Below are positions 1-64,000 of a stretch of 64,000 nt of DNA, one piece after another (positions within the stretch are counted from its first letter, which is position 1; every line of letters begins with the position of its first letter). The notes beneath the pieces were generated by a model. It ran no database searches. It was not told where the DNA came from and saw nothing but the letters and a program-made list of their open reading frames with translations. The position numbers were made by a program, and so were the translations under genes. Origin of the DNA: Atopobiaceae bacterium (GTDB lineage Bacteria; Actinomycetota; Coriobacteriia; Coriobacteriales; Atopobiaceae); contig JAUNEG010000006.1 of the NCBI GenBank assembly GCA_030525685.1, forward strand, positions 1-64,000, given 5' to 3'.

Positions 1-386
1 AGTTCGAGAACGTGCAGCTCATCACCAAGGAGATGCAGTACCTCTACAACGACGGCGCCACGTTCTACTTCATGGACAACGAGACCTACGAGCAGGTCGA
101 GCTCCCCTCCGACTCCATCGGCGACAACGCCAAGTGGTTCAAGGAGAACGACAACGCCCAGCTCCTCTACGCCGACACCGAGCTTTTGGGCGTTGAGCCC
201 CCGATGTTCATCGAGGTCGAGATCACCGAGACCGACCCCGGCTTCAAGGGCGACACCGTCCAGGGCGGCTCCAAGCCCGCCACCGTCGAGACCGGCGCCG
301 TCATCCAGGTCCCGCTCTACCTCAACGTGGGCGAGAAGATCAAGGTCGACACCCGCGACGGCGGCAAGTTCGTCGGCCGTGTCTAG
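1..386 (+). CDS. efp: Elongation factor P (3' part, runs in from the left)
   Basis: EF-P binds the ribosome near the E site and relieves stalling at proline runs. Only the last ~128 codons are visible; the frame enters from outside the window. The segment ETDPGFKGDT is typical of the EF-P middle OB domain, and VPLYLNVGEKIKVDT followed by DTRDGGKFVGRV is the standard C-terminal OB domain ending. The N-terminal KOW domain with the tip residue that is often modified is not in view, so the modification type cannot be judged. The next gene is separated by a terminator-like palindrome and has its own promoter. The family call is secure. Confidence 0.95.
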   Translation, partial: FENVQLITKEMQYLYNDGATFYFMDNETYEQVELPSDSIGDNAKWFKENDNAQLLYADTELLGVEPPMFIEVEITETDPGFKGDTVQGGSKPATVETGAVIQVPLYLNVGEKIKVDTRDGGKFVGRV

Positions 387-399
387 CACCTCGCCCGCA

Positions 400-463
400 G
401 GCGAGAAGCGCCTCGCGTCGGGGCCGTCCCGGGGGAGCCCGGGGCGGCCCCGTTCTTCTCGCC
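400..463 (+). terminator. Nested palindrome after efp, terminator-like
   Basis: Outer arms GGCGAGAA (400-407) and TTCTCGCC (456-463) enclose inner arms GGGGCCG (420-426) and CGGCCCC (445-451), with CCCGGG/CCCGGG at the tip. The inner GC stem is followed by GTTCTTCTC, a weak pyrimidine tail, so it could terminate efp transcription. The outer arms are the recurring 9-mer described in the findings. Confidence 0.6.
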
Positions 464-494
464 GACGCGTCCGGCGCGCCGGTCGGACAACGGG

Positions 495-500
495 TATACT
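495..500 (+). promoter_or_regulatory. -10 box TATACT upstream of the Asp23-like gene
   Basis: TATACT lies 39 bases before the chosen ATG, directly after the efp terminator. No convincing -35 hexamer was identified. The same GGTATACT string precedes nadK, which supports it as a local promoter form. Confidence 0.55.
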
Positions 501-538
501 AGGCAGGTGACCGTTTGAATCGAGCAAGGGGGTCCCCC

Positions 539-901
539 ATGGCCGAAAGCGAGCTCTTCGTCTCTGGCATCGGCATCTCCAAGGATGTCGTCTCCACGAT
601 CGTCGGGATTGCGGCGCGTCGCGTGGAGGGCGTGGCCTCGGTCGGCGGCAACGACATCGCCTCGAGCCTGATCAGCGTCTTCACGAGCCGCACCGTCGCC
701 CCCGAGAAGGCCGTCGAGTCCGTCGTCGAGGACGACAGCCTCCACGTCACGGTCCACCTGGCCGTCTTCTACGGCTACCCGTTCACCAAGCTCGCCGCGG
801 ACGTCCGCACCGAGGTCGCCCGCGCCGTGACCGAGCAGATCGGCGTGAGCGTGTCCGCCGTCGACGTCTGCATCGACAGCCTCGTCTTCCCCAAGGAGTA
901 G
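539..901 (+). CDS. Asp23/Gls24 family envelope stress protein
   Basis: A small acidic alpha/beta protein of 120 residues. The segment VVSTIVGIAARRVEGVASV near the N-terminus, and VTEQIGVSVSAVDVCIDSLVF near the C-terminus, are the usual Asp23 landmarks. In Gram-positives the family is membrane-associated and linked to alkaline or cell-wall stress; its exact role here is unknown. I chose ATG 539 because AAGGGGG stands just upstream; an in-frame TTG at 515 is less likely. It is followed after six bases by nusB, the arrangement commonly seen in actinobacteria and firmicutes. Confidence 0.9.
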   Translation: MAESELFVSGIGISKDVVSTIVGIAARRVEGVASVGGNDIASSLISVFTSRTVAPEKAVESVVEDDSLHVTVHLAVFYGYPFTKLAADVRTEVARAVTEQIGVSVSAVDVCIDSLVFPKE

Positions 902-907
902 TCCCAC

Positions 908-1378
908 TTGAGCACTCACTTCGGCGGGCGCACGCTCGCCCGCAGCCAGGCCCTGCAGCTGCTGTTCCAGGCTGAGGCCAACGCGCGCGCCGTCCTCGAC
1001 GTCCTGGACGGCGAGTACGCCCTGTCGCAGGGCCCGCTCGACGACTACGCGCGTCGCCTCGCCCTCGGCGCCGACGAGTGCCGCCCCGAGCTGGACGACG
1101 TCATCGCCGCGCGCTCCAAGGGCTGGTCGGTCGCGCGCATGAACGCGGTGGACCGCAACCTCCTGCGCCTCGCGCTCTACGAGATGCTCTACGTGGACGA
1201 GGTGGACGTGCCCGTGACCATCGACGAGTGCGTCGAGCTGGCCAAGGCCTACGGGACCGACGAGTCGTCGCGCTTCGTGAACGGCATCCTCGGCCGCGTC
1301 GCCGACGACCTTGAGGCCGGCGTCGACGTGGCCGCCGCCGTGCGCGAGCAGGACGCCGCAGACGACGGGGAGGCGTAG
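908..1378 (+). CDS. nusB: Transcription antitermination factor NusB
   Basis: NusB is an all-helical RNA-binding protein that pairs with NusE (S10) on boxA RNA to promote rRNA antitermination. The 156-residue product begins RTLARSQALQLLFQAE, the NusB N-terminal helix, and contains WSVARMNAVDRNLLRLALYEM and SSRFVNGILGRVADDL, both hallmark segments. Translation starts at TTG 908, seven bases after the preceding stop, suggesting coupled translation with the Asp23-like gene. xseB follows after three bases, so these genes look like one operon. Confidence 0.95.
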   Translation: MSTHFGGRTLARSQALQLLFQAEANARAVLDVLDGEYALSQGPLDDYARRLALGADECRPELDDVIAARSKGWSVARMNAVDRNLLRLALYEMLYVDEVDVPVTIDECVELAKAYGTDESSRFVNGILGRVADDLEAGVDVAAAVREQDAADDGEA

Positions 1379-1381
1379 GCC

Positions 1382-1669
1382 ATGGCCCGCGTGGACGTCT
1401 CCCAGTACCAGAGCTTCGGCCAGATCAACGACCGCCTGGACGAGCTCGTCTCCCAGGTGCGCGACAAGGACGTCTCGCTCGAGCGCTCGCTCGACCTCTT
1501 CGACGAGGCGATCGCGCTCGGCTCCAAGGCCGTGAGCCTCGTGGACGCCACGGACTTCTCGCCCGAGGAGGAGGCGCGCCTGGCCGACGCCGGCGAGGCC
1601 GCCGAGAAGGGCGCCGAGCCCGCGGCCGAGGTCGATGCCGAGCCCGAGCCCGCCGCGGACGGGCAGTAG
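1382..1669 (+). CDS. xseB: Exodeoxyribonuclease VII small subunit
   Basis: XseB forms the stalk of exonuclease VII with the large subunit XseA, which degrades single-stranded DNA. The 95-residue product has the family core: FGQINDRLDELVSQVRDKDV then SLERSLDLFDEAIALGSKAV. The C-terminal third is an Ala/Glu/Pro-rich acidic tail beyond the normal ~75-residue length. xseA itself is not in the window, which is unusual since xseA-xseB pairs are common; it may lie left of efp or elsewhere. Confidence 0.9.
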   Translation: MARVDVSQYQSFGQINDRLDELVSQVRDKDVSLERSLDLFDEAIALGSKAVSLVDATDFSPEEEARLADAGEAAEKGAEPAAEVDAEPEPAADGQ

Positions 1670-1674
1670 GCGCT

Positions 1675-2427
1675 ATGCCGCGCCGCCGCCGGCTCGACGC
1701 CGAGCTCGTCGAGCAGGGGTTCTTCTCGACTGCTGACGAGGCCCTGCGCGCCGTCATGGCGGGCGACGTCTCCACCACCGACCGACGCCTCACCTCCCCC
1801 GGGGAGCAGGTCGCCCCCGGGATCCCCCTGCACGTGCGCGGCCGCGCGGCCTACGTGAGCCGCGGAGGCCTCAAGCTCGAGCGCGGCCTCGACGCATTCG
1901 GCGTGGACCCGCGGGGCCTCGACTGCCTCGACGTGGGGTGCTCCACGGGAGGCTTCACCGACTGCCTGCTCAAGCGCGGCGCCGCCTCCGTGGTGGCCGT
2001 CGACGTGGGCTACGCGCAGTTCTCCTGGGAGCTGCGCGGCAACACGTGCGTCCGGCTGCTCGAGCGCACCAACGTCACGGCGGTGCCCGCCCTTCTCGGC
2101 GCGTCAGTCGTCGACCTGGCCGTCTGCGACGTCTCCTTCACGTCCGTGACCACGGTGCTGCCGGCGGTGCTCGAGCTGCTGCGCCCGGGCGGGACCTTCC
2201 TCACGCTCGTCAAGCCGCAGTTCGAGGCTGCGCGCGAGGACGTGGGGGAGGGCGGCGTCGTGCGCGAGGGGCGCGTGCGCGCGGCGGCGCTGGAGCGGGT
2301 GCGCACGGCCTTCGAGGGCGCCGGGCTCGTCGTGCGCGGGAGCTGCGAGAGCCCCATCACCGGCCATAAGGGCAACGTCGAGTACCTCCTCTGCGGCGAT
2401 CTGCCCGCGTCGGCGCCAAACGCTTAG
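1675..2427 (+). CDS. tlyA: TlyA-family rRNA (cytidine-2'-O)-methyltransferase
   Basis: A 250-residue protein with an N-terminal S4 RNA-binding domain (RRRRLDAELVEQGFFS, about residues 3-60) and an FtsJ-like SAM-dependent methyltransferase domain with motif I LDVGCSTGGFTDCLL and the catalytic-region VKPQFE. In mycobacteria TlyA 2'-O-methylates 16S and 23S rRNA and affects capreomycin susceptibility. It starts at ATG 1675 five bases after xseB, and ends the operon, since a repeat-filled intergenic region with a new promoter follows. Confidence 0.93.
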   Translation: MPRRRRLDAELVEQGFFSTADEALRAVMAGDVSTTDRRLTSPGEQVAPGIPLHVRGRAAYVSRGGLKLERGLDAFGVDPRGLDCLDVGCSTGGFTDCLLKRGAASVVAVDVGYAQFSWELRGNTCVRLLERTNVTAVPALLGASVVDLAVCDVSFTSVTTVLPAVLELLRPGGTFLTLVKPQFEAAREDVGEGGVVREGRVRAAALERVRTAFEGAGLVVRGSCESPITGHKGNVEYLLCGDLPASAPNA

Positions 2428-2648
2428 GAATCGGGGGTAGTTGCACCCTCGGCCCGCACGGGTGCTTAGGGTTTGGGGGTCGTTGCACCCCCTACGACGT
2501 CTCGCGGCGGTTGGTCCTTCTCGCCACCTGCGGTTTCTTTGGTCGCGCGGCGAGAAGAACCCGTTCTCGGTGCCCCGCGGGGCGCAACGACCCCGCTTTC
2601 CTAAGCACGTGGCCGCCCGCGGCCTGCAACTACCCTCCAAACCTAAGC
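2422..2648. repeat. Nested inverted-repeat block between tlyA and nadK
   Basis: Four related 24-base units: two forward (2422-2445, 2464-2487; pattern GCTTAGG...GGGGGT.GTTGCA) and two inverted (2583-2606, 2625-2648). The first pairs with the fourth and the second with the third. The centre is marked by CTTCTCGCC (2517-2525) and GGCGAGAAG (2549-2557). All pairs share a midpoint near 2535-2537. The first unit overlaps the tlyA 3' end. No gene is visible here. Confidence 0.8.
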
Positions 2649-2689
2649 ACCCGTTGCCGGGGCGATGCGCGCCGGCCCCGGCGGCGGGG

Positions 2690-2695
2690 TATACT
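2690..2695 (+). promoter_or_regulatory. -10 box TATACT for nadK-recN
   Basis: GGGTATACTGGGCA sits 33 bases before the nadK GTG. It matches the box in front of the Asp23-like gene. No strong -35 is apparent. Confidence 0.55.
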
Positions 2696-2727
2696 GGGCA
2701 CGGAACCCGAGAGAAAGGCCGGCACCC

Positions 2728-3585
2728 GTGAAGGTCCTCATCGTCCCCAACTACGCCCGCGAGGACGCCGTCGAGAGTGCGCGTCGCCTGGAGGGCTGGC
2801 TCGACGGCGAGGACGTCGAGGTCGCCTGGGCCCGCGACAAGAAGCTCTTCCCCGACGCTCGCGAGACCGCCGACGACTGCGACCTCGTGGTCTCGCTCGG
2901 CGGCGACGGCACCCTCTTGCGCGCCGCCCGCATCGTGGGCTACGCCGGCGTGCCCGTCCTCGGCATCTCCTACGGCCACCTGGGCTTCCTCACCGCCGCC
3001 GGCCCCGAGGACCTGCTCGCCACCGTGCGCGACGCCCTGGCGGGCGAGCTGCACGTCTCCCGCCGCGCCACGCTCGACGTGGAGTGCGAGTTCGTCTGCG
3101 AGGACGGGTCGACCTGCGTCACCCACAGCTTCGCCCTGAACGACTTCGCGCTCTCCCGCGGCGGCGCCGGCGACATGGTCGAGTTTGACGTCTCCGTCTC
3201 CGGCAAGCACATCGACCGCCTGCGCGGCGACGGCTTCGTGGTCTCCACGGCCACCGGCTCCACGGGCTACGCGCTCGCTGCGGGCGGCCCCATCGTCACG
3301 CCCGAGTTCACGGGCATGGTCTGCGTGCCCATCGCGCCGCACACGATCATGGCGCGCGCCTTCCTCACCTCGCCCTCCGACGTCGTGGAGATCGAGATGA
3401 GCCCCGAGCGCCCGGCCATGCGCCACTTCTTCGCCGACGGCCAGCCGATCCGCGACGGTCGCGGCGGCACGGGCGTCCGCGCGAGCGTGCGGCGCGGCCC
3501 CGGCGACCTGGTGCTTCTCGACCGCAGCTCGCAGAGCTTCTACGACTCGGTCTCCCGCGTCTTCTACGGGCAGGTGGGCAAGTGA
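2728..3585 (+). CDS. nadK: NAD kinase
   Basis: Phosphorylates NAD to NADP in the cytoplasm. The 285-residue product has the GGDGT nucleotide-binding motif at residues 58-62, the second conserved stretch GISYGHLGFLT, and the glycine-rich TATGSTGYALAAGGPI. The usual NE/D motif appears as ALNDFALS. I chose GTG 2728 because GAGAAAGG lies about ten bases upstream and the -10 box lies between it and the earlier in-frame ATG 2665. recN follows after 34 bases that contain a TCTCGCC-G-GGCGAGA palindrome, the same nadK-recN pairing seen in many Gram-positives. Confidence 0.96.
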   Translation: MKVLIVPNYAREDAVESARRLEGWLDGEDVEVAWARDKKLFPDARETADDCDLVVSLGGDGTLLRAARIVGYAGVPVLGISYGHLGFLTAAGPEDLLATVRDALAGELHVSRRATLDVECEFVCEDGSTCVTHSFALNDFALSRGGAGDMVEFDVSVSGKHIDRLRGDGFVVSTATGSTGYALAAGGPIVTPEFTGMVCVPIAPHTIMARAFLTSPSDVVEIEMSPERPAMRHFFADGQPIRDGRGGTGVRASVRRGPGDLVLLDRSSQSFYDSVSRVFYGQVGK

Positions 3586-3587
3586 TC

Positions 3588-3602
3588 TCGCCGGGCGAGA
3601 AG
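3588..3602. repeat. Short palindrome TCTCGCCGGGCGAGA between nadK and recN
   Basis: A perfect 7+1+7 palindrome placed just after the nadK stop and before the recN ATG; its right arm extends to GGCGAGAAG (3594-3602). It is one more instance of the recurring intergenic word. Confidence 0.7.
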
Positions 3603-3619
3603 AACGGGCGGGCCGCGCG

Positions 3620-5263
3620 ATGATCGACGAGCTGCGCGTCCGCGACGTCGCGCTCATCCGCGACGCCACCATAGAGCCGGCGCCCGGCCTCACCGTGCTC
3701 ACGGGCGAGACGGGCGCGGGCAAGACCGCGCTCCTCTCCTCGATCAAGCTGCTGGTGGGGGAGCGCGCCGACGCGGGCATGGTCCGTGAGGGCGCGGCCT
3801 CGCTCGAGGTGGAGGGGCGCCTGTTCCTCCCCGGTGACGACGAGGACGGCACCGTGGTGCGCCGCCGCGTGAGCGCGGACGGCCGCGGCCGCGTGGAGGT
3901 CTCCGGCCACCTGGCGAGCGTCCGCGAGCTCGCGGAGCGCGTGGGCGCCACGGTGGACCTCTGCGGCCAGCACGAGCACCAGCGCCTGCTCTCCGTGGGC
4001 ACGCACGCGGAGCTGCTCGACGCCTGGGCGGGCTCGCCGGCGGCCGAGGCGCTGGCGGCCTACCAGGACGCGCTCGCTGCGGCAGAGGATGCGGCGGCCG
4101 AGCTCGCGCGGGTGCGGGAGATGGGCCGCGCCACGGGCGAGAAGCTCGACGAGGCCGCGTTCGTCCTGCGGCGCATCGACGAGGTGGACCCACGCGAGGG
4201 CGAGCTCGAGGAGCTCGAGGCGCAGCTGCCGCGCGTGGAGCACGGCGAGGCCCTGATGGCGGCCGCGGCCGGCGCGCGCGAGCTGCTCTCCGGCGACGAT
4301 GGGGCGCTCGACGCCCTCGGGCGCGCCGTGCGCGAGCTCGAGGGTGCCGCGCGCTACGACGAGGCGCTGGCCGGCTGGGCGAGCGCGCTCGAGAGCTCGC
4401 TGATCGACGTCGAGGACATCGCTTCCGAGCTGCGCGACTACGCGGACGAGGTGGACTTTGACCCTGAGGAGCTCGAGCGCCTGCAGACGCGCCTCTCGGC
4501 GCTCGAGGGGCTGCGGCGCGCCTTTGGCCCGCGCATGGAGGATGTGTTCCGCCGCCGCGCAGAGGCGCGCGAGGTCATGGCCGCCGCGAGCGACGGGGGA
4601 GAGCTGGAGCGCCGCGCCGCCGAGGAGCTGGGGCGCCGGGAGGCCGCGCTGGCCGAGGCGGCCGACGCCCTCGATGCCGTGCGCGCCGAGGCCGCCCCGC
4701 GCTTTGCCGCGGCGGTCTCCGAGCAGATGGCGCTTCTCGAGATGGGCAGCGCGGGCCTGGAGGTGGCGCTCGAGCGCGCGCCGCGCGCGGAGTGGACCCG
4801 CCGCGGGGCGAGCCGCGTCGAGTTCCTCTACCGTCCGGGCGCCGGCCTCACGGCGCGCCCGCTGCGGCGCATCGCCTCGGGCGGCGAGGTCAGCCGCGTG
4901 ATGCTGGCGGTCAAGGTGGTGCTGGGCGCGGCGGACGCCTGCGAGACGCTGGTCTTCGACGAGGTGGACGCCGGCGTGGGCGGCGCCACGGCCGTGGCGC
5001 TGGCGGGCGTGCTCGCGCATCTGGCCAAGACGCACCAGGTCATCGTGGTCACGCACCTCGCGCAGGTGGCCGTTGCGGCCGAGCGGCACTACCTGGTGCG
5101 CAAGCGCGACGGCGAGTCCGGCGTGCCCGAGACCACGCTCACCCAGATCTCCGGCGAGGAGCGCGTGGCCGAGGTCGCGCGCATGCTCTCCGGCGACACG
5201 GGCGCCGCGAGTCGCGACCTCGCCCGCGAGATGCTCTCCGCGCACGCCGCCGAGGGCCGCTAG
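3620..5263 (+). CDS. recN: DNA repair protein RecN
   Basis: An SMC-like ATPase acting early in double-strand-break repair. The 547-residue product has Walker A GETGAGKT at residues 29-36, a central Ala/Glu-rich coiled-coil region, the ABC signature region RRIASGGEVSRVMLAVK, Walker B LVFDEVDAGVGG, and a switch histidine in VVTHLAQVA. Length is normal for the family. It is in the same direction as nadK and presumably co-transcribed. Confidence 0.95.
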   Translation: MIDELRVRDVALIRDATIEPAPGLTVLTGETGAGKTALLSSIKLLVGERADAGMVREGAASLEVEGRLFLPGDDEDGTVVRRRVSADGRGRVEVSGHLASVRELAERVGATVDLCGQHEHQRLLSVGTHAELLDAWAGSPAAEALAAYQDALAAAEDAAAELARVREMGRATGEKLDEAAFVLRRIDEVDPREGELEELEAQLPRVEHGEALMAAAAGARELLSGDDGALDALGRAVRELEGAARYDEALAGWASALESSLIDVEDIASELRDYADEVDFDPEELERLQTRLSALEGLRRAFGPRMEDVFRRRAEAREVMAAASDGGELERRAAEELGRREAALAEAADALDAVRAEAAPRFAAAVSEQMALLEMGSAGLEVALERAPRAEWTRRGASRVEFLYRPGAGLTARPLRRIASGGEVSRVMLAVKVVLGAADACETLVFDEVDAGVGGATAVALAGVLAHLAKTHQVIVVTHLAQVAVAAERHYLVRKRDGESGVPETTLTQISGEERVAEVARMLSGDTGAASRDLAREMLSAHAAEGR

Positions 5264-5272
5264 CCCCACGCC

Positions 5273-5353
5273 CTTCTCGCCCCGCGTCCGATCTTCCCGA
5301 TTCCTTGCGTCCCGCGGCACGGTGACGGGTTTTGCGTCCCGCGTGGCGAGAAG
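5273..5353. repeat. Repeat block after recN
   Basis: CTTCTCGCC (5273-5281) and GGCGAGAAG (5345-5353) flank two direct copies of TTGCGTCCCGCG (5305-5316 and 5332-5343). The second copy lies in a unit starting GGTGACGGGTTTT (5321) that recurs, with two changes, in front of ftsZ (22533-22556). No gene is visible. Confidence 0.7.
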
Positions 5354-5403
5354 GGCGGCGCGGACACGTAAAAGCTGTCAGCGCCGGCTCCGCGCCCCCG
5401 GCC

Positions 5404-5697
5404 TCAGTCCGTCTCGGGGTCGCAGCCCGCGCCCGTGCCGTCCAGGTCCAGGAGCTCGGTCATGGGCAGGTCGAAGACCCAAGCCAGCGAGAGCAGCGTG
5501 TGGTAGGTGGGGTTCATGGGCGTGCCGGGCTTGGACTCGCCCTTCTCGAACTTCTGGTAGGTGTAGAGCGCGATGTCGGCGCGATGCGCCACTGCCTCTT
5601 GGCTCAGACCTCGCTCGCGGCGCAGGTCGCGCAGGCGGTAGCCGAGCCGCTGTGAGTAGCCCTCGAGGTCGGGGGAGTTGTTCTTCTCGCGCTCCAT
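5404..5697 (-). CDS. Small XRE-family helix-turn-helix regulator
   Basis: The 97-residue product has an N-terminal HTH typical of the XRE/Cro family: LRRERGLSQEAVAHRADIAL followed by YTYQKFEKGESKPG. It ends in an acidic tail. The frame is open far upstream, but the ATG at 5697 gives the compact family length and removes GC-rich read-through. A 5+2+5 inverted repeat CATACGGGTATG at 5734-5745, just upstream, could be its operator. Targets are unknown. Confidence 0.8.
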   Translation of the reverse strand: MEREKNNSPDLEGYSQRLGYRLRDLRRERGLSQEAVAHRADIALYTYQKFEKGESKPGTPMNPTYHTLLSLAWVFDLPMTELLDLDGTGAGCDPETD

Positions 5698-5733
5698 GCG
5701 ACCACTATCGGCCCGCCCGGACGGGCGCACCAC

Positions 5734-5745
5734 CATACGGGTATG
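5734..5745. promoter_or_regulatory. Possible operator CATACGGGTATG
   Basis: A perfect 5-bp inverted repeat with a 2-bp spacer, 37 bases upstream of the XRE gene's ATG and in the divergent region before the pyrG-like gene. Assignment as the XRE autoregulatory site is inference. Confidence 0.35.
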
Positions 5746-5784
5746 ACAAGCAAAACCCCACAGGGCGGTCCGCGGCCCTCGGCG

Positions 5785-5868
5785 GGCGAGAAGGTCTGTG
5801 CCGGCCCCGTGTCGCAATGTTTCGCGCGTGCGTCCGATCGTCCCGGCGGCCGCGCCGCCCCTCTCGCC
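5785..5868. repeat. GGCGAGAAGG...CCCTCTCGCC imperfect palindrome
   Basis: GGCGAGAAG at 5785-5793 is matched about 70 bases later by the near-complement CCTCTCGCC. It lies in the divergent spacer between the XRE regulator and the pyrG-like gene. It is the same word as in other spacers, here with one mismatch. Confidence 0.5.
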
Positions 5869-5936
5869 GCGCGCTACCATGAAGACCCGTGGAAACGAAA
5901 CCGCGCCGCGGGCGCGCGAGTCTGCGGGAGGTCCCC

Positions 5937-6698
5937 ATGGCAAAGCACATCTTCGTGACCAGCGGCGTGGTGTCGTCGCTCGGCAAGGGCATCACGGCGG
6001 CCTCGCTGGGCCGGCTGCTCAAGGCGCGTGGCTACCGCGTCACCATGCAGAAGGCCGACCCGTACCTCAACGTGGACCCCGGCATCATGAGCCCGTTCCA
6101 GCACGGCGAGGTCTTCGTCACCGAGGACGGCTACGAGTCCGACCTCGACCTCGGCCACTACGAGCGCTTCATCGACGAGAACCTCACGCGCGAGTCCAAC
6201 TTCACGACGGGCGCCATCTACCAGAGCCTCATCTCCCGCGAGCGCGCCGGGGACTTCCTCGGCGGCACCGTTCAGGTCACGCCGCACCCCGTGATCGACA
6301 TCATGCCCGACCAGGCCGAGATCACCGAGAAGGGCGGCACCATGCGCCTCGGCGCCTACCCGTGCCGGCTCGAGCCCGGCACCCTGGCGGCAGAGGCCTA
6401 CGGGGAGCCGCTCGTCTGGGAGCGCCACCGCCACCGCTACGAGGTCAGCAACGCCTACCGCGTGCGCCTCGCCGCCGCCGGCCTGCGTATTTCCGGCCTC
6501 TCGCCCGACGGACGGCTCGTCGAGATGGTGGAGCTGCCCGAGGACGTGCATCCTTGGTTCGTGGCGAGTCAGGCGCACCCCGAGTTCAAGAGTCGCCCGG
6601 ACCGCCCGGCCCCGCTCTTCCGGGAGTTCGTGCGCGCTGCGATCGCGCACCACGAGGGCCGCGACCGCCACGACGTAGAGCCGGTCGCGGGCGAGTAG
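5937..6698 (+). pseudogene. pyrG: CTP synthase with a ~300-codon internal in-frame deletion
   Basis: Normal PyrG is ~535-550 residues: an N-terminal amidoligase and a C-terminal glutaminase. This product is 253 residues. Residues 1 to about 117 match the start of the synthase domain ([11 protein letters not shown]-loop, [30 protein letters not shown]). Then, without a stop, the sequence jumps at [12 protein letters not shown] to the last ~130 residues of the glutaminase ([28 protein letters not shown]). Lost are the rest of the synthase domain and the glutaminase Cys nucleophile (GICLG-type motif); His214 and Glu216 of the triad remain. It should not make CTP. Either an intact copy exists elsewhere, or this is a recent deletion or an assembly collapse. 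ATG 5937 has GGGAGG upstream. Confidence 0.85.
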
Positions 6699-6711
6699 GG
6701 AGGCGCTGCGC

Positions 6712-7602
6712 GTGGACCTCGAGCGTGCCAGGGAGGAGTACCTGAGCTACCTCGCCGTGGAGCGGGGGAGCTCGCGCAACACGCTCGACGCGTACGGCCG
6801 CGACCTCAGGCGCTACGAGTCGTGGCTGGCCGAGCGCGGCGTGACCCGTCCCGACGACGTTACGCTGCCGCTGATCGAGGACTACGTGGCCGAGCTCTCG
6901 GCCCGCGGCCTCGCCGCCTCGTCGGTCGAGCGCGCCGCCTCGGCGGTCAAGGGCTTCCACCGCTTCATGCTTGCGGACGAGATCGCCACCACGCTGCCCA
7001 CGGCCGACCTGCCGCTGCCCACCAAGCCCGAGCGCCTTCCCGACGTCATCTCGCGCGAGGACGCCGCGCGCCTGCTGGACCAGCCGTTCCCGCAGACGCC
7101 CGCCGGCCTGCGCGACCACGCGGCGCTCGAGGTGCTCTACGGCTGCGGCCTGCGCGCGAGCGAGCTCGTGGGGCTCGACGAGCGCTCCGTCCTTCTCGAC
7201 GAGGGCCTGCTGCGCGTCTTCGGTAAGGGGTCCAAGGAGCGGGTGGTCCCGGTCATGGGGGCCGCCGCCGACGCGCTCGGGGCGTACCTGGAGCGCGGTC
7301 GCGGCGCGCTGGCCGGCCGACGGCCCAGCGCCGCCGTGTTCCTCAACGCCCGGGGCGGGCGCCTCTCTCGCCAGTCCGTGCACGCGATCGTCGAGAGGTA
7401 CGGGCGGGTCGTGGGGCTCAAGGGCCTGCACCCGCACACGCTGCGCCACAGCTTCGCCACGCACCTGCTCGAGGGCGGGGCCGACCTGCGCGTGGTCCAG
7501 GAGCTGCTCGGGCACGCCAGCGTGGCGACCACCCAGCTCTACACGCACCTCGACCGCTCCCACATCCGCCGCGTGTACCTCTCGGCGCACCCGCGCGCGT
7601 AG
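6712..7602 (+). CDS. xerD: Tyrosine recombinase XerD-type
   Basis: Resolves chromosome dimers at dif, working with a partner recombinase and FtsK. The 296-residue product has an N-terminal SAM-like core-binding domain (residues 1-90) and a catalytic domain with the R-(K)-H-x-x-R-H-Y set: [10 protein letters not shown], the Lys in [44 protein letters not shown] with the Tyr nucleophile. Length is standard. It starts at GTG 6712, 13 bases after the pyrG remnant. Whether it is XerC or XerD cannot be settled from sequence alone. Confidence 0.92.
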
Positions 7603-7610
7603 CGCGGGGC

Positions 7611-7822
7611 CGTCCCGGAATCGGCGGCGTTCCGCAGCCGCGGCGCCGGGCCGTCTAGGAATCGGCGACGTTCCGCAGCCGCGGTCCGACTTCGTCTTGG
7701 AATTGGCGACCTTCCCCGGGAACCCCGCCGATTCCGGGACGCGATCTTCTCGCCGGGCGAGAAGGTCGGCGATTTTGGGACGGCCTCGGCGCACGACCGC
7801 GGAACCCCGCCGATTCCGGGAC
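7611..7822. repeat. Six-unit inverted/direct repeat block between xerD and mraZ
   Basis: Three forward units with core GTC..GGAATCGGCG.C.TTCC (7611-7643, 7652-7684, 7693-7715) and three inverted ones (7719-7741, 7765-7783, 7801-7822). A perfect palindrome CTTCTCGCCGGGCGAGAAG (7746-7764) sits among the inverted units. The first two forward units are longer and end in a shared GCAGCCGCGG. No coding sequence is convincing here; the remaining ~160 bases up to the mraZ operator show nothing recognisable. Confidence 0.8.
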
Positions 7823-7988
7823 ACGGTCGGCGGGACGCCTCGGTGGGGGGCGGTGGGGGAGCCCTTCACGCCCGCGACACAAAACCTCATGCCTCGCTTG
7901 TGTCCCGGACCAACCCGAGACCCAACATCTGGGGGCCGGGCGCCCGCGGATGACCGTTCGCGCCCAGATTTCAACCGCAAGGTGTAGC

Positions 7989-8018
7989 AAAGTGTTTTTC
8001 TGTGTCGCAAAGTGTGGC
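7989..8018 (+). promoter_or_regulatory. MraZ-box-like repeats upstream of mraZ
   Basis: AAAGTGT occurs at 7989-7995 and 8009-8015, exactly 20 bp apart, with a degenerate copy (TCTGTGTCGC) in the middle 10-bp slot. AAAGTG(T/G) repeats of 10-bp period are the published MraZ target in Mycoplasma. Their overlap with the expected -35 region implies autoregulation of the dcw cluster. Confidence 0.65.
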
Positions 8019-8026
8019 GAATGACG

Positions 8027-8032
8027 TATAGT
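8027..8032 (+). promoter_or_regulatory. -10 box TATAGT of the dcw cluster
   Basis: TATAGT lies 51 bases before the mraZ ATG, directly downstream of the MraZ-type repeats, leaving a short 5' UTR with a GAGGGGAGGG ribosome-binding region. Confidence 0.6.
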
Positions 8033-8082
8033 AGTCGCACGCTCCGTTCGGGGCCGGGTTCTCGTCCTGAGGGGAGGGTGAC

Positions 8083-8541
8083 ATGCTCGCTGGCTCGTAT
8101 CCGATGTCCGTGGATGCCAAGGCGCGCGTCACCCTGCCGGCCGTCTTTCGCAAGCAGCTTGCGAGGGACGACAAGAGGACGATCTACCTCGTCCCCCTCA
8201 ACGGCTGCGTGAACGGCTTCACCCCCGAGGGTTTCGAGGCGTACGTCGACGGGCTCTTCGAGTACGGCGACAACCACTTCGACCCTCGCAGCCGTGACGA
8301 CGTTCGCCTGAAGACCGGCCTGTGGGCCCGTGCGGTGGAGGTCGACATCGACTCCGCCGGCCGCGTGGCCCTCGGCAAGCTCGACGCGGCCAAGCCCGGC
8401 ACGCGCGAGAAGCTCGGTCTCACGGCCGACGTCACGGTGGTGGGCGCCGGGGACCACTTCGAGGTCTGGAACTCCGAGAAGTGGAACGCGACGCAGGAGA
8501 GCCTCGAGGACGACCTCGACGCGCTTCTCTTCCACGACTAG
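8083..8541 (+). CDS. mraZ: Transcriptional regulator MraZ
   Basis: MraZ is a ring-forming DNA-binding protein of the AbrB/SpoVT superfamily that controls the division and cell wall cluster it heads. The 152-residue product carries the two tandem MraZ repeats: YPMSVDAKARVTLPAVFRK near the start and VDIDSAGRVALGKL in the second half, each with the D-x-K/G-R core. Family length is about 145. The AAAGTGT repeats upstream fit autoregulation. rsmH follows after 18 bases. Confidence 0.95.
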   Translation: MLAGSYPMSVDAKARVTLPAVFRKQLARDDKRTIYLVPLNGCVNGFTPEGFEAYVDGLFEYGDNHFDPRSRDDVRLKTGLWARAVEVDIDSAGRVALGKLDAAKPGTREKLGLTADVTVVGAGDHFEVWNSEKWNATQESLEDDLDALLFHD

Positions 8542-8559
8542 CAGCAGGGGGCGGGGGTC

Positions 8560-9540
8560 TTGACAGCAGAATATCGGCACGTACCCGTGATGCTCGCCGA
8601 GGTCCTCGCCGAGCTCGACCCCCAGGTGGGGGAGGTGGTGTGCGACTGCACCCTCGGTGGTGCGGGCCACACCGTCGAGCTGGCGAGGCGCGTGGCGCCG
8701 GACGGCCTGTCGATCGGCATCGACCAGGACGACATGGCGCTCACGGCGGCGACCGAGCGCCTCGCGCGCGAGGTCCCGGAGGCGAGCACGCTCCTCCTCA
8801 AGGGCAACTTCGGGGACCTGGACGAGCTCCTCGTCCAGGCGGAGGTTCCCGGGGTCGACTGCTTCCTGTTCGACCTCGGCGTCTCGTCCCCCCAGCTTGA
8901 CATCCCGGAGCGCGGCTTCTCGTACCACGAGGACGCCCCGCTCGACATGCGCATGAATTCGGGCAACCACACACAAACCGCAGCCGAGGTCGTGAACACC
9001 TACAACGAAGCAGACCTCGCCCGAATCCTCCGCGTCTACGGTGACGAGCGCCATGCGACGCGCATCGCCCGCGGGATCGTCGAGCGCCGCCCGAAGGCGC
9101 CCATCGAGACGACGCTCCAGCTCGTGGACGTCATCAAGGCGGCGATTCCCGCCGCGGCGAGAAGGAGCGGCGGACATCCCGCACGTCGGACGTTCCAGGC
9201 GCTGCGCATCGAGGTCAACCATGAGCTCGACGTGCTCGACCGGGGACTGAGGGCAGCCGTCCGCTGGGCGAACCCGGGTGGAAGGATCTGCGTGATCTCC
9301 TACCACTCGCTCGAGGACCGCATCGTGAAGCACGTCTTCTCGGAGCTCTCCCAGGGCTGCACCTGCCCGCCGGACCTCCCGGTCTGCGTGTGCGGTCACG
9401 TGCCGATAGTCAACGTCAGGACGAGGAAGCCCCTCGTCGCCTCAGACGAGGAGGTCGCGGCCAACCCCAGGTCGCGAAGCGCCCTCATGCGCGTGGCGGT
9501 CAGGCTCGACGCCCCCGCGGAGGGACCCAAGGTGTCGTAG
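8560..9540 (+). CDS. rsmH: 16S rRNA (cytosine(1402)-N(4))-methyltransferase
   Basis: Methylates N4 of C1402 in the 16S decoding centre using SAM. The 326-residue product begins YRHVPVMLAEVLAEL and has motif I CDCTLGGAGHTVELA, FDLGVSSPQLD, GFSYHEDAPLDMRM and the C-terminal ISYHSLEDRIVKH. It starts at TTG 8560. Near base 9156 two rare Arg codons AGA AGG create a GGCGAGAAGG word (see findings). Second gene of the dcw cluster as usual. Confidence 0.95.
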   Translation: MTAEYRHVPVMLAEVLAELDPQVGEVVCDCTLGGAGHTVELARRVAPDGLSIGIDQDDMALTAATERLAREVPEASTLLLKGNFGDLDELLVQAEVPGVDCFLFDLGVSSPQLDIPERGFSYHEDAPLDMRMNSGNHTQTAAEVVNTYNEADLARILRVYGDERHATRIARGIVERRPKAPIETTLQLVDVIKAAIPAAARRSGGHPARRTFQALRIEVNHELDVLDRGLRAAVRWANPGGRICVISYHSLEDRIVKHVFSELSQGCTCPPDLPVCVCGHVPIVNVRTRKPLVASDEEVAANPRSRSALMRVAVRLDAPAEGPKVS

Positions 9541-9761
9541 CCGGCGCGAGCCGTCTATGAGAGCGAGAGAAACGAAGCACAAACGCAGCAGAACGAACCC
9601 AAAACGCACCACCAACGAACCACTACGACGCGCGAACGAACTCTAAATGAACTCTTAAGGTCGCTCTATCACACCTTGAGACTTACTATCAAGTAACCCT
9701 CAAGTTACCAGCGTACCTGCACCATCTGAAGAACAACGCACGACCGGAACAGGGAATCGGC
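9541..9761 (+). other. A/C-rich, G-poor leader between rsmH and the ftsL-like gene
   Basis: Bases 9570-9660 are strikingly rich in A and C with repeated AACGAA-type strings, unlike the surrounding 70% GC DNA. At 9675-9704 there is a nested stem-loop: CTTGAG pairs with CTCAAG, enclosing TTACT/AGTAA around an ATCA loop. A TACTAT hexamer (9684-9689) could serve as a -10 box. No ORF is convincing. Confidence 0.6.
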
Positions 9762-10259
9762 ATGAGGTACCAGGGATCAGCGGCATACAGCTACGACGCG
9801 GCGCAGCGGGAGCGCGAGCTCTCCCAGCGTGCGTCGGCACCCTCGTTCGAGGTCGTCACCGGCGGCGGGCTCGACGCGCAGGCGCGCGCCGGCGTGTCGC
9901 CGGTCTTCCTCGCCCGCCTCAAGGCTGCCCTGGCGGTCGCCGCGGTCCTCGTCGTGCTCGGCATGGCCCGCGTGGGCATCTCCGTCGCCACGGTCTCGCT
10001 GCTCTCCGCAAACTCCGACCTCACCGCCCAGATCGAGGAGGCCTCCTCGCTCAACGCCCAGTTGAAGGTGCAGCGCTCCGTCCTCTCGAGCAACGCCCGC
10101 ATCTCCCGCATCGCGACCCAGAACTACGGCATGGCCCTCGCCGACAGCTACGTGACGCTCGACCTCACGCCCGCCGACGAGGAGGCAGGCGCGACAGGTG
10201 CAGATGGGGAAGCTGCGCAGACGGCGGACAACGCCTCCGCTGACGCGAACGTGAAGTAG
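9762..10259 (+). CDS. ftsL: FtsL-like cell division protein
   Basis: A 165-residue bitopic membrane protein: cytoplasmic N-terminus of ~50 residues, one membrane span at about residues 53-80 (AALAVAAVLVVLGMAR), then a short extracytoplasmic coiled coil (SANSDLTAQIEEASSLNAQL...) and an Ala/Asp-rich tail. This topology plus its place between rsmH and ftsI is that of FtsL, which joins FtsQ and a DivIC partner to activate FtsI/FtsW. Sequence conservation in FtsL is low, so the name rests mostly on topology and position. Confidence 0.75.
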   Translation: MRYQGSAAYSYDAAQRERELSQRASAPSFEVVTGGGLDAQARAGVSPVFLARLKAALAVAAVLVVLGMARVGISVATVSLLSANSDLTAQIEEASSLNAQLKVQRSVLSSNARISRIATQNYGMALADSYVTLDLTPADEEAGATGADGEAAQTADNASADANVK

Positions 10260-10270
10260 ACTTCTGTCCC

Positions 10271-12055
10271 GTGAGCAGGAGGGACAGACAGAGCCGCGCC
10301 GGCAGGCGCAACCGACCGGAGGCCTCGTACGACGAGGCCTCTCGTGCGCGCTCACGCCTCAGGGCCAGCCGCCCGGGCGGCTCGGGGCGCGGCGGCACCG
10401 ATGCCGGCTTCTCCTTCACCCGCCGCTTCTTCCTCGTCCTTCTCGGCGCCGTCGCCGCCAAGCTCGCCTGGCTCCAGGTGTTCCAGTCCTCCGAGCTCGC
10501 CTCGGCGGCGGAGACCCAGCGGACCAACCGGGCGGTCCTGCACGCAAAGCGCGGCACCATCTACGACCGCAACGGCAACGCGCTCGCCGTGAGCGTCGAC
10601 TGCCAGACCATCTACGCCAACCCCAGCGTCGTCGAGGACCCCTCGGGCGTCTCCGAGGTCCTGGTCTCCGTGCTCGGGGGCGAGAAGGACTCCTACATGG
10701 ACCTCCTCACCCAGGACACGACCTTCGCCTACATCCAGCGCCAGGTGGACCAGGAGGCCGCCGACAAGCTCTCCGAGGAGCTCGAGGCCCGCGAGCTCAC
10801 GGGCGTCTACTTCCTCGAGGACACGAAGCGCGCCTACCCCTACGGCTCGATCGGCTCCCAGGTAATCGGCTACGTCGGCGTGGACGGCAACGGCCTCTCG
10901 GGCCTGGAGAGCTACTACGAGGACGTCCTTCTCGGCACGGACGGCGAGATGATCTTCGAGACCGGCCTCGACGGGACGCCCATCGCGGGCGGCGCCACGC
11001 AGATCACGCCGGCGAGGGACGGCACGGACCTCGTCATCTCTCTCGACGTCGACCTCCAGGAGGTCGCGGAGAGCGTCATCGCCGAGGCCGCAGAGACCTT
11101 CGAGGCCGAGTCCGGCTCGGTCATGGTCACCAACCCCCGGACCGGCGAGATCCTCGCCGCCTGCTCCACGCCCCTGGCCGACCTCGACGACCTGACGGAC
11201 GCCTCGGCCCTCAACCTCAAGGCCGTCTCGAACTCCTACGAGCCCGGCTCGGTCTTCAAGGTCCTCACGACCTCGATCGGCATCGAGGAGGGGTTCTTCA
11301 CCGAGGACACCGTCTACACCGTCCCCGCCAAGGTGAAGGTCGGTGACGACTACGTCACGGACGTGGACGACCGTGACTACGCGATGGACATGAGCGTCAA
11401 GGAGATGCTCTCCCGCTCGTCCAACACCGCCATGGCGCTGCTCGTCCAGGACGTCGTGGGCGCCGACGTCTTCGCCGAGGGGGTCGCGCGCTTCGGCATC
11501 GGCGAGACCACCGGCATCGACTTCCCCGGCGAGTCCGCCGGCATCGTCCGACCTCGCGAGCAGTACGACGGCTCGACCGCGGGCTCCATGGCCTTCGGCC
11601 AGGGCCTCGCGGTGCCCATGGTCCAGATCGTGCGCGCCTTCGGCGCGGTCGCCAACGGCGGCGTGCCGACGACCCCGCACTTCCTCGTCTACAAGGGGGA
11701 GGAGGAGGTCTCGTGGCCGGAGGGGGAGCGCATCATCTCCGAGGAGACCGCCGCGCAGGAGATCGACATGATGCGCGCCGTCATGACCGAGGGCACCGGC
11801 GCCAGCTGCCAGGTCGACGGCTATGACTTCGCGGGCAAGACGGGCACGGGCGAGCAGGCCGACGAGGACGGCGGCTACCTCGAGAACTCCTTCGTCTCGT
11901 CGCTGTGCGGCTTCGCCAACGCCGACGACCCCGAGCTGTTGCTCTACGTCGGCCTCAACCACACGCCCTACCACTCGTCCGACTCCTCCGGCCGGGCGTT
12001 CAAGGAGATTGCCGAGCATGCCGTGTCGATCATGGGCGTCAAGCCCGCGTCCTGA
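10271..12055 (+). CDS. ftsI: Septal peptidoglycan transpeptidase (class B PBP)
   Basis: Cross-links septal peptidoglycan. The 594-residue product has a basic N-terminus and one membrane anchor (~residues 54-75), a PBP dimerisation domain, and a transpeptidase domain with active-site Ser327 in SVFK, SSN at 383-385 and KTG at 523-525. It starts at GTG 10271, 11 bases after ftsL. No PASTA repeats are seen at the C-terminus. Its partner FtsW is encoded four genes downstream. Confidence 0.93.
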   Translation: MSRRDRQSRAGRRNRPEASYDEASRARSRLRASRPGGSGRGGTDAGFSFTRRFFLVLLGAVAAKLAWLQVFQSSELASAAETQRTNRAVLHAKRGTIYDRNGNALAVSVDCQTIYANPSVVEDPSGVSEVLVSVLGGEKDSYMDLLTQDTTFAYIQRQVDQEAADKLSEELEARELTGVYFLEDTKRAYPYGSIGSQVIGYVGVDGNGLSGLESYYEDVLLGTDGEMIFETGLDGTPIAGGATQITPARDGTDLVISLDVDLQEVAESVIAEAAETFEAESGSVMVTNPRTGEILAACSTPLADLDDLTDASALNLKAVSNSYEPGSVFKVLTTSIGIEEGFFTEDTVYTVPAKVKVGDDYVTDVDDRDYAMDMSVKEMLSRSSNTAMALLVQDVVGADVFAEGVARFGIGETTGIDFPGESAGIVRPREQYDGSTAGSMAFGQGLAVPMVQIVRAFGAVANGGVPTTPHFLVYKGEEEVSWPEGERIISEETAAQEIDMMRAVMTEGTGASCQVDGYDFAGKTGTGEQADEDGGYLENSFVSSLCGFANADDPELLLYVGLNHTPYHSSDSSGRAFKEIAEHAVSIMGVKPAS

Positions 12056-12068
12056 TGGGAGCAGACCG

Positions 12069-13508
12069 ATGTTTCGCATGAGCGTTGAGGACATCGCGCG
12101 GGTCACGGGGGCGTCGGTCCTCGGGGCGGGCTCGCGCGCCGTCTGCGGGGAGGTCGTGATCGACTCCCGCGCCGCGGGGGAGGGCTCCCTGTTCGTCGCC
12201 TTCGTCGGCGAGCGGGTCGACGGGAACGCCTACCTCGCCCCCGCCGCCCGCTCCGGCGCCGCCGCCGTCGTGGCGACGCGCGACGTGGACGAGGCGGTGG
12301 CCGCCGAGGTCGCCGCCTGCGGCTGCGCGCTGCTGCGCGCCGAGGGCGACGACGGCGAGGAGTTCATGCTGCGCCTGTCCGGCGCCTGGCGCGAGGCCCA
12401 CCCCGAGTGGGTCGTCGTGGGCGTGACGGGCTCGGTGGGCAAGACCACGACCAAGGAGATGCTCGCGGCCGCCGTGGGCTCCCAGCGCCGCTGCCACGCC
12501 ACGCGCGGCAACTTCAACAACCTGATCGGCCTGCCGCTCACGCTGCTGTCCGCCCCGGATGACGCCGAGGTGCTGGTCTGCGAGCTCGGCATGAACCACC
12601 TGCACGAGATCGACCGCCTCGCGGCCGCCTGCCGCCCCACCCTCGCCTGCATCACCAACGTGGGCACGAGCCACATCGGTCTTCTCGGCAGCCGCGAGAA
12701 CATCGCCCGGGCCAAGGCGGAGGTCGTCTCCGGCATGCGCGCCCACGGCGAGATCCGCCCGGCGCTCGCCCTCACCTCCTCGGGCGACTACACGCCGTTC
12801 ATCGCCGACGGCTTCGCCCGCCCGGCGGGCGTCGACGTCCTGACCGTGGGGCGCGGCGAGAAGGACGAGGTGCGCCTCGTCTCCTGCACCCTCGACGGCG
12901 AGGGCCGCGCCACGGCCGAGCTCGCCGCCTCCGACGGCTGGCGGGGGAGCGTCCGGCTGCCCATGCCCGGCCGCGCCCCGGTGGACGACCTCATGCTCGC
13001 CGTCGCGCTCGTCGGGCGCCTCGGCCTCGACCGCACCTCCGCGCTCGAGGCGATCGCGGCCATGGGCCACACGCAGATGCGCCTCGACGTCGCGCAGGCC
13101 CCCTCGGGCGCCCGCCTCATCGACGACTCCTACAACGCCGCCCCGTCCTCGATGGCGGCCTCCCTCGACGTGCTCTCCCAGATGGCCTGCGAGGGCCGCC
13201 GCATCGCGGTCCTCGGCGAGATGGGCGAGCTCGGCGACGACGCCCCGCGCCTCCACGGCTACGTGGGCACCTACGCCGCCGCCAAGGGCGTCGACCTGCT
13301 CGTCCTCGTCGGCGGCGAGCTCGCCGACGAGATGGCCGAGGCCGCGCGCACGATGGGCCTGTCCGAGGACGCCATCGAGCGCTTCGCCACGGTCGAGGAG
13401 GCGACGTCCGTCATGGTCCCGGTGCTCGCGCCCGGCGACCTCGTGCTCGTGAAGGCGTCGCGCGCCGCGCGCCTGGACCAGTTCGTGAAGGGAGCGCTCG
13501 CGCGATGA
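12069..13508 (+). CDS. murF: UDP-MurNAc-tripeptide–D-Ala-D-Ala ligase
   Basis: Adds D-Ala-D-Ala to the UDP-MurNAc tripeptide, ATP-dependent. The 479-residue product shows the Mur ligase layout: N-terminal UDP-binding domain (VVIDSRAAGEGSLFVAFVGE), ATPase domain with GVTGSVGKTTTKEM, RGNFNNLIGLPLTLL, and the C-terminal domain with LIDDSYNAAPSSM. The frame is open upstream, but ATG 12069 follows a GGGAG ribosome-binding site just after the ftsI stop. Its stop overlaps the mraY start (ATGA). No murE precedes it. Confidence 0.94.
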   Translation: MFRMSVEDIARVTGASVLGAGSRAVCGEVVIDSRAAGEGSLFVAFVGERVDGNAYLAPAARSGAAAVVATRDVDEAVAAEVAACGCALLRAEGDDGEEFMLRLSGAWREAHPEWVVVGVTGSVGKTTTKEMLAAAVGSQRRCHATRGNFNNLIGLPLTLLSAPDDAEVLVCELGMNHLHEIDRLAAACRPTLACITNVGTSHIGLLGSRENIARAKAEVVSGMRAHGEIRPALALTSSGDYTPFIADGFARPAGVDVLTVGRGEKDEVRLVSCTLDGEGRATAELAASDGWRGSVRLPMPGRAPVDDLMLAVALVGRLGLDRTSALEAIAAMGHTQMRLDVAQAPSGARLIDDSYNAAPSSMAASLDVLSQMACEGRRIAVLGEMGELGDDAPRLHGYVGTYAAAKGVDLLVLVGGELADEMAEAARTMGLSEDAIERFATVEEATSVMVPVLAPGDLVLVKASRAARLDQFVKGALAR

Positions 13509-14536
13509 TCGGAAACCCCGCCTATCCCACCTACCAGGTGTTCCTGTCCGTCGGCATCGCCGCGCTCGTGACGGCGCTCGTCATGCCGCTCCTCATCCGG
13601 CTCATGCGTCACGAGGGCGTGGGCCAGCAGGTGCGCGCCGACGGCCCCCAGGGCCACCTCGTCAAGCAGGGCACGCCCACGATGGGCGGCATCGTGATCC
13701 TGCTCGGCGTGGTCGTGACCTGCGCGCTGCTCGGCGAGTGGACGCACGGCCTCGTCCTGGCCATGGCCGCGACGCTGATCACCGGCTCGCTCGGCCTGCT
13801 CGACGACATCGAGAGCGTCGCCCACGGCCGCTCGCTCGGCCTCACGCCCCCCCAGAAGATGGCCGGCCTCATCCTCATCTCCGTCACGTTCTGCCTCGTC
13901 GCGGTCAACGTCTGCGCGATCTCGCCGCTGGTGCGCTTCCCGGGTGGCTTCGCCCTCGACCTCGGCGTGCTCACCACGACCCTCGAGGTCGGCGGAGCGA
14001 CCGTCTCCGTGCCCTGGCTCTACCTCGTCTTCGTGTTCCTGCTCATGGCCGGCCTCTCCAACGCCGTCAACCTGACCGACGGCCTCGACGGCCTCGCGGG
14101 AGGCTGCACGATGGTCGTGATGCTGTTCATGGCCATGGTCGCCTTCCGCTACGACGAGCTCGACCTCGCGATCTTCGCCGCGTCTATCGCGGGCGCCTGC
14201 GTGGGCTTCCTCTGGCACAACTGCTACCCCGCCTCGATCTTCATGGGCGACACCGGCTCGCTCGCCCTGGGCGCCGCCTTCGCCGCGCTCGCGGTGCTCA
14301 CCGAGACCGAGGTGACCTCGCTCATCATGGGCGGCCTGTTCATCGCCGAGGCCCTCTCCGTCATGATCCAGGTGATCAGCTTCAAGCTCACCGGCCGCCG
14401 CGTGTTCCTCATGGCGCCGATCCACCACCACTTCGAGAAGAAGGGCTGGAAGGAGAACAAGGTGGTCGTCCGCTTCTGGATCGTCTCCGCCGCGTTCGCC
14501 GCCCTGGGCTTCGCGCTCTACTTCCAGCTCGGTTAG
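13505..14536 (+). CDS. mraY: Phospho-N-acetylmuramoyl-pentapeptide transferase
   Basis: Integral membrane enzyme that transfers phospho-MurNAc-pentapeptide to undecaprenyl phosphate, making lipid I. The 343-residue product has ~10 membrane spans and the signature motifs GTPTMGGI, the Asp-rich GLLDDIE, NAVNLTDGLDGLAGG, and MAPIHHHFEKKGW. Its ATG overlaps the murF stop by four bases, so the two are translationally coupled. Confidence 0.96.
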   Translation: MIGNPAYPTYQVFLSVGIAALVTALVMPLLIRLMRHEGVGQQVRADGPQGHLVKQGTPTMGGIVILLGVVVTCALLGEWTHGLVLAMAATLITGSLGLLDDIESVAHGRSLGLTPPQKMAGLILISVTFCLVAVNVCAISPLVRFPGGFALDLGVLTTTLEVGGATVSVPWLYLVFVFLLMAGLSNAVNLTDGLDGLAGGCTMVVMLFMAMVAFRYDELDLAIFAASIAGACVGFLWHNCYPASIFMGDTGSLALGAAFAALAVLTETEVTSLIMGGLFIAEALSVMIQVISFKLTGRRVFLMAPIHHHFEKKGWKENKVVVRFWIVSAAFAALGFALYFQLG

Positions 14537-14540
14537 GAGC

Positions 14541-15977
14541 GTGCCGATAATGACCGTCACCTCGCAGCCACATCTCGGGAACGTCGCCGTGCTCGGCCTC
14601 GGCCGAACCGGCGAGGCCGCCGCGCGCCACCTCTGCACGCTCCTCGGCTCGCGCGTCGACTCCGTCACCGTCTTCGGGGGCGCCGCCTCCGAGCCGGGCG
14701 AGGGGACCCGCGCGCTCGAGGCCCTCGGCGCGCGCGTGGTGTGCGGCACGGACGAGGTGACCGGCAGCTTCGACCTCGCCGTCGCCTCCCCGGGCATCCC
14801 CGACTCGTCCCCGTTCTTCTCCGCCGCCCGCGCCTGCTCGACGGAGGTCGTCGGCGAGCCGGAGCTCGCGTGGCGCGAGCGCCCCGAGCGCTGGGCCGCG
14901 GTCACCGGGACCAACGGCAAGACCACCACCACCTCCCTGCTCACGCACCTGCTCCGCGCGGGCGACCTGGATGCCGTCTCCGTGGGCAACATCGGCACGC
15001 CCGCGATCGAGGCGCTCGACGGGCGCGGGGCGGACACCTGGTTCGTCGCGGAGCTCTCGAGCTTCCAGCTCGCCACGACGCGCCTCCTGCACCCGCGCGC
15101 CGCGATCGTGCTCAACGTCACGCCCGACCACCTCGAGTGGCATGGGACGATGGGGGCGTACGCGGCCGCCAAGGAGCGCGAGCTCGCCAACCTCGGCGCG
15201 GGCGACCTCGCCGTGGTCTCCGTCGACGACGACTACTGCCGCGCCATGGCGGCGCGCGCGGAGGCTCGCGGCCTGCGCGTCTGCCGCCTCTCCGTCGAGT
15301 CCGAGCCGACCTCGCCCTGCGCCGCCTTCCTACGCGGGGAGACCCTCGTCGTGCGGCTGGACGGCGCGGAGCACGCGCTCGTCGACGCCGGCGAGCTCAA
15401 GATCGTGGGGCGCTACAACGCCGAGAACGCGCTCGCGGCGGCCGCCGTGGCGCTCGAGCTCGGCGTCGCCGAGAAGGACGTGCGCTCCGGGCTCGCGTCC
15501 TTCTCGCCGATTGAGCACCGCGTGGAGCCCGTCGCCACGGTCCGCGGCGTCCGCTACGTGAACGACTCCAAGGCCACGAACACCGACGCCGTGGAGAAGG
15601 CCCTCACGGCCTTCGAGCCGGGCTCGGTGGTGCTGCTGCTCGGCGGCCACGACAAGGGGACCGACCTCTCGTCGCTCGCGGCCGCCGTCCGCGGGCGCTG
15701 CCGCGCCGCCGTCTGCTACGGCGAGGCGGGGGAGCGCATCGCCTCCGCGCTCGAGGCAGAGCCCTCAGACCTGGCCGTTCTGCGTGCCCCGCGCCTGCGC
15801 GAGGCGTTCGCCGTCGCCTCCGCCGAGGCGCGCCCCGGCGAGACCGTGCTCCTCTCGCCCGCGTGCTCGTCGTTCGACGAGTTCTCCAACATGGGCGAGC
15901 GCGGCCGCCTCTTCAAGGACCTCGTCCGCGCGCTCGCCGAGAAGGGCGCCGCCGCCCCGGCGCCGCAGGGGGAGTAG
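14541..15977 (+). CDS. murD: UDP-N-acetylmuramoylalanine–D-glutamate ligase
   Basis: Adds D-Glu to UDP-MurNAc-L-Ala. The 478-residue product has an N-terminal Rossmann-like domain (VAVLGLGRTGEAAARHL), the ATP motif TGTNGKTTTTSLLTHLL, NVTPDHLEWHG, and the C-terminal VNDSKATNTDAVEKAL with GGHDKG. GTG 14541 is the likely start with GGAG upstream; ATG 14550 is an alternative. Immediately followed by ftsW. Confidence 0.94.
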   Translation: MPIMTVTSQPHLGNVAVLGLGRTGEAAARHLCTLLGSRVDSVTVFGGAASEPGEGTRALEALGARVVCGTDEVTGSFDLAVASPGIPDSSPFFSAARACSTEVVGEPELAWRERPERWAAVTGTNGKTTTTSLLTHLLRAGDLDAVSVGNIGTPAIEALDGRGADTWFVAELSSFQLATTRLLHPRAAIVLNVTPDHLEWHGTMGAYAAAKERELANLGAGDLAVVSVDDDYCRAMAARAEARGLRVCRLSVESEPTSPCAAFLRGETLVVRLDGAEHALVDAGELKIVGRYNAENALAAAAVALELGVAEKDVRSGLASFSPIEHRVEPVATVRGVRYVNDSKATNTDAVEKALTAFEPGSVVLLLGGHDKGTDLSSLAAAVRGRCRAAVCYGEAGERIASALEAEPSDLAVLRAPRLREAFAVASAEARPGETVLLSPACSSFDEFSNMGERGRLFKDLVRALAEKGAAAPAPQGE

Positions 15978-15979
15978 GC

Positions 15980-17476
15980 ATGGCCCGCACCTCGGCATCA
16001 AGAGGCGCCTCCCGCGCCGCGCGCGCGCGCTCCGGACGCTCGGTCTTCGGGGTACCCGAGCGCTTCATGCGCCCGCGCCTCGTGCTCGTCGCGGCGGTGG
16101 CGTGCCTGGTGGGCTTCGGCGCGCTCATGGTCTTCTCGGCGTCGTCCGTCTCGGCCATGAGCACCACCGGCGACGCCGCCTACTACCTCAAGCGCGAGCT
16201 CGTCTTCATCGCGCTCGGCGCGGTCGTCGCCGTGGCGCTCGCCCGCATCGACTACCACTGGTGGGTGCGGCGGCTGCTCATGCCCATCTGGGTGGTCACG
16301 GCCGGCATGCTCCTGTTCGTGCTGGTCGCCGGCACCGACAACGACATGGGCGCGTCCCGCTGGATCGACCTCGGCTTCTTCGACCTCCAGCCCTCCGAGT
16401 TCGCCAAGATGACGATCATCTTCACGGCCGCCAACCTCGCGGAGCGCTACTACGAGGAGGGCTCGCTCGACTTCTCGTCGTTCTGGAAGCTCCTCGCGGC
16501 GGGCGTGGGCGCGCCCCTGCTCCTCATCCTCCTGCAGCCCGACAAGGGCACGACCATGGTCCTGGGCCTCACGCTGCTCGTCATGGGCTACCTCGCGGGC
16601 ATGCCCCGCGCTCTTCTCGCCGGCGTCCTGGCGCTCGGCGTGGTGGGCCTGTTCATCATCTCGGTGCGCGACGCCTACTCGCTCGCCCGCCTGCAGGCCA
16701 TGATCGACCCCTGGTCCGACCCGTACGACAAGGGCTACCACCTCATCCAGGGCTTCTACGCCTTCGGGTCGGGCGGCCTGTTCGGCGTGGGGATCGGCTT
16801 CTCGCGCCAGAAGTACTCGTACCTGCCGATGGCCCACAACGACTTCATCCTCGCCGTGATCGGCGAGGAGTGCGGCCTGGTGGGAACCCTCGGCATGCTC
16901 GTCGGCTTCGCGGTCTTCATGTGGGCGGGCCTCGAGATCGCCCGCCGCGCGCCCGACTTCGCGGGGCGCCTCGTGGCGGCGGGCTGCACGTCGCTCGTGA
17001 TGATCCAGCTGCTGCTCAACGTCTCCGGCGTGCTCGGCCTCTTCCCGCTGTCGGGCAAGCCGATCCCGTTCGTGAGCTACGGCGGCTCGTCCATGATCGC
17101 GAGCCTGATGATCGTCGGCATGATCGCGTCCGTCTCCGTGCACTCCAGGCTTCCGGAGACCGAGCACGACGACGCGCGCCGCAGCTGGCGGCAGGTGGAC
17201 GCGGGCCCGGGGGAGGCGCCGGCGCCCGGCCTCTCGTTCGTCGGCGAGGCGACCCCGCGCTCGCGGCGCGGCCGGGACCTCGCGCCGGGGGACACCGGCG
17301 ACCTGGGCGCCGCGCGGACGACGAAGGCCGAGCCGAGCCGCGCCCGAGGGGACGGCCTGAAGGTCGTCCAGGGAGGCGGCTCGCGGGGCGCTCGCGCGCG
17401 GATCGACCTCGGCCCGAGCGCGGCCGACCGCCTGCGCGGGCGCAGCGGCGGCCGCGGCGGGGCGCGACGCCGCTAG
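15980..17476 (+). CDS. ftsW: SEDS lipid II polymerase FtsW
   Basis: SEDS-family glycosyltransferase that polymerises lipid II at the septum with FtsI. About ten membrane spans occupy residues 35-400; conserved stretches include NDMGASRWIDLGFFDLQPSEFAK, LLQPDKGTTMVL, the HNDFI Asp region and FVSYGGSSM. A ~110-residue basic, Gly/Arg-rich cytoplasmic tail extends past the usual end. ATG 15980 directly follows murD; an earlier in-frame ATG would overlap murD deeply. The RodA paralogue is possible in principle, but the dcw position favours FtsW. Confidence 0.9.
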   Translation: MARTSASRGASRAARARSGRSVFGVPERFMRPRLVLVAAVACLVGFGALMVFSASSVSAMSTTGDAAYYLKRELVFIALGAVVAVALARIDYHWWVRRLLMPIWVVTAGMLLFVLVAGTDNDMGASRWIDLGFFDLQPSEFAKMTIIFTAANLAERYYEEGSLDFSSFWKLLAAGVGAPLLLILLQPDKGTTMVLGLTLLVMGYLAGMPRALLAGVLALGVVGLFIISVRDAYSLARLQAMIDPWSDPYDKGYHLIQGFYAFGSGGLFGVGIGFSRQKYSYLPMAHNDFILAVIGEECGLVGTLGMLVGFAVFMWAGLEIARRAPDFAGRLVAAGCTSLVMIQLLLNVSGVLGLFPLSGKPIPFVSYGGSSMIASLMIVGMIASVSVHSRLPETEHDDARRSWRQVDAGPGEAPAPGLSFVGEATPRSRRGRDLAPGDTGDLGAARTTKAEPSRARGDGLKVVQGGGSRGARARIDLGPSAADRLRGRSGGRGGARRR

Positions 17477-17510
17477 CCCGTCGCCCCTCTCGCCGCCGCG
17501 TGGCGGCCTC

Positions 17511-17660
17511 GGTTAGAAAACGGCTCGCGTCCCCGTCCGGAGGGGCGGTCGGGTTAGAAAACGGCGCTCGTCCCCGTCCTTCTCGCCGCCTCGAGGGGGA
17601 CGCGCGCGATTTCCTAACCCAAATGCCGACGCCGACGCGGACGCGCGCGATTTCCCAGCC
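17511..17660. repeat. Four-unit nested inverted repeat between ftsW and murG
   Basis: Two forward units GGTTAGAAAACGG...CGTCCCCGTCC (17511-17538, 17552-17579) are followed by CTTCTCGCC (17579-17587). Then come two inverted units GGGGACG...TTTCCTAACC (17596-17619) and GGACG...TTTCCCAGCC (17639-17660). The layout copies that of the tlyA-nadK spacer but with a different unit sequence. The same unit family occurs before cca (29799-29900). Confidence 0.8.
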
Positions 17661-17707
17661 CGCGCCCGCAACCGAGAAGGACCGCGCGCCCGCCGGCCGC
17701 CCTGCGC

Positions 17708-17713
17708 TAGGAT
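17708..17713 (+). promoter_or_regulatory. -10 box TAGGAT for murG
   Basis: GCTAGGATAGGGTGACC lies 34 bases before the chosen murG ATG. It supports ATG 17747 over the upstream GTG 17717, which would sit at about the transcription start. Confidence 0.5.
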
Positions 17714-17746
17714 AGGGTGACCGACAGCGGACGGACGGAGGACGGC

Positions 17747-18874
17747 ATGGCCGAGAAGCACCTTGAGGTGGCAGTCGCGGCGGGCGGCACGGCGGGGCAC
17801 ATCAACCCGGCGCTCGCGCTTGCGGAGGAGCTGCGCGACCGCGGCCATCACGTGAGGTTCTTCGGACAGACCACCAAGCTCGAGGGACGGCTCGTCCCTG
17901 AGGCGGGCTTCGAGCTCGTGCCGGTCGTGGTCTCCGGCTTCGACCGCTCGCGCCCCTGGACGCTCGCGACCTCGCTCTACCGCATGCGCCGGGCGCAGTC
18001 GCAGATCGCCAGGCTCTTCTCGGCCGAGGGCGCGCCCGACGTCGCCGTGGGCTTCGGCGCCTACGTCGAGATGGCGCTGCTCAACTGCTGCCACCGCCTC
18101 GGCGTCCCCTACGTGCTCCACGAGCAGAACTCGGTGCCGGGCCTCGCGAACAAGGCGCTCGCGCCGCACGCCTCGCGCGTGTGCATCTCCGTCCCGGCCG
18201 CGCGCGCCGCCTTCGAGCGCGAGGGCCGCGCCGCCCGCGAGGTCGTCCTCACCGGCAACCCCGTGCGCCGCAGCGTCGTGAACGCCAGCCGCGACGAGGG
18301 CCGCGCCGCCTTCGGCGTCGAGCCGCACGAGACGATGCTTCTGGTCTTCGGCGGCTCGCTCGGCGCCGCGCACATCAACGAGGGCGTCGGCCGCCTCAAG
18401 CGCGAGCTGCTCTCGCGCGAGGGCCTCGTCGTCGTGCACTCCACGGGCGCCGACGGCTTCGACGAGACGGTCTCGGCGCTCGCGCTCGCCCCCGAGGAGC
18501 AGATCCGCTGGCGCGTGATGCCCTACATCTCCAACATGGGCCAGGCGCTCGCCGCGGCCGACCTCGTGCTCTCCCGCGCCGGCGCCTCCTCGATCGCGGA
18601 GATCGCCGCCGTGGGCGTGCCGAGCCTGCTCGTGCCCTACCCGCACGCCACGGCCGACCACCAGACCACCAACGCGCGCTTCCTCGTGGACGCCGGCGCC
18701 GCCGAGCTGCTGGCGGACGAGAGGATCGACGCGCCCGAGTTCGCCTCGACGCTGCTCGGGCTCCTCGACGACCCCGGCCGCCGCGCCGCCATGCGCGAGG
18801 CCGCGCTCGCGCTCGCCCAGTCCCGGGCCGCCGCGCGCCTCGCCGACGAGGTGGAGCGCGCCGCCGGCCTCTAG
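17747..18874 (+). CDS. murG: UDP-GlcNAc:lipid I GlcNAc transferase
   Basis: Peripheral membrane glycosyltransferase converting lipid I to lipid II. The 375-residue GT-B product has the GGTAGHINPALALAEEL N-terminal motif, a GFGAYVEM segment, HEQNSVPGLANK, GGSLGAAHINEG and the UDP-GlcNAc site SRAGASSIAEIAAVGVPSLLVP. A GGAGG ribosome-binding site precedes ATG 17747. It has its own promoter and a repeat block upstream, so the dcw cluster is probably more than one transcript. Confidence 0.95.
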   Translation: MAEKHLEVAVAAGGTAGHINPALALAEELRDRGHHVRFFGQTTKLEGRLVPEAGFELVPVVVSGFDRSRPWTLATSLYRMRRAQSQIARLFSAEGAPDVAVGFGAYVEMALLNCCHRLGVPYVLHEQNSVPGLANKALAPHASRVCISVPAARAAFEREGRAAREVVLTGNPVRRSVVNASRDEGRAAFGVEPHETMLLVFGGSLGAAHINEGVGRLKRELLSREGLVVVHSTGADGFDETVSALALAPEEQIRWRVMPYISNMGQALAAADLVLSRAGASSIAEIAAVGVPSLLVPYPHATADHQTTNARFLVDAGAAELLADERIDAPEFASTLLGLLDDPGRRAAMREAALALAQSRAAARLADEVERAAGL

Positions 18875-18896
18875 CGGCCGGAGCTGCCCACAGAAC

Positions 18897-18967
18897 CGAG
18901 AAGGGCCGTGTCGCCCGCCGTCCTCAACCCAGGCGTGAGGACGCGGAGGGAGTGTGTCCTTCTCGCC
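18897..18967. repeat. Nested palindrome between murG and murC
   Basis: CGAGAAGG (18897-18904) pairs with CCTTCTCG (18958-18965), and inside them CGTCCTCA (18919-18926) pairs with TGAGGACG (18936-18943) around a 9-base loop. It is a compact example of the recurring two-layer architecture. Confidence 0.7.
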
Positions 18968-18996
18968 GGGAGGCCCGGGCGCGCGGCCTTTTGGGA

Positions 18997-19002
18997 TACA
19001 GT
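18997..19002 (+). promoter_or_regulatory. -10 box TACAGT for murC
   Basis: GGGATACAGTAGAG lies about 40 bases before the murC ATG, after the spacer palindrome. Weak alone, but positioned like the other spacer promoters. Confidence 0.4.
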
Positions 19003-19041
19003 AGAGCGCGTATGCAACGATACAGACGGAGGCCTCACACC

Positions 19042-20463
19042 ATGCCCGAGACAGCAAACGTTACGAGCGCCCACTTCATCGGCATCGGCGGCGCCGGCAT
19101 GAGCGGCATCGCCCTCGTCCTGCACGAGCGCGGCTGCCGCGTCACGGGCTCCGACCTCAAGAGCTCCCACTACGTCCGCGAGCTCGAGGCCGTGGGGATC
19201 GATGTCCGCGTCGGCCACGACGCCGCGACGATCGACGCCGTCTCCCCGCAGGTCGTGGTGACCTCCACCGCGATCCCCGAGACCAACCCCGAGGTCGTCC
19301 GCGCTCGCGAGCTGGGCATCCCCATCTGGCCGCGCGCGAAGATGCTGTCGTACCTGTCCGGCGCCTCCACCACGGTCGCCGTGGCGGGCACCCACGGCAA
19401 GACGACCACGTCCTCGATGGTCGCCACGATGCTCGACAAGATGGGCCTCGACCCGTCGTTCCTCATCGGCGGCGTCGTGGAGGGCTACGACACCAACGGT
19501 CGCAACGGCTCCGGCGAGCACTTCGTCTGCGAGGCGGACGAGTCCGACGGCTCCTTCCTCTACCTGCACCCCAGCGTCGTCGTGGTGACCAACATCGAGG
19601 CCGACCACCTCGACCACTACGGCACGCTGGAGAACATCGAGAAGACCTTCTGCACGTTCATGGGCCTCGCCGGCGACGCCGGCACCGTCATCGTCAACGG
19701 CGACGTGGCGCGCTACGTCGAGCTCGCTCGCTCCACGGGCCGCCGCGTGCTCACCTACGGCTTCGACCCCTCCTGCGACTACGTCTGCCTGCCCGAGGCG
19801 CCCACCCATGCGCTGGCCAGCAACTTCTCCGTGCGCCTCCCGGGCGGCGAGAAGACCGTCCGCGTGACCATCTCCGCCAACCCCGGCCGCCACAACATGG
19901 CCAACGCCACCGCCGCGATCGCCGTGGCGGACGCGCTCGGGCTCGACGCCGACGCCGCGGCGACGGCGCTGTCCCAGTTCAAGGGCGCGCGTCGCCGCTT
20001 CACCCACGTGGGCGACGTCGCGGGCGTGACCGTGGTCGACGACTACGGCCACCACCCGACCGAGGTCCGCGCCACGCTCGCCGCCGCGTCCGAGCTGCCC
20101 TTCAAGCGGATCGTCTGCGTGTTCCAGCCGCACCGCTACAGCCGCACGCAGGCCCTCGCCGCCGAGTTCGGCACCGCCTTCGACCAGGCGGACGTCCTGC
20201 GCGTCATGGACGTCTTCGGCGCCGGCGAGATGCCCGTCCCGGGCGTCTCCGGCAAGACCGTCGTGGAGTCGGTGCGCCACACCGGAAACGTCGCCGACGT
20301 CGTCTACGTCCCCAACCGCCGTCACCTCATCGAGAACCTCTGCGACCTGGTGCGCCCCGGCGACCTGCTCATCACGCAGGGCGCGGGCGACGTCACCTCC
20401 GTCGGCCCCGCGTTCATCAAGGCCATGAACGAGCGCGCCGCCGAGAAGGGCTCGTGCCGTTGA
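19042..20463 (+). CDS. murC: UDP-N-acetylmuramate–L-alanine ligase
   Basis: First Mur ligase, adding L-Ala to UDP-MurNAc. The 473-residue product begins with the Rossmann GIGGAGMSGIALVLHERG, then GTHGKTTTSSM, ADESDGSFLYLHPSVVVVTNIEADHL-type middle motifs and DDYGHHPTEV in the C-terminal domain. The frame is open far upstream inside murG; ATG 19042 with GGAGG nine bases earlier and the new promoter fix the start. The stop overlaps the murB GTG. Confidence 0.95.
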   Translation: MPETANVTSAHFIGIGGAGMSGIALVLHERGCRVTGSDLKSSHYVRELEAVGIDVRVGHDAATIDAVSPQVVVTSTAIPETNPEVVRARELGIPIWPRAKMLSYLSGASTTVAVAGTHGKTTTSSMVATMLDKMGLDPSFLIGGVVEGYDTNGRNGSGEHFVCEADESDGSFLYLHPSVVVVTNIEADHLDHYGTLENIEKTFCTFMGLAGDAGTVIVNGDVARYVELARSTGRRVLTYGFDPSCDYVCLPEAPTHALASNFSVRLPGGEKTVRVTISANPGRHNMANATAAIAVADALGLDADAAATALSQFKGARRRFTHVGDVAGVTVVDDYGHHPTEVRATLAAASELPFKRIVCVFQPHRYSRTQALAAEFGTAFDQADVLRVMDVFGAGEMPVPGVSGKTVVESVRHTGNVADVVYVPNRRHLIENLCDLVRPGDLLITQGAGDVTSVGPAFIKAMNERAAEKGSCR

Positions 20464-21374
20464 GCCTCTTCAATGCCTACATGAGCCTCTCGGGCGCGGT
20501 CGACGCCTCCGTCGAGCGCGACGTGCCCCTCGCGCGCCACACGAGCTACCGCATAGGTGGCCCCGCGGCGCTGTTCGTGCGCCCGCGCGACTACGAGGCG
20601 CTCGCGCGCACCGTGTCCGTCCTGGGCGACGAGGGCGTGCGCTGGGTCATCCTGGGCAAGGGCTCCAACGTCCTTGTCGACGACGCCGGCTACGACGGCT
20701 GCGTGATCACCCTCGACGAAGAGTTCTCCCAGGTCAGGATAGGGGAGGACAACACGCTCACCGCGGGTGCGGGCGCCCTGCTCTCCCGCGTGGTGAACGA
20801 GGCGCTGCGCGCCGGCCTCTCCGGCCTGGAGCCGTGCGTCGGCATCCCGGGGACGCTCGGCGGCGCCCTGGCCATGGACGCGGGCACGCGTCGGGAGTGG
20901 ATCGGCCGCCGCGTGCGCGACCTGGTGGTCCTGCGCCCCGGCGAGGGCCTGCACCGCTACGACGGCGACGAGGTGAGCTGGGGGTACCGCTCGACGTCGA
21001 TCCCCACCTCAGAGATCATCCTCGAGGCCACGCTCGCCCTCATGCCCGCCGAGAAGGACGCCATCGCCGCGGACATGGACGCCCGCCTGCGCCGCCGGCG
21101 CAAGGCGCAGCCGCTCTCCCAGCCGAGCTGCGGCTCGGTCTTCCGCAACCCGCCCGACGGCTCCGCCGGCCAGCTCATCGCCTCCTGCGGGCTCTCCGGC
21201 GCCGAGTGCGGCGGGGCGCAGATCTCGCCCGTGCACGCCAACTTCATCGTCAACCGCGGCCGCGCCACGGCCGCCGACGTCCTCGCCCTGATCACCCGCG
21301 CCCATGACGCCGTTCTCGAGCGTCACGGCGTCGACCTCTCCTGCGAGGTCAAGTTCCTCGGCTTCGGGGGGTAG
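20454..21374 (+). CDS. murB: UDP-N-acetylenolpyruvoylglucosamine reductase
   Basis: FAD enzyme that reduces the enolpyruvyl group to give UDP-MurNAc. The 306-residue product has the FAD-binding signatures TSYRIGGPAALFVRP, ILGKGSNVLV and GIPGTLGGALAMDAG, and the C-terminal QPSCGSVFRNP with the catalytic Ser region typical of type II MurB. It begins at GTG 20454 inside the murC 3' end, a 10-base overlap that implies coupling. Confidence 0.94.
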   Translation: MPLSLFNAYMSLSGAVDASVERDVPLARHTSYRIGGPAALFVRPRDYEALARTVSVLGDEGVRWVILGKGSNVLVDDAGYDGCVITLDEEFSQVRIGEDNTLTAGAGALLSRVVNEALRAGLSGLEPCVGIPGTLGGALAMDAGTRREWIGRRVRDLVVLRPGEGLHRYDGDEVSWGYRSTSIPTSEIILEATLALMPAEKDAIAADMDARLRRRRKAQPLSQPSCGSVFRNPPDGSAGQLIASCGLSGAECGGAQISPVHANFIVNRGRATAADVLALITRAHDAVLERHGVDLSCEVKFLGFGG

Positions 21375-21377
21375 CGC

Positions 21378-22475
21378 GTGGCTGACGGCAAGAGGAGGGC
21401 CACCCCGCGCAAGCGGGAGAAGGCCCCTGCGCAGAAGAGGGCAGCGACCCCCAAGACCCCCCAGGCGCCCCGCCGCGCCCCTGCCGCGCGTCCCACCGGC
21501 GCTGCGGCGCCCACCGCGCGTCGGACCAAGGAGAGGGCCGGCGGCGGGCTCAGGCTCCCGAGCGTCGCGCCGCGCGGCGAGAAGGCCGACGGCCCGCAGC
21601 CTCGCCAGCGCCGCCTCCGGCACCAGCGCGGCCAGGCCCTGAGGACCGCCGGGATCGTCGCGGCCTGCGTCGCCGCCCTCGCCCTCGTGGCCGTCGTCGC
21701 CCTCTTCGTGCTGCGCAACACCTCGGCCTTCGAGATCTCCTCGATCGAGGTCGAGCCCACCGGGCACGTGAGCGCCGAGTCCGTGCAGAGCCTCGCGCAG
21801 GTCCCCGCCGGGTCGACCCTGCTCAACGTCGACACCAACGCGATCGAGGAGGCGCTCAGGAAGAACCCCTGGGTCGCCTCGGTCGACTTCGACCGGCGCT
21901 TCCCGAGCACGCTCGGCATTCGGATCCAGGAGCAGCGCGTCGACGCGCTCGTGCTCATGAGCTCGGGCGCCGTCGCGTGGTACCTGAGCGACCAGGGTAC
22001 GTGGATCGAGCCGGTCATGGTCGAGCCGACCGAGGGGCAGTCGACCAACGACGCCGCGCTCGCGATCGCGAGGGACAACGGCTGCCTGCTCATAGTGGAC
22101 GTCCCCGCCACGGTCGAGCCGTCTGCCGGCGCCGAGGCGAGCGACGCGACGCTCGACGCGGTGTCGCAGTTCCGCGAGGGCTTCTCGTCCGACTTCGACG
22201 CGCGGATCGTCTGCTTCCGCGCCCCCTCCGCCGAGGGAATCTCCTGCGTGCTCGAGAACGGGGTCGAGGTGTCCCTCGGCGCCCCCACCGACATCGCCGA
22301 GAAGGAGCGCATCGTCGAGGGCTACCTCGCCGAGCACGAGGGCGGCCTGCTCCTCATCAACGTTCGCGTGGTCTCGAGCCCCGCCTACCGCGAGCTCAGC
22401 TCCGACAACCTCACCTTCGGCAGCGGCGTGAGCCCCGAGGAGGAGCCCGAGGAGCCGGCCGAGACGGCCGAGTGA
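21378..22475 (+). CDS. ftsQ: Cell division protein FtsQ/DivIB
   Basis: Bitopic divisome scaffold that binds FtsL and its partner. The 365-residue product has a long Lys/Arg/Pro/Ala-rich cytoplasmic N-terminus (~90 residues), one membrane span (TAGIVAACVAALALVAVVAL), a POTRA domain starting FEISSIEVEPTGHVS with STLLNVDTNAIEEALRKNPW, and a beta domain with an acidic tail. GTG 21378 lies three bases past murB. Confidence 0.9.
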   Translation: MADGKRRATPRKREKAPAQKRAATPKTPQAPRRAPAARPTGAAAPTARRTKERAGGGLRLPSVAPRGEKADGPQPRQRRLRHQRGQALRTAGIVAACVAALALVAVVALFVLRNTSAFEISSIEVEPTGHVSAESVQSLAQVPAGSTLLNVDTNAIEEALRKNPWVASVDFDRRFPSTLGIRIQEQRVDALVLMSSGAVAWYLSDQGTWIEPVMVEPTEGQSTNDAALAIARDNGCLLIVDVPATVEPSAGAEASDATLDAVSQFREGFSSDFDARIVCFRAPSAEGISCVLENGVEVSLGAPTDIAEKERIVEGYLAEHEGGLLLINVRVVSSPAYRELSSDNLTFGSGVSPEEEPEEPAETAE

Positions 22476-22484
22476 CCCTCGGTC

Positions 22485-22604
22485 CTTCTCGCCGTCCCTC
22501 CCGCCCCGCGCCCGAGCGCCGCAGCTGCCCCTGAGTGACGGGTTTTACCGCCCGCGATGCCATCTCTCGACGCGCGGTACGCAGAACCCGTCACTCGTGA
22601 CGGG
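22485..22604. repeat. Inverted repeat block upstream of ftsZ
   Basis: CTTCTCGCC (22485-22493) is followed by an inverted pair: GAGTGACGGGTTTTACCG... (22533-22556) and its near-complement ending AACCCGTCACTC (22571-22596). The forward unit matches the one after recN (5321-5343) at most positions. The bases between this block and the ftsZ start hold the leader described next. Confidence 0.75.
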
Positions 22605-22655
22605 GGAGGAGGATAGCCCCCCTCACCTGCCGAATCCACATTCTCGTCACACGAC

Positions 22656-22803
22656 TTGACGGCGAACCCTCGAGTGTGCCAAGATACGTCGCTTTATCCC
22701 AAGCGTCGGGGTTAACTTGACCTTTAGGGTTTGCCTCGTACGGGACAGGGCGACACACGCACAGTGCTCCAAACGACGTACGAACGAAGGCAAGGAGAAC
22801 ACG
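22656..22803 (+). promoter_or_regulatory. ftsZ promoter/leader region
   Basis: A TTGACG at 22656-22661 and a TTGACC near 22718 are candidate -35 boxes; GATACG (22683-22688) is a poor -10 with long spacing. The DNA is noticeably less GC-rich than the genes around it. The leader ends in an AAGGAGA ribosome-binding site before ATG 22804. Promoter details are uncertain. Confidence 0.35.
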
Positions 22804-23970
22804 ATGATCAAGGACACCGACACCCTCAGCAACTATCTCGCCGTCATCAAGGTCGTCGGCGTGGGCGGCGGCGGCACCAACGCCGTGAACCGCATGATCG
22901 AGGAGGGCATCCGCGGCGTCGAGTTCGTCGCCGTGAACACCGACGCCCAGGCGCTCGCCATCTCCGACGCCGACATCAAGGTCCACATCGGCACCGACAT
23001 CACCAAGGGCCTCGGCGCGGGCGCCAACCCCGAGGTCGGCAAGGAGGCCGCCGAGGACTCCCGCGACGAGATCAAGGCCGCGCTCGCCGGCTCCGACATG
23101 GTCTTCATCACCGCGGGCGAGGGCGGCGGCACCGGCACGGGCGCCGCGCCGGTCGTGGCCGACATCGCCAAGAACGACGTGGGCGCGCTCACCGTGGGCG
23201 TCGTCACCAAGCCGTTCACCTTCGAGGGCCGCAAGCGCTACGCCTCCGCGACCGACGGCATCTCCAACCTCACCGAGAACGTCGACACGCTGATCGTCAT
23301 CCCCAACGACCGCCTGCTCGACCTCTCCGAGAAGAAGACCACCATGCTCGAGGCCTTCCGCATGGCCGACGACGTGCTGTGCCAGGGCACCCAGGGCATC
23401 ACCGACCTCATCACGGTCCCGGGCCTCATCAACCTCGACTTCGCCGACGTCTGCACGATCATGAAGGGCGCCGGCACGGCCATGATGGGCATCGGCACCG
23501 CCTCCGGCGACAACCGCGCCACCGACGCCGCCGAGGAGGCCATCTCCAGCCGCCTGCTCGAGAGCTCCATCGACGGCGCCACGCGCGTGCTGCTGTCCAT
23601 CGCCGGCAACAAGGACCTCGGCATCCAGGAGATCAACGACGCCGCCGACCTCGTCGCCAAGAACGTCGACCCCGACGCCAACATCATCTTCGGGACCGTC
23701 GTCGACGAGTCCCTCGGCGACCAGGTCCGCGTGACCGTCATCGCCACCGGCTTCAACGACGCCAACGTCCAGCAGACGCTGCCGTCCATGGCCGCGCCCG
23801 TCGCGCGCCCGGCCGCCCGCGAGCGCGCCGCCGCCAAGCCGGCCTCCGCGCCCGCCCCGGCCGCCCAGCCGGCGTCCATGCCGATCAACGTGAGCCGCCC
23901 GGCCTCGTCCTCCTCGTCCAACGACAAGGAGTTCGACATCCCCGACTTCCTCAAGCGCAGCCGTCTCTAG
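22804..23970 (+). CDS. ftsZ: Cell division GTPase FtsZ
   Basis: Tubulin homologue that forms the division ring. The 388-residue product has [15 protein letters not shown] at the N-terminus, the tubulin signature [13 protein letters not shown], and the synergy-loop region [16 protein letters not shown] Pro/Ala/Ser linker leads to the C-terminal peptide [11 protein letters not shown], the docking site for SepF and other tethers. Upstream in-frame starts exist, but ATG 22804 has an AAGGAGA site. With no ftsA in the cluster, SepF encoded nearby is the likely membrane anchor. Confidence 0.97.
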
Positions 23971-23972
23971 CG

Positions 23973-24788
23973 ATGGCCTCGCTCACGCGACAGACCTCTG
24001 GCGGCGTGACCCTGCTCACGGACGAGTCCCGTCCGGGCGGGGTCACGCTCGCGTTCACGGAGCGCACGGGCGGCGTCTCGGCCGCGCCGTACGCCTCGCT
24101 CAACCTCGGCGCGCGCTGCGGTGACGACCCCGCCTGCGTGGCCGAGAACCGCCGGCGCGCCCTGGCTGCGGTCGGCGCCGAGGGCCTCCTCGACCGCCTG
24201 CTGGTCCCGCGTCAGGTCCACGGCGACCACGTGGTGAGCGTCCGCTCCGCCGAGCCGGACGCCCTGGCCGCCGCCCGCGCCGAGGCCGAGGCGGGCGCCG
24301 ACGCCGTCGTCTGCACGGCCCCGGGCGTGCCGGTCCTCATGTGCTTCGCGGACTGCGTGCCCGTGGTGCTGGTCGCCCCGGGGGCGTTCGCCGTGGCCCA
24401 CTCCGGCTGGCGCGGCACGATCGCGCGCATCGCCGAGAAGGCGGCGCGCGCGCTCTGCGCAGAGTCGGGCTGCACGCCCTCCGAGCTTCTCGCCTACGTG
24501 GGCCCGCACGTCGGTGCGGCCGACTACGAGGTCTCCGAGGAGCTCGCCGCGCGCTTCGCCGCCGAGTTCGGGCCTGCCGTCGTGCCGACGCCGCGCCACC
24601 TCGACCTGACGGCCGCCGTCGTGTCCGCGCTCGCATCCGCCGGCGTGGGCGAGAGGAACGTGGCGGTCTGCGACGTCTCCACGGCGAGCGCGACCGACCG
24701 GTTCTTCTCGTACCGCGCCGAGTCCGGGGAGACCGGCCGTCACGGCGCGATTGCGCTCATCGGAGCGGGGGAGGCGACGCTCGGGTGA
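23973..24788 (+). CDS. pgeF: PgeF/YfiH family (laccase-domain) protein
   Basis: Members hydrolyse mis-ligated UDP-MurNAc dipeptides (PgeF) or act on purine nucleosides. The 271-residue product has the family metal-site motifs: LVPRQVHGDHVVSV, MCFADCVPVVL, AVAHSGWRGTIARIAEKA and YVGPHVGAADYEV. It begins three bases after ftsZ and overlaps yggS by GTGA, a typical ftsZ-pgeF-yggS-sepF order. Confidence 0.9.
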   Translation: MASLTRQTSGGVTLLTDESRPGGVTLAFTERTGGVSAAPYASLNLGARCGDDPACVAENRRRALAAVGAEGLLDRLLVPRQVHGDHVVSVRSAEPDALAAARAEAEAGADAVVCTAPGVPVLMCFADCVPVVLVAPGAFAVAHSGWRGTIARIAEKAARALCAESGCTPSELLAYVGPHVGAADYEVSEELAARFAAEFGPAVVPTPRHLDLTAAVVSALASAGVGERNVAVCDVSTASATDRFFSYRAESGETGRHGAIALIGAGEATLG

Positions 24789-25513
24789 GCGGCGAGCCGA
24801 GGTCATACGAGACGTTTCTGCGGGACCGCCGCGAGGCGATCCTCACCCGGATCGCGGACGCCGCGCGCCGCGCCGGGCGCGAGCCGGGCGAGGTCGAGGC
24901 CATAGCCGTCTCGAAGACGGTCGACGCCGACGCCGCCCTTCTCGCCATGCGCGCGGGCTGGCGCCTCTTCGGCGAGAACCGCCCGCAGGAGCTCGGGCGC
25001 AAGCTCGAGGCCCTGCAGGGCAGCCCCGAGGCCGCCGGCGTCTCCTTCGACATGATCGGCAACCTGCAGAAGAACAAGATCAACCAGGTGATCGGGCGTG
25101 TCCGCCTGATCCACTCCATCTCCTCGGGGCACCTCGCCGAGGCGGTCTCGACGCGCTGCGAGGCGCGCGGGATCGTGGCGGACGTGCTCCTCGAGACCAA
25201 CGTCTCCGGTGAGCGCTCGAAGTCGGGCTTCTCTCCCGATGAGCTGCGCGCGTCCGTCGAGGGCATCCTGGGGCTGCCGGGCATCTCGGTCCGCGGCCTC
25301 ATGACGATGGCCCCCGCCGGCGACGCCGACGCGGCGAGAAGGACCTTCTCGGGCCTGCGCGAGCTGGCGGAGGAGCTGCGTCTGCGCACGGGCCTGCCGC
25401 TGCGCACGCTCTCGTGCGGTATGAGCGACGACTTCCAGATCGCGGTGGAGGAGGGCTCGACCCTCGTCCGCCTAGGACGATGCGTGTTCGACCGAGGTTA
25501 CGACCTCGCATAG
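24785..25513 (+). CDS. yggS: YggS-family PLP-binding protein
   Basis: A PLP-binding barrel protein that helps vitamin B6 homeostasis; not known to be catalytic. The 242-residue product has the PLP Lys in EAIAVSKTV, FGENRPQELGRKLEAL, HMIGNLQKNK-type segment (here FDMIGNLQKNKINQV), RGLMTMAP and LSCGMSDDFQIAVEEGSTLVRLG. GTG 24785 overlaps the pgeF stop. At 25335-25351 rare AGA AGG codons give a perfect palindrome (see findings). Confidence 0.93.
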   Translation: MSGEPRSYETFLRDRREAILTRIADAARRAGREPGEVEAIAVSKTVDADAALLAMRAGWRLFGENRPQELGRKLEALQGSPEAAGVSFDMIGNLQKNKINQVIGRVRLIHSISSGHLAEAVSTRCEARGIVADVLLETNVSGERSKSGFSPDELRASVEGILGLPGISVRGLMTMAPAGDADAARRTFSGLRELAEELRLRTGLPLRTLSCGMSDDFQIAVEEGSTLVRLGRCVFDRGYDLA

Positions 25514-25516
25514 TAT
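25511..25516 (+). promoter_or_regulatory. Possible -10 box TAGTAT for sepF
   Basis: GCATAGTATGGGC overlaps the yggS stop and lies 37 bases before the sepF ATG, which has AAGAAGGG upstream. It could give sepF its own transcript. Confidence 0.4.
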
Positions 25517-25552
25517 GGGCTGCGCCGCTGGCGCGCGAAAGAAGGGTCAACC

Positions 25553-26167
25553 ATGAGCTTCCTCGACACGATCAAGGACCGCCTGCGCGGCGTCGACGAC
25601 TACCACGAGGACGACTACTACGACGAGGACTACGAGTCCGACGGCTACGAGCAGGACGACCGCCGCTCCCGCGACGCCGGCGGCAGCGGCCGGCTGCTGG
25701 GCACCAAGCCGCGCCCCGAGGCCGAGAGCATCTCCGTCTACACCCGCTCCGGCCGCCCGGTGAGCGCCACGCCCGCCGAGCAGCCGCAGTCCCGCGGCTA
25801 CGGCGCCTACCAGCCGTCCGACTCCTACCGCGCGAGCTACGACGCCGACGCGTCCGCCGACCTGGGCGCCACCATGCGCGTCACCACCTCGCAGCTGCCG
25901 CCCTACGTCCTGCGCCCCGTCTCCTACGACGACGTCCAGACCGTCGTGCAGCGCGTGCGCACCAACCAGCCCGTGGTCCTCGTGTTCCGCAACACCAACA
26001 TCGAGATCGCCAAGCGCATCCTCGACTTCAGCTTCGGCTTCTCCTACGGCGTGAACGGCTCGGTCACCGAGCTCGGCGACCGCGTCTTCGCCGTGCTGCC
26101 CGCCGGCGCGTCGCTCAGCGCCGCCGACCTCGACAAGCTCGTCGCCGACGGCGACCTCGTCCGCTAG
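25553..26167 (+). CDS. sepF: Cell division protein SepF
   Basis: SepF binds membrane through its N-terminal helix and ties FtsZ filaments to it. The 204-residue product starts MSFLDTIKDRLRGVDD (amphipathic helix), then an acidic Asp/Tyr-rich linker, and a C-terminal SepF core (LRPVSYDDVQTVVQRVRTNQ, VFRNTNIEIAKRILDFSFG, FAVLPAG). In bacteria lacking FtsA it is the main FtsZ anchor, which fits this cluster. Confidence 0.94.
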   Translation: MSFLDTIKDRLRGVDDYHEDDYYDEDYESDGYEQDDRRSRDAGGSGRLLGTKPRPEAESISVYTRSGRPVSATPAEQPQSRGYGAYQPSDSYRASYDADASADLGATMRVTTSQLPPYVLRPVSYDDVQTVVQRVRTNQPVVLVFRNTNIEIAKRILDFSFGFSYGVNGSVTELGDRVFAVLPAGASLSAADLDKLVADGDLVR

Positions 26168-26178
26168 GGGGTCGCGCC

Positions 26179-26988
26179 ATGGGCGAGAGGCTCGATCTGA
26201 CCGTCGGCGTCATCGGTGCCGGCGCCATGGGCGGCGCGATCGCGCGCGGCCTGGTCGCCGCGGGCGTCGCGGACGCCGCGCGCGTCCTGGCGGCAGACCA
26301 CGAGGAGGACCGCCGCGCCGCGCTCGCCGAGCTCGGCATGCGCGTCTTCCCGGGCGAGGCCGAGCTGCTCGCCGAGCGTCCCGACGTCGTGGTCCTCGCG
26401 GTCAAGCCGCAGGTCCTGGGCGAGGTCCTGGCGTCCGCCGCCCCGCTCGTCGCCGACGCGCTCGTGATTTCGATCGCCGCGGGCGTGCCGCTCTCCGCGC
26501 TCGAGTCCGCGCTGCCGGGCGCCCGCGTGGTCCGCGCGATGCCCAACCTGCCCGTCCAGGTGCGCTCGGGCGCCACGGCGCTCGCCGCCGGCATGCGGGC
26601 GACCGTCGAGGACGTCGAGCTGGCCCGTGCGCTCTTCTCGGCCCTGGGCTCGGTCGCCGTCATGCGCGAGGACCAGCTGGACGTCGCCGGGGCCGTCTCG
26701 GGCTGCGCGCCGGCGTTCTTCTCGCTGTTCGTCGACGCGCTCACGCGCGCGGGCGTGCTGCGGGGCCTGCCCGCCGCCGCGGCGCGCGAGCTGGTCGAGG
26801 CCACGATGCGCGGCTGCGCCGAGCAGCTCCTGAATGAGGGGGTCCATCCGAGGGAATACATGGAGCGGGTGACGTCCCCGGGCGGCACCACCGCCGCGGC
26901 CCTGCGCGAGCTCGAGGGGCCGCTCGTCGCCGGCACCTTCGCGGCGGTCGACGCCGCGCTGGCGCGGACCCGAGAGCTCGCCGGGTAG
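26179..26988 (+). CDS. proC: Pyrroline-5-carboxylate reductase
   Basis: Last step of proline synthesis, using NAD(P)H. The 269-residue product has GVIGAGAMGGAIARGL, VVLAVKPQVL, SIAAGVPLSAL, VVRAMPNLP and the C-terminal VTSPGGTTAAALRELEG signature. The frame is open through sepF, but ATG 26179 just after the sepF stop gives the normal family length and start. proC is often found in this part of Gram-positive dcw clusters. Confidence 0.94.
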   Translation: MGERLDLTVGVIGAGAMGGAIARGLVAAGVADAARVLAADHEEDRRAALAELGMRVFPGEAELLAERPDVVVLAVKPQVLGEVLASAAPLVADALVISIAAGVPLSALESALPGARVVRAMPNLPVQVRSGATALAAGMRATVEDVELARALFSALGSVAVMREDQLDVAGAVSGCAPAFFSLFVDALTRAGVLRGLPAAAARELVEATMRGCAEQLLNEGVHPREYMERVTSPGGTTAAALRELEGPLVAGTFAAVDAALARTRELAG

Positions 26989-27043
26989 CGGAGCCGGCGC
27001 CGCGCCCCGCAGACCGAGAGCCACGTACCCCAGAAAGGGTCTC

Positions 27044-27313
27044 ATGGGAACCTACCAGATCTTCGTCCTCGTCCAGAAGCTCTTCGACATCTACGGGTGG
27101 CTCGTCGTCATCTGGTGTTTGATGACGTGGTTCCCGCTGCGTCCGGGCAGCTTCGTGGACGACCTCAGGGGTGCTATAGGCATGCTCGTGGAGCCCTACC
27201 TGCAGATCTTCCGTCGGTTCATCCCGCCCGCGGGCGGCATCGACTGGTCGCCTGTTGTGGCGATATTGGTACTGAGGGTCATCGAGCGCCTTCTGTACAC
27301 GATTCTTCTGTAA
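27044..27313 (+). CDS. yggT: YggT family membrane protein
   Basis: An 89-residue protein with two hydrophobic spans (IFVLVQKLFDIYGWLVVIW near the start; VVAILVLRVIERLLYTIL at the end) and the family segment VEPYLQIFRRFIPPAGGIDWSPVVAI. Its function is not well defined; location beside sepF and divIVA links it to division or the cell envelope. An AAAGGG site precedes ATG 27044. Confidence 0.9.
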   Translation: MGTYQIFVLVQKLFDIYGWLVVIWCLMTWFPLRPGSFVDDLRGAIGMLVEPYLQIFRRFIPPAGGIDWSPVVAILVLRVIERLLYTILL

Positions 27314-27316
27314 AAT
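27311..27316 (+). promoter_or_regulatory. Possible -10 box TAAAAT for divIVA
   Basis: TAAAAT overlaps the yggT stop, 61 bases before the divIVA ATG. No clear -35. Confidence 0.35.
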
Positions 27317-27376
27317 CTGGAACGTCATTGGCACGCGGGCCTCGGCCCGGGTCCATCGAAGCGAAAGGGAACAGGA

Positions 27377-28042
27377 ATGGCAATCACACCCGCAGACATC
27401 GAACAGCAGACCTTCTCTCCCTCCAAGCACGGCTACGACACCGAGGAGGTCGACGCCTTCCTCGAGCAGCTCTCCTCCGAGGTTGACGCGATGCTCCAGA
27501 AGATCGCCGACCTCAAGGGTCGCCTGACCTCCACCGAGCAGCAGCTCTCCGCCGCCCAGGCCCAGATCGCGAGCCTGGAGGAGAACCCGGTGAGCGTCCC
27601 GGTCGCCCCCGCGGCGCCGTCCGCCGACCTCGCCGCCTCCGAGCGCCAGATCTCCCAGGTCCTCATCGTCGCCCAGCAGTCCGCGGACAAGCTCCTGTCC
27701 GAGGCCCGCGACAACGCCGACCGCATCCGCAACGAGGCCGACGCCAAGGCCCGCGAGGTCATCCGCCAGGCGCTCGCCGAGAAGCAGAACGAACTGGACG
27801 AGATCGACCGTCTCAAGGCCTCCCGCGAGGAGTTCCGCGGCGAGTATAAGAAGCTCCTGCAGCACTTCATCGACGACGCCGAGGCCATGTTCCCGGCTCA
27901 GTCCAGCTTCTCCGCCGCGCCGAGCGGCTCCGCCGGCACCACCCACGCCGACGGCCCCGTGAGCGCGCCCGCGCCCGTCGCCGCGCCTATCCCGACGCCG
28001 GCCCCCGCGGTGAACCCCGCCGACTTCGGCGACCTCGACTAG
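27377..28042 (+). CDS. divIVA: DivIVA domain protein
   Basis: Coiled-coil protein that senses negative membrane curvature at poles and septa. The 221-residue product starts ITPADIEQQTFSPSKHGYDTEEVDAFL, the DivIVA membrane-binding domain. Coiled-coil segments follow (residues ~25-70 and ~90-170), and a Pro/Ala-rich tail ends it. It closes the dcw cluster and is followed by a strong terminator. Confidence 0.93.
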   Translation: MAITPADIEQQTFSPSKHGYDTEEVDAFLEQLSSEVDAMLQKIADLKGRLTSTEQQLSAAQAQIASLEENPVSVPVAPAAPSADLAASERQISQVLIVAQQSADKLLSEARDNADRIRNEADAKAREVIRQALAEKQNELDEIDRLKASREEFRGEYKKLLQHFIDDAEAMFPAQSSFSAAPSGSAGTTHADGPVSAPAPVAAPIPTPAPAVNPADFGDLD

Positions 28043-28065
28043 CGCCGCCCCACAGGCAACGCACG

Positions 28066-28103
28066 CGACCCCGGGTCCTTCTCGACCCGGGGTCGTCTTT
28101 TTT
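28066..28103 (+). terminator. Rho-independent terminator of the dcw cluster
   Basis: A 12-bp perfect stem (28066-28077 with 28084-28095) has a CTTCTC loop and is followed by TCTTTTTT. It ends divIVA transcription. It points at the convergent rnpB 3' end, whose own terminator is not obvious. Confidence 0.92.
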
Positions 28104-28131
28104 CTCGGCGCGCGGCCGAGAGGGGCGTGGA

Positions 28132-28494
28132 AGGTGCGAGGTGGGCCTGTAAGCCGGGTTCTGTCGTGGGCGGCCATTTATCTACGACGGCCGTCTCCGG
28201 CCGCCTCTAGCGCGCAACCCGAGCGCGGTGCGGGCCACACCATGGCGCTCCTATTTGCGTTTGCTCCGGATGGGGCTTGCCAAGCCGCCGTGTTGCCACG
28301 ACGCTGGTGGTCTCTTACACCACCGTTTCAGCTTTTCCCTTAACGGGCGGAGCCCGCCAGTGGGAGTCTTCTTTTCTGCGGCGCTTTCCGTCGGGTCACC
28401 CCGCCCGGCCGTTAGCCGGCATCCTGCCCTGTGGAGCCCGGACTTTCCTCATGGCGCGCGAACGCGCCCCGCGGTCGCCTGGCCCACCTCGCGC
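28132..28494 (-). ncRNA. rnpB: RNase P RNA (bacterial type A)
   Basis: Catalytic RNA that removes tRNA 5' leaders. Read on the minus strand it contains the conserved GAGGAAAGTCCGGGCTCCAC near the 5' end, the GAAAGCGCCGCAGAAAAGA-like core, and ends with ACAGAACCCGGCTTACAGGC. The ends form a 12-bp P1 helix (28481-28492 with 28136-28147). Ends are set from that helix and may be off by a few bases. Confidence 0.95.
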
Positions 28495-28499
28495 CTGCG

Positions 28500-28505
28500 A
28501 TTCTA
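28500..28505 (-). promoter_or_regulatory. -10 box TAGAAT of rnpB
   Basis: On the minus strand GGTAGAATCG places a TAGAAT box 6 bases before the predicted RNA start, matching the P1-based 5' end. Confidence 0.6.
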
Positions 28506-28543
28506 CCATGAGGGCGCTGCGGGCCGGTCGCCTTCGCTTGTTC

Positions 28544-28549
28544 TACAAT
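28544..28549 (+). promoter_or_regulatory. Possible -10 box TACAAT for the EIIA gene
   Basis: TTCTACAATACC stands 53 bases before the GTG of the PTS EIIA gene, divergent from rnpB. No convincing -35. Confidence 0.45.
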
Positions 28550-28601
28550 ACCTTTGCTTAAAAGGTCGCCGCCGCGCGCGGCACGTGGGGGAGGGCATCG
28601 C

Positions 28602-29141
28602 GTGGGTCTGTTCGGCAAACTCGGATCGTCGCTTCTGGACCGCTCGAGGTCGGCGCTCGAGTCCGTGTCCGCCCCCGAGGGCCCCGGGGACGTGTGCGCG
28701 CCCGTGGCGGGCCGCGTCGTCGCGCTCGCCGACGTGGCCGACCCCGCGTTTTCGCAGGGCATGCTGGGCGTCGGTGCGGCCGTGGCCCCCGAGGGCGACG
28801 TCGCGTACGCGCCCGTCACGGGGACGGTCGTCGCCGAGGTCAAGACGAGGCACGCGCTGCTCGTGAGGTCGGACGAGGGCGCCGAGGTCCTGCTGCACGT
28901 GGGCCTCGACTCCGTCGCGCTGCGCGGCGAGGGGTTCCGCCAGCTCGTTCGCAAGGGCGACGCGGTTCGCGCGGGCCAGCCGGTCCTGGCCTTCGACCGC
29001 GCGCTCATGGCAGAGCGCGGGCTGGACGACACGGTCGTGGTCACCGTGACCAACCCCGGCGACTTCGCGTGCGTGGAGGTCATCGCCGCGGCGGGCGACG
29101 AGGTCGGTGCCGGCGCGCCGCTGCTCAGGTGCGTCCGGTGA
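28602..29141 (+). CDS. PTS EIIA component, glucose (Crr) type, stand-alone
   Basis: Phosphocarrier that receives phosphate from HPr and passes it to an EIIB, and can act in regulation. The 179-residue product shows the EIIA-Glc fold: APVAGRVVALADVADPAFSQGMLG, VAPVTG-like AYAPVTGTV, the first His in KTRHALLVRSDEGAEVLLHVGLDSV with the active-site His in LLHVGLD, and GDAVRAGQPVLAFD. No EIIB or EIIC is next to it. GTG 28602 has GGGGGAGG upstream. Its stop overlaps the next gene (GTGA). Confidence 0.9.
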   Translation: MGLFGKLGSSLLDRSRSALESVSAPEGPGDVCAPVAGRVVALADVADPAFSQGMLGVGAAVAPEGDVAYAPVTGTVVAEVKTRHALLVRSDEGAEVLLHVGLDSVALRGEGFRQLVRKGDAVRAGQPVLAFDRALMAERGLDDTVVVTVTNPGDFACVEVIAAAGDEVGAGAPLLRCVR

Positions 29142-29779
29142 CGGGGGAGGGCTATCGCACGCTGCGGGCCGGCGTCGAGGCGACCGGCGAGTTCGAGGAC
29201 CGCCGCAGCCGCTTCATCGCCCAGCTCAGACGCGTGGGGTCGGAGGCGGAGGCGGAGGCCTTCGTCGCCGAGGTCCGCGCGCGCCACCACGACGCGCGCC
29301 ACAACGTCCCCGCCTGGATCCTCGCGGACGGCCGCGAGCGCTGCTCCGACGACGGCGAGCCCAGCCGCACGAGCGGCATGCCCACGCTCGAGGTCCTGCG
29401 CGGCGCGGGCCTCGCGGACGTGTGCTGCGTGGTCACGCGCTACTTCGGCGGGACGCTGCTGGGGCCGGGTGGTCTCGTGCGCGCCTACACCGCCGCCACG
29501 CAGGCTGCGGTCGCCGCGGCCGAGGGGGACGGCGCGGTCTCGGAGATGACGCTCGTGTGCCCGGTGACGGTGCAGCTGCCCTACGCGCTCTACGACCGGG
29601 TGACGCGGATGTGCGCGGACGCCGGTGGTCGCGTGAGCGATTCGATGTTTGCCGAGGGCGTGCAGCTCACGTGTCTGTTCCGTGCGGGTGACGAGGAGAG
29701 GTTCTGCTCGGCCGTCTACGAGCTGGCCGGTGGCGAGGAGCTCGCCCGCGCCGGCGAGCCGCGTTTCACGGAGTTCTGA
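29138..29779 (+). CDS. YigZ/IMPACT family protein
   Basis: The 213-residue product has the UPF0029 N-terminal domain with RSRFIAQLRRV, DDGEPSRTSGMP and CCVVTRYFGGTLLGPGGLVRAYT, plus a short C-terminal EF-G-like domain. Bacterial members are thought to bind nucleic acid or ribosomes; no precise role is known. Start GTG 29138 overlaps the EIIA stop by four bases, so the two are coupled even though functions look unrelated. Confidence 0.9.
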   Translation: MTGEGYRTLRAGVEATGEFEDRRSRFIAQLRRVGSEAEAEAFVAEVRARHHDARHNVPAWILADGRERCSDDGEPSRTSGMPTLEVLRGAGLADVCCVVTRYFGGTLLGPGGLVRAYTAATQAAVAAAEGDGAVSEMTLVCPVTVQLPYALYDRVTRMCADAGGRVSDSMFAEGVQLTCLFRAGDEERFCSAVYELAGGEELARAGEPRFTEF

Positions 29780-29798
29780 TCCCGAGCCGACGGCAAAT

Positions 29799-29900
29799 GG
29801 GGACGAGGCGGTATTTCTAACCGGTGCCCTACCTGCGAAGACGTGCATAATCGCAGGTGCCGGGCGCGCATGGGGTGATTAGAAATACCGGGTCGTCCCC
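29799..29900. repeat. Two-layer inverted repeat between the YigZ gene and cca
   Basis: Outer arms: GGGGACGAGGCGGTATTTCT... (29799-29822) and its complement ...GGGTCGTCCCC (29877-29900), matching at nearly all of 24 positions. Inner arms ACCTGCGA (29831-29838) and TCGCAGGT (29851-29858) are perfect. The unit family matches that between ftsW and murG. Unlike other blocks it lacks the CTTCTCGCC word. Confidence 0.8.
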
Positions 29901-29913
29901 GTTGGCGGCCTGT

Positions 29914-29919
29914 TAGGAT
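29914..29919 (+). promoter_or_regulatory. -10 box TAGGAT for cca
   Basis: TGTTAGGATTATCG stands 25 bases before GTG 29944, right after the repeat. Same hexamer as before murG. Confidence 0.45.
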
Positions 29920-29943
29920 TATCGAGAGGGGCCGAGAGGGGAG

Positions 29944-31347
29944 GTGGCTCGCATGCGCACGGACACCGAGGCGCGCCTGGCGCGCGAGCTGCCCGCCTAT
30001 GCGCGGCGCGTCCTCGCGGAGCTCGAGGCCGCCGGCCACGAGGCCTGGGTCGTCGGCGGCTGGGTCCGCGACGCCCTTCTCGGCCGCGCCGGGCACGACG
30101 TTGACGTGACCACGTCGGCTCCCTGGCAGGAGACGGCGGACGTGCTGCGCGCCGCGGGCATCGAGGTCCACGAGACCGGCACGGCCCACGGCACCGTCAC
30201 CGCCGTCGTGGGCGGCCGTCCCGTGGAGACGACCACCTATCGCGTCGAGGGCTCCTACTCCGACCGCCGCCACCCCGACGAGGTGCGCTTCGTCACGGAC
30301 GTGCGCGAGGACCTGGCCCGCCGCGACTTCACCGTCAACGCCATGGCCTTCCACCCCGAGCGCGGCCTGCTCGACCCCTTCGGCGGCGAGAAGGACCTCG
30401 CGGCGCGCGCCATCCGCGCGGTGGGGGAGCCGCGCGAGCGCTTCGAGGAGGACGCCCTGCGCGTCCTGAGGGCCGTGCGCTTCGCGTGCCGGCTGGACGC
30501 GGCGATCGAGCCCGCGACGCAGGCGACGCTCGAGGCGGGCGCGCCGGGCCTGGCGTCGATCGCCCAGGAGCGCGTCGGCCAGGAGCTGGACGGCATTCTC
30601 GCCACCGGGCGCGTCGCGTGGGCGCTGCGCCACGAGTTCCCCGTGCTCGCCGCCGCCGTTCCGGAGCTCGCGCCCATGGCCGGGTTCGACCAGAAGAGCC
30701 CCTACCACGCCCACGACGTGCTCGAGCACACAGCGCGCGTCTGCGCCGGCGTCGAGGAGTTCGCCGGCGGCCGTCCGAGCGCGGCGCTGCGCTGGGCCGC
30801 GCTCTTGCACGACGTGGCCAAGCCCGCGTGCTGGAGCGAGGACGTCTCGGGGCGCGGGCACTTCTTCGGGCACCCGGGGGAGGGCGCGCGGATGACGCGA
30901 CGCGTGATGGGCCGCCTGGCGATCCCGGGCGACGTCACCCGCGGGGCGGCGGCGCTCGTGCTGCTGCACGACTTCGAGATCCGGGCGAGCGCGCCGTCCA
31001 TGCGGCGGATGCTCTCCGAGCTGGAGGCGTCGGCGCCAGGTCAGGCGCGGCCGCTGGCCTTCGCGCTTCTCGACCTCAAGCGCGCCGACGCGGTGGCCAA
31101 GGCGCCCGCGTGCACGGGCTACGCCGTGGAGCTGGACGCCATGAGCGCGGTACTGCGCCGCGAGCTGGCGTCGGGCGGCGTGTGGCGCGCGCGCGACCTG
31201 GCCGTGGGCGGCGCCGACGTGATCGCCGAGCGCGGCATCGAGCCCGGGCCCGGCGTGGGCATGGTGCTCGCCCAGCTCCTGGAGGCCGTGAAGGCCGACG
31301 AGGTCCCCAACGAGCGCGAGGCCCTTCTCGCCTGGCTCAGATGGTAG
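29944..31347 (+). CDS. cca: CCA tRNA nucleotidyltransferase / HD-domain protein
   Basis: Adds or repairs the 3' CCA of tRNA. The 467-residue product has the class II nucleotidyltransferase head WVVGGWVRDALLGRAGHDVDVTT, the RRDFTVNAMAF motif, EDALRVLRAVRFACRL, and a C-terminal HD domain with H-HD residues in HAHDVLEHTARV and ALLHDVAKP. GTG 29944 or ATG 29953 may start it. A tRNA operon follows directly, in keeping with its role. Some tRNAs here encode CCA already, so repair or selective use is possible. Confidence 0.92.
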   Translation: MARMRTDTEARLARELPAYARRVLAELEAAGHEAWVVGGWVRDALLGRAGHDVDVTTSAPWQETADVLRAAGIEVHETGTAHGTVTAVVGGRPVETTTYRVEGSYSDRRHPDEVRFVTDVREDLARRDFTVNAMAFHPERGLLDPFGGEKDLAARAIRAVGEPRERFEEDALRVLRAVRFACRLDAAIEPATQATLEAGAPGLASIAQERVGQELDGILATGRVAWALRHEFPVLAAAVPELAPMAGFDQKSPYHAHDVLEHTARVCAGVEEFAGGRPSAALRWAALLHDVAKPACWSEDVSGRGHFFGHPGEGARMTRRVMGRLAIPGDVTRGAAALVLLHDFEIRASAPSMRRMLSELEASAPGQARPLAFALLDLKRADAVAKAPACTGYAVELDAMSAVLRRELASGGVWRARDLAVGGADVIAERGIEPGPGVGMVLAQLLEAVKADEVPNEREALLAWLRW

Positions 31348-31379
31348 CCGCCCCCGCATAACTTCTCCAGAATTTCCGG

Positions 31380-31408
31380 TTGCGCGCGCGGGACGGTTCC
31401 CGTATAGT
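31380..31408 (+). promoter_or_regulatory. tRNA operon promoter
   Basis: TTGCGC (31380-31385) and TATAGT (31403-31408) are 17 bp apart, the best-spaced promoter in the host part of the window, 36 bases before the tRNA-Gln gene. Confidence 0.75.
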
Positions 31409-31444
31409 ACTTCCTTGCGCTGAGAGGCGCACGAAGTGGCAAAT

Positions 31445-31518
31445 TGGGACTTCGTCTAGTGGTAGGACAGCGGATTCTGGTTCCGTCAACGGGAGTTCGA
31501 CTCTCTCAGTCCCAGCCA
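31445..31518 (+). tRNA. tRNA-Gln(CTG)
   Basis: Full cloverleaf with 7-bp acceptor (TGGGACT/AGTCCCA), anticodon loop TTCTGGT giving CTG, T-arm with GTTCGAC, discriminator G and encoded CCA. First gene of the tRNA operon. Confidence 0.95.
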
Positions 31519-31547
31519 TTTGCCGCCTGCCTCACAATCGCATATGT

Positions 31548-31624
31548 GGCCCGTTCGTCTAGCGGTTCAGGACGCCGCCCTCTCAAGGCGGAGATCACCG
31601 GTTCGAATCCGGTACGGGCTACCA
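31548..31624 (+). tRNA. tRNA-Glu(CTC), first copy
   Basis: Cloverleaf with acceptor GGCCCGT/ACGGGCT (G1:U72 wobble), anticodon stem CCGCC/GGCGG and loop CTCTCAA giving CTC, T-stem CCGG/CCGG, encoded CCA. Nearly identical to the next copy. Confidence 0.95.
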
Positions 31625-31628
31625 GAAC

Positions 31629-31705
31629 GGCCCGTTCGTCTAGCGGTTCAGGACGCCGCCCTCTCAAGGCGGAGATCACCAGTTCGAATCTGGTACGGGC
31701 TACCA
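31629..31705 (+). tRNA. tRNA-Glu(CTC), second copy, at the prophage edge
   Basis: Identical to the first tRNA-Glu except for a compensated pair change in the T-stem (CCAG...CTGG). The minus-strand integrase reading frame runs into it and stops at its base 31648. It is the most likely integration landmark. Confidence 0.95.
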
Positions 31706-33174
31706 ACCTTGAATTCGGCGAACTGCCCCCTAGCTGGGCGTTCGCCGATTTTTTGTGCCGCGCTGACGCCCGTTTCGAGCAGGTTCTCGCTCGCGCGCCA
31801 CGGAATCTCCACACGGAGCACGCCCCTCTCGTCGATGGTCGCGCGGGAGGCGGCGTGGCGCAGCAGCGTCTCGGGGTCGCGCCGGCAGAGGCGCGTGCGG
31901 ACCCACCTCGCCATCTCCTCGACCGTCGGGACCGCCATGGCGACCGCCTCGAGCTCGCGCTCGAGCTTCGCGCGCTCCTCGGCGAGCTCCGCCAGGCGCC
32001 GGTCGGTCCCCGGCGGCACCACGCCCGCCTCCACCGCCCGCAGGATGTTCCCCTCGGCGCGGGAGATCTCCGCCAGGCGCCGGCGGGCGCGGCGGACGGC
32101 GGGGGAGTCCCCGTCGCTCTCCATGGCGAGCACCGCCGCCCGGGCGACGCGCTCGGAGAGCCCGGGGTCGGCGAAGGCGCGGGCGAGGGCCGCCACGGCC
32201 GCCCGCTCCACCTCGTCCTTGGGGTAGCGCCTCTCGTGGCCGTCGCCTGTCGGCACGGAGTAGTAGAGGTAGCGCCTGCCCGAGCAGCCCGTGCCGCTCG
32301 TGCCGCGGTAGGGGGTCCCGGTCGCGGCGTCGAGGAGGCGCCCGGCGAGCGCGAAGGCGTTCTGGCGCGGGTGGCTCGACATCATCGCCTGGACGGCGTA
32401 GTAGGTCTCGTCGGAGACCAGCCTGGGCACGCCTCCCTCCCTCCTGACGCCGTTGAAGGAGTAGACGCCCCGGTACTTCTCGTTGGTTAGCACGCCGCGC
32501 AGCGAGTTGAACGTCCAGGGGTTGCCGCGCGTGTTGCGCGACCCCGCGGCGTTGAGCCACGCCACGACGGCCTTGCGGCCCTCTCCGGCGGCGACGCGGT
32601 CGAAGGCCTCGCGCACGAAGGGCGCCTCGTCCTCGTCCACCTCGTAGCGGCCGTCGGCGCCCGTGCGGTAGCCGTAGACGCGCACGCCGTTCACGAGGCA
32701 GCCCTCGGCGTTCCCCATCATGCCGCGCAGCGTGTTCTGCGCGAGGTTGCGGGAGTAGTACTCGTTGTAGCCATCGATCACGGCCTCGAGGATGACGCCC
32801 TCGGGGCCGTCGGGGATGGACTCCATGGCGGACCGGAGCTCGACGCCGCACTCGGAGAGGCGCTTGCGGTAGACAGCCGCGTCGAAGCGGTCGCGCGCGA
32901 AGCGGTCGAGCTTGTAGACGAGCACCGTGCCGAAGTTGCCCGAGCGGGCGTCGGCGACCATGCGCAGGAACTCCGGGCGCTCGTCGCTCGTGCCCGAGAT
33001 GGCGCGGTCGGCGTAGGTGGCCACCACCGCGAGGCCGTGGCCCGCCGCCCAGTCGGAGCACACGCGCACCTGGTCCTCGATGGACTCGTCGCGCTGCTTG
33101 TCCGAAGAAAAGCGCGCGTAGATCACGCACGCGCTGCGGTCGGGCTCTGGCGCCCGCCTCTTCCTGCGTGGCAT
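31648..33174 (-). CDS. Serine integrase (large serine recombinase)
   Basis: Catalyses attP x attB integration. The 508-residue product has a resolvase domain at the N-terminus (ACVIYARFSSDKQRDESIED with catalytic Ser in YARFSS, near residue 23), a recombinase domain (GYNEYYSRNLAQNTLRGM, NPWTFNSLRGVLTNEKYRG), and a coiled-coil region. The usual zinc-ribbon cysteines are mostly missing. The last ~20 residues (PYQIRTGDLRLERAAS) are the complement of tRNA-Glu, and the preceding ones cover the tRNA terminator, so the native C-terminus in the free phage may differ. ATG 33174 is chosen; upstream in-frame sequence lacks family similarity. Confidence 0.93.
   Translation of the reverse strand: MPRRKRRAPEPDRSACVIYARFSSDKQRDESIEDQVRVCSDWAAGHGLAVVATYADRAISGTSDERPEFLRMVADARSGNFGTVLVYKLDRFARDRFDAAVYRKRLSECGVELRSAMESIPDGPEGVILEAVIDGYNEYYSRNLAQNTLRGMMGNAEGCLVNGVRVYGYRTGADGRYEVDEDEAPFVREAFDRVAAGEGRKAVVAWLNAAGSRNTRGNPWTFNSLRGVLTNEKYRGVYSFNGVRREGGVPRLVSDETYYAVQAMMSSHPRQNAFALAGRLLDAATGTPYRGTSGTGCSGRRYLYYSVPTGDGHERRYPKDEVERAAVAALARAFADPGLSERVARAAVLAMESDGDSPAVRRARRRLAEISRAEGNILRAVEAGVVPPGTDRRLAELAEERAKLERELEAVAMAVPTVEEMARWVRTRLCRRDPETLLRHAASRATIDERGVLRVEIPWRASENLLETGVSAAQKIGERPARGQFAEFKVGSPYQIRTGDLRLERAAS
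31715..31754 (+). terminator. Terminator of the tRNA operon
   Basis: A 9-bp stem TCGGCGAAC/GTTCGCCGA (31715-31723 with 31740-31748) is followed by six T. On the other strand it encodes part of the integrase C-terminus, so it is shared between the tRNA operon and the integrase ORF. Confidence 0.9.
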
Positions 33175-33263
33175 AATGTACCTGCCTTTCAAGTGTTCCC
33201 TTGGCTGGCGCTTGCCCCGTGTCGTCTGGCAGGACGCGCGGGGCGCTTCTTTGTTCTCTAGAC

Positions 33264-33944
33264 TCATCCCGCCCAGTCGAGCGGGTCGTGCCTCTCCTCG
33301 TTCACATGAACGCTCAGGAAGAGGCCGAGCACGACCACTTTCGAGAATTTGCCCTGCACGACCCGCTTGCATGCGGCATAGTGGGCTCCGGTGGTGAGCA
33401 CGTCATCGACCAGGACGACGTATCGCTCCGAACTCGAGGGAGGAATCTCGCCGCAGGTCATGTTCCGTGCCAGGAAGCCAGGGTCACGCGACCCGGTTCC
33501 GGCATGGGCCTTTCCTACGTTCTGCTTCGTGTCGAGCAGCGGAAGGTATTTCACCCATGGGACGTCCCGCTCTACAATCCGGCATAGGGAGTCGAGCCTC
33601 GGATCATAATCCTGTGATGACCGGGGTTTCGACGTCGGTATGGGGACGAGGTAGACGTCCTTGCTCTCGAGCACGTCTTCCTGATCGCCAAAGAACGACT
33701 TGACATAGCCGGCAAGGGTCTCAATCGCCTGGTGCTTGTAATACATGGGCGCGCTGTTGGCAGCGTACTTTTGCGGGTCGTGCTTGAAGTTGGTGATGAG
33801 CTGATTCGCCTTGGCATGAGGCCCGTCATCCCATCCGCGGCTATCCCTTATGAGGTAGTAGTAGCAGAGGTCGTTCGACTCGAGGTGGTTTCTCGTTGAC
33901 CTGAGCACGGAGTCAACGTACGTCCAGCACGTTCCCTCACTCAT
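33264..33944 (-). CDS. ComF-like phosphoribosyltransferase in the lysogeny arm
   Basis: The 226-residue product has the PRPP-binding signature YVVLVDDVLTTGAHYAA (residues ~180-200) and an upstream VYLVPIPTSK segment, both as in ComF-type type I phosphoribosyltransferases. It lacks the common RGFNQ motif. The ATG lies inside the 3' end of the DprA-like gene (8-base overlap), so the two proteins are made together. The locus is less GC-rich than its surroundings. Substrate is unknown. Its place beside an integrase and a DprA homologue suggests an accessory, possibly defence, role rather than competence. Confidence 0.75.
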   Translation of the reverse strand: MSEGTCWTYVDSVLRSTRNHLESNDLCYYYLIRDSRGWDDGPHAKANQLITNFKHDPQKYAANSAPMYYKHQAIETLAGYVKSFFGDQEDVLESKDVYLVPIPTSKPRSSQDYDPRLDSLCRIVERDVPWVKYLPLLDTKQNVGKAHAGTGSRDPGFLARNMTCGEIPPSSSERYVVLVDDVLTTGAHYAACKRVVQGKFSKVVVLGLFLSVHVNEERHDPLDWAG

Positions 33945-34878
33945 GGCTGCCCCTGTACAGGCTGAGGTCATCCATGATTTCCAGCACTTCTGCCGCATTG
34001 CTAATCACGTGGACGTAGTCCCGCTGGGCCCACTTTCTCGGCCACGAGAGAGACTCGTTGTCGTAACAGTGCTTCGTGATGAAGAGGGGCCTGCCCTGGT
34101 GCGCGCAGGCGCGGGCCTGCGTGAGGGTTCCGCTCGTGTCGGACGCCTCTACGATGATGGTTGCGTCAGAGATGGCGGCCATAAGTTCGTTGCGCTCGGG
34201 GAAGTAGTACCGCTTGGTCTTGAATGGCTGCACGTGGTACCTGTAGAAAGGCACCTGGCTCACGATTAGCCCGTTCTCCTCAAGCATGGCGTCGACCAGC
34301 TTCTGGTTCTCCCTTGGATAGCACTCATCGATGGGCGTCCCGATGACTCCGACAACGCATCCGCTTCCATACTTAAGGGCGGACATGGTTGCCGACGTAT
34401 CGATTCCCGCGGCGAGACCGGTAACGACGGCCTTGTTGTCCTTGGCGAGATCCTCCGCTATTTGAGCTGCGAGGGAGAGCCCCTCACTCGAGGCTTTTCT
34501 CGAGCCGACCACGGAAAAGCTCCTCATGCTCATGAGGCTGAGGCTTCCGCGGAAGTAGAGAATGGGCGCGGGCCTCTCGGAGTCGGCGAGCGACTCCGGC
34601 CAGGAGGGCGTCCCCTTGATGGCGAGGTCAAACGTACCGGCCTTGCGCGACACGTACTCCTCTACTTCCCTGTATTCGTCGCTGGGCCGGGGGTCGAAGA
34701 GACCCGACTCTTCCAGCAGAGCCTGGAGGGGCAGGCGGTCCGATCCGACCGTCATCTCGGTGACCCTCTTTAGCGTCATCTCGTCGCGCGAGTACAGGTA
34801 CTCGTATGCGACAAGCTCGTCAAATGGCGAAACCGTTGCGCGCGAAAGCGCCTCCTTCAGCATCGTTGCTGGGCTCAT
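33937..34878 (-). CDS. DprA/Smf-like Rossmann protein in the lysogeny arm
   Basis: The 313-residue product has a helical N-terminus and then a DprA/SLOG-type Rossmann domain: PAPILYFRGSL, FSVVGSRKASSEG, VVTGLAAGIDTSATMSAL, VIGTPIDECYPREN, YFPERNELMAAIS, VEASDTSGTLTQARACA. Classical DprA loads RecA onto incoming DNA; here the C-terminal winged helix is absent and the gene is in a prophage. ATG 34878 has a strong AAGGAGGG upstream. Overlap with the phosphoribosyltransferase gene indicates a functional pair. Base composition is lower in GC, a sign of separate acquisition. Confidence 0.8.
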   Translation of the reverse strand: MSPATMLKEALSRATVSPFDELVAYEYLYSRDEMTLKRVTEMTVGSDRLPLQALLEESGLFDPRPSDEYREVEEYVSRKAGTFDLAIKGTPSWPESLADSERPAPILYFRGSLSLMSMRSFSVVGSRKASSEGLSLAAQIAEDLAKDNKAVVTGLAAGIDTSATMSALKYGSGCVVGVIGTPIDECYPRENQKLVDAMLEENGLIVSQVPFYRYHVQPFKTKRYYFPERNELMAAISDATIIVEASDTSGTLTQARACAHQGRPLFITKHCYDNESLSWPRKWAQRDYVHVISNAAEVLEIMDDLSLYRGSHE

Positions 34879-35145
34879 GAAACTCAACTCCCTCCTTGCC
34901 CCTGTGATTGTACCTCAATAGTAGAACACGTGTTTCAGAAGATGGACTTACGGCAGGGTTTCGGACGCGAGCGCGGCTCTTCATCGCGACACCCTCCTGT
35001 ACCTCGCGGTCTCCGGGTCGTACGGCTTCTCCCCGAACGTGGCCAGTAACTCCTTGTTCCTCCGGTCCTCCTCGTTCACGAGGTCGAAGACCTCCCAATG
35101 AGCTCCGGGAACATTCTTGACAGTCTGGCATAGTGCCCTACGAGA
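34879..35145 (-). other. Spacer between the DprA-like and exonuclease genes
   Basis: Holds the AAGGAGGG site for the DprA-like gene. It also has a 54-codon open stretch (35145 down to 34981) in the same frame as the exonuclease, directly after its TAG stop. That stretch has sensible composition (segment VNEEDRRNKELLATFGEKPYD) but no good start codon, and could be a gene remnant. Confidence 0.4.
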
Positions 35146-36273
35146 CTATGGCCTTGCTTCGCCGTACAGCTCGCACTCCTGGATGATCTGGATGGGCGCG
35201 CCCTTCGCCTGCAGGTCCATCGCCTTCTTGACCTTGGTGCCGTAGGACCCCATGGCGTACGCCTCGCTGCCGCAGCCGCCGACCACGACGTAGCTCACCT
35301 TTCCCGACGGCTTCCCGGCGATCAGGCCGCCCCTCTCGGTGATGAACCTCTCTACGTCGTCCTTCGACCCGTGCTCGAAGTTGCCGGTCAGCACGAACTT
35401 CCTGCCCTCGAACTCGATGTCAGAATGTTCCTCTGACTCGGCGGACGCGGGGTCCACGACGCGGGCGAACAGAGACTCGAGGTCGTCGGCCTCGCGCGCA
35501 TCGAGGTCACCGTCGGAGACGGCGGCCTGGATCGCGTCGGCGACCTCGGACACCGTCGGGTCGTCCGCAAGGCTCTCGTGGGTGACGACGTAGAGCAGGA
35601 CGCCCATGGCCTCGTCCACGGAGACGGAGCCGTCCGACACGACGCCCGAGAGCAGCCTCACGAGCTCGGCCATGTCGCGGGTCCTCGCGCTGAGGGACCG
35701 CTCCGCGCGCGGTCTCTCTCTCGGCATCGGGTGGCTGTAGACGTAGAGCGAGAAGTGGCGGTCGAGGTCCTTGGGGTCGGCGAGGGACCAGAATACCCCG
35801 CGGCAGGCCTCGGCGTCCGCCTCCGCCTTGTGGTGGCGCTGCAACTCGACCCCGAGCCTCGCACACACGGTGGGCAGCTTGACGTCGGGGACGTCGCTCA
35901 GGGCGGCTCGGGCCATTTCCATCGTGTCGGCGTAGGTCGGCCGGCCCACGAGGATGCCGTACGCCTCGAACGCCTTCGAGAGGACGCAGAGGTCGAACTT
36001 CGCATTGTGCGCGACGAGGCGGGTGCCGGAGATGAGCGGGCGAAGCTCGTCTTCCCAGAGCTCGGGCAGGGTCTTGGCCTGGCGGACGCTGACGGGCGCT
36101 ATCCCGTGGATGCGGATGTTGATGTCGTCGAAGCGCGCCTCCGGGTCGACGAGCCAAGAGCGCCTCTCCACGACCAGGCCCGACGGGTCCGTCTGCACGA
36201 CGGCGATCGAGCAGACCCTGTCGTTTCTCCGGTTCGGCGTCTCCACGTCGAAGAAGGTAAGAAGATCGCTCAC
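35146..36273 (-). CDS. DEDDh 3'-5' exonuclease with C-terminal BRCT domain
   Basis: The 375-residue product has an N-terminal DnaQ-like exonuclease: FFDVETPN (Exo I, D-x-E), LVAHNAKFDLCVL (Exo II) and HHKAEADAEAC (Exo III, H...D). A ~100-residue acidic linker follows, then a BRCT domain (FEGRKFVLTGNFEHGSKDDVERFI, KVSYVVVGG, KVKKAMDLQAKGAPIQII). Such proteins act on DNA ends; the phage role is unknown. GTG 36273 abuts the repressor stop, so it is expressed from the lysogenic repressor promoter. Confidence 0.88.
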   Translation of the reverse strand: MSDLLTFFDVETPNRRNDRVCSIAVVQTDPSGLVVERRSWLVDPEARFDDINIRIHGIAPVSVRQAKTLPELWEDELRPLISGTRLVAHNAKFDLCVLSKAFEAYGILVGRPTYADTMEMARAALSDVPDVKLPTVCARLGVELQRHHKAEADAEACRGVFWSLADPKDLDRHFSLYVYSHPMPRERPRAERSLSARTRDMAELVRLLSGVVSDGSVSVDEAMGVLLYVVTHESLADDPTVSEVADAIQAAVSDGDLDAREADDLESLFARVVDPASAESEEHSDIEFEGRKFVLTGNFEHGSKDDVERFITERGGLIAGKPSGKVSYVVVGGCGSEAYAMGSYGTKVKKAMDLQAKGAPIQIIQECELYGEARP

Positions 36274-36645
36274 CTACACCGCCTCCTCAGTATCCACTCC
36301 ATGCGTATCAGGTTCTTGGGGGTAGGTGGACCGCATTCCGGCCACCACGTTGACGGCCACCTCGCGGCCCTCCTCGGAGAGGTCGCGGTACGCCGAGACG
36401 AGCGACGCCTCGCCGGGCTCGGGGACAACGGCAACCCCGGGGGCGGGGTGCTCGAGGTACCAGCCGGTCATGTCGTTGGGGGTGCAGCCGAGCGCCTCAC
36501 AGCAGTTGCAAAGCTGCTCGATGCTCATCATGGTCTTTCCACGCTCCCAGTTGCCGATAGTCCCTATGTCCACCTGGAGCAGATCGGCGAGAGCTTGTTG
36601 GGTCATGGACCCCTTCTTTCGGAGTGCTTTTAGCTGGAGCTTCAC
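36274..36645 (-). CDS. CI-like prophage repressor (XRE family)
   Basis: The 123-residue product has an HTH at residues ~13-35 (MTQQALADLLQVDIGTIGNWERG) and a C-terminal region of unknown fold, without the LexA-type Ser-Lys protease motif. It is divergent from a Cro-like gene across an AT-rich operator region, the usual lysis-lysogeny switch layout. GTG 36645 has AAGGAG upstream. Loss of a LexA-type domain implies induction by another route, such as an anti-repressor or proteolysis by a partner. Confidence 0.85.
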   Translation of the reverse strand: MKLQLKALRKKGSMTQQALADLLQVDIGTIGNWERGKTMMSIEQLCNCCEALGCTPNDMTGWYLEHPAPGVAVVPEPGEASLVSAYRDLSEEGREVAVNVVAGMRSTYPQEPDTHGVDTEEAV

Positions 36646-36681
36646 ATCGCCTCTCCTTAATAGGGAATCAATTCGCTGTCA

Positions 36682-36710
36682 ACAATAGCGAGAGACTGGA
36701 GAATACGCAA
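36682..36710 (-). promoter_or_regulatory. Repressor promoter (leftward)
   Basis: On the minus strand TTGCGT (36705-36710) and TATTGT (36682-36687) are 17 bp apart. It would drive the repressor, exonuclease, DprA-like and phosphoribosyltransferase genes and perhaps the integrase. Confidence 0.7.
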
Positions 36711-36733
36711 GAATTTCCGGAAAATACTCTTGC
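36707..36733. promoter_or_regulatory. 27-bp operator-like palindrome between the divergent promoters
   Basis: Arms GCAAGA and TCTTGC enclose TTTCCGGAAA. Each arm covers part of one -35 box (leftward and rightward), so a dimer bound here would touch both promoters. Confidence 0.6.
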
Positions 36734-36757
36734 AATATTTAAGAGATTCAATATACT
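36730..36757 (+). promoter_or_regulatory. Early rightward promoter
   Basis: TTGCAA (36730-36735) and TATACT (36752-36757) with 16-bp spacing. It reads into the Cro-like gene and the early operon. Confidence 0.7.
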
Positions 36758-36789
36758 GAGCCTGAGACAGTGAAGATATTCACTATTCC

Positions 36790-36847
36790 GATTCATAGGC
36801 GAGCCTATGAATCCTACGGCTCTTCGTTGACAGAGCCAACGAAGAGC
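36790..36847 (+). promoter_or_regulatory. Two tandem hairpins in the early leader
   Basis: A perfect 11-bp palindrome with 2-base centre (36790-36813, GATTCATAGGC arms) and an 11-bp stem with 7-base loop (36819-36829 with 36837-36847, GCTCTTCGTTG arm) occupy the leader before the Cro-like gene. No T tract follows. They may be protein-binding sites or RNA control elements. Confidence 0.6.
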
Positions 36848-36875
36848 GCGGTCTTCTCGATGGGAGGGGAAGCGG

Positions 36876-37112
36876 ATGCCTTTCAGCAAGTCGGTCTTCG
36901 CGGAGAACATGAGGCGCCGACGCGTGGTGCTGGACATGTCCCAGGCCGAGCTCGCCGAGCGGGCCGGGGTCACCCCGGACCTCGTGTGGAGCTACGAGAA
37001 CGAGAAGTACGTGCCGGGCGCGGACAAGGCGTGCGCCATCGCCGAGGCGCTCGGGTGCACGATCAACGACCTGTGCGGGTGGGGCGACCCGGGGTGCGGT
37101 GACGCGGCGTGA
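36876..37112 (+). CDS. Cro-like XRE-family regulator
   Basis: A 78-residue single-domain HTH protein: RRRRVVLDMSQAELAERAGV then TPDLVWSYENEKYVPG. First gene of the rightward operon, divergent from the repressor, hence the Cro position. It probably competes for the palindromic operator. Confidence 0.85.
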   Translation: MPFSKSVFAENMRRRRVVLDMSQAELAERAGVTPDLVWSYENEKYVPGADKACAIAEALGCTINDLCGWGDPGCGDAA

Positions 37113-37173
37113 GCGGCGTCGGCATGGACGCACTTCTTGTCCGCCAGTGGCCCCCGAGGGAAGGGTGAGGGCC

Positions 37174-37371
37174 GTGACCGTGGGGCGCGCGCTGCGACGC
37201 GTCGGGTGGGGGACCATGTGCTGCTCCGTCTGCCTCGCGTCCGTGTGGGGCGACTCGTGGGCCGCCTCGTTCCTCCTCGGCACGTTCCTCCTCGGCGTCG
37301 GCCTTGGGCTGCGGGACGGGCCGACGCTGCGGGACGCCCTGGCCTGGATCTGGCCCCCGAGGGAGGGGTAG
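37174..37371 (+). CDS. Small phage membrane protein, unknown
   Basis: About 65 residues with a hydrophobic stretch (SFLLGTFLLGVGLGL) and the ending LAWIWPPREG. Start GTG 37174 is uncertain; GTG 37165 is an alternative. No family recognised. The short ORF just before it also ends WPPREG, from a repeated DNA segment. Confidence 0.45.
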   Translation: MTVGRALRRVGWGTMCCSVCLASVWGDSWAASFLLGTFLLGVGLGLRDGPTLRDALAWIWPPREG

Positions 37372-37411
37372 CGATGGGCTCCGATTACCACCCCCGAGCG
37401 AGGGCGGGCTG

Positions 37412-37507
37412 ATGACCCTCGTGGCCAAGTTCCTAGCCGCCTTACCGCGGTCGCGCGCGGCGGCGGGGAGAGATAGCAGACAGCGAAGAGAAAGAGGGAC
37501 GAAATGA
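37412..37507 (+). CDS. Tiny phage ORF, unknown
   Basis: Thirty-one basic residues (MTLVAKFLAALPRSRAAAG...) whose stop overlaps the next ATG. Overlap is the only support; it may not be a real gene. Confidence 0.3.
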   Translation: MTLVAKFLAALPRSRAAAGRDSRQRRERGTK

Positions 37508-37719
37508 CGGATCGGGCACAGAGCAACGTGACGAAACAGGCGCAGGACAGCGCGCTCGCGGAGGCATCGACCGCCGAGCTCGCCGCGGAGCTGGCGTCCC
37601 GCGGGGCGAAGGTGACCACGCTCGCCGAGGGGCGAGCGCCACGCTCTCGCAGCGCGGGTCGGCGAGTAGGGGCCCGAGACCCGGGGGCACCGTCCGAAGG
37701 GGGCGAGGGGGCGCCATGA
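37504..37719 (+). CDS. Small phage early protein, unknown
   Basis: Seventy-one residues: an Ala/Glu-rich helix (TKQAQDSALAEASTAELAAELASRG) and a basic, Gly-rich tail. It overlaps the next gene by ATGA, supporting translation. The segment TAELAAELASR is common in small phage proteins; function unknown. Confidence 0.55.
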   Translation: MTDRAQSNVTKQAQDSALAEASTAELAAELASRGAKVTTLAEGRAPRSRSAGRRVGARDPGAPSEGGEGAP

Positions 37720-37922
37720 GCGAGATCAGGAGGCTCAGGGAGGGGTGCGGGTGGTCGATGAGTCGCCTCGCGCGCGAGGCGGGCGTGAGCCACGCGGCGG
37801 TGTCCCACTGGGAGCGCGGCGGCGTGGCGAACATGCGGCTCGGCTGCGCCATCCGCGTGGCGGAGGCGCTGGGGGTCTCGGTCTACGACCTCGTGGAGGG
37901 CGAGAGGGGGCGGCGGCGGTGA
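37716..37922 (+). CDS. XRE-family HTH protein
   Basis: Sixty-eight residues with an HTH: LREGCGWSMSRLAREAGVSHAAVSHWERG, followed by AIRVAEALGVSVYDLVEG. A second small DNA-binding protein in the early operon. Both ends overlap neighbours by four bases. Confidence 0.8.
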   Translation: MSEIRRLREGCGWSMSRLAREAGVSHAAVSHWERGGVANMRLGCAIRVAEALGVSVYDLVEGERGRRR

Positions 37923-38158
37923 GCGCGAGGCTCGCGTCCGCGCTCTCGTGGGCCTCGGCGGTCGCGGTCTTCCTCGCGTGCGTCGCGGCCGTGTGCCTGG
38001 CGTCGTGGGCGCTGTATGCGCTCACGGTCGCGTGGCCGGCTCTGCTGCTCGCCCTCCTCGCCCTCATGGCGGCGCTCGCGGCCCTGCTCGTGCTCGCGCT
38101 CGCCTGGGCGGCAGTCGCCGGCCTGCGCGACTGGATCTGGGCCAGGTGGCCGCGGTGA
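37919..38158 (+). CDS. Small two-span membrane protein, unknown
   Basis: Seventy-nine residues with two or three hydrophobic segments (ASAVAVFLACVAAVCLASWAL; LLLALLALMAALAALLVLALAW) and an RDWIWARWPR end. GTG overlaps the HTH stop. Function unknown. Confidence 0.6.
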   Translation: MSARLASALSWASAVAVFLACVAAVCLASWALYALTVAWPALLLALLALMAALAALLVLALAWAAVAGLRDWIWARWPR

Positions 38159-38385
38159 CCCGGTGCGCGGCGGGCGGGCTCGGGGGCCGGGGAAGCGCAT
38201 AGGGACCCGAGCCTCCCCCGCAACGGCGCACCGACGACGGGCCGGCGACCCGGCCCCAGGAACGCCGGACCCCTCCTTTCGCCGGCGGGCGACCGTGACC
38301 CCGCCCGCCGCGCACCGGGCCACCGGTCCGACTCGTACCTTCACAACCGGATACCCGGATGCGCGGCGGCCAGAGAGGAGTGCTC
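38159..38385 (+). other. GC-rich spacer before the SPFH gene
   Basis: Several short inverted repeats but no reading frame or promoter that I can support. An AGAGAGGAG ribosome-binding site stands at its end. Confidence 0.4.
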
Positions 38386-39357
38386 ATGCTCAACATCATC
38401 ATCGCCGCGCTGCTCGCGCTCACCGCGGTGGCGGCGGCGGTCTCCATTGCCCGCTACAACGCGAGGGTCAGGGAGATCAACGCAAGGGTGGCCGAGCGAG
38501 GCTACGGCTCGACGGGGAGGGAGACCCCGGTCGTCTGGGCGCTCGTCCCGCTCGCGGCCGCTGCGGTGGTCCTCGGGCTCGGCTGCCTCTACGCCCAGGA
38601 CGTCGGCGAGGCCGTGGTCAAGGTCAACTTCGGCGGCTCGCTCGCCGGCCACACGACCGAGGCGGGCTTCCACGCCAAGGCGCCCTGGCAGGACGTCACC
38701 AGCTGAGACATCAGGGACCGCCTCATCAACCTCTACCGGGACAACGAGTACAGGTACGACAACGGCAGCTACGACGGCGCCACGGTCACCGTCAGCGACC
38801 AGAGGGGCACCAAGGCCGACGTGGACGTGCAGGTGATCTACTCCATCGACGCCGACTCCGTCGAGCAGCTCTACACCGAGTACAACACGCAGGAGGCCTA
38901 CGTCTCCAACTACGTGTCCAACGACGTCCGCCAGACCGTGCGCGACTGCGCCGGCAACTTCTCGACCATCCAGCTGCTCACCGACCGCGACGCGCTCGCC
39001 AAGTCCATCGGCGACGCGCTGTCGACCCGATGGGAGGGCAAGGGCGTCATCGTCGAGTCCGTGCAGGTGCAGGACGTGCGCTATGCGGACTCCATTACGG
39101 AGGCCTACGCCAACGCCCAGACAGCCGAGATCGAGAAGCAGCGCGCCCTCAACGCCCAGGAGACCGCGAAGGTCGAGGCCGAGACCAAGGCCATCGAGGC
39201 GCAGGGAGAGGCCGACGCCAACGCCATCCTCACGAAGAGCCTGACGCCCGAGGTCCTGCAACAGCGCTACTACGAGACGCTGCGGGACATCGGCGAGGGC
39301 GGCAACCTCGTGCTGCTCCCCGAGGGCTCCGTACCCATCGTCAGCACCACCGAGTAG
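38386..39357 (+). pseudogene. SPFH/prohibitin-like phage protein with in-frame TGA
   Basis: Two membrane spans (IIIAALLALTAVAAAVSIA; VVWALVPLAAAAVVLGLG) lead into an SPFH (band 7) domain: VVKVNFGGSLAGHTTEAGFHA, KADVDVQVIYSIDADSV, then a coiled coil AEIEKQRALNAQETAKVEAE and ILTKSLTPEVLQQRYYETL. A single TGA at 38704-38706 splits it after KAPWQDVTS; the same frame continues as DIRDRLINLYRDNEY. SPFH proteins usually have Trp at this place, so the ancestral codon was probably TGG. The piece after the TGA could restart only at GTG 38821. It is a nonsense mutant, a read-through gene or a sequencing error. Confidence 0.8.
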
Positions 39358-39488
39358 GAACCGACGGCCACAGACCGGCCGTCGCGCATCCGGGCATCCA
39401 CCGGGACGGCGCCATCGGGCGCCGGCAGAGAAATGGCGGCCCCGCGCCTGAGAAACAACGGGCCGCCACCGTCCTGAAAGGAGGACTG

Positions 39489-39632
39489 ATGGCAAGCATA
39501 GCAGAGGCGGCTGGACGCGTGCTCGACGCGCTCGCGGCATGGGTCGAGGAGGAGGGGCACCCCGCGCGGGCCCTCGCCCTCATGGCCCTCATCGCCCTGG
39601 CGGTCACGACTGCTGACGGCTGGTGGCTGTGA
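39489..39632 (+). CDS. Small phage protein with one hydrophobic segment
   Basis: Forty-seven residues (ARALALMALIALAVTTADGWWL ending). AAAGGAGG lies just before ATG 39489, and the stop overlaps the next start (TGATG). Unknown function. Confidence 0.6.
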   Translation: MASIAEAAGRVLDALAAWVEEEGHPARALALMALIALAVTTADGWWL

Positions 39633-39760
39633 TGGGCGGGGCGGAGGGGCGCGCGGCCGCCGAGGCGGCCGAGAGGCTGTTCCTGGAGTGGCTGGTGGAC
39701 GAGTTCCGCCGCGACCGTGAGGCCGCGGAGGCCGACGAGAGAAGGGGAGAGGCGGCGTGA
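39632..39760 (+). CDS. Small acidic phage protein
   Basis: Forty-two residues, helical (AAERLFLEWLVDEFRRDREA). Start and stop both overlap neighbours (TGATG and GTGA), which argues it is translated. Unknown function. Confidence 0.55.
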   Translation: MGGAEGRAAAEAAERLFLEWLVDEFRRDREAAEADERRGEAA

Positions 39761-40026
39761 CGGTTGACCGCAGGGGCCTAAGCGTCATGACCGAGGAGGA
39801 GTACCGCGCCCTCCCCGAGGAGATACGCGGGCCGGACCGGGAGCAGGTGGGCGTCGTGGAGCTCGCGGGCGTCCGCGGGGAGCACGCGCCGAGCACGGTG
39901 AGGGTCGAGTGCCGCCCGGAGCTGCTGAGGAGGACGCACGTGTGGCTCGAGGCGGTGGCCGAGCGAAACGGGTGGACCGGGAGGGTCCGCTCGTGGGTAG
40001 AGGCGGCGGGGAGGCGATCCCGATGA
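39757..40026 (+). CDS. Phage protein of 89 residues, unknown
   Basis: Starts at GTG 39757. Contains TEEEYRALPEEIRGPDREQVGVVELAG and a C-terminal basic helix. Ends in an ATGA overlap with the next gene. No family recognised. Confidence 0.6.
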   Translation: MTVDRRGLSVMTEEEYRALPEEIRGPDREQVGVVELAGVRGEHAPSTVRVECRPELLRRTHVWLEAVAERNGWTGRVRSWVEAAGRRSR

Positions 40027-40256
40027 CCGACGAGATGGCGGAGAGGACGCTCGTGAGCGTGGCCGCGGTCCGCGAGGTCGTGGGCGAGGAGATCCTGCTG
40101 GCGCGCCGCCGCGCCGAGAAGGCGGCCGACACAGGCCACGCCGAGCGGGTCGTCGCCTGACTGAACGCGGCGGACCGCCTCATCGTGGTCTGCGAGCGTC
40201 TGGGCGTCGGGGAGCCGGTGCTGTGCGGCGGGGACGGAATCGAGTGGGAGGACTGA
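40023..40256 (+). pseudogene. Phage early protein with in-frame TGA
   Basis: The first 45 codons (TDEMAERTLVSVAAVREVVG, LLARRRAEKAADTGHAERVVA) end at TGA 40158-40160, but the frame goes on for 31 codons, LNAADRLIVVCERLGVGEP then GGDGIEWED, to a TGA right before the next gene's ribosome-binding region. Reading the first TGA as Trp gives one smooth 77-residue protein. Same lesion type as in the SPFH gene. Confidence 0.65.
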
Positions 40257-40257
40257 C

Positions 40258-40590
40258 ATGGGAGAGAAGATGGTGAGAAGTGTGACGGTCGAAGACGTGA
40301 CGGGGGTGCACGAGCTCGGCCCGGCGAGGGCGGCCCTCGTGCTGATGTTCGGCAACGACGGGGAGAGCAAATTCTCCGCGACGGGCGCCTTCTCGAATGA
40401 GGACATGATCTACGCGGCGCGGACGGTCGGGCTGGTCGCCGGCACGGGTGCCCACGATCTCGGCGAGGGCGTGGAGGCGGTCTTCAGACTGGTCCTCCTG
40501 CATGCCTTCCTGGAGGGCCTCAAGGATTTCGGCCGCCAGGCCGAGATGTGCGCCGCGAGTGCCCTGAACGAGATGGGGGTGGGGGAGTGA
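40258..40590 (+). CDS. Phage protein of 110 residues, unknown
   Basis: ATG directly follows the previous stop. Contains GPARAALVLMFGNDGESKFSA and a helical C-terminus (AVFRLVLLHAFLEGLKDFG). Overlaps the next gene by GTGA. No family recognised. Confidence 0.65.
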   Translation: MGEKMVRSVTVEDVTGVHELGPARAALVLMFGNDGESKFSATGAFSNEDMIYAARTVGLVAGTGAHDLGEGVEAVFRLVLLHAFLEGLKDFGRQAEMCAASALNEMGVGE

Positions 40591-41336
40591 CCGGGACGGA
40601 GAGGCTGCGCGAGCTCGTGGAGGGGGTCAGGCCTCACCTCCTGGGCAAGGACGTCGTCACGTGCGACTACGCGGACGGGCACGAGGCCGAGTGCTGCGCG
40701 AGCTTCTGGAAGCTGCTCCTCGCCATCGCCGACCAGATAGCGCGCGAGCACGCGGAGGACTGCTTCAAGATGGGCCACGTCCTCGGCGAGGACGCCGAGG
40801 CGGCGTCGTGGGTGCGCGAGCACGGCGGAATCGAGGGACTGCGCCTCATGCTTCAGGATGCTGACAGTCGCCGCGTCGAGCTGTGCGCCGCGCTCGGCAT
40901 CGACCTCGATAAGGAATTCCGCGTAGATGGCGACGGTACCAAGCACACCGGAAGCGTCCTTCCCGTCAACCTCACCCACCGCGCCCCCGTCCTCGCGGCG
41001 GACGGGAGGCCGCTGCGCGAGGGGGAGACGGTATGGGCGACGGAGGACAGCCCGTTCTCCGCACCGCTGGAAAGAGGCGATGAGGTCACCGTCAGGCACG
41101 TCTCCCCGTACAGCATCAGCGTCGAGGATGAGGCGGGTGTTTCGTGGGCTGTAGGCAGCCACCACCTCACCCACGAGCGCCCCGACAGCTGGGGGCGGCT
41201 GGAGGAGGACGTGACGCTCTCCGTCGAGAGGTACTGCGATCGCTGCGAGCTCAAGAAGCACGGCGGCATGACGTGGCCCCAGCTCGTCCGCGAGGACCTC
41301 GTGCGCCGCGCCAGGGCGCTGGCGGGTGATACATGA
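40587..41336 (+). CDS. Phage protein of 249 residues, unknown
   Basis: Starts at GTG 40587 overlapping the previous stop. Contains HGGIEGLRLMLQDADSRRVELCAAL, a small SH3-like stretch (PLREGETVWATEDSPF, GDEVTVRHVSPYSISVEDEAG), and CDRCELKKHGGMTWPQLVRED near the end. No enzyme motif is seen. Confidence 0.65.
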   Translation: MTGTERLRELVEGVRPHLLGKDVVTCDYADGHEAECCASFWKLLLAIADQIAREHAEDCFKMGHVLGEDAEAASWVREHGGIEGLRLMLQDADSRRVELCAALGIDLDKEFRVDGDGTKHTGSVLPVNLTHRAPVLAADGRPLREGETVWATEDSPFSAPLERGDEVTVRHVSPYSISVEDEAGVSWAVGSHHLTHERPDSWGRLEEDVTLSVERYCDRCELKKHGGMTWPQLVREDLVRRARALAGDT

Positions 41337-41572
41337 TGTGCGAGTTCTGCGATGACCAGATTCCAAAAACTCCAGGCGTTTGCGATACGCCCGGCATGGA
41401 TGTCGAAGCGCGTATAGAGGCGCTTTTCAACATTGACACGAAGAAGAGGACGTACTGCCTCGTCGTGTCGAACGTCCACACGTGCGACGAGGCATATTTC
41501 GGTATCCACTACTGCCCCATGTGCGGGCGCAAGCTGGCGGAGAGGGGGCGCTATGACAGCGCGCACAGATGA
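41333..41572 (+). CDS. Small zinc-ribbon phage protein
   Basis: Seventy-nine residues with paired cysteines CEFCDD at the start and CPMCGRKL near the end, a likely zinc ribbon. ATGA overlap with the preceding gene. Confidence 0.65.
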   Translation: MMCEFCDDQIPKTPGVCDTPGMDVEARIEALFNIDTKKRTYCLVVSNVHTCDEAYFGIHYCPMCGRKLAERGRYDSAHR

Positions 41573-41948
41573 CGAGAGACGGCGCGTGGCGGAGAGGCTG
41601 AGCGCGATGACGGAAGGCCAAAGCCCTATGACTGAGTACCCGGCTGAGATGCTGTTTATTGCGCTCGGGATGCCCATGAGACGGGACATCGACGGCGGTC
41701 TCATCAGGTATATCGCCAACCTCATAGAGCCGCCGCTTCAATGCCCGCACTATCACAGCGACCGGCACTACTGCTCCGTCCACGAGGACGTTGCGGCGAT
41801 CGACAGCGTCGCGCTGCTTGCGCTGGCGGACGAGATGGATTCGTACACGCGCTGCCGCGATGACTACAGGTGCGGCAGGCAGATGCCGCCCCTGACGATT
41901 CACGACTACGCCCGCCGCATCCGCGAGGCGTGCGGGGTGGCGTCGTGA
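41553..41948 (+). CDS. Phage protein of 131 residues, unknown
   Basis: Contains MTEYPAEMLFIALGMPMRRDI and a Cys/His cluster CPHYHSDRHYCSVHEDV that may bind metal, then LLALADEMDSYTRCRDDYR. Overlaps the previous gene by 20 bases and the next by four. Confidence 0.6.
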   Translation: MTARTDDERRRVAERLSAMTEGQSPMTEYPAEMLFIALGMPMRRDIDGGLIRYIANLIEPPLQCPHYHSDRHYCSVHEDVAAIDSVALLALADEMDSYTRCRDDYRCGRQMPPLTIHDYARRIREACGVAS

Positions 41949-42076
41949 GCCGCCGCGGCGCGCCGCGCTGCCTGGGCTGGCACCGCGAGGGCGAGTGCAG
42001 GGGGTGCCTGTGGGAGCGCGAGTGCTGGCTCGCAACGTGGTGGAGGGAGGCGGGGCGCGATGGCCGGAGCCGCTGA
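41945..42076 (+). CDS. Small Cys-rich phage protein
   Basis: Forty-three residues with CLGWHREGECRGCLWERECW. Starts at GTG in a GTGA overlap and overlaps the next start by 17 bases. Likely metal-binding; function unknown. Confidence 0.5.
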   Translation: MSRRGAPRCLGWHREGECRGCLWERECWLATWWREAGRDGRSR

Positions 42077-42395
42077 CGCCACCGCCCGCCTCACGGCGCT
42101 CCCGACAGACGCCACCGCGACCGAGGTGCTGTGCGCGGCGCTCGGGTGCGACCGGCGCCACCTGCCCGCGCTGCCGGGCGGGGCGTCCGGGGCGCTCGCG
42201 GAGCTTCTCGGCGGATCCTGCGACCGCGACGCCCTGGTCGGGCTCGCGCGGGACCTGGACGGAGCCGCGGGGTCGTACCGATCAGCCGCGTCGCGCCTCC
42301 GCGAGGACCCGTTGCGCGAGCTCGCGCTGGCTACGGCGGACGACCTCGAGGAGGCGGCTCGCCGCGTGCGGGCGGCCCTGGGCACGAGGGGGTGA
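42060..42395 (+). CDS. Phage protein of 111 residues, unknown
   Basis: Ala-rich helical protein: TEVLCAALGCDRRHLPALPGG, then LVGLARDLDGAAGSYRSAAS and LATADDLEEAARRVRAAL. No known family recognised. Confidence 0.55.
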   Translation: MAGAADATARLTALPTDATATEVLCAALGCDRRHLPALPGGASGALAELLGGSCDRDALVGLARDLDGAAGSYRSAASRLREDPLRELALATADDLEEAARRVRAALGTRG

Positions 42396-42399
42396 GGCC

Positions 42400-42567
42400 G
42401 TGGGCGGCAGGAGGGGCGCGCGGCCCGAGATGTACGTCTGCGCGGCGTGCGGCTACGGATACGTGGTGTGGCGGGTCCGCTCGCAGCTGCGCAGGCGCGG
42501 GCACGGCAAGACGATGTGGTGTCCGGTCTGCGGCAGGAGAAGGACGTTCAAGAAGAGGGGAAGGTGA
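42400..42567 (+). CDS. Small zinc-ribbon phage protein
   Basis: Fifty-five residues, CAACGYGY and CPVCGRRRTF with ~25 residues between, a typical C2C2 ribbon. GTG 42400 or ATG 42430 may start it. Confidence 0.6.
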   Translation: MGGRRGARPEMYVCAACGYGYVVWRVRSQLRRRGHGKTMWCPVCGRRRTFKKRGR

Positions 42568-42755
42568 TCGTAGTGGCGACGAGGTTCGAGCGGGAGACGC
42601 TCGAGGGCATGACCGTGAGGCAGCTGAGGAGGCTCGCGAAAGACCACTTCGGGGACTGCCTGGGCGGCGCGTCGAGGAAGGCGGACATCGTGAACGAGAT
42701 CCTGGCGCACCAGTGGTCGCGCCTCATGAGAGGTGACGAGACGTGGCGGAGGTGA
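42564..42755 (+). CDS. Small SAP-motif phage protein
   Basis: Sixty-three residues. The stretch MTVRQLRRLAKDHFGDCLGG then SRKADIVNEIL matches the SAP DNA-binding helix-extended-loop-helix. Starts at GTG overlapping the preceding stop. Possibly a DNA-binding accessory to replication. Confidence 0.6.
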   Translation: MIVVATRFERETLEGMTVRQLRRLAKDHFGDCLGGASRKADIVNEILAHQWSRLMRGDETWRR

Positions 42756-43171
42756 GCGAGAAGTTCCCGCAGTGGGTCCGCTTCAGGACCAACGACATGA
42801 GCAGTCCGGAAGGGCGCTACATCATAGGCCTCGGAGACGAGGCGGGGTGGGCCAGCTATGGGCGCTACTTCGCGCTGCGCCAGATGCTGGCCACCTCGCC
42901 GCTCGGCTACATAGACGTCTCGGACGCCCGCAGCCTGGGCTACCTCACGCGCTCCCTGGGCTTCGCCAGGCCCAAGGCGTGCCGGGAGTGGCTCGACGTG
43001 CTGGCGGTCGCAGGCGGCATCGACATGGAGCTGTGGTCGGGGCGCCAGTGGGTGCTCGACGCCTCCATGCAGGAGCAGCTCACCTCCTACCAGAGCCGCT
43101 GCAGGACGCTCAGGAAGAATGGCGAGAGGGGCGGAAGGCCCGCGAAGTCGGACGGGGAGGCGGCGTCGTGA
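42743..43171 (+). CDS. DUF4373-like phage replication-module protein
   Basis: A 142-residue protein with an N-terminal winged-helix-like region (VRFRTNDMSSPEGRYIIGLGDEAGWASYGRYFALRQML) of the kind found in phage replication initiators and Lin1244/DUF4373 proteins. It ends in a basic tail KNGERGGRPAKS. The position at the end of the early genes fits a replication role. The name is tentative. Confidence 0.55.
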   Translation: MAEVSEKFPQWVRFRTNDMSSPEGRYIIGLGDEAGWASYGRYFALRQMLATSPLGYIDVSDARSLGYLTRSLGFARPKACREWLDVLAVAGGIDMELWSGRQWVLDASMQEQLTSYQSRCRTLRKNGERGGRPAKSDGEAAS

Positions 43172-43317
43172 CGCAAGACTCACCTTAACCAAAGCAAAAC
43201 CAAATAGGTTCCCGTTTGGTTTACGGCTAGGTTCTTGCGACCTGCCGACGAGAAAACCAGACGGATACGCAAGTCTCACTCGATAGGCTGACGCTTTGCT
43301 TTTGTGGAGGGAACCAG
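43172..43317 (+). other. AT-richer spacer after the DUF4373-like gene
   Basis: Contains an inverted repeat AACCAAA...TTTGGTT (about 43195-43220) with a 10-base loop. No gene with good support. Could hold an origin or regulatory site; that is speculation. Confidence 0.35.
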
Positions 43318-43455
43318 ATGGAAACCATCACCCTATATAAGATAAGACTGGAAATAGAAGAACCCTCAACCTCACTCGTGAGTAGGGCCTGTCGAAAACT
43401 CGTGCAATTGTCGAAAACTACGACGAACGCGCTGGTCGAGGGGGCGGTCAGCTGA
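43318..43455 (+). CDS. Small phage protein, unknown
   Basis: Forty-five residues (METITLYKIRLEIEEPSTSL...). ATG 43318 has GGAGGG upstream and the stop overlaps the next ATG (TGATG), supporting translational coupling to the late regulator gene. Confidence 0.55.
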   Translation: METITLYKIRLEIEEPSTSLVSRACRKLVQLSKTTTNALVEGAVS

Positions 43456-43916
43456 TGGCGGCGCGGGAGTTCTTCGAGGCCGTGAGGGCGGCCTCTGCCG
43501 ACGCGAGAAGGGCGAGGGCCGAGCTGGAGGCCCTGGAGGAGCGGCGCCTGTCGCTGGGCGGCCACGGCGCGTCGCCGGTCTCGGGGACCCGCTCCGACGT
43601 CAACGGCACCTCGGCGAGCATCGCCCTCGTGGACCGCGAGGTCGTGCTGCACCGCCGCGTCGAGGAGGACTACGCCCTGCTCGACCGCGCCTGCGAGGTA
43701 ATCTACGGCGTCGACAACGACCACGGCATCGAGCGCGGCATGGGGACGCACTTCGCCGACGTCGTGTGGCACCGGGCGTGCGGGGAGGAGTCCTGGGACG
43801 AGGTCGCCGTGTCGGTGGGGATGTCGAGGAGGACGTGCGTCCGCTACTACGAGGCCGCCATGGACTACGTCGACAGCGTCGGCCTCGTCGGATCCATCGA
43901 TGGTGCTGAGGTCTAG
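43455..43916 (+). CDS. Putative late transcription regulator (ArpU/RinA-like)
   Basis: A 153-residue protein with an N-terminal helix bundle (EFFEAVRAASADARRARAELEALEERRL) and a C-terminal sigma-70 region-4-like HTH: ESWDEVAVSVGMSRRTCVRYYEAAMDYV. Genes with this layout just before the terminase block are usually activators of late transcription. The 10-bp iterons immediately downstream would be a natural binding site. Confidence 0.6.
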   Translation: MAAREFFEAVRAASADARRARAELEALEERRLSLGGHGASPVSGTRSDVNGTSASIALVDREVVLHRRVEEDYALLDRACEVIYGVDNDHGIERGMGTHFADVVWHRACGEESWDEVAVSVGMSRRTCVRYYEAAMDYVDSVGLVGSIDGAEV

Positions 43917-43941
43917 TTGTTGCACATACTGAGTAATAAAT

Positions 43942-43981
43942 TGACACGCCGTGACACGCGATGACACGCCATGACACGGTG
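43942..43981 (+). repeat. Four 10-bp iterons TGACACG(C/G)NN
   Basis: Perfectly phased units start at 43942, 43952, 43962 and 43972 (TGACACGCCG, TGACACGCGA, TGACACGCCA, TGACACGGTG). They end 9 bases before a TATAAG -10 box, so they overlay the -35 position of the late promoter. Confidence 0.85.
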
Positions 43982-43990
43982 TTTGTGTGA

Positions 43991-43996
43991 TATAAG
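43991..43996 (+). promoter_or_regulatory. Late promoter -10 box TATAAG
   Basis: GTGATATAAGGTAAG follows the iterons. No consensus -35 is present, consistent with activator-dependent transcription. It reads through a terminator at 44023 before the HNH gene. Confidence 0.55.
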
Positions 43997-44022
43997 GTAA
44001 GCTGCGTCAGAAAGACCGAGCG

Positions 44023-44054
44023 GGGCCCTGTGGGAGACACACGGGGCCCTTTTT
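44023..44054 (+). terminator. Intrinsic terminator in the late leader
   Basis: A 10-bp stem (44023-44032 with 44040-44049) and five T. Placed between the late promoter and the first late gene, as an antitermination checkpoint would be. Confidence 0.85.
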
Positions 44055-44073
44055 CGTATCTAGGGGGCGAGCG

Positions 44074-44370
44074 ATGGCGACCAATCCCCGCGTCCGCAAT
44101 GGCTCGGCCCGCCGGCGCCTCCGCGCCCGCGTGCTCGCCGAGGAGGACGTCTGCTGGATCTGCGGGCAGCCCGTCGATAAGTCCTTGCCGCCCGGCATGC
44201 CGGGCTCGCCGGAGGTGGACGAGGTCGTGCCCGTGAGCCGCGGCGGCTCGCCCTACGACCGCGACAACTGCCGGCTCGCCCACCGCATCTGCAACCAGCG
44301 GCGCGGCAACCGGACTTCGACGCTCGTGCCCGCGACCGCGTGCTTCTGCCCGACCACCGTCGAGTGGTGA
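44074..44370 (+). CDS. HNH endonuclease (packaging-associated)
   Basis: A 98-residue protein with HNH features: CWICGQPVD, VDEVVPVSRGGSPYDRDNCRLAHRICNQRRGNR. A small HNH protein next to terminase is common in HK97-type phages and aids DNA cleavage during packaging. Confidence 0.88.
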   Translation: MATNPRVRNGSARRRLRARVLAEEDVCWICGQPVDKSLPPGMPGSPEVDEVVPVSRGGSPYDRDNCRLAHRICNQRRGNRTSTLVPATACFCPTTVEW

Positions 44371-44493
44371 GCGACCGGGGGGGCATCCCCTCCCCCCGGG
44401 GCGCCGGCACGCCCCGCGGCATAGTGCCGCTCTCACTCTCGACCCTGATTTCCACATCGGCCCCGGAGGGGCGAGGGACCAGGAGGTGACCCC

Positions 44494-44781
44494 GTGGACG
44501 TACAGCCGACGCTCTTCCCCGTGCCCGAGCGCGTCCCCGGCCCCATCGAGAGGGCCGTCGTCGAGGGCGACGACCTGGAGGCCATCAACGCTGTCCTCGC
44601 CAAGGTCTCCCGAGCCCTGGACGAGTGCAACTCCGCTCGCGACATCAAGGCGCTCGCCATCACCGTCATCGACGGCGTGGCGAGGCGCCGCGAGCTCGGG
44701 GGCGGGAGGGGTGCCGACGAGGGGCCGAGGCCGCTCGTCAAGGAGGTGATGGGTGAGAGAAGGCTCATGTTCGGGGGCTAG
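44494..44781 (+). CDS. Terminase small subunit-like protein
   Basis: Ninety-five residues, helical (AINAVLAKVSRALDECNSARDIKALAITVIDGVARR). Position between HNH and the large terminase, with a 29-base overlap into the latter, suggests the small subunit. Sequence match is weak. GTG 44494 has AGGAGG upstream. Confidence 0.6.
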   Translation: MDVQPTLFPVPERVPGPIERAVVEGDDLEAINAVLAKVSRALDECNSARDIKALAITVIDGVARRRELGGGRGADEGPRPLVKEVMGERRLMFGG

Positions 44782-46213
44782 GGTTGGCTGCCAGGAACCG
44801 ACGTTCCGCCTCGCCCCCGAGTACCCGGACAGCGAGGGAGACCTCGCCTGCAAGCTCTCGGCGGGCTACGACATGCCGGCCTTCGAGTGGCAGCGCCTCG
44901 TCCTGCGCGACTGGCTGGCCAGAGGCGAGGACGGCAAGCTCGCCTGCCCCACCGCCGGCCTCATGGTCCCTCGCCAGAACGGCAAGAACGCCGTCATCGA
45001 GATCCGCGAGTTCTATGGCATCGCGATCCGCGGCGAGGCGATCCTGCACACCACGCACGAGTACCAGAGCGCCGCCAAGGCCTTCGCGCGCCTGAGATGG
45101 CGCTTCGGAGAGAAGAGGAACGACCCGAACGCGCCCTACAGGGAGCTCAACCGCCTCGTGCGCCGCTACACGCTCTCGGCGGGGCAGATGATCCTGGAGC
45201 TCGAGAACGGCGGCATGATCGAGTTCCGCACGCGCACCGCCGACGGCGGCCGCGGAGGCACCTTCGACGTACTGGTCATGGACGAGGCTCAGCAGCTGAC
45301 CGACAAGCAGAACAAGGCGCTCTCCTCGGTCAACTCGGCGGGCCCGCTCGGGGACTCGCAGACGATTTACGCGGGGACGCCACCGGCGACCGACACGGGC
45401 GCCCTAGTCTTCTCGCGCCTCCATGACGAGGCGGTCTACGACTCCCCGGCGGCCGAGTGCTGGGCGGACTGGTCCGCCAAGGAGATGCCCGAGAGGGACG
45501 ACGTGGAGGCCTGGTACCGCTACAACCCGAGCCTCGGCCTCGTGCTCACGGAGGCGGCGCTCAGGCGCGACGCCTCCTCGATGCTGCCCGAGGACTTCGC
45601 GGTGGAGCACTACGGCTTCTGGCCGCGCGAGGCCCAGTCCAACCCCATCTCCGAGCAGCTGTGGCGGGCGCGCCTCGCCACGGGACCGGCGGACGGCAGG
45701 TTCTGCTACGCCATCAAGTTCGGCGCGGACCGCAGGAGCGTCGCCCTGGCGGGCGGCGTGCGCCCCGCCGACGGCCCGGTGCACGTGGAGCTCATCAGGA
45801 CGCTCTCCTGGGAGGGCTCCATCGACGAGCTGGCCTCTTACATCATGGTTCGTCGCGAGAAGGCCGTGGCGGTCGTGCTCGACGGCATCACCGGCGCGCC
45901 CACGCTCGAGGCGAGGCTCCTCGACGAGGGCTTCCCGGCGCGCAAGCTCATCCGGCCCAACGGCCGGCAGCTGCAGGAGGCCACGAGCAGGTTCTACGAG
46001 GCCGTGAAGAGCGGCCAGATGACCCACGGGCCGGGCGAGCCGCTGGCGGCCTCCGCGTGCGGCTCGATACGACGGCCGATAGGAAAGGACGGCGCCTGGG
46101 CCTTCGGCTCCGCGCCCCAGGCGGACTCGACGCCGATCGAGGCCGCCGCATGGGCGTGGTGGGCCGTCGAGACCAGGGCCAAGAGGAAGGCGAGGAGGGC
46201 GGTGGTCTGGTGA
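44753..46213 (+). CDS. Terminase large subunit
   Basis: ATP-driven DNA packaging motor with nuclease. The 486-residue product has an adenine/Walker A region LMVPRQNGKNAVIEI, Walker B with catalytic Glu FDVLVMDEAQQL, the motif III SAGPLGDSQTIYAGTPP, and a C-terminal RNase H-like nuclease domain beginning near YAIKFGADRRSVALAGG with later acidic residues. Ends in a GTGA overlap with the portal gene. Confidence 0.93.
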   Translation: MREGSCSGARVGCQEPTFRLAPEYPDSEGDLACKLSAGYDMPAFEWQRLVLRDWLARGEDGKLACPTAGLMVPRQNGKNAVIEIREFYGIAIRGEAILHTTHEYQSAAKAFARLRWRFGEKRNDPNAPYRELNRLVRRYTLSAGQMILELENGGMIEFRTRTADGGRGGTFDVLVMDEAQQLTDKQNKALSSVNSAGPLGDSQTIYAGTPPATDTGALVFSRLHDEAVYDSPAAECWADWSAKEMPERDDVEAWYRYNPSLGLVLTEAALRRDASSMLPEDFAVEHYGFWPREAQSNPISEQLWRARLATGPADGRFCYAIKFGADRRSVALAGGVRPADGPVHVELIRTLSWEGSIDELASYIMVRREKAVAVVLDGITGAPTLEARLLDEGFPARKLIRPNGRQLQEATSRFYEAVKSGQMTHGPGEPLAASACGSIRRPIGKDGAWAFGSAPQADSTPIEAAAWAWWAVETRAKRKARRAVVW

Positions 46214-47628
46214 GCGCGATGACGGACATCCCCCAGGCGGTCTCCCGGGCGGCGGGCCTGCGCCCCGAGGACGCCGACCTGGTGCGCGAGCTCCTCGACA
46301 CGTGGCGCCGCAAGCGGCCTCGCAACCTCCTGCGCAGCCGCTACTACGAGATGCACCAGCGGCCGCGCGAGCTCGGCATATCGGTGCCGCCCCACCTGCG
46401 CACGCTCGAGCAGGTGGTGGGCTGGCCCGCAAAGGCGGTGGACGCCCTGGTGGCGCGCAGCCAGTTCGACGGCTACGTGTCCGACGACTCGGGTACCGAG
46501 TCCGAGCTCAGGCGCATCGTGGCCGCCAACGGCCTGCGGTGCGCCTACCGCAAGGCGGCCACCTCCGAGTGCAAGCACTCGTGCGCCTTCGCCACGGTGA
46601 CCGCGGGCGCCTCCGGCCCCGAGGTCCGGTTCCACCCGGCCACGAGCTCGGCGGCCCTGTGGGACTTCTCCCGCAACCGCATCCGGGCGGGCCTCGTGGT
46701 CATGGACTACGGGCGCGGCGCCGGCAGGCCCCACCTGCCCACGTGGGTGGACGTCTTCACGGACTCCGCGGTCATCGTCATCACGCGCGGGCGCGCGGGT
46801 TGGCGCGCCGAGTACCTGTGGCACTCCATGGGGCGCTGCCTCATGGAGTCGCTCGCCTACTCGGCCACTCTGGAGCGCCCGTTCGGCAAGTCCCGCATCA
46901 CGCGCGCCGTCATGAACATCACCGACGACGCGATGCGCGAGAGCGTGCGCTCGGAGATCTCCGCCGAGTTCTTCACGAGCCCGCAGAAGTACCTCCTGGG
47001 CGCCGACAAGGAGGCGCTGGGGGACCAGACGAAGTGGGACGCCTACATCGGCAACATCTTCTCGGTGTCCCGCGACGAGGACAACAACGTCCCGACCTTC
47101 GGGCAGCTCTCCCAGGGCAGCATGCAGCCCCACGTGGACTACATGCGCCAGCTCGCCGCGCGCTTCTCGGGCGAGACGAACGTCCCGGTGTCCAGCCTGG
47201 GCGTGGTCTCGGACAACCCGAGCAGCGCCGAGGCGATCTACGCCGCAAAGGAGGACATGGTCATCGACGCGCAGAACCTCAACGCAGACAACGGCGAGGC
47301 GCTGCGCAACGTGGCCTACATGGCGCTGGCCGTGTCGCGCGGCACCGACTACGCCACCGAGGTCGCCCGCGCGGGCGTCCAGGCGAAGTTCCGCAACCCT
47401 GCCACGCCCTCCGTGGTCTCCCAGGCCGACGCCTGGCTCAAGATCGCGCGGATCGCGCCCTACGTGGCCGAGTCCGACGTCCTGCTCGAGGAGCTGGGGC
47501 TTGGGGACGACCAGATCCAGCGCCTGCGGAGCGCCCGGGCGCGCTCGCAGTCGCGGGCCATCCTCGCCCAGGCGACGCAGACGGCCGGTCTCTCGCTCGG
47601 GCAGACCGGGGGTGGTGAGACGACGTGA
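46210..47628 (+). CDS. Portal protein (SPP1/HK97-like)
   Basis: Dodecameric DNA channel at the capsid vertex. The 472-residue product has PHLRTLEQVVGWPAKAVDALVARSQ at the N-terminus, an internal EYLWHSMGRCLMESLAYSATL region, and the SGETNVPVSSLGVVSDNPSSAEAIYAAKEDM stretch typical of phage portals. Placed right after terminase. GTG 46210. Confidence 0.9.
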   Translation: MSAMTDIPQAVSRAAGLRPEDADLVRELLDTWRRKRPRNLLRSRYYEMHQRPRELGISVPPHLRTLEQVVGWPAKAVDALVARSQFDGYVSDDSGTESELRRIVAANGLRCAYRKAATSECKHSCAFATVTAGASGPEVRFHPATSSAALWDFSRNRIRAGLVVMDYGRGAGRPHLPTWVDVFTDSAVIVITRGRAGWRAEYLWHSMGRCLMESLAYSATLERPFGKSRITRAVMNITDDAMRESVRSEISAEFFTSPQKYLLGADKEALGDQTKWDAYIGNIFSVSRDEDNNVPTFGQLSQGSMQPHVDYMRQLAARFSGETNVPVSSLGVVSDNPSSAEAIYAAKEDMVIDAQNLNADNGEALRNVAYMALAVSRGTDYATEVARAGVQAKFRNPATPSVVSQADAWLKIARIAPYVAESDVLLEELGLGDDQIQRLRSARARSQSRAILAQATQTAGLSLGQTGGGETT

Positions 47629-48902
47629 TCAGCCGCGCGGACTTCGACGCCTACGGGCGCGCGGTCTCGGCCATCACGGACGCGGCTTCGGAGGAGTGCG
47701 AGCGACAGGTCATGACGTGGTGCCGGGCCCACCCGGACGCCACGGTGGCGGAGGCGCGCGAGGCGGCCCGCGAGATCATGGACGGCCTCGCCCAGGTCTA
47801 CGACGAGGCCTCCGCCTCGCTCGCCGCCGAGTGGTACGACGCCCAGGCCTCGGCCGCGGGCGCGCGCCTGCCGGAGGCCGTGACCGTGACCACCTACTCA
47901 CCCGAGCAGGTGGAGCGCGTCGCCCGCTACCAGGCGGCGAAGCTCGTCGCCGGCGACGTGGAGGGGTTCGCCCGCGCGTGCGGGGAGTACCTCGAGAACG
48001 GCGTGAGGCGCAGCCTCAACGAGACCGTGCTCGCCAACGCGAGGCGGGACCGCAAGAGCGGCGTGCGCTTCGCCCGCGTCCCCACGGGCTCGGAGACCTG
48101 CACGTTCTGCGTGATGCTGGCGAGCCGCGGCGCGGTGTACGAGAGCCGCAAGACCGCCGGCGAGTTCGACCACTACCACCGCCGGTGCGACTGCAAGGTC
48201 GTGCCCGGCTTCGAGGACGACAAGTTCGCCGAGGTGGTCGAGGGCTACGACTGCAGGGCCTACTACGACCTCTGGAAGAAGCACGAGAAGCTGGACGCCT
48301 CGGGCATGCCCCAGCGCCAGATCAAGGCCGTCAAGGCCGCGTGGGCGGACGCCATGCTTCCGGCAAACGGCGGGCACATGGAGCCAGAGCGTCTGGCGGA
48401 CCTCTTCGACGACGGCATGGGCTCCGCCGTCAGCGCCTTCCGCAAGGACAGGACCATGGAGGGCTATGAGAGGACGGTCGGCCGCTTCCTCGAGGAGGTC
48501 GGCAGGGCCTACGGGGTCGAGCTGTCCGGCGAGCACTACGTCAACAGGAAGCACAGGGTGGTCGGCGCCGCCCCAGACGGTGATGAGATCTGGGTGATTA
48601 CTCGACTTGGCAGAGGCGGACAGTTCATCTACGCGACCCACGAGAACAAGAGCCCGGACTTCAGGGACGGAGAGTGGCTGCTGGAGATCAAGACTCCAAA
48701 GTCGGAGAGGAAGCTTAACAACCTATTGGTCGAGGCGTCGAGCAAGTTCGCCACATACCCCGAGCGGGAGAAGAGGGCCATCCTGAGCCTTCTTCGGCTT
48801 CCAGACTCGGGTGACGCTGCCAGGGACGCTGCGAGCCGCTTTGTCGACGACGGGACGTTCGACGAGGTTCTGGTCCTGACCAGAGAGGGGTTCGTCTCAT
48901 AA
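47625..48902 (+). CDS. MuF-type minor head protein with nuclease-like C-terminal domain
   Basis: Residues 1-~230 are a MuF/VG15-type head morphogenesis domain with the Cys/His cluster TCTFCVMLASRGAVY...FDHYHRRCDCKVVPGF. After a helical linker the last ~110 residues look separate: GQFIYATHENKSPDFRDGEWLLEIKTPKS has the D...E-x-K spacing of PD-(D/E)XK nucleases, as in CdiA-type toxin ends. Codon choice is also less GC-rich there. MuF proteins carrying polymorphic toxins are known in temperate phages. No immunity gene is apparent; a tRNA-Leu follows instead. Confidence 0.8.
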   Translation: MISRADFDAYGRAVSAITDAASEECERQVMTWCRAHPDATVAEAREAAREIMDGLAQVYDEASASLAAEWYDAQASAAGARLPEAVTVTTYSPEQVERVARYQAAKLVAGDVEGFARACGEYLENGVRRSLNETVLANARRDRKSGVRFARVPTGSETCTFCVMLASRGAVYESRKTAGEFDHYHRRCDCKVVPGFEDDKFAEVVEGYDCRAYYDLWKKHEKLDASGMPQRQIKAVKAAWADAMLPANGGHMEPERLADLFDDGMGSAVSAFRKDRTMEGYERTVGRFLEEVGRAYGVELSGEHYVNRKHRVVGAAPDGDEIWVITRLGRGGQFIYATHENKSPDFRDGEWLLEIKTPKSERKLNNLLVEASSKFATYPEREKRAILSLLRLPDSGDAARDAASRFVDDGTFDEVLVLTREGFVS

Positions 48903-48906
48903 GAGA

Positions 48907-48955
48907 GGAGGACGATACTCTGCCCAGGTTCCTAACCCGGGGGGTGTTCGTCCTC
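48907..48955 (+). promoter_or_regulatory. Hairpin between the MuF gene and tRNA-Leu
   Basis: GAGGACGA (from 48907) pairs with TCGTCCTC (to 48955) with a large loop. It may aid RNA processing before the tRNA. A TATACC hexamer just before the tRNA might be its own -10 box. Both readings are tentative. Confidence 0.4.
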
Positions 48956-48975
48956 TATTGATAAGTATACCCAAC

Positions 48976-49062
48976 CGGGGCGTGGCGGAAACGGCAGACG
49001 CGCGTGTCTCAGGAGCACGCGGGCGTGCGCCCGTGCGGGTTCGAGTCCCGCCGCCCCGACCA
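48976..49062 (+). tRNA. tRNA-Leu(CAG), prophage-encoded
   Basis: Acceptor CGGGGCG/CGCCCCG (unusual C1:G72), D-stem GCG/CGC, anticodon stem CGTGT/GCACG with loop CTCAGGA giving CAG, a long variable arm with GGGCG/CGCCC, T-arm GCGGG-TTCGAGT-CCCGC, discriminator A and encoded CCA. All class II tRNA-Leu parts are present. It lies inside the late structural operon, so RNase P must release it. Confidence 0.93.
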
Positions 49063-49078
49063 TGAGGAAGGAACTGGA

Positions 49079-49306
49079 ATGAGCCTGATGATCCAGCGCT
49101 ACATGGTGTGCGACCGGTGCCACAGGGACATCGAGGTCCCCGTGGGGGTGAGCTTCGATGAGGCCGCCCGCACGCGGGCCGGATGGAAGATCCTCGACGG
49201 CGAGCGGGCCCTCTGCCCGGACTGCTCGAGGGGCTACGAGACACTCCTCGCCCGTCACAGGGTCGAGGAGGAGGATTACGTCACGGGAAGGGGCATGCTG
49301 CGATGA
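49079..49306 (+). CDS. Small zinc-ribbon phage protein
   Basis: Seventy-five residues with CDRCHRDIEVPVGV and ALCPDCSRGYE. It starts 17 bases after the tRNA. Similar in layout to the next gene, perhaps a duplication. Confidence 0.65.
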   Translation: MSLMIQRYMVCDRCHRDIEVPVGVSFDEAARTRAGWKILDGERALCPDCSRGYETLLARHRVEEEDYVTGRGMLR

Positions 49307-49557
49307 CGCACCTGGCGAAGTCCGCCGTCTTCTGCAACGGCTGCGGCAGGCGGGCAGACCTCGACCCCTGTCGCCCCCTGCCCGAGACGTTCGCGCCCAT
49401 CGCGACCTCCGGCACCCCGCTCGAGGGGTGGGTGAGGCTCGACGGCAACCGCCACCTCTGCCCGGATTGCGCGAGGGTCTACGAGGCGCGCCGGCGCGAG
49501 ATGGAGGCGGAGCTCTCCGGGCTCTGCGCCATCGACGGATCCGAGTTCGAGCTCTAG
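49303..49557 (+). CDS. Small zinc-ribbon phage protein
   Basis: Eighty-four residues with FCNGCGRRADL and HLCPDCARVYEARR. ATG overlaps the preceding stop. Followed by a terminator. Confidence 0.65.
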   Translation: MTHLAKSAVFCNGCGRRADLDPCRPLPETFAPIATSGTPLEGWVRLDGNRHLCPDCARVYEARRREMEAELSGLCAIDGSEFEL

Positions 49558-49587
49558 CGCGCCCGGGGGGCGAAGACACGGAAACAG

Positions 49588-49612
49588 GGCCATCCGGGAG
49601 GGTGGCCTTTTT
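49588..49612 (+). terminator. Intrinsic terminator inside the late operon
   Basis: Stem GGCCATCC with GGTGGCC (one bulge or wobble) and TTTTT. It stands between the zinc-ribbon genes and the scaffold gene. Confidence 0.7.
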
Positions 49613-49730
49613 CATACCCGTGCGCGGCGGGGCAAGACCGCGCACGCACGCCGCCGGGAGCGGACAAGACCGGCTCGAGGACGCCCGAGCGGGCGGGAGA
49701 CGCGGGGAACCGCGGGAAGGAAGGTACGAC

Positions 49731-50198
49731 ATGAGCTTCACCCCGATCCAGACCCAGGAGGAGTTCGACCGGGCCATCAAGGAGCGGATGGACCGCCTCA
49801 AGGGGCAGTACGCCGACTACGACGAGCTCAAGGCCAAGGCCGCCAAGTTCGACGAGGCCGAGGAGGCCCGCAAGAGAGAGCTGGACAAGGCCAACGGGCG
49901 CATCGCCGAGCTGGAGGCCGCAGCAAGGGGCCGCGAGGAGGCCGACCGCCTCTCCGCTCTGCGCTCCAAGGTCGCCGAGGCGACCGGCGTGCCCGCAGAG
50001 CTCATCTCCGGCACCGACGAGGACTCCATGACCGAGAGCGCCGAGGCGATCTCCGCCTTCGCCAAGAGGACGGTCCCGCCCGCCCCGAACGTGGGCGGCG
50101 CCGGCGCCTTCGCCGGCGAGGGCGCCTCCGCGGGAGGCGCCGCCGAGGGCTTCGCCCGCGACCTCGACAGGGCCCTCTTCGGGGAGGGAAGCGAGTAA
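49731..50198 (+). CDS. Capsid scaffold protein
   Basis: A 155-residue, charged coiled-coil protein: EEFDRAIKERMDRLKGQYADYDELKAKAAKFDEAEEARKR..., typical of phage minor structural GP20-type scaffolds, ending in a Gly/Ala-rich stretch and a short DLDRALFGEG tail. It lies just before the capsid gene as expected. Confidence 0.85.
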   Translation: MSFTPIQTQEEFDRAIKERMDRLKGQYADYDELKAKAAKFDEAEEARKRELDKANGRIAELEAAARGREEADRLSALRSKVAEATGVPAELISGTDEDSMTESAEAISAFAKRTVPPAPNVGGAGAFAGEGASAGGAAEGFARDLDRALFGEGSE

Positions 50199-50231
50199 CC
50201 GACAAGGCCGAAAGGCAGGAAGGAGAGGCAC

Positions 50232-51119
50232 ATGCCCCTCATGCTCAGCGGCGGGAAGATCAAGCTCCCGCGCAGCGTCGTCACCGAGTACATCAACAAG
50301 GCCAAGGACAGCTCCACCATCGCGGCCCTCACGCCGAACGTCCCGCAGTCCTTCGCGGACGTGGACCACATGATCTTCGTGCCCTCCGCTGAGGCCGAGG
50401 TCGTGGAGGAGGGCGCCCCCAAGTCCAGCTACGACCAGGACCTGGGCGCCGTCACGGGCAAGCGCGTCAAGGTCGTCACCAACACGCGCGTCTCAGACGA
50501 GCTCAAGTGGGCCGACGAGGACAACCGCCTGGAGATCATCTCCAACATCGTGAAGGACCAGAGCGAGGCCATCGGCCGCGCGCTCGACTACGTGATCTAC
50601 CACGCGATCAACCCGCGCAAGGGCACCGCGCTCGCCGGCTACGACGCCCTCGCGGCGAAGGCCCAGCAGGTGACCGCGAGCGACGACGAGCTCGACAACA
50701 TCGACGCCCTCACCGACAAGCTCCTCGACTACGCCGTGAACGGCATCGCCGTCAGCCGCGCCTACGCCGCCGTTCTGCGCAAGCTCCGCGTGCCCGCGAG
50801 CGGCATGCGCCTCTTCCCGGAGATCCCGCTCTCCCTCGAGCTGGGCTCCCTCGACGGCATCCCCGCCGCGTGCTCCGGCACCGTCAACGGCCGCCTGGCA
50901 CAGACCCCGACGAACGTCGAGGCGATCATGGGCGACTTCGGCCTCATCAAGTGGGGCTACGTGCGCGACGCCTTCTCCGAGGTCATCGAGTACGGCGACC
51001 CGGACAACACCGGCGCGGACCTCAAGGGCAACAACCAGGTCTGCTACCGCACCGAGGCCGTGCTCGGCTACTCCGTGCTCGACTACAGCGGCTTCGCGGT
51101 CCTCAAGAAGGTGGCGTAG
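50232..51119 (+). CDS. Major capsid protein (HK97-like fold)
   Basis: The 295-residue product shows features common to HK97-type capsids: SSTIAALTPNVPQSFADVDHMIFV, AEVVEEGAPKSSYD, KLVV-like KRVKVVTNTRVSDEL, and YVRDAFSEVIEYGDPDNTGADLKGNNQVCYRTEAVLGYSVLD near the end. No N-terminal delta domain is visible; a separate scaffold gene replaces it. Confidence 0.88.
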   Translation: MPLMLSGGKIKLPRSVVTEYINKAKDSSTIAALTPNVPQSFADVDHMIFVPSAEAEVVEEGAPKSSYDQDLGAVTGKRVKVVTNTRVSDELKWADEDNRLEIISNIVKDQSEAIGRALDYVIYHAINPRKGTALAGYDALAAKAQQVTASDDELDNIDALTDKLLDYAVNGIAVSRAYAAVLRKLRVPASGMRLFPEIPLSLELGSLDGIPAACSGTVNGRLAQTPTNVEAIMGDFGLIKWGYVRDAFSEVIEYGDPDNTGADLKGNNQVCYRTEAVLGYSVLDYSGFAVLKKVA

Positions 51120-51121
51120 CC

Positions 51122-51445
51122 ATGGCGGGTCTCGTGCAGAGGGTGATCGTCGAGCCCGACGCCAAGCCCTCGCCGCTCCTCCCCATGCGCGTCTCCCTGG
51201 AGAATCCCGACGGCTCTCCCTACGAGGGCGGGGGCTCTGCCCCCGGGGCCGCGACCGCGACCCAGGCGGGCGTGGTCAAGATGGCCGCCTCCGTGGCGCA
51301 GGTCTCGGAGGCGGACGCCGCCCTGGCCGCCGACGAGGCGCCGACCAAGGCCGAGTTCGACGCCGCGGTCGCGCTCCTCAACTCCCTCAAGGCCACGGTC
51401 AACCAGGTGATCTCGGCGGAGACCTCCGCCGGGCAGATGGGCTAG
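51122..51445 (+). CDS. Head fibre-like protein
   Basis: A 107-residue protein with TATQAGVVKMAASVAQVSEADAALAADEAPTKAEFDAAVALLNSLK, similar to small phage head-fibre proteins (Phage_fiber_2 type). Directly follows the capsid gene. Confidence 0.65.
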   Translation: MAGLVQRVIVEPDAKPSPLLPMRVSLENPDGSPYEGGGSAPGAATATQAGVVKMAASVAQVSEADAALAADEAPTKAEFDAAVALLNSLKATVNQVISAETSAGQMG

Positions 51446-51447
51446 CC

Positions 51448-52227
51448 GTGGGCGCCGACGGCGGGGGCGACGCCCCGCTCGCCACGCTCGAGGGCTACGA
51501 GCGGCGCTACGGAGCGCCGACCGAGCCCGACCGGGTGAGCGCCCTGCTCGCCGACGCCTCCGACGCCCTGCTCTCCGAGTACGAGCTGTACTGGGGCGAG
51601 CCGTGGGCCGCGGGCGCCCACCCGGCGTTCGACCGCTCGGCCGAGGCCGTGTGCTGCGCGGTGGTCCGGCGCGCCGTGGCCACGGAGGGGTCCCTGCCGG
51701 GCGCGACGCAGCTCAGCCAGGGCGCCGGGGACTACACCGCCTCCGTCACGCTCGCGAGCCCGGGGGGCGACCTCTACGTCGGCAAGTCCGACCGCCGCCG
51801 CCTCGGGCTCGCGGGCTGCCGCGTGGGCAGCATCCGGCCCATGACGGCGGCGGACCGGGAGGGGGGAGCGATGACGTCGATGCCCGACCTCGGCCTCATC
51901 CGGGGCGAGACGGTCACCGTGCGAACGCCGGCAAAGGGCCACGACGAGCACATGGAGGAGGTCGTGACGTGGGAGGAGGCCGTCGTGGAGAACGTCGTGG
52001 TCACCCCCGGCGCGACCTCCGACGTGCTCGACACGGCGCGACCGGACGGCACGCGCGTGGCCTTCACGCTCGGCTTCCCAAAGACCTTCGCGGAGCCGCT
52101 TCGTGGCTGTCACGTGCTCGTGCGCGGCATCGAGTGCGCCGTCATAGGAGACCCGCAGCCGTACACGGCCGAGAACACGCCGGGGGCGCACAACCTCACG
52201 GCCGAGGTGGCGAGGGTCGATGGCTAG
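51448..52227 (+). CDS. Head-tail connector, probable fusion of two small genes
   Basis: The first ~140 residues (TLEGYERRYGAPTEPDRVSALLADASDALLSEY...) resemble a head-tail adaptor (gp6/gp15 type). The last ~115 (MTSMPDLGLIRGETVTVRTPAKG...VLVRGIECAVIGDPQPYTAENTP) resemble a head-closure/stopper protein. The junction carries an internal ATG with a GGGGGGAGCG site (near 51871), so two proteins may still be made. Most relatives encode these separately. Confidence 0.65.
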   Translation: MGADGGGDAPLATLEGYERRYGAPTEPDRVSALLADASDALLSEYELYWGEPWAAGAHPAFDRSAEAVCCAVVRRAVATEGSLPGATQLSQGAGDYTASVTLASPGGDLYVGKSDRRRLGLAGCRVGSIRPMTAADREGGAMTSMPDLGLIRGETVTVRTPAKGHDEHMEEVVTWEEAVVENVVVTPGATSDVLDTARPDGTRVAFTLGFPKTFAEPLRGCHVLVRGIECAVIGDPQPYTAENTPGAHNLTAEVARVDG

Positions 52228-52498
52228 CGGGGTCCGCGTCAGGATCAACAGCTCAGGGGCGCGTGCCCTGCTGACGGACCCGGCCGTCGCGGCCGACCTC
52301 ATGGCCCGCGCCGAAGCCATCGCCGGCAGCGCGTGCGCCAAGGCCTCACCCGACGAGATGAGGAACGACCCCTTCACCGCCGTGGACGCATCGACGGCGG
52401 GCCGTGCGCGCGTGCGTGTGGTCACGTCGTCTCCGCACGGCATCAGGTCCCAGAACAGGGACAACACGCTCTTGAAGAGCGTGGACGCGGGGAGGTGA
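52220..52498 (+). CDS. Minor tail / HK97 gp10-like protein
   Basis: Ninety-two residues, starting inside the previous 3' end. Position and the basic C-terminal GIRSQNRDNTLLKSVDAGR suggest an HK97 gp10-like tail completion protein. The sequence match is weak. Confidence 0.55.
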   Translation: MASGVRVRINSSGARALLTDPAVAADLMARAEAIAGSACAKASPDEMRNDPFTAVDASTAGRARVRVVTSSPHGIRSQNRDNTLLKSVDAGR

Positions 52499-52502
52499 GC
52501 GC

Positions 52503-52853
52503 ATGGACGCCGAGCGCGCCTGCGTGGACTACCTGAACGGCGCCGACGTGGGCGCGACCGCCTACTACGACGTGCCGAACCCGCGCCCGAGCCCCCTCGT
52601 GGTCGTGGAGCGCACCGGCGGCGGGAGGGGAGAGGGGGCGACGTCGCGACCCACCCTCGACGCGCAGTGCTGGGCGCCGACGCGCCGCGGGGCCGCCCTG
52701 CTCGCCCGGGCTGTGGAGGACGCGCTCCTCGACATGCCGGCGGGCGTCGCCGGGGTGACGCACGTGACCATCAGCTCGACCTTCCGGGACCGCGACCTAG
52801 AGAGCGGGACGCCCCGCTATCACGTGGTCTTCGAGATCTACAGCAACGTCTGA
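52503..52853 (+). CDS. Tail terminator-like protein
   Basis: A 116-residue protein: ACVDYLNGADVGATAYYDVPNPRPSPLVVVERTGG, TLDAQCWAPTRRGAALLARAVEDAL, and YHVVFEIYSNV at the end, the pattern of gpU/DUF3168-like tail terminators. Directly before the major tail gene. Confidence 0.7.
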   Translation: MDAERACVDYLNGADVGATAYYDVPNPRPSPLVVVERTGGGRGEGATSRPTLDAQCWAPTRRGAALLARAVEDALLDMPAGVAGVTHVTISSTFRDRDLESGTPRYHVVFEIYSNV

Positions 52854-52857
52854 CACC

Positions 52858-52878
52858 GGCCCCGCGAGGGGCCTCTTT
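52858..52878 (+). terminator. Intrinsic terminator inside the late operon
   Basis: GGCCCC-GCGA-GGGGCC followed by TCTTTC, between the tail terminator gene and the major tail gene. The U tract is weak. Confidence 0.6.
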
Positions 52879-52895
52879 CGTAAGGAGGGGCGATC

Positions 52896-53480
52896 ATGCC
52901 CGAGAGCAAGACCAACAACACCAAGAACGCGAGCTACGCGAAGTTCAAGAAGGGGGCCTACTTCTTCGTCGCGCCCTACGGGGCTCCCCTGCCGACCGAC
53001 AACTCCACGGAGCTCGACGCCGCCTTCAAGAACATGGGCTTCATGGGGAACGGCGGCTTCGTCTTCTCCAGCAGCTCGAGCACCAACACCGGCCGGGACG
53101 CCAACGGGGACGCCATCGCCACCTCCGCGGGCGAGGTCGAGAAGACGCTCCAGTGCGTCTTCCGCGAGCTCAAGGCGGCGGGCATGAAGGTGGTCTACGG
53201 CCAGGACAACGTCACCGACGAGAACGGCGTCCTCACCGTCCACGACAAGGGGCCGAACTCCGAGGTCTACTCCGGAGTCATCGAGGCCCTGCTCGACGAC
53301 GGCCGAAAGGACCGCAAGGTCATCCCGCAGATGGTGCCCAACCAGCTGGGCTCCGAAACCATGAGCTACACCGAGCTCGTGGGCAAGGACATGACCTTCG
53401 CCGTCCTGCTCGACGGAGAGCTGGGCGACTACTACGTTGACTACATCGACAGCACCGAGACCGCCGCGGCGGACGAGTAA
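52896..53480 (+). CDS. Major tail protein
   Basis: A 194-residue protein with YAKFKKGAYFFVAPYGAPLPTD, KTLQCVFRELKAAGMKVVYGQ and SGVIEALLDDGRKDRKVIPQMV, compatible with siphovirus tail tube subunits. Upstream of the frameshifting chaperone pair and tape measure, the standard order. AAGGAGGGG precedes the start. Confidence 0.8.
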   Translation: MPESKTNNTKNASYAKFKKGAYFFVAPYGAPLPTDNSTELDAAFKNMGFMGNGGFVFSSSSSTNTGRDANGDAIATSAGEVEKTLQCVFRELKAAGMKVVYGQDNVTDENGVLTVHDKGPNSEVYSGVIEALLDDGRKDRKVIPQMVPNQLGSETMSYTELVGKDMTFAVLLDGELGDYYVDYIDSTETAAADE

Positions 53481-53490
53481 GGGGGAGGAC

Positions 53491-53787
53491 ATGGAGGAGA
53501 AGCCCAAGGGCACGACCGTCGAGGTGGACGGCATCGAGGTCACGGTGGCGCTCGACCCCGCGAACGACTACGAGCTCGTGGAGTGCGCCGTCATCGCGAA
53601 CGACCCCGCGCGTACCGTCGAGGAGCAGAACCGCGCCTACGTCCGCCGCGTCCGCCTCATCCTCGGCGACGCCCACGACCGCGTGATGCGCGAGCTGCGC
53701 GAGGCGCACGGCGGCGAGCTCGAGCCCGCCACCGTCGCCGACTTCGTGGCGCGCGTCACCGCGAGGGTGGCCGAGGCAAAAAACTAG
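53491..53787 (+). CDS. Tail assembly chaperone (gpG-like), frameshift site at its end
   Basis: A 98-residue protein (TTVEVDGIEVTVALDPANDYELVE...) that ends GCA AAA AAC TAG. The heptamer A AAA AAC at 53778-53784 is a classical -1 slippery site. A -1 shift enters the next frame at KKLAGLGRAIALHEG, producing a fused gpGT protein. Confidence 0.88.
   Translation: MEEKPKGTTVEVDGIEVTVALDPANDYELVECAVIANDPARTVEEQNRAYVRRVRLILGDAHDRVMRELREAHGGELEPATVADFVARVTARVAEAKN
53778..53784 (+). promoter_or_regulatory. -1 frameshift slippery heptamer AAAAAAC
   Basis: Reads A AAA AAC in the gpG frame, immediately before the TAG stop. Shifting back by one joins gpG to the downstream reading frame. Confidence 0.88.
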
Positions 53788-54182
53788 CGGGTCTCGGCCG
53801 GGCCATCGCCCTCCACGAGGGCGAGGTCCGCGCCGACCTCATGCGCTTCTACGGCGTCTCGCTCGACGGGGCGGGGTCCGCCTACTCGTGGAGGGACTGC
53901 GCGGCGATGGTGGCACACCTGCCCTCCGAGAGCGCGCTCAGGCGCGCGGAGGGCGACGGGTGGAGCGAGGCCGAGCGCCTGCTCGCCCTGATCGCCGACA
54001 ACACCTCCGTCATCCGCTGGCAGCCGACCGACCACAACCTCCCGGGCAACGCCGAGCCGGCGAGGTGCCGCTCCCCGCGCGAGCGGGAGCTCGCGGCCGA
54101 GCGGGCGGCCGAGGACACATACACCGAGAAGGACATGGACGACATCGCCGAGATGCTCGGCATCCCCGAGGGCAGGAGGTAG
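53785..54182 (+). CDS. gpT part of the tail chaperone (made by -1 frameshift)
   Basis: Has no start of its own; it is reached by slipping at 53778-53784 and is given here from the first shifted codon region. The product carries EGEVRADLMRFYGVSLDGAGSAYSWRDCAAMVAHLPSESAL and TYTEKDMDDIAEMLGIPEGRR. In siphoviruses the gpGT fusion binds the tape measure, which is the next gene. Confidence 0.85.
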
Positions 54183-54185
54183 CGC

Positions 54186-57100
54186 ATGGCCGACGGCATC
54201 GAGCTCGCGAGTGCCTACGTCACACTGGTACCGTCCCTCAAGGGCGCAGCCAAGAGCATAGACTCCCAGCTGTCCGGCATCGACCTGTCGAGGAGCGGCG
54301 CGCGCATGGGGGCATCCCTCTCGAGCGCCATGGGGAAGTCGATAAGGACGGACGCCCTGAAGCCCCTCCTCGCCTCCGTGCGGAGCGCGGAGAGGGAGGT
54401 GGACAGGTCCTACCGCAGAATGGCCAATGCGTCCGGCGAGGTCGAGGTCGCACAGAGGCGGCTCTCCGAGGCGGTCGCGAAGTACGGCGGGGACTCGTCG
54501 CAGGCCGCCCAGGCTCAGCTGGACCTCGAGCGGGCCCAGCAGCGGCTGAGCGACGCGGCCGGCGCCGCGGAGGCCGCGCACACGCGCCTGGCCGACGCCC
54601 AGGAGGCCGTCGCGGCCGCCTCGGCCGGTCTCGGCGACGACCTGGACGCGCAGTCCCGCCGCCTTGCGACCCTCTCCGAGAGGGCGGAGGCAGCCGGCAG
54701 GAGCCTCGAGTCCATCGGCTCCGGGCTCTCGGGGGCCGGAAAGTCCATCGCGGGCGTCGGCGACAGGCTCACGGCGGGCGTCACCGTGCCGCTGGCCGGC
54801 GCGGCCGCCGCCGCCGGGGCCTTCGCGCTCAGGACCGCGAGCGCCGCCGAGACCACCGAGATCTCCTTCACCACCATGCTGGGCAGCGAGGAGGCCGCCC
54901 TCTCCATGATGGAGGAGCTGGCCGACTTCGCCGCGCACACGCCCTTCGAGCTGTCCGGCCTCCAGACGGCCACGCGCCAGCTGCTCGCCTACGGCTTCAC
55001 CGCGGGGGACGTCATCCCGATGCTCACCGCCGTCGGCGACGCAACGGCGGCGCTCGGCACCGGGCAGGCGGGCATCGAGTCCGTCACGCGCGCGCTCGGC
55101 CAGATGCAGACGCGCGGCAAGGTCTCCGCCGAGGAGATGCTGCAGCTCACCGAGGCCGGAATCCCCGCGTGGGAGTACCTCGCCCGCGCCATCGGCACCG
55201 ACACCGCCGGGGCCATGGAGAAGGTCACCGACGGGGCCGTGTCCGCCTCCGAGGGCATCGCCGCCATCACGGCGGGCATGCGCGAGGACTTCGGCGGCAT
55301 GATGGAGGAGCAGTCCAGGACCGTCGAGGGGCTCTTCTCCAACCTCACGGACGCAATCGAGCGGCCGCTGATGAAGCTGCGCGAGAGCGACGCCTACGAG
55401 CGGTTCGCCGAGTCGCTCTCAGGCGTGGTCGACGCCGCCGGGCCATTCGTCGAGTCCCTGCTACCGCACATGGAGAGCGGGCTCGACGCGGTCTCCGGCG
55501 TGCTCGACGCCGCGACCGACGCCATGGAGGGCTTCTCGTCCATGAGCGAGGAGTCCCAGGCGCAGGTGCTCGGGCTCGTCGCCGCCGCGGCAGGCGTGGG
55601 GCCCGCGATGTCCGTCGGCGGCCGAGCCATGGAGAGGGTCGGCGACGCGACGAGGGCCGCGGGCAAGGCGCTGCCGTCGCTCTCGAAGTCCCTCACCTCG
55701 CTCGGCGAGACCTTCGGGTGGTCGTCCGGCGAGTCCACGGCGCTCGGGACGGCCCTCTCGGCCATCCCGGGACCGGCGAAGCTCGCGGCCGCCGCCGTCG
55801 GCGTCGTGCTGCTCTCCGGCGTCGCCAGTTATGTGGATTGGGCCACGAAGGCCGACCGCGAGGCACGGGTCCAGGCCGAGGCCATGGACGTGCTCGCGGG
55901 CGCCTCGGAGACCGCCGGCGCCGCCATGTCACAGGCTTCTGACGGACCGCGCCTGCTCGGGACCGAGATCTACAACCTAGGCGAGGACATACAGGAGAAC
56001 TGGCAGTCCATCGCGGACCTCGGGTCCGCGTTCGACGAGATAGACGCCAAGGCGTCCGCCCAGGTGACGCAGCTCTCGGCGGCGAGGACCGCCATCGCCG
56101 ACTACAACGGTCAGACGGACCTCTCCGCCCAGCAGCTCGGCAGCTTCCAGGCCGCCATCGAGACGCTGAACGAGAGGTGTGGGACCAACTACGAGGTCGT
56201 GAAGGACGCGGGCGGCGCGTACTGCGTCATGCGGGACGGCGCGAAGGTCGCGGCAGACGAGCTCTACGAACTCATCGACGCCCAGATGGCGCAGGCGCAG
56301 GTCTCCGCGCAGATGGAGAAGCTGGAGTCGCTCTACGCCGAGCAGGCCGAGCAGGCGCAGGAGTACGCCGAGGCCGTGCAACAGGTCGCGGACGCCCAGG
56401 CGGCCTACGACGAGGCGCTGTCGAAGTATGGCGAAATCGGCTCGAGCTGGGCGCTCGACGACCTCAACGAGGCGAAGGCCAGCCTCGCCGAGGTCGAGGA
56501 TCAGATGGGCGCCACGGCCGAGGCGACCGACGCCGTGGAGGAGTCCATCGGCAACCTCACCGCCGCGTCCCGGGGCGCGGTCGAGGGCTTCGACGCCCTC
56601 GTGCAGGGCAGCGGTTCGCTCAACAGCTTCTTCTCCGAGACCGGCGGCTCCATGGACGAGTTCGCCGACGACCTTGAGGCCTCCGGCGTCTCGCTGGAGG
56701 AGTTCTCGGCCATGGGGCAGGACGAGCTGCTCAGGCTCGCCGGTGCGTGGGACGGCACCGAGCAGTCGATCGCTGACTCCTTGAGGAGCATGGGGCACGA
56801 GGTCGAGGCGTACAACGACGTGCCGCTGAACGACAAGGACGCGGCCGCCACGATCGACGACAGCTCCCTCGTGGACGCCCAGGGCAACCTCTACACGTGG
56901 GACGGCTCCGTGCTCATCGACCAGCACGGGAACGCAGTGGTGGACGACGTGAGCCTGACCGACGCCCAGGGCAACCTGTGGACGTGGAACGGATCCAGCC
57001 TGCTCGACAAGGACGGAAACGCCCACATCGGCGGCAACCTCTCCACGGCCCTCGCACAGGCGGAGAAGTGGAGGAGCCTGCCGCACAACCTCGGAAGCAA

Positions 57101-57497
57101 GGTCGCGTCCATCACGACATCGATAACGAACGTGACCAAGAACCTGGTCTCGACGGTCTTCTCCCGCAACGCGGCCGGCGGCATCCGCCTCAACGCGGCC
57201 GGCGGCATCCGGGCGCACGCCGACGGCGGCGTCATCGCGACCCGCGCGGTCCCGCTCGACATCGTGGGCGAGGACGGGGCCGAGGCGATCGTGCCGCTCA
57301 CGAACCGGCGCTACAGCCAGCCCTTCGCCGACCTCATCGCGGAGGGGGTGGCGCGCGAGGCGGGGCGCGGCGGCGACACCTACCAGGTCTACGTCGACGG
57401 CTCAGCGATCGCGGTGGACGGCCGCATCGCGCAGGCCCTCTCCGCGCTGCTCGGCGCGGTGGAGCGCAGATACGACATGGGAGGGGCGGTGGCGTAG
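54186..57497 (+). CDS. Tape measure protein
   Basis: Sets tail length. The 1103-residue product has a coiled-coil N-terminus (VRSAEREVDRSYRRMANASGEVEVAQRRLSEAV), then the conserved TMP domain TTEISFTTMLGSEEAALSMM, DVIPMLTAVGDATAAL, AEEMLQLTEAGIPAWEYLA. Hydrophobic segments and more coiled coils follow. It ends with the NAAGGIR repeats and VGEDGAEAIVPLTN. By the usual ~1.5 angstrom per residue, a tail of about 165 nm is expected. Confidence 0.93.
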   Translation: MADGIELASAYVTLVPSLKGAAKSIDSQLSGIDLSRSGARMGASLSSAMGKSIRTDALKPLLASVRSAEREVDRSYRRMANASGEVEVAQRRLSEAVAKYGGDSSQAAQAQLDLERAQQRLSDAAGAAEAAHTRLADAQEAVAAASAGLGDDLDAQSRRLATLSERAEAAGRSLESIGSGLSGAGKSIAGVGDRLTAGVTVPLAGAAAAAGAFALRTASAAETTEISFTTMLGSEEAALSMMEELADFAAHTPFELSGLQTATRQLLAYGFTAGDVIPMLTAVGDATAALGTGQAGIESVTRALGQMQTRGKVSAEEMLQLTEAGIPAWEYLARAIGTDTAGAMEKVTDGAVSASEGIAAITAGMREDFGGMMEEQSRTVEGLFSNLTDAIERPLMKLRESDAYERFAESLSGVVDAAGPFVESLLPHMESGLDAVSGVLDAATDAMEGFSSMSEESQAQVLGLVAAAAGVGPAMSVGGRAMERVGDATRAAGKALPSLSKSLTSLGETFGWSSGESTALGTALSAIPGPAKLAAAAVGVVLLSGVASYVDWATKADREARVQAEAMDVLAGASETAGAAMSQASDGPRLLGTEIYNLGEDIQENWQSIADLGSAFDEIDAKASAQVTQLSAARTAIADYNGQTDLSAQQLGSFQAAIETLNERCGTNYEVVKDAGGAYCVMRDGAKVAADELYELIDAQMAQAQVSAQMEKLESLYAEQAEQAQEYAEAVQQVADAQAAYDEALSKYGEIGSSWALDDLNEAKASLAEVEDQMGATAEATDAVEESIGNLTAASRGAVEGFDALVQGSGSLNSFFSETGGSMDEFADDLEASGVSLEEFSAMGQDELLRLAGAWDGTEQSIADSLRSMGHEVEAYNDVPLNDKDAAATIDDSSLVDAQGNLYTWDGSVLIDQHGNAVVDDVSLTDAQGNLWTWNGSSLLDKDGNAHIGGNLSTALAQAEKWRSLPHNLGSKVASITTSITNVTKNLVSTVFSRNAAGGIRLNAAGGIRAHADGGVIATRAVPLDIVGEDGAEAIVPLTNRRYSQPFADLIAEGVAREAGRGGDTYQVYVDGSAIAVDGRIAQALSALLGAVERRYDMGGAVA

Positions 57498-57500
57498 GGC

Positions 57501-59717
57501 ATGGCATCGAAGTACACGAGCGTCGTCTACATCCAGGGCAACTCCCGCCGCCGCTATCGTGGCTACATGAGCGCGACGGTGTCGAACATCAGCGCCACCC
57601 AGTCCCGCGTGGACTGGTACGCCAGCGTCGAGATGTACAACGCGTCGCAGTACGGTGTCGCGGTGACCTGCACCGTGGACGGCACCCAGCGCGGAAGCGA
57701 CGAGGGCTACCTCTCGTCCAGCCCCGGCACGACCTACAAGACCGTCGCGTCCACATCCGGGTCCACGACCCTCTCGCGCGGCTCCTCGTCGCGCAGCGTG
57801 AGCGTGACGGTGCTCGCCTACGGAAAGACCGTCTCAGGCTACGGCTCGGCGGGAGGCTCCGCGTCGGCGACGGTCTCCGTGACCATCCCGTCCATCGCCT
57901 ACAGCGCCCCCAACGTGCCGTCCTCGTGCGCGGCGTCGCGCGTCTCCGACATGCAGGCCAAGGTGACGTGGGCCAACGGCTCCACGAGCACGACGAGGCC
58001 CCGCTCCGCGACGCTCGTCGAGCGCCAGACGGACGGGGGCGCGTGGTCGCAGATTGCGTCGGTGGGCGCGTCGGTGACCAACTACATCGACAACTCGCTC
58101 TCGCCCAACCACCGCTACGCCTACCGCGCGCGCGCCAAGGGCGCGGGCGGCAGCTCCTCATACGCGACCTCCGGCCACGTCTACACCACGCCCGCCGCCC
58201 CCGCGTCCGTCTCGGTCACGGTCGCGACCGGCACGACGTGCTCGGTGGACGTGGACGGCTCCAACGCCCCGTGGGCGCAGTCGTGGGAGGTGCAGTCGCA
58301 GCTCGACGGCGGCGGGTGGGTGGCCGTCGGCACGTATGCGACCTTCCCGCAGACCGTGGACCTCGGCGGCGGCACCGTCAGGGTGCGCGCGCGGGCGGTG
58401 CGCGGCGACCTCGCGTCTGCCTACGTCGAGAGCGCCGCCGTAACCACCATCACGCCGCCGCTCGCCCCGACCGTCTCGCTCTCGCCCTCGGGCGTCGCGC
58501 CGACGGGATCAGTGGTCGAGGTCTCGTGGGTGCCCAACCACCCCGACGGCTCCGCGCAGACGCAGGCGCAGGTGGAGTACGCGGTCGGCGACGGCGAGCC
58601 CGTCACCGCCGACGTGACCGGCGCCGCCACGACCTACCAGCTCCCCGCCGACGCCACCACGAGCGCCACGACCGTCTCGGTCTGCGTGCGCACGCACGGC
58701 GCCGACGAGGAGTGGGGCGCGTGGTCGCAGCCGGTCGCGCTCGCCGTGGCGGTCCCGCCGTCTGCGCACCTCACGTCGCCCGCCTCAGACGGCGCGACCG
58801 TGGACGCCCTTCCGCTCGTGGTCGAGTGGGAGGCGACCGACGCGACCGGCGTCGCGTCGCAGACCCTCACGCTCTACGGCGAGGACGGGCACGCCCTGCA
58901 CGCCGCCCAGCTCGGCGGCGACGCGCGGTCCTACCCGCTCTCGGCGGCGACCTACCGCCTCGACAACAAGAGCTCCTACTCGCTCTCGCTGCTCGTGCGC
59001 GGCGGATCGACGCTCACGGCCACCGCCACGCGCGACTTCGCGACCGACTTCACGCCGCCCGCAGACCCCGTGGTCGCGGTCGAGCTGGACCCCGACACGC
59101 TCGCCCAGTCGGTCACCGTCGAGTACGGCGAGGAGGGGGGCGCGCCGCCGACCGTGGCCGTGGACGTGGTGCGCCGCACCGACGACGGCTCGACGTGGCT
59201 CGTGCAGGGCGACGTGGCCGACGGCGAGACCGTCGTGGACCCGCTCCCGCCGCTCGTCGTCGTGTACTGGTACGACGTGACGGCGACGGCAGAATCCGGC
59301 GCGCAGGCCACCGTGACCGTCGAGGCACAGGCGGTCGCCGAGGTCGGGGCCTTCAACTTCGGCGCGGCGGCGGGGGAGTGCGTGCTCGCGCGCCTCGACC
59401 CCGACTGGAGGCACGACGTGGCGCGCTCCGGCACGCTCTACCACTTCGCCGACGGCGGCGAGGGCGGCGGGCTGCCGGTCGCCTACGGCGGGCAGGACGT
59501 GGACGCGACGCGGAGCATGGGCTTCACGCTGCTCGACACCGGGCAGCTGAGACGCCTGCAGGCGCTGGCGCGCGAGCACTTCGTCTGCTGGTACCGCGAC
59601 CCATACGGCGGGCGCGCGCTGTGCGCCGTGGACTGGTCCTTCTCGTCCGGCGTCCCCTACGACCGGCTCACGGTCTCCGCGAGCATGACCGAGACCGTCT
59701 TCGAGGAGGCCTGGTAG
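57501..59717 (+). CDS. Distal tail/baseplate protein with fibronectin-like repeats
   Basis: A 738-residue secreted-looking structural protein. Residues 1-130 form a beta-rich N-terminal region; several FnIII-like units follow (APNVPSSCAASRVSDMQAKVTW, AAPASVSVTVATGTTCSVDV, LAPTVSLSPSGVAPTGSVVEVSW), and the end has YGGQDVDATRSMGFTLLDTGQLRRLQALAREHFVCWYRDPYGGRAL. It likely contacts the host wall or builds the tail tip. Confidence 0.75.
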   Translation: MASKYTSVVYIQGNSRRRYRGYMSATVSNISATQSRVDWYASVEMYNASQYGVAVTCTVDGTQRGSDEGYLSSSPGTTYKTVASTSGSTTLSRGSSSRSVSVTVLAYGKTVSGYGSAGGSASATVSVTIPSIAYSAPNVPSSCAASRVSDMQAKVTWANGSTSTTRPRSATLVERQTDGGAWSQIASVGASVTNYIDNSLSPNHRYAYRARAKGAGGSSSYATSGHVYTTPAAPASVSVTVATGTTCSVDVDGSNAPWAQSWEVQSQLDGGGWVAVGTYATFPQTVDLGGGTVRVRARAVRGDLASAYVESAAVTTITPPLAPTVSLSPSGVAPTGSVVEVSWVPNHPDGSAQTQAQVEYAVGDGEPVTADVTGAATTYQLPADATTSATTVSVCVRTHGADEEWGAWSQPVALAVAVPPSAHLTSPASDGATVDALPLVVEWEATDATGVASQTLTLYGEDGHALHAAQLGGDARSYPLSAATYRLDNKSSYSLSLLVRGGSTLTATATRDFATDFTPPADPVVAVELDPDTLAQSVTVEYGEEGGAPPTVAVDVVRRTDDGSTWLVQGDVADGETVVDPLPPLVVVYWYDVTATAESGAQATVTVEAQAVAEVGAFNFGAAAGECVLARLDPDWRHDVARSGTLYHFADGGEGGGLPVAYGGQDVDATRSMGFTLLDTGQLRRLQALAREHFVCWYRDPYGGRALCAVDWSFSSGVPYDRLTVSASMTETVFEEAW

Positions 59718-59718
59718 C

Positions 59719-60819
59719 GTGGCCGACTGGACGCGCCGCTTCGACGCGGCCTACCGCTTCATGCGCGTGTCCCGCGCCACCGGCTACGAGACGGAGCGCC
59801 TGTCCGGCTTCGAGCGGGGCGGCACCATCGAGCGCAACCTCGACACGGAGGCCAAGGAGAGCGGGATCGTCGGCCACGTCGGCGCCCTCGACCTCGGGGC
59901 CGACCTCGTGCGCGTGTGGCTGGACGCGACCTTCCCGGACGGCTCGACGGAGAGCGTGGCGCTGGGGACCTTCCTCGCGTCCACGACCTCGCGGGCCTAC
60001 GACGGCATGGCGTCCACCGTCACCGTCAAGCTCGCCGGGCGGCTCTCGGAGCTCTCCGCCACCCAGTTCGCCCAGCCGTTCTACCTGCCCGCCGGGACGA
60101 ACCTCGTGGCATACGCCGCGCAGATAGCGCAGTCCTGCGGCCTCTCGGTGGACGCGGACCCCAGCGACTACGTCTCGACGGAGGCTCTGTACTACGGCAT
60201 CCAGAGCGGCGAGCAGAAGGCCTCGACGCAGAGCCAGACCAAGCTGGCGGTCATCAACGACCTGCTCGACCGCGCGGGCTTCGACAGCGCCCGCACCGAC
60301 CCCTACGGGACCGTCCTCATGCGGCGATCGCAGGGCGTGGCGGACCGCGCGCCCTCGTGGGGCTTCGCGGAGGGCAGGAACGCCCGCTTCCTGCGCTCCG
60401 CCACCGACGAGCGCGACACGACCGGCGTGGCGAACGTGGTCTACGCCGTCCACGCGGGCGCGGAGAAGGAGGGCGGCGAGCAGGTGACCACCATCGGCGT
60501 GGCCACCGACGACGACCCCGCCTCCCCGTGGTCCACCGCGTCCCTGGGCCGCGAGATAGTGGCGCGCTACGACTACAGCGAATACGCGACGCAGACCGCA
60601 GCCGACGCCAAGGCGGCGGAGCTGCTGGCGTCCGCGCGCTCGGTCCTGCGGCGCGTCACGCTCAGCCACGTGTATGCGCCCGTGACCATAGGCGACGCCG
60701 TGCGCGTGGACTACCGCAGCGCTGGCACCACCGAGACGCTGGCCGCCCGCACGCAGCGCATCACGCTCGGCGACGGCTGCCTGACCGAGACGGAGGCGAG
60801 GGCCTATGAGCGCGCCTAG
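59719..60819 (+). CDS. Tail tip/baseplate protein
   Basis: A 366-residue protein: RFMRVSRATGYETERLSGFERGGTIERNL, LAGRLSELSATQFAQPFYLPAGTNLVAYAAQIAQSCGL, YGIQSGEQKAS, ending in LSHVYAPVTIGDAVRVDYRSAGTTETLAARTQRITLGDGCLTE. Resembles gp27/tail-associated hub-like proteins of siphoviruses. GTG 59719. Confidence 0.7.
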   Translation: MADWTRRFDAAYRFMRVSRATGYETERLSGFERGGTIERNLDTEAKESGIVGHVGALDLGADLVRVWLDATFPDGSTESVALGTFLASTTSRAYDGMASTVTVKLAGRLSELSATQFAQPFYLPAGTNLVAYAAQIAQSCGLSVDADPSDYVSTEALYYGIQSGEQKASTQSQTKLAVINDLLDRAGFDSARTDPYGTVLMRRSQGVADRAPSWGFAEGRNARFLRSATDERDTTGVANVVYAVHAGAEKEGGEQVTTIGVATDDDPASPWSTASLGREIVARYDYSEYATQTAADAKAAELLASARSVLRRVTLSHVYAPVTIGDAVRVDYRSAGTTETLAARTQRITLGDGCLTETEARAYERA

Positions 60820-61444
60820 CCCGCTGCCGGAGGGCGTGCGCAGAGACCTGGAGCGCATGGCCGGGCCGCTCGCCGAGCGGATGCTGCCGCCCAAGGTGAC
60901 GCAGAGCGCCACCACGCGAAACGTGGTCGCCGCCGTCAACCCCGACGGCACCGTGGACGTGATGATGGGCGGCGCGGTCATGCAGCACGTGCCCGCCACG
61001 ACCGCGTGCGTCGGCGTGGCGGTGGGGGACGAGGTCATCGTCGAGCAGTACGGGCCGCGTCTCTACTGCGTCGGCGTGATCGCGAAGTCACTCGATACCC
61101 GCGCTTATGTGATCGAGGACTTCGGCCCGTTCGAGCCATACGCGTCCAACACCCGGCCCACGGTCTACCGCTGCGGGGGCGTCGTCTCGCTCGTAGGAGC
61201 GTGCAGGCCGACGCGGACCATCGAGGCGGGCGGCTCCGGCGTGCTCTTCTACCTGCCGGAGTGGGCGCGGCCGCCGCAGGCGGTCGTAGCCCAGTGCCAG
61301 GGCTCGCAGACGCGGAAGTGGGCGCTCGCGATCGCCGCCGCCGGAGACGTGACCATGAGCCGCTACTGCGAGGGGTCGACGGACGTCCCGTGCCACACGA
61401 ACAACTGGTTGCCGCTCGCTGCGACGTGGGTCGTCGGCGGCTAG
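60806..61444 (+). CDS. Baseplate/receptor-region protein, unknown
   Basis: A 212-residue protein with an OB-like middle (NVVAAVNPDGTVDVMMGGAVMQHVPATTACVGVAVGDEVIVEQYG) and a beta-rich C-terminus. Position after the tail hub suggests a tail fibre or receptor-binding subunit. No closer match recognised. Confidence 0.55.
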   Translation: MSAPSPLPEGVRRDLERMAGPLAERMLPPKVTQSATTRNVVAAVNPDGTVDVMMGGAVMQHVPATTACVGVAVGDEVIVEQYGPRLYCVGVIAKSLDTRAYVIEDFGPFEPYASNTRPTVYRCGGVVSLVGACRPTRTIEAGGSGVLFYLPEWARPPQAVVAQCQGSQTRKWALAIAAAGDVTMSRYCEGSTDVPCHTNNWLPLAATWVVGG

Positions 61445-61463
61445 GCGGGAGAGGGGGACGCGC

Positions 61464-61817
61464 ATGGAGTGGATGACCGTGGCGGGGTGGCTCGCGGGGC
61501 CGGTGGCCGCCGCGCTCATAGCGTGGCTCGGCGCGAGCCTGCGGGCGGCGCGCAGGCGCTCCGCCGAGCACGACCACCGACGCGACGCCGAGCACGCCGC
61601 GCTCATGGCCGGCATGCGCGAGCTGATGCGCCGCGAGCTCTACGACATGCACAGGACATACGTCGTGGACGGCTCGCCCATGCCCTACGACGAGAAGGAG
61701 CGGGCGGACAGCGTCTACTCCGTCTATCACGCGCTCGGCGGCAACGGCACGGGCACGCACGTGCACGAGGAGCTTTTGGCCGCCTACGTGGGCGGCAGGA
61801 AGGGGGACGGATGCTGA
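61464..61817 (+). CDS. Small membrane-anchored phage protein
   Basis: A 117-residue product with one N-terminal membrane span (VAGWLAGPVAAALIAWLGASL), then a basic helical region and YDMHRTYVVDGSPMPYDEKERADSVYSVYHALGGNGTG. Similar to small proteins next to holins; may assist lysis. Overlaps the next gene by seven bases. Confidence 0.6.
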   Translation: MEWMTVAGWLAGPVAAALIAWLGASLRAARRRSAEHDHRRDAEHAALMAGMRELMRRELYDMHRTYVVDGSPMPYDEKERADSVYSVYHALGGNGTGTHVHEELLAAYVGGRKGDGC

Positions 61818-62215
61818 CGGGGGAGATTCTGGGCGGCGTGCTGGTCGTGTCGCCCGACGGCGCGGGTAAGCCCATCGTCGAGACGGCCATGCCAGAGCCG
61901 CCCGACGGATACGAGATGGAGGCGAGCTGACGGGACGACGGCTCGCGCATCGTGCAGACGTGGACCGCCGTGCCCGTCGAGGGCAGCGTGGACGACGCGG
62001 TGCGCACGCTGGCGCGGATGCTCGCGCGCGACCTTACCGACGAGCAGGCCGTGGCCGTCGAGGCGCTCTACGACGAGTGGGCGGTCGGCGCGGAGTACGA
62101 CAAGGCCGACCGCGCCCTCGACGCGGGCTACCTGTACTGCTGTAAGAAGAAGCACACGGCGCTCGCGGAGTGGAGGCCGTCCACCGACGGCGAGCACTGG
62201 GTGAAGCTGGGCTAG
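61811..62215 (+). pseudogene. Tail-end phage protein with in-frame TGA
   Basis: Forty codons (MLTGEILGGVLVVSPDGAG, PIVETAMPEPPDGYEMEAS) end at TGA 61928-61930. The same frame continues RDDGSRIVQTWTAVPVEGS... for 94 codons to a proper stop before the holin. Small phage proteins of this type usually read ...GY..(x)SW.DDG.xIVQTW..., so Trp is expected at the TGA. The second half could begin at GTG 61952. Third gene in this prophage with the same kind of interruption. Confidence 0.7.
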
Positions 62216-62230
62216 AGAGAGGGAAGAGAC

Positions 62231-62461
62231 ATGCTTGACGAGTTTCTGACATCCGAGAAGACCGAGATGCGTCTCCTGCGCTCCGTGGTGCAGGGCCTCG
62301 TGTCCGTCCTCATCGTCGCCGTGCCGCTCATTCTCGGCGGCGTCATCGAGGACGCGACGTGGGCGTCCATCGCCACCGCCGCCATCATGTGCGTGCTCTC
62401 GCCGCTCATGGCGATGATGCGCACGGGCAACCCCGAGGACGGGACCGTGGACGCCGAGTAG
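62231..62461 (+). CDS. Holin
   Basis: A 76-residue protein with two hydrophobic spans (GLVSVLIVAVPLILGGVI; ASIATAAIMCVLSPLMAMM), charged ends and position directly before the endolysin. Permeabilises the membrane to release the lysin. Confidence 0.8.
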   Translation: MLDEFLTSEKTEMRLLRSVVQGLVSVLIVAVPLILGGVIEDATWASIATAAIMCVLSPLMAMMRTGNPEDGTVDAE

Positions 62462-62486
62462 CGATCGGGACACACAAGCACGACCG

Positions 62487-62507
62487 GGGGCCTGCGGGCC
62501 CCTTTTT
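62487..62507 (+). terminator. Intrinsic terminator between holin and endolysin
   Basis: GGGGCC-TGCG-GGCCCC with TTTTT, followed by a new ribosome-binding site for the endolysin. Confidence 0.75.
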
Positions 62508-62527
62508 CGTGCGCAGAGGAGGCACAC

Positions 62528-63457
62528 ATGGTACCGTCATACGCAGACGCCGCCGCCGAGGTGATGGAGCACCTGTGCTCGCACTCCACCCACGGATACT
62601 CGCAGGTCAACCGACAGGGCGTGGGGACCGGCGCGAGCAGCTTCGAGATGATCACGCTCTCCGACGGCACCAAGGTCAAGATTGCCACAGGCGACCGCGA
62701 CTGCTCGTCCGCGGCAATCGAGTGCTACGCCGCGCTCGGCGTGGACTGCGGGGGCGCGAGCTACACGGGCAACATGCGCTCGCGCATGACCAAGACGGGC
62801 AACTTTAAGTGGATTTCGGGCTACAGCAAGTCCAAGGTCAGGCGCGGCGACATCCTCCTCAACGAGACGCACCACACCGCCGTCGCGCTGGGCGGCGGCA
62901 AGCTCGGGCAGTTCTCCATCTCAGAGCACGGCACGACGCACGGCACGCGCGGCGACCAGACGGGATACGAGAGCAACGTCAAGGCGCTATACGACTACCC
63001 GTGGGACGGCATCCTGCGCTACTGCGGCCCCGCGCGCAAGGGGTCCAGCGCCCCGTCCGAGCCTGCGAAGCAGGAGCCCGCTCAGGACTGGTCCAGCGCC
63101 TACGGAGACCCGGACTACTGGGGGCCGAAGTTCACGCGCGAGATGCAGCGCCAGCGCGGCACGACCGTGGACGGCGTCGTGTCGGCGCAGCCAAACTCCA
63201 ACCGCAAGTACTGCGCGAACTGCGAGACAAGCTCGTGGGAGTTCGACAGCGACTGCACCGGCGGCTCTGACATGATCAAGAGCCTCCAAAGGCTCACAGG
63301 TGCCACCGTGGACGGATGGGCAGGCCCCAACTTCTGGACGCATTACCAGACATGGCTGAAGAAGCGCGGTCTCTACGACGGTGAGATCGATGGTTCCGCC
63401 GGCCCCAAGACGTGCAGGGGCACGGCCAAGGGTCTCTACAAGGGCGTTTTTAAGTAG
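62528..63457 (+). CDS. Endolysin (amidase/peptidase plus peptidoglycan-binding domain)
   Basis: A 309-residue wall hydrolase. The N-terminal domain has TGDRDCSSAAIECYAALGVDCGG with a catalytic-type Cys and later THHTAVALGGGKLGQFSISEHGT with His, as in Amidase_5/NlpC-P60-like phage lysins. A short linker leads to repeats SSAYGDPDYWGPKFTREMQRQRG and MIKSLQRLTGATVDGWAGPNFW, peptidoglycan-binding type. No signal peptide, consistent with holin-dependent release. Confidence 0.85.
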   Translation: MVPSYADAAAEVMEHLCSHSTHGYSQVNRQGVGTGASSFEMITLSDGTKVKIATGDRDCSSAAIECYAALGVDCGGASYTGNMRSRMTKTGNFKWISGYSKSKVRRGDILLNETHHTAVALGGGKLGQFSISEHGTTHGTRGDQTGYESNVKALYDYPWDGILRYCGPARKGSSAPSEPAKQEPAQDWSSAYGDPDYWGPKFTREMQRQRGTTVDGVVSAQPNSNRKYCANCETSSWEFDSDCTGGSDMIKSLQRLTGATVDGWAGPNFWTHYQTWLKKRGLYDGEIDGSAGPKTCRGTAKGLYKGVFK

Positions 63458-63494
63458 TCACAACCATGCGGCCCCTCTCTCGCCCCCATGAACT

Positions 63495-63542
63495 GCCTCC
63501 CATTTCTTGGACAAAGAAACAGAAGTCCGAGAGATGGGAGGC
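63495..63542. repeat. 18-bp inverted repeat at the IS remnant edge
   Basis: Arms GCCTCCCATTTCTTGGAC (63495-63512) and its near-complement (63525-63542, two mismatches) flank a 12-base A-rich loop, immediately upstream of the transposase fragment. Confidence 0.7.
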
Positions 63543-63547
63543 TTTCC

Positions 63548-63680
63548 ATGTCCATCGACCTGCGGTGCAGACACGGCCGCAAGCTCAGGGAGCTCGCCGC
63601 CGACATGTTCGCGGGGGGGACGGGGGCGGGGGTCTGTCGCCAAAGCCCTCGGTATTCCGGGGTACGCGGAGCAAGCGTAC
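63548..63680 (+). pseudogene. IS3-type orfA fragment, frameshifted
   Basis: MSIDLRCRHGRKLRELAADMF in one frame and SVAKALGIP in the next (+1) together match the start of coriobacterial HTH transposase orfA proteins. The shift falls in the G-run at 63627-63632. The rest of orfA and orfB are absent. It marks old IS activity at the prophage's right edge. Confidence 0.6.
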
Positions 63681-63689
63681 GTGCGCGTG

Positions 63690-63950
63690 ATGGCGGAGAC
63701 CGACTTCGACGGCGGCATGCGCCCGGTGGAGATCACCTGGGTGGACGGCCGACGCTTCCCGGTGGTCTCGTGCTGCACGCCGCGGTCCTACGGCCGCTGG
63801 GACTACGGCAACCTCGTGCTGAGGTGGGAGGTGGAGCTCGTCGGCCACGCCTGGAGGAGCCTCTACTGGGAGCGGGGCCAGTGGTTCGTCCACGCGCGCC
63901 ACCGCGACCGCAACGGCGAGCGGGCGCCGAGGGAGCCGGTCGACACCTAG
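63690..63950 (+). CDS. Hypothetical protein (DUF6504-like), probably host
   Basis: Eighty-six residues: AETDFDGGMRPVEITWVDGRRFPVVSCCTPRS, LRWEVELVGHAWRSLYWERGQWFVHARH. The alternation of short beta strands and Trp residues resembles DUF6504-type proteins. ATG 63690, with GTG 63681 possible. Converges with the partial gene to its right, sharing the stop region. Confidence 0.55.
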   Translation: MAETDFDGGMRPVEITWVDGRRFPVVSCCTPRSYGRWDYGNLVLRWEVELVGHAWRSLYWERGQWFVHARHRDRNGERAPREPVDT

Positions 63951-64000
63951 GACGCCTCCCTCCTCTTGCCGCACGGGTCGCAGGCCCATGTCTCCACAGT
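63947..64000 (-). CDS. 3' end of a minus-strand gene, partial
   Basis: Seventeen codons on the minus strand (TVETWACDPCGKRREAS then TAG) with a CDPC pair. The TAG shares bases with the convergent stop of the preceding gene. Too short to identify. Confidence 0.4.
   Translation of the reverse strand, partial: TVETWACDPCGKRREAS

Follow-up and report, generated by a model that had tools for sequence, protein, structure and literature searches.

The prophage and its three interrupted genes

The stretch of DNA analyzed here, the first 64,000 nucleotides of a contig from an Atopobiaceae bacterium (the window), contains a prophage that begins at position 31,696 and extends slightly beyond the window, with host genes resuming after 64 kb. 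Its limits were given by an exact repeat search, which returned a 13-bp direct repeat, CGGGCTACCAACC, one copy of which lies at the 3′ end of a tRNA-Glu(CTC) gene (31696-31708), while the other lies 49-61 bases past the window end. The features of the locus are as follows:

31651 to 33126, minus strand: large serine integrase, intact (phrog_95, E=9e-88; Resolvase and Recombinase domains)
31696 to 64000 in the window and to 64061 overall, no strand: prophage, bounded by the 13-bp direct repeat
38386 to 39357, plus strand: SPFH/Band-7 phage gene of 323 codons, interrupted by a TGA (Pfam Band_7, E=3.6e-29; phrog_200, E=1.3e-48)
38704 to 38706, plus strand: in-frame TGA in the SPFH gene, codon 107
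40023 to 40256, plus strand: small early phage gene of 77 codons, interrupted by a TGA (weak match to phrog_9121)
40158 to 40160, plus strand: in-frame TGA in the 40023 gene, codon 46
44753 to 61444, plus strand: packaging, head, and tail genes, intact (terminase, portal, protease, scaffold, capsid, connectors, tail tube, tape measure, tail, receptor-binding)
48976 to 49062, plus strand: tRNA-Leu(CAG) of the prophage
61811 to 62215, plus strand: late phage gene of 134 codons after the tail module, interrupted by a TGA (weak CBM_5_12-like C-terminus)
61928 to 61930, plus strand: in-frame TGA in the 61811 gene, codon 40

The large serine integrase gene adjoins the apparent att site at the 3′ end of the tRNA-Glu gene; tRNA genes are rarely used as sites by serine integrases. 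Close to the integrase, the minus strand carries a gene for a protein with a DprA/SLOG domain (33940-34863). The gene for tRNA-Leu(CAG) is located within the packaging/head module, between the protease and scaffold genes, and has a normal anticodon loop (U33, CAG, G37). The endolysin gene was also found to be intact, as were all recognized core genes, and the three genes that carry a TGA are accessory. No close relative of the prophage was detected by its terminase in IMG/VR or in GTDB contigs, and a megablast search of the prophage against phages returned only an 84-bp match in the capsid gene.

An earlier note on this DNA had reported a single in-frame TGA in each of three prophage genes and no frameshifts in the others, and both observations held. 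The TGAs are present at 38704, 40158, and 61928. Each is flanked by sensible protein on both sides, and the frames run on to a TAG in the SPFH and 61811 genes and to a TGA in the 40023 gene. A census of codon usage across the six reading frames of the window returned no convincing internal stop besides these three TGAs; its other matches were gene junctions and one antisense shadow. Frame segmentation of the region from 31.6 to 64 kb detected no frameshift in the prophage genes.

The comparison with homologs proposed in the note was carried out, and a stop at the same site was absent from every homolog aligned. As the homologs read on through the site, the stops are derived; in the SPFH and 61811 genes, this derived stop lies in an otherwise alignable gene. 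The note had also supposed that all three TGAs arose from TGG, which the homologs bear out for these two genes. In the two closest relatives of the SPFH gene (59 and 63% identity), TGG occupies the exact codon, while the other close homologs encode Tyr at this site and one encodes Phe. The part of the SPFH gene downstream of the TGA shows no sign of drift, with 50-63% identity to its relatives in an almost gap-free alignment. For the 61811 gene, Trp is found at the site in four of the six homologous copies, and tandem copies at one locus have Tyr and Leu. The sole homolog of the 40023 gene, a weak one, has a gap at the TGA site, so that Trp at 40158 is a guess.

Uniformity of the in-frame stops

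No internal TGA was found in 400 kb of other host contigs, sampled as stretches of the genome's contigs (~106,500 codons, including 1,016 TGG). The census matches in this sample consisted of junctions between genes, a frame that is probably antisense, and a single TAG that may be internal to a gene. The latter, the only such candidate in the 400 kb, lies in a host gene on the minus strand (L108:6664), where the frame would read ADDAAT-stop-DDVDARLSALQSAYDG. Around other prophages of the family, no clear internal TGA was found in ~500 kb either, corresponding to 142,862 codons, a count that includes some host flank and leaves out four low-GC genomes, for which the codon model failed. The stop counts from the portal search were excluded, as these were largely genuine gene ends.

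With 3 TGA to 148 TGG in the prophage and 0 to 1079 in the sampled host genes, the difference gave p=0.002, and 3 TGA in 9,234 prophage codons against none clear in 142,862 gave p=0.0002; both are after-the-fact tests on a feature that had been picked by eye beforehand. Expected nonsense spectra were calculated from the codon usage of the prophage with mutation rates of our own assumption. Under such an assumed GC-to-AT-biased spectrum, TGA would account for 23% and the TGG-to-TGA change for 14% of the nonsense mutations expected, and three out of three would be expected with a probability of ~1% and ~0.3%, respectively. A transitions-only spectrum, on equally assumed rates, gave ~3% for three out of three TGA and ~2% for three out of three TGG-to-TGA. 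Expectations of 1-3% and 0.3-2% favor a filter for UGA, and the bias is indeed suggestive of some such filter; it is not strong for a feature that was noticed by eye.

Termination at UGA and its possible decoding in the host

A UGA-decoding tRNA, one of the explanations offered in the earlier note, found no backing in the genome. The tRNA set, as determined with ARAGORN on the window and from the RF00005 places of the genome, was standard, and none of the 48 tRNA-bearing loci scanned contained a UCA anticodon; nor was any match to the tRNA-Sec model RF01852 found over the cut-off in the genome. As the genome is ~93% complete, a missing tRNA is still conceivable. The tRNA-Leu of the prophage was considered as a suppressor and rejected: when its loop, CUCAGGA, is slid to read UCA, it loses U33 and stem pairing, which leaves it as tRNA-Leu(CAG).

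The only tRNA-Trp has the anticodon CCA and carries A9 and G24. Two changes of tRNA-Trp are known that turn it into a UGA suppressor, and the A9/G24 form present here is without them (PMC13092985). The same tRNA-Trp sequence occurs in 14 other genomes of the family, and its anticodon stem consists of five pairs, with a G27-U43 wobble on top. A UGA-to-Trp recoding of the code 4 type, of phage or genome, was rejected, given three in-frame UGAs in the prophage and none in the ~106,500 host codons. UGA also still serves as the stop of 24 of the 47 genes called in the prophage and of 81 of the 324 host genes, and tRNA-Trp is found only with CCA.

The note had also suggested looking for an altered release factor 2 (RF2). 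The RF2 gene of the genome itself (prfB) is intact, and the codon-recognition motif of its product reads SPT where SPF is canonical; the change is order-wide and only indirectly relevant to the lesions. The genome and its 29 nearest relatives share the motif SPTDxKKRRQTTF, as opposed to the SPF...HTSF type, and SPT was found in the RF2 of every family and genome of Coriobacteriales sampled. Among the other Actinomycetota shown, RF2 carries SPF in 11 of 12 and SPY in one. Termination by the RF2 of Bacillus subtilis was abolished by changing SPF to SPT (PMC6881298). At a GC content of ~70%, the host genes end in TAG 197 times and in TGA 81 times, whereas 20-kb stretches of SPF-bearing, GC-rich Actinomycetota contained 45 TAG and 69 TGA stops (p about 1e-8, with phylogeny ignored). 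The SPT motif and the preference for TAG could mean that UGA is leakier here. The RF2 observation is a more promising lead than the TGAs of the prophage.

In one genome of the same family (G093, locus L253), the RF2 gene, encoded on the minus strand, has an in-frame TGA of its own ~25 codons in (LHVDE-stop-RAEVARLEQ). This is near the position of the UGA of the autoregulatory frameshift in E. coli RF2, yet the zero frame continues. This TGA may be a lesion, an error, or a site of autoregulatory read-through.

These features raise the possibility of a UGA that is ambiguous at the level of the lineage, in which the SPT form of RF2 would weaken termination and the three TGAs would act as slow Trp codons, read at a useful rate by tRNA-Trp. 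The order-wide SPT motif and the loss of termination upon the same change in the RF2 of B. subtilis, the preference for TAG, and the G27-U43 wobble, located where a lack of pairing in the stem increases the reading of UGA (PMC13092985), are all consistent with this scenario. We nevertheless regard it as unlikely. In-frame TGAs are absent from the sampled host codons, and none is clear near the other prophages; UGA ends a quarter of the host genes and half of the prophage genes, and relatives without such lesions have the same RF2 and the same tRNA-Trp. As the SPT motif is found throughout the order and the prophages of relatives are without such lesions, RF2 cannot by itself explain lesions that are confined to a single prophage. 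The reading for the entire order, with UGA partly ambiguous between stop and Trp throughout the Coriobacteriales because of SPT, and phages carrying it as a slow Trp codon in low-product genes, is a quite doubtful proposition.

Origin of the stops and comparison with known systems

Taken together, the results favor ordinary nonsense mutations over a novel genetic code or a programmed form of read-through. On balance, we consider it fairly probable that accessory genes of this siphovirus prophage, which is otherwise intact, have acquired three TGG-to-TGA nonsense mutations, perhaps tolerated owing to leakage. The set of TGAs is real and unusual in its uniformity, and most likely consists of ordinary prophage lesions. 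Of the four readings set out in the earlier note, we still prefer that of a mutational process, or of prophage decay.

By this account, separate G-to-A changes would have converted TGG to TGA in three accessory and presumably dispensable genes of the resident prophage. UGA would act as a stop in the host cell, and the main products would be cut at 106, 45, and 39 residues. UGA is known to be leaky, with Trp being inserted (PMC7918605), and its read-through has been put at at least 0.1-1% (PMC4989110). UGA leaks more than the other stops and is misread as Trp by the ordinary tRNA-Trp(CCA), so that the native full-length protein may still arise at a low level. As the leak inserts Trp, the native residue would be regained only at Trp sites. 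Such leak-through may explain why only the TGA type of lesion survived. We infer that the mutations are recent, that the third site also encoded Trp, and that low-level read-through softens the lesions. In-frame stops are commonest in the COG category of phages and transposons (PMC7918605). Against prophage decay, which would be expected to bring frameshifts and TAG lesions as well, neither of these was found beside the three TGAs, other prophage regions of the family have no comparable lesion, and the downstream halves of the genes, as in SPFH, show no sign of drift.

A sequencing or assembly artefact was also considered, in which the three G-to-A differences of the draft contig would be rare variants or errors of the consensus. 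In favor of it, each of the three is a single-base change of the same type, and the genome is an incomplete draft of 49 contigs. The ~31 kb of host DNA in the same contig and the 400 kb sampled elsewhere contain no such error, however, and no indels were found, which makes this explanation improbable.

A localized burst of G-to-A changes on the prophage, through deaminase-like activity or strand-biased damage, would account for the same change at three out of three sites, each in the context C-TG-A; CTGG makes up only about one third of the TGG contexts in the prophage genes. We give it little credence, though, as TGG-to-TAG and CAG-to-TAG changes, although equal targets, are both absent, the TGAs are followed by different bases (G, C, and C), and no deaminase was recognized among the genes scanned. 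A methyl-C hotspot of the Dcm type was rejected, as the three sites do not fit.

The programmed UGA read-through that the note had put forward, or selenocysteine insertion, either of which would yield a short and a long product, is very improbable: UGA followed by C, a weakly terminating context, is found at two of the three sites, but TGAC also occurs at 11 of the 24 normal TGA stops of the prophage, the in-frame stops are missing from all homologs, RNA structure 3′ of the UGAs was not stronger than in shuffles (z of -0.2, -0.2, and -1.2), and besides the lack of a tRNA-Sec over the cut-off, close homologs have W, Y, F, or L at the site.

If the three TGAs are plain lesions, as we favor, the three genes mark the start of decay of this prophage, and gene callers should report three interrupted genes rather than six short genes. 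Should UGA be leaky in the order, the case would tie together an atypical release factor, a bias toward TAG stops, and tolerated UGA lesions.

Three kinds of known system invite comparison. Bacteria with UGA recoded to Trp (PMC13092985) and code-switched phages (PMC8629427, PMC10746230) likewise have UGA for Trp inside genes; the prophage described here differs from these in having 3 UGA to 148 UGG, UGA as a common stop, an RF2, and no tRNA-Trp(UCA). The natural leak of UGA through tRNA-Trp in E. coli, Salmonella, and B. subtilis (PMC7918605, PMC4989110) resembles the present case in the UGA at a Trp position, the tRNA-Trp(CCA), and the lack of a dedicated suppressor, while the host RF2 here differs in its recognition motif, and read-through is putative. 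Finally, like the nonsense lesions and pseudogenes known from resident prophages (PMC7918605), the set described here consists of single in-frame stops in phage genes, with intact flanking frames, that are missing from homologs. It differs in that each stop is a TGA, at a site where Trp is proven or likely, and in the lack of any accompanying TAG, TAA, or frameshift lesion.
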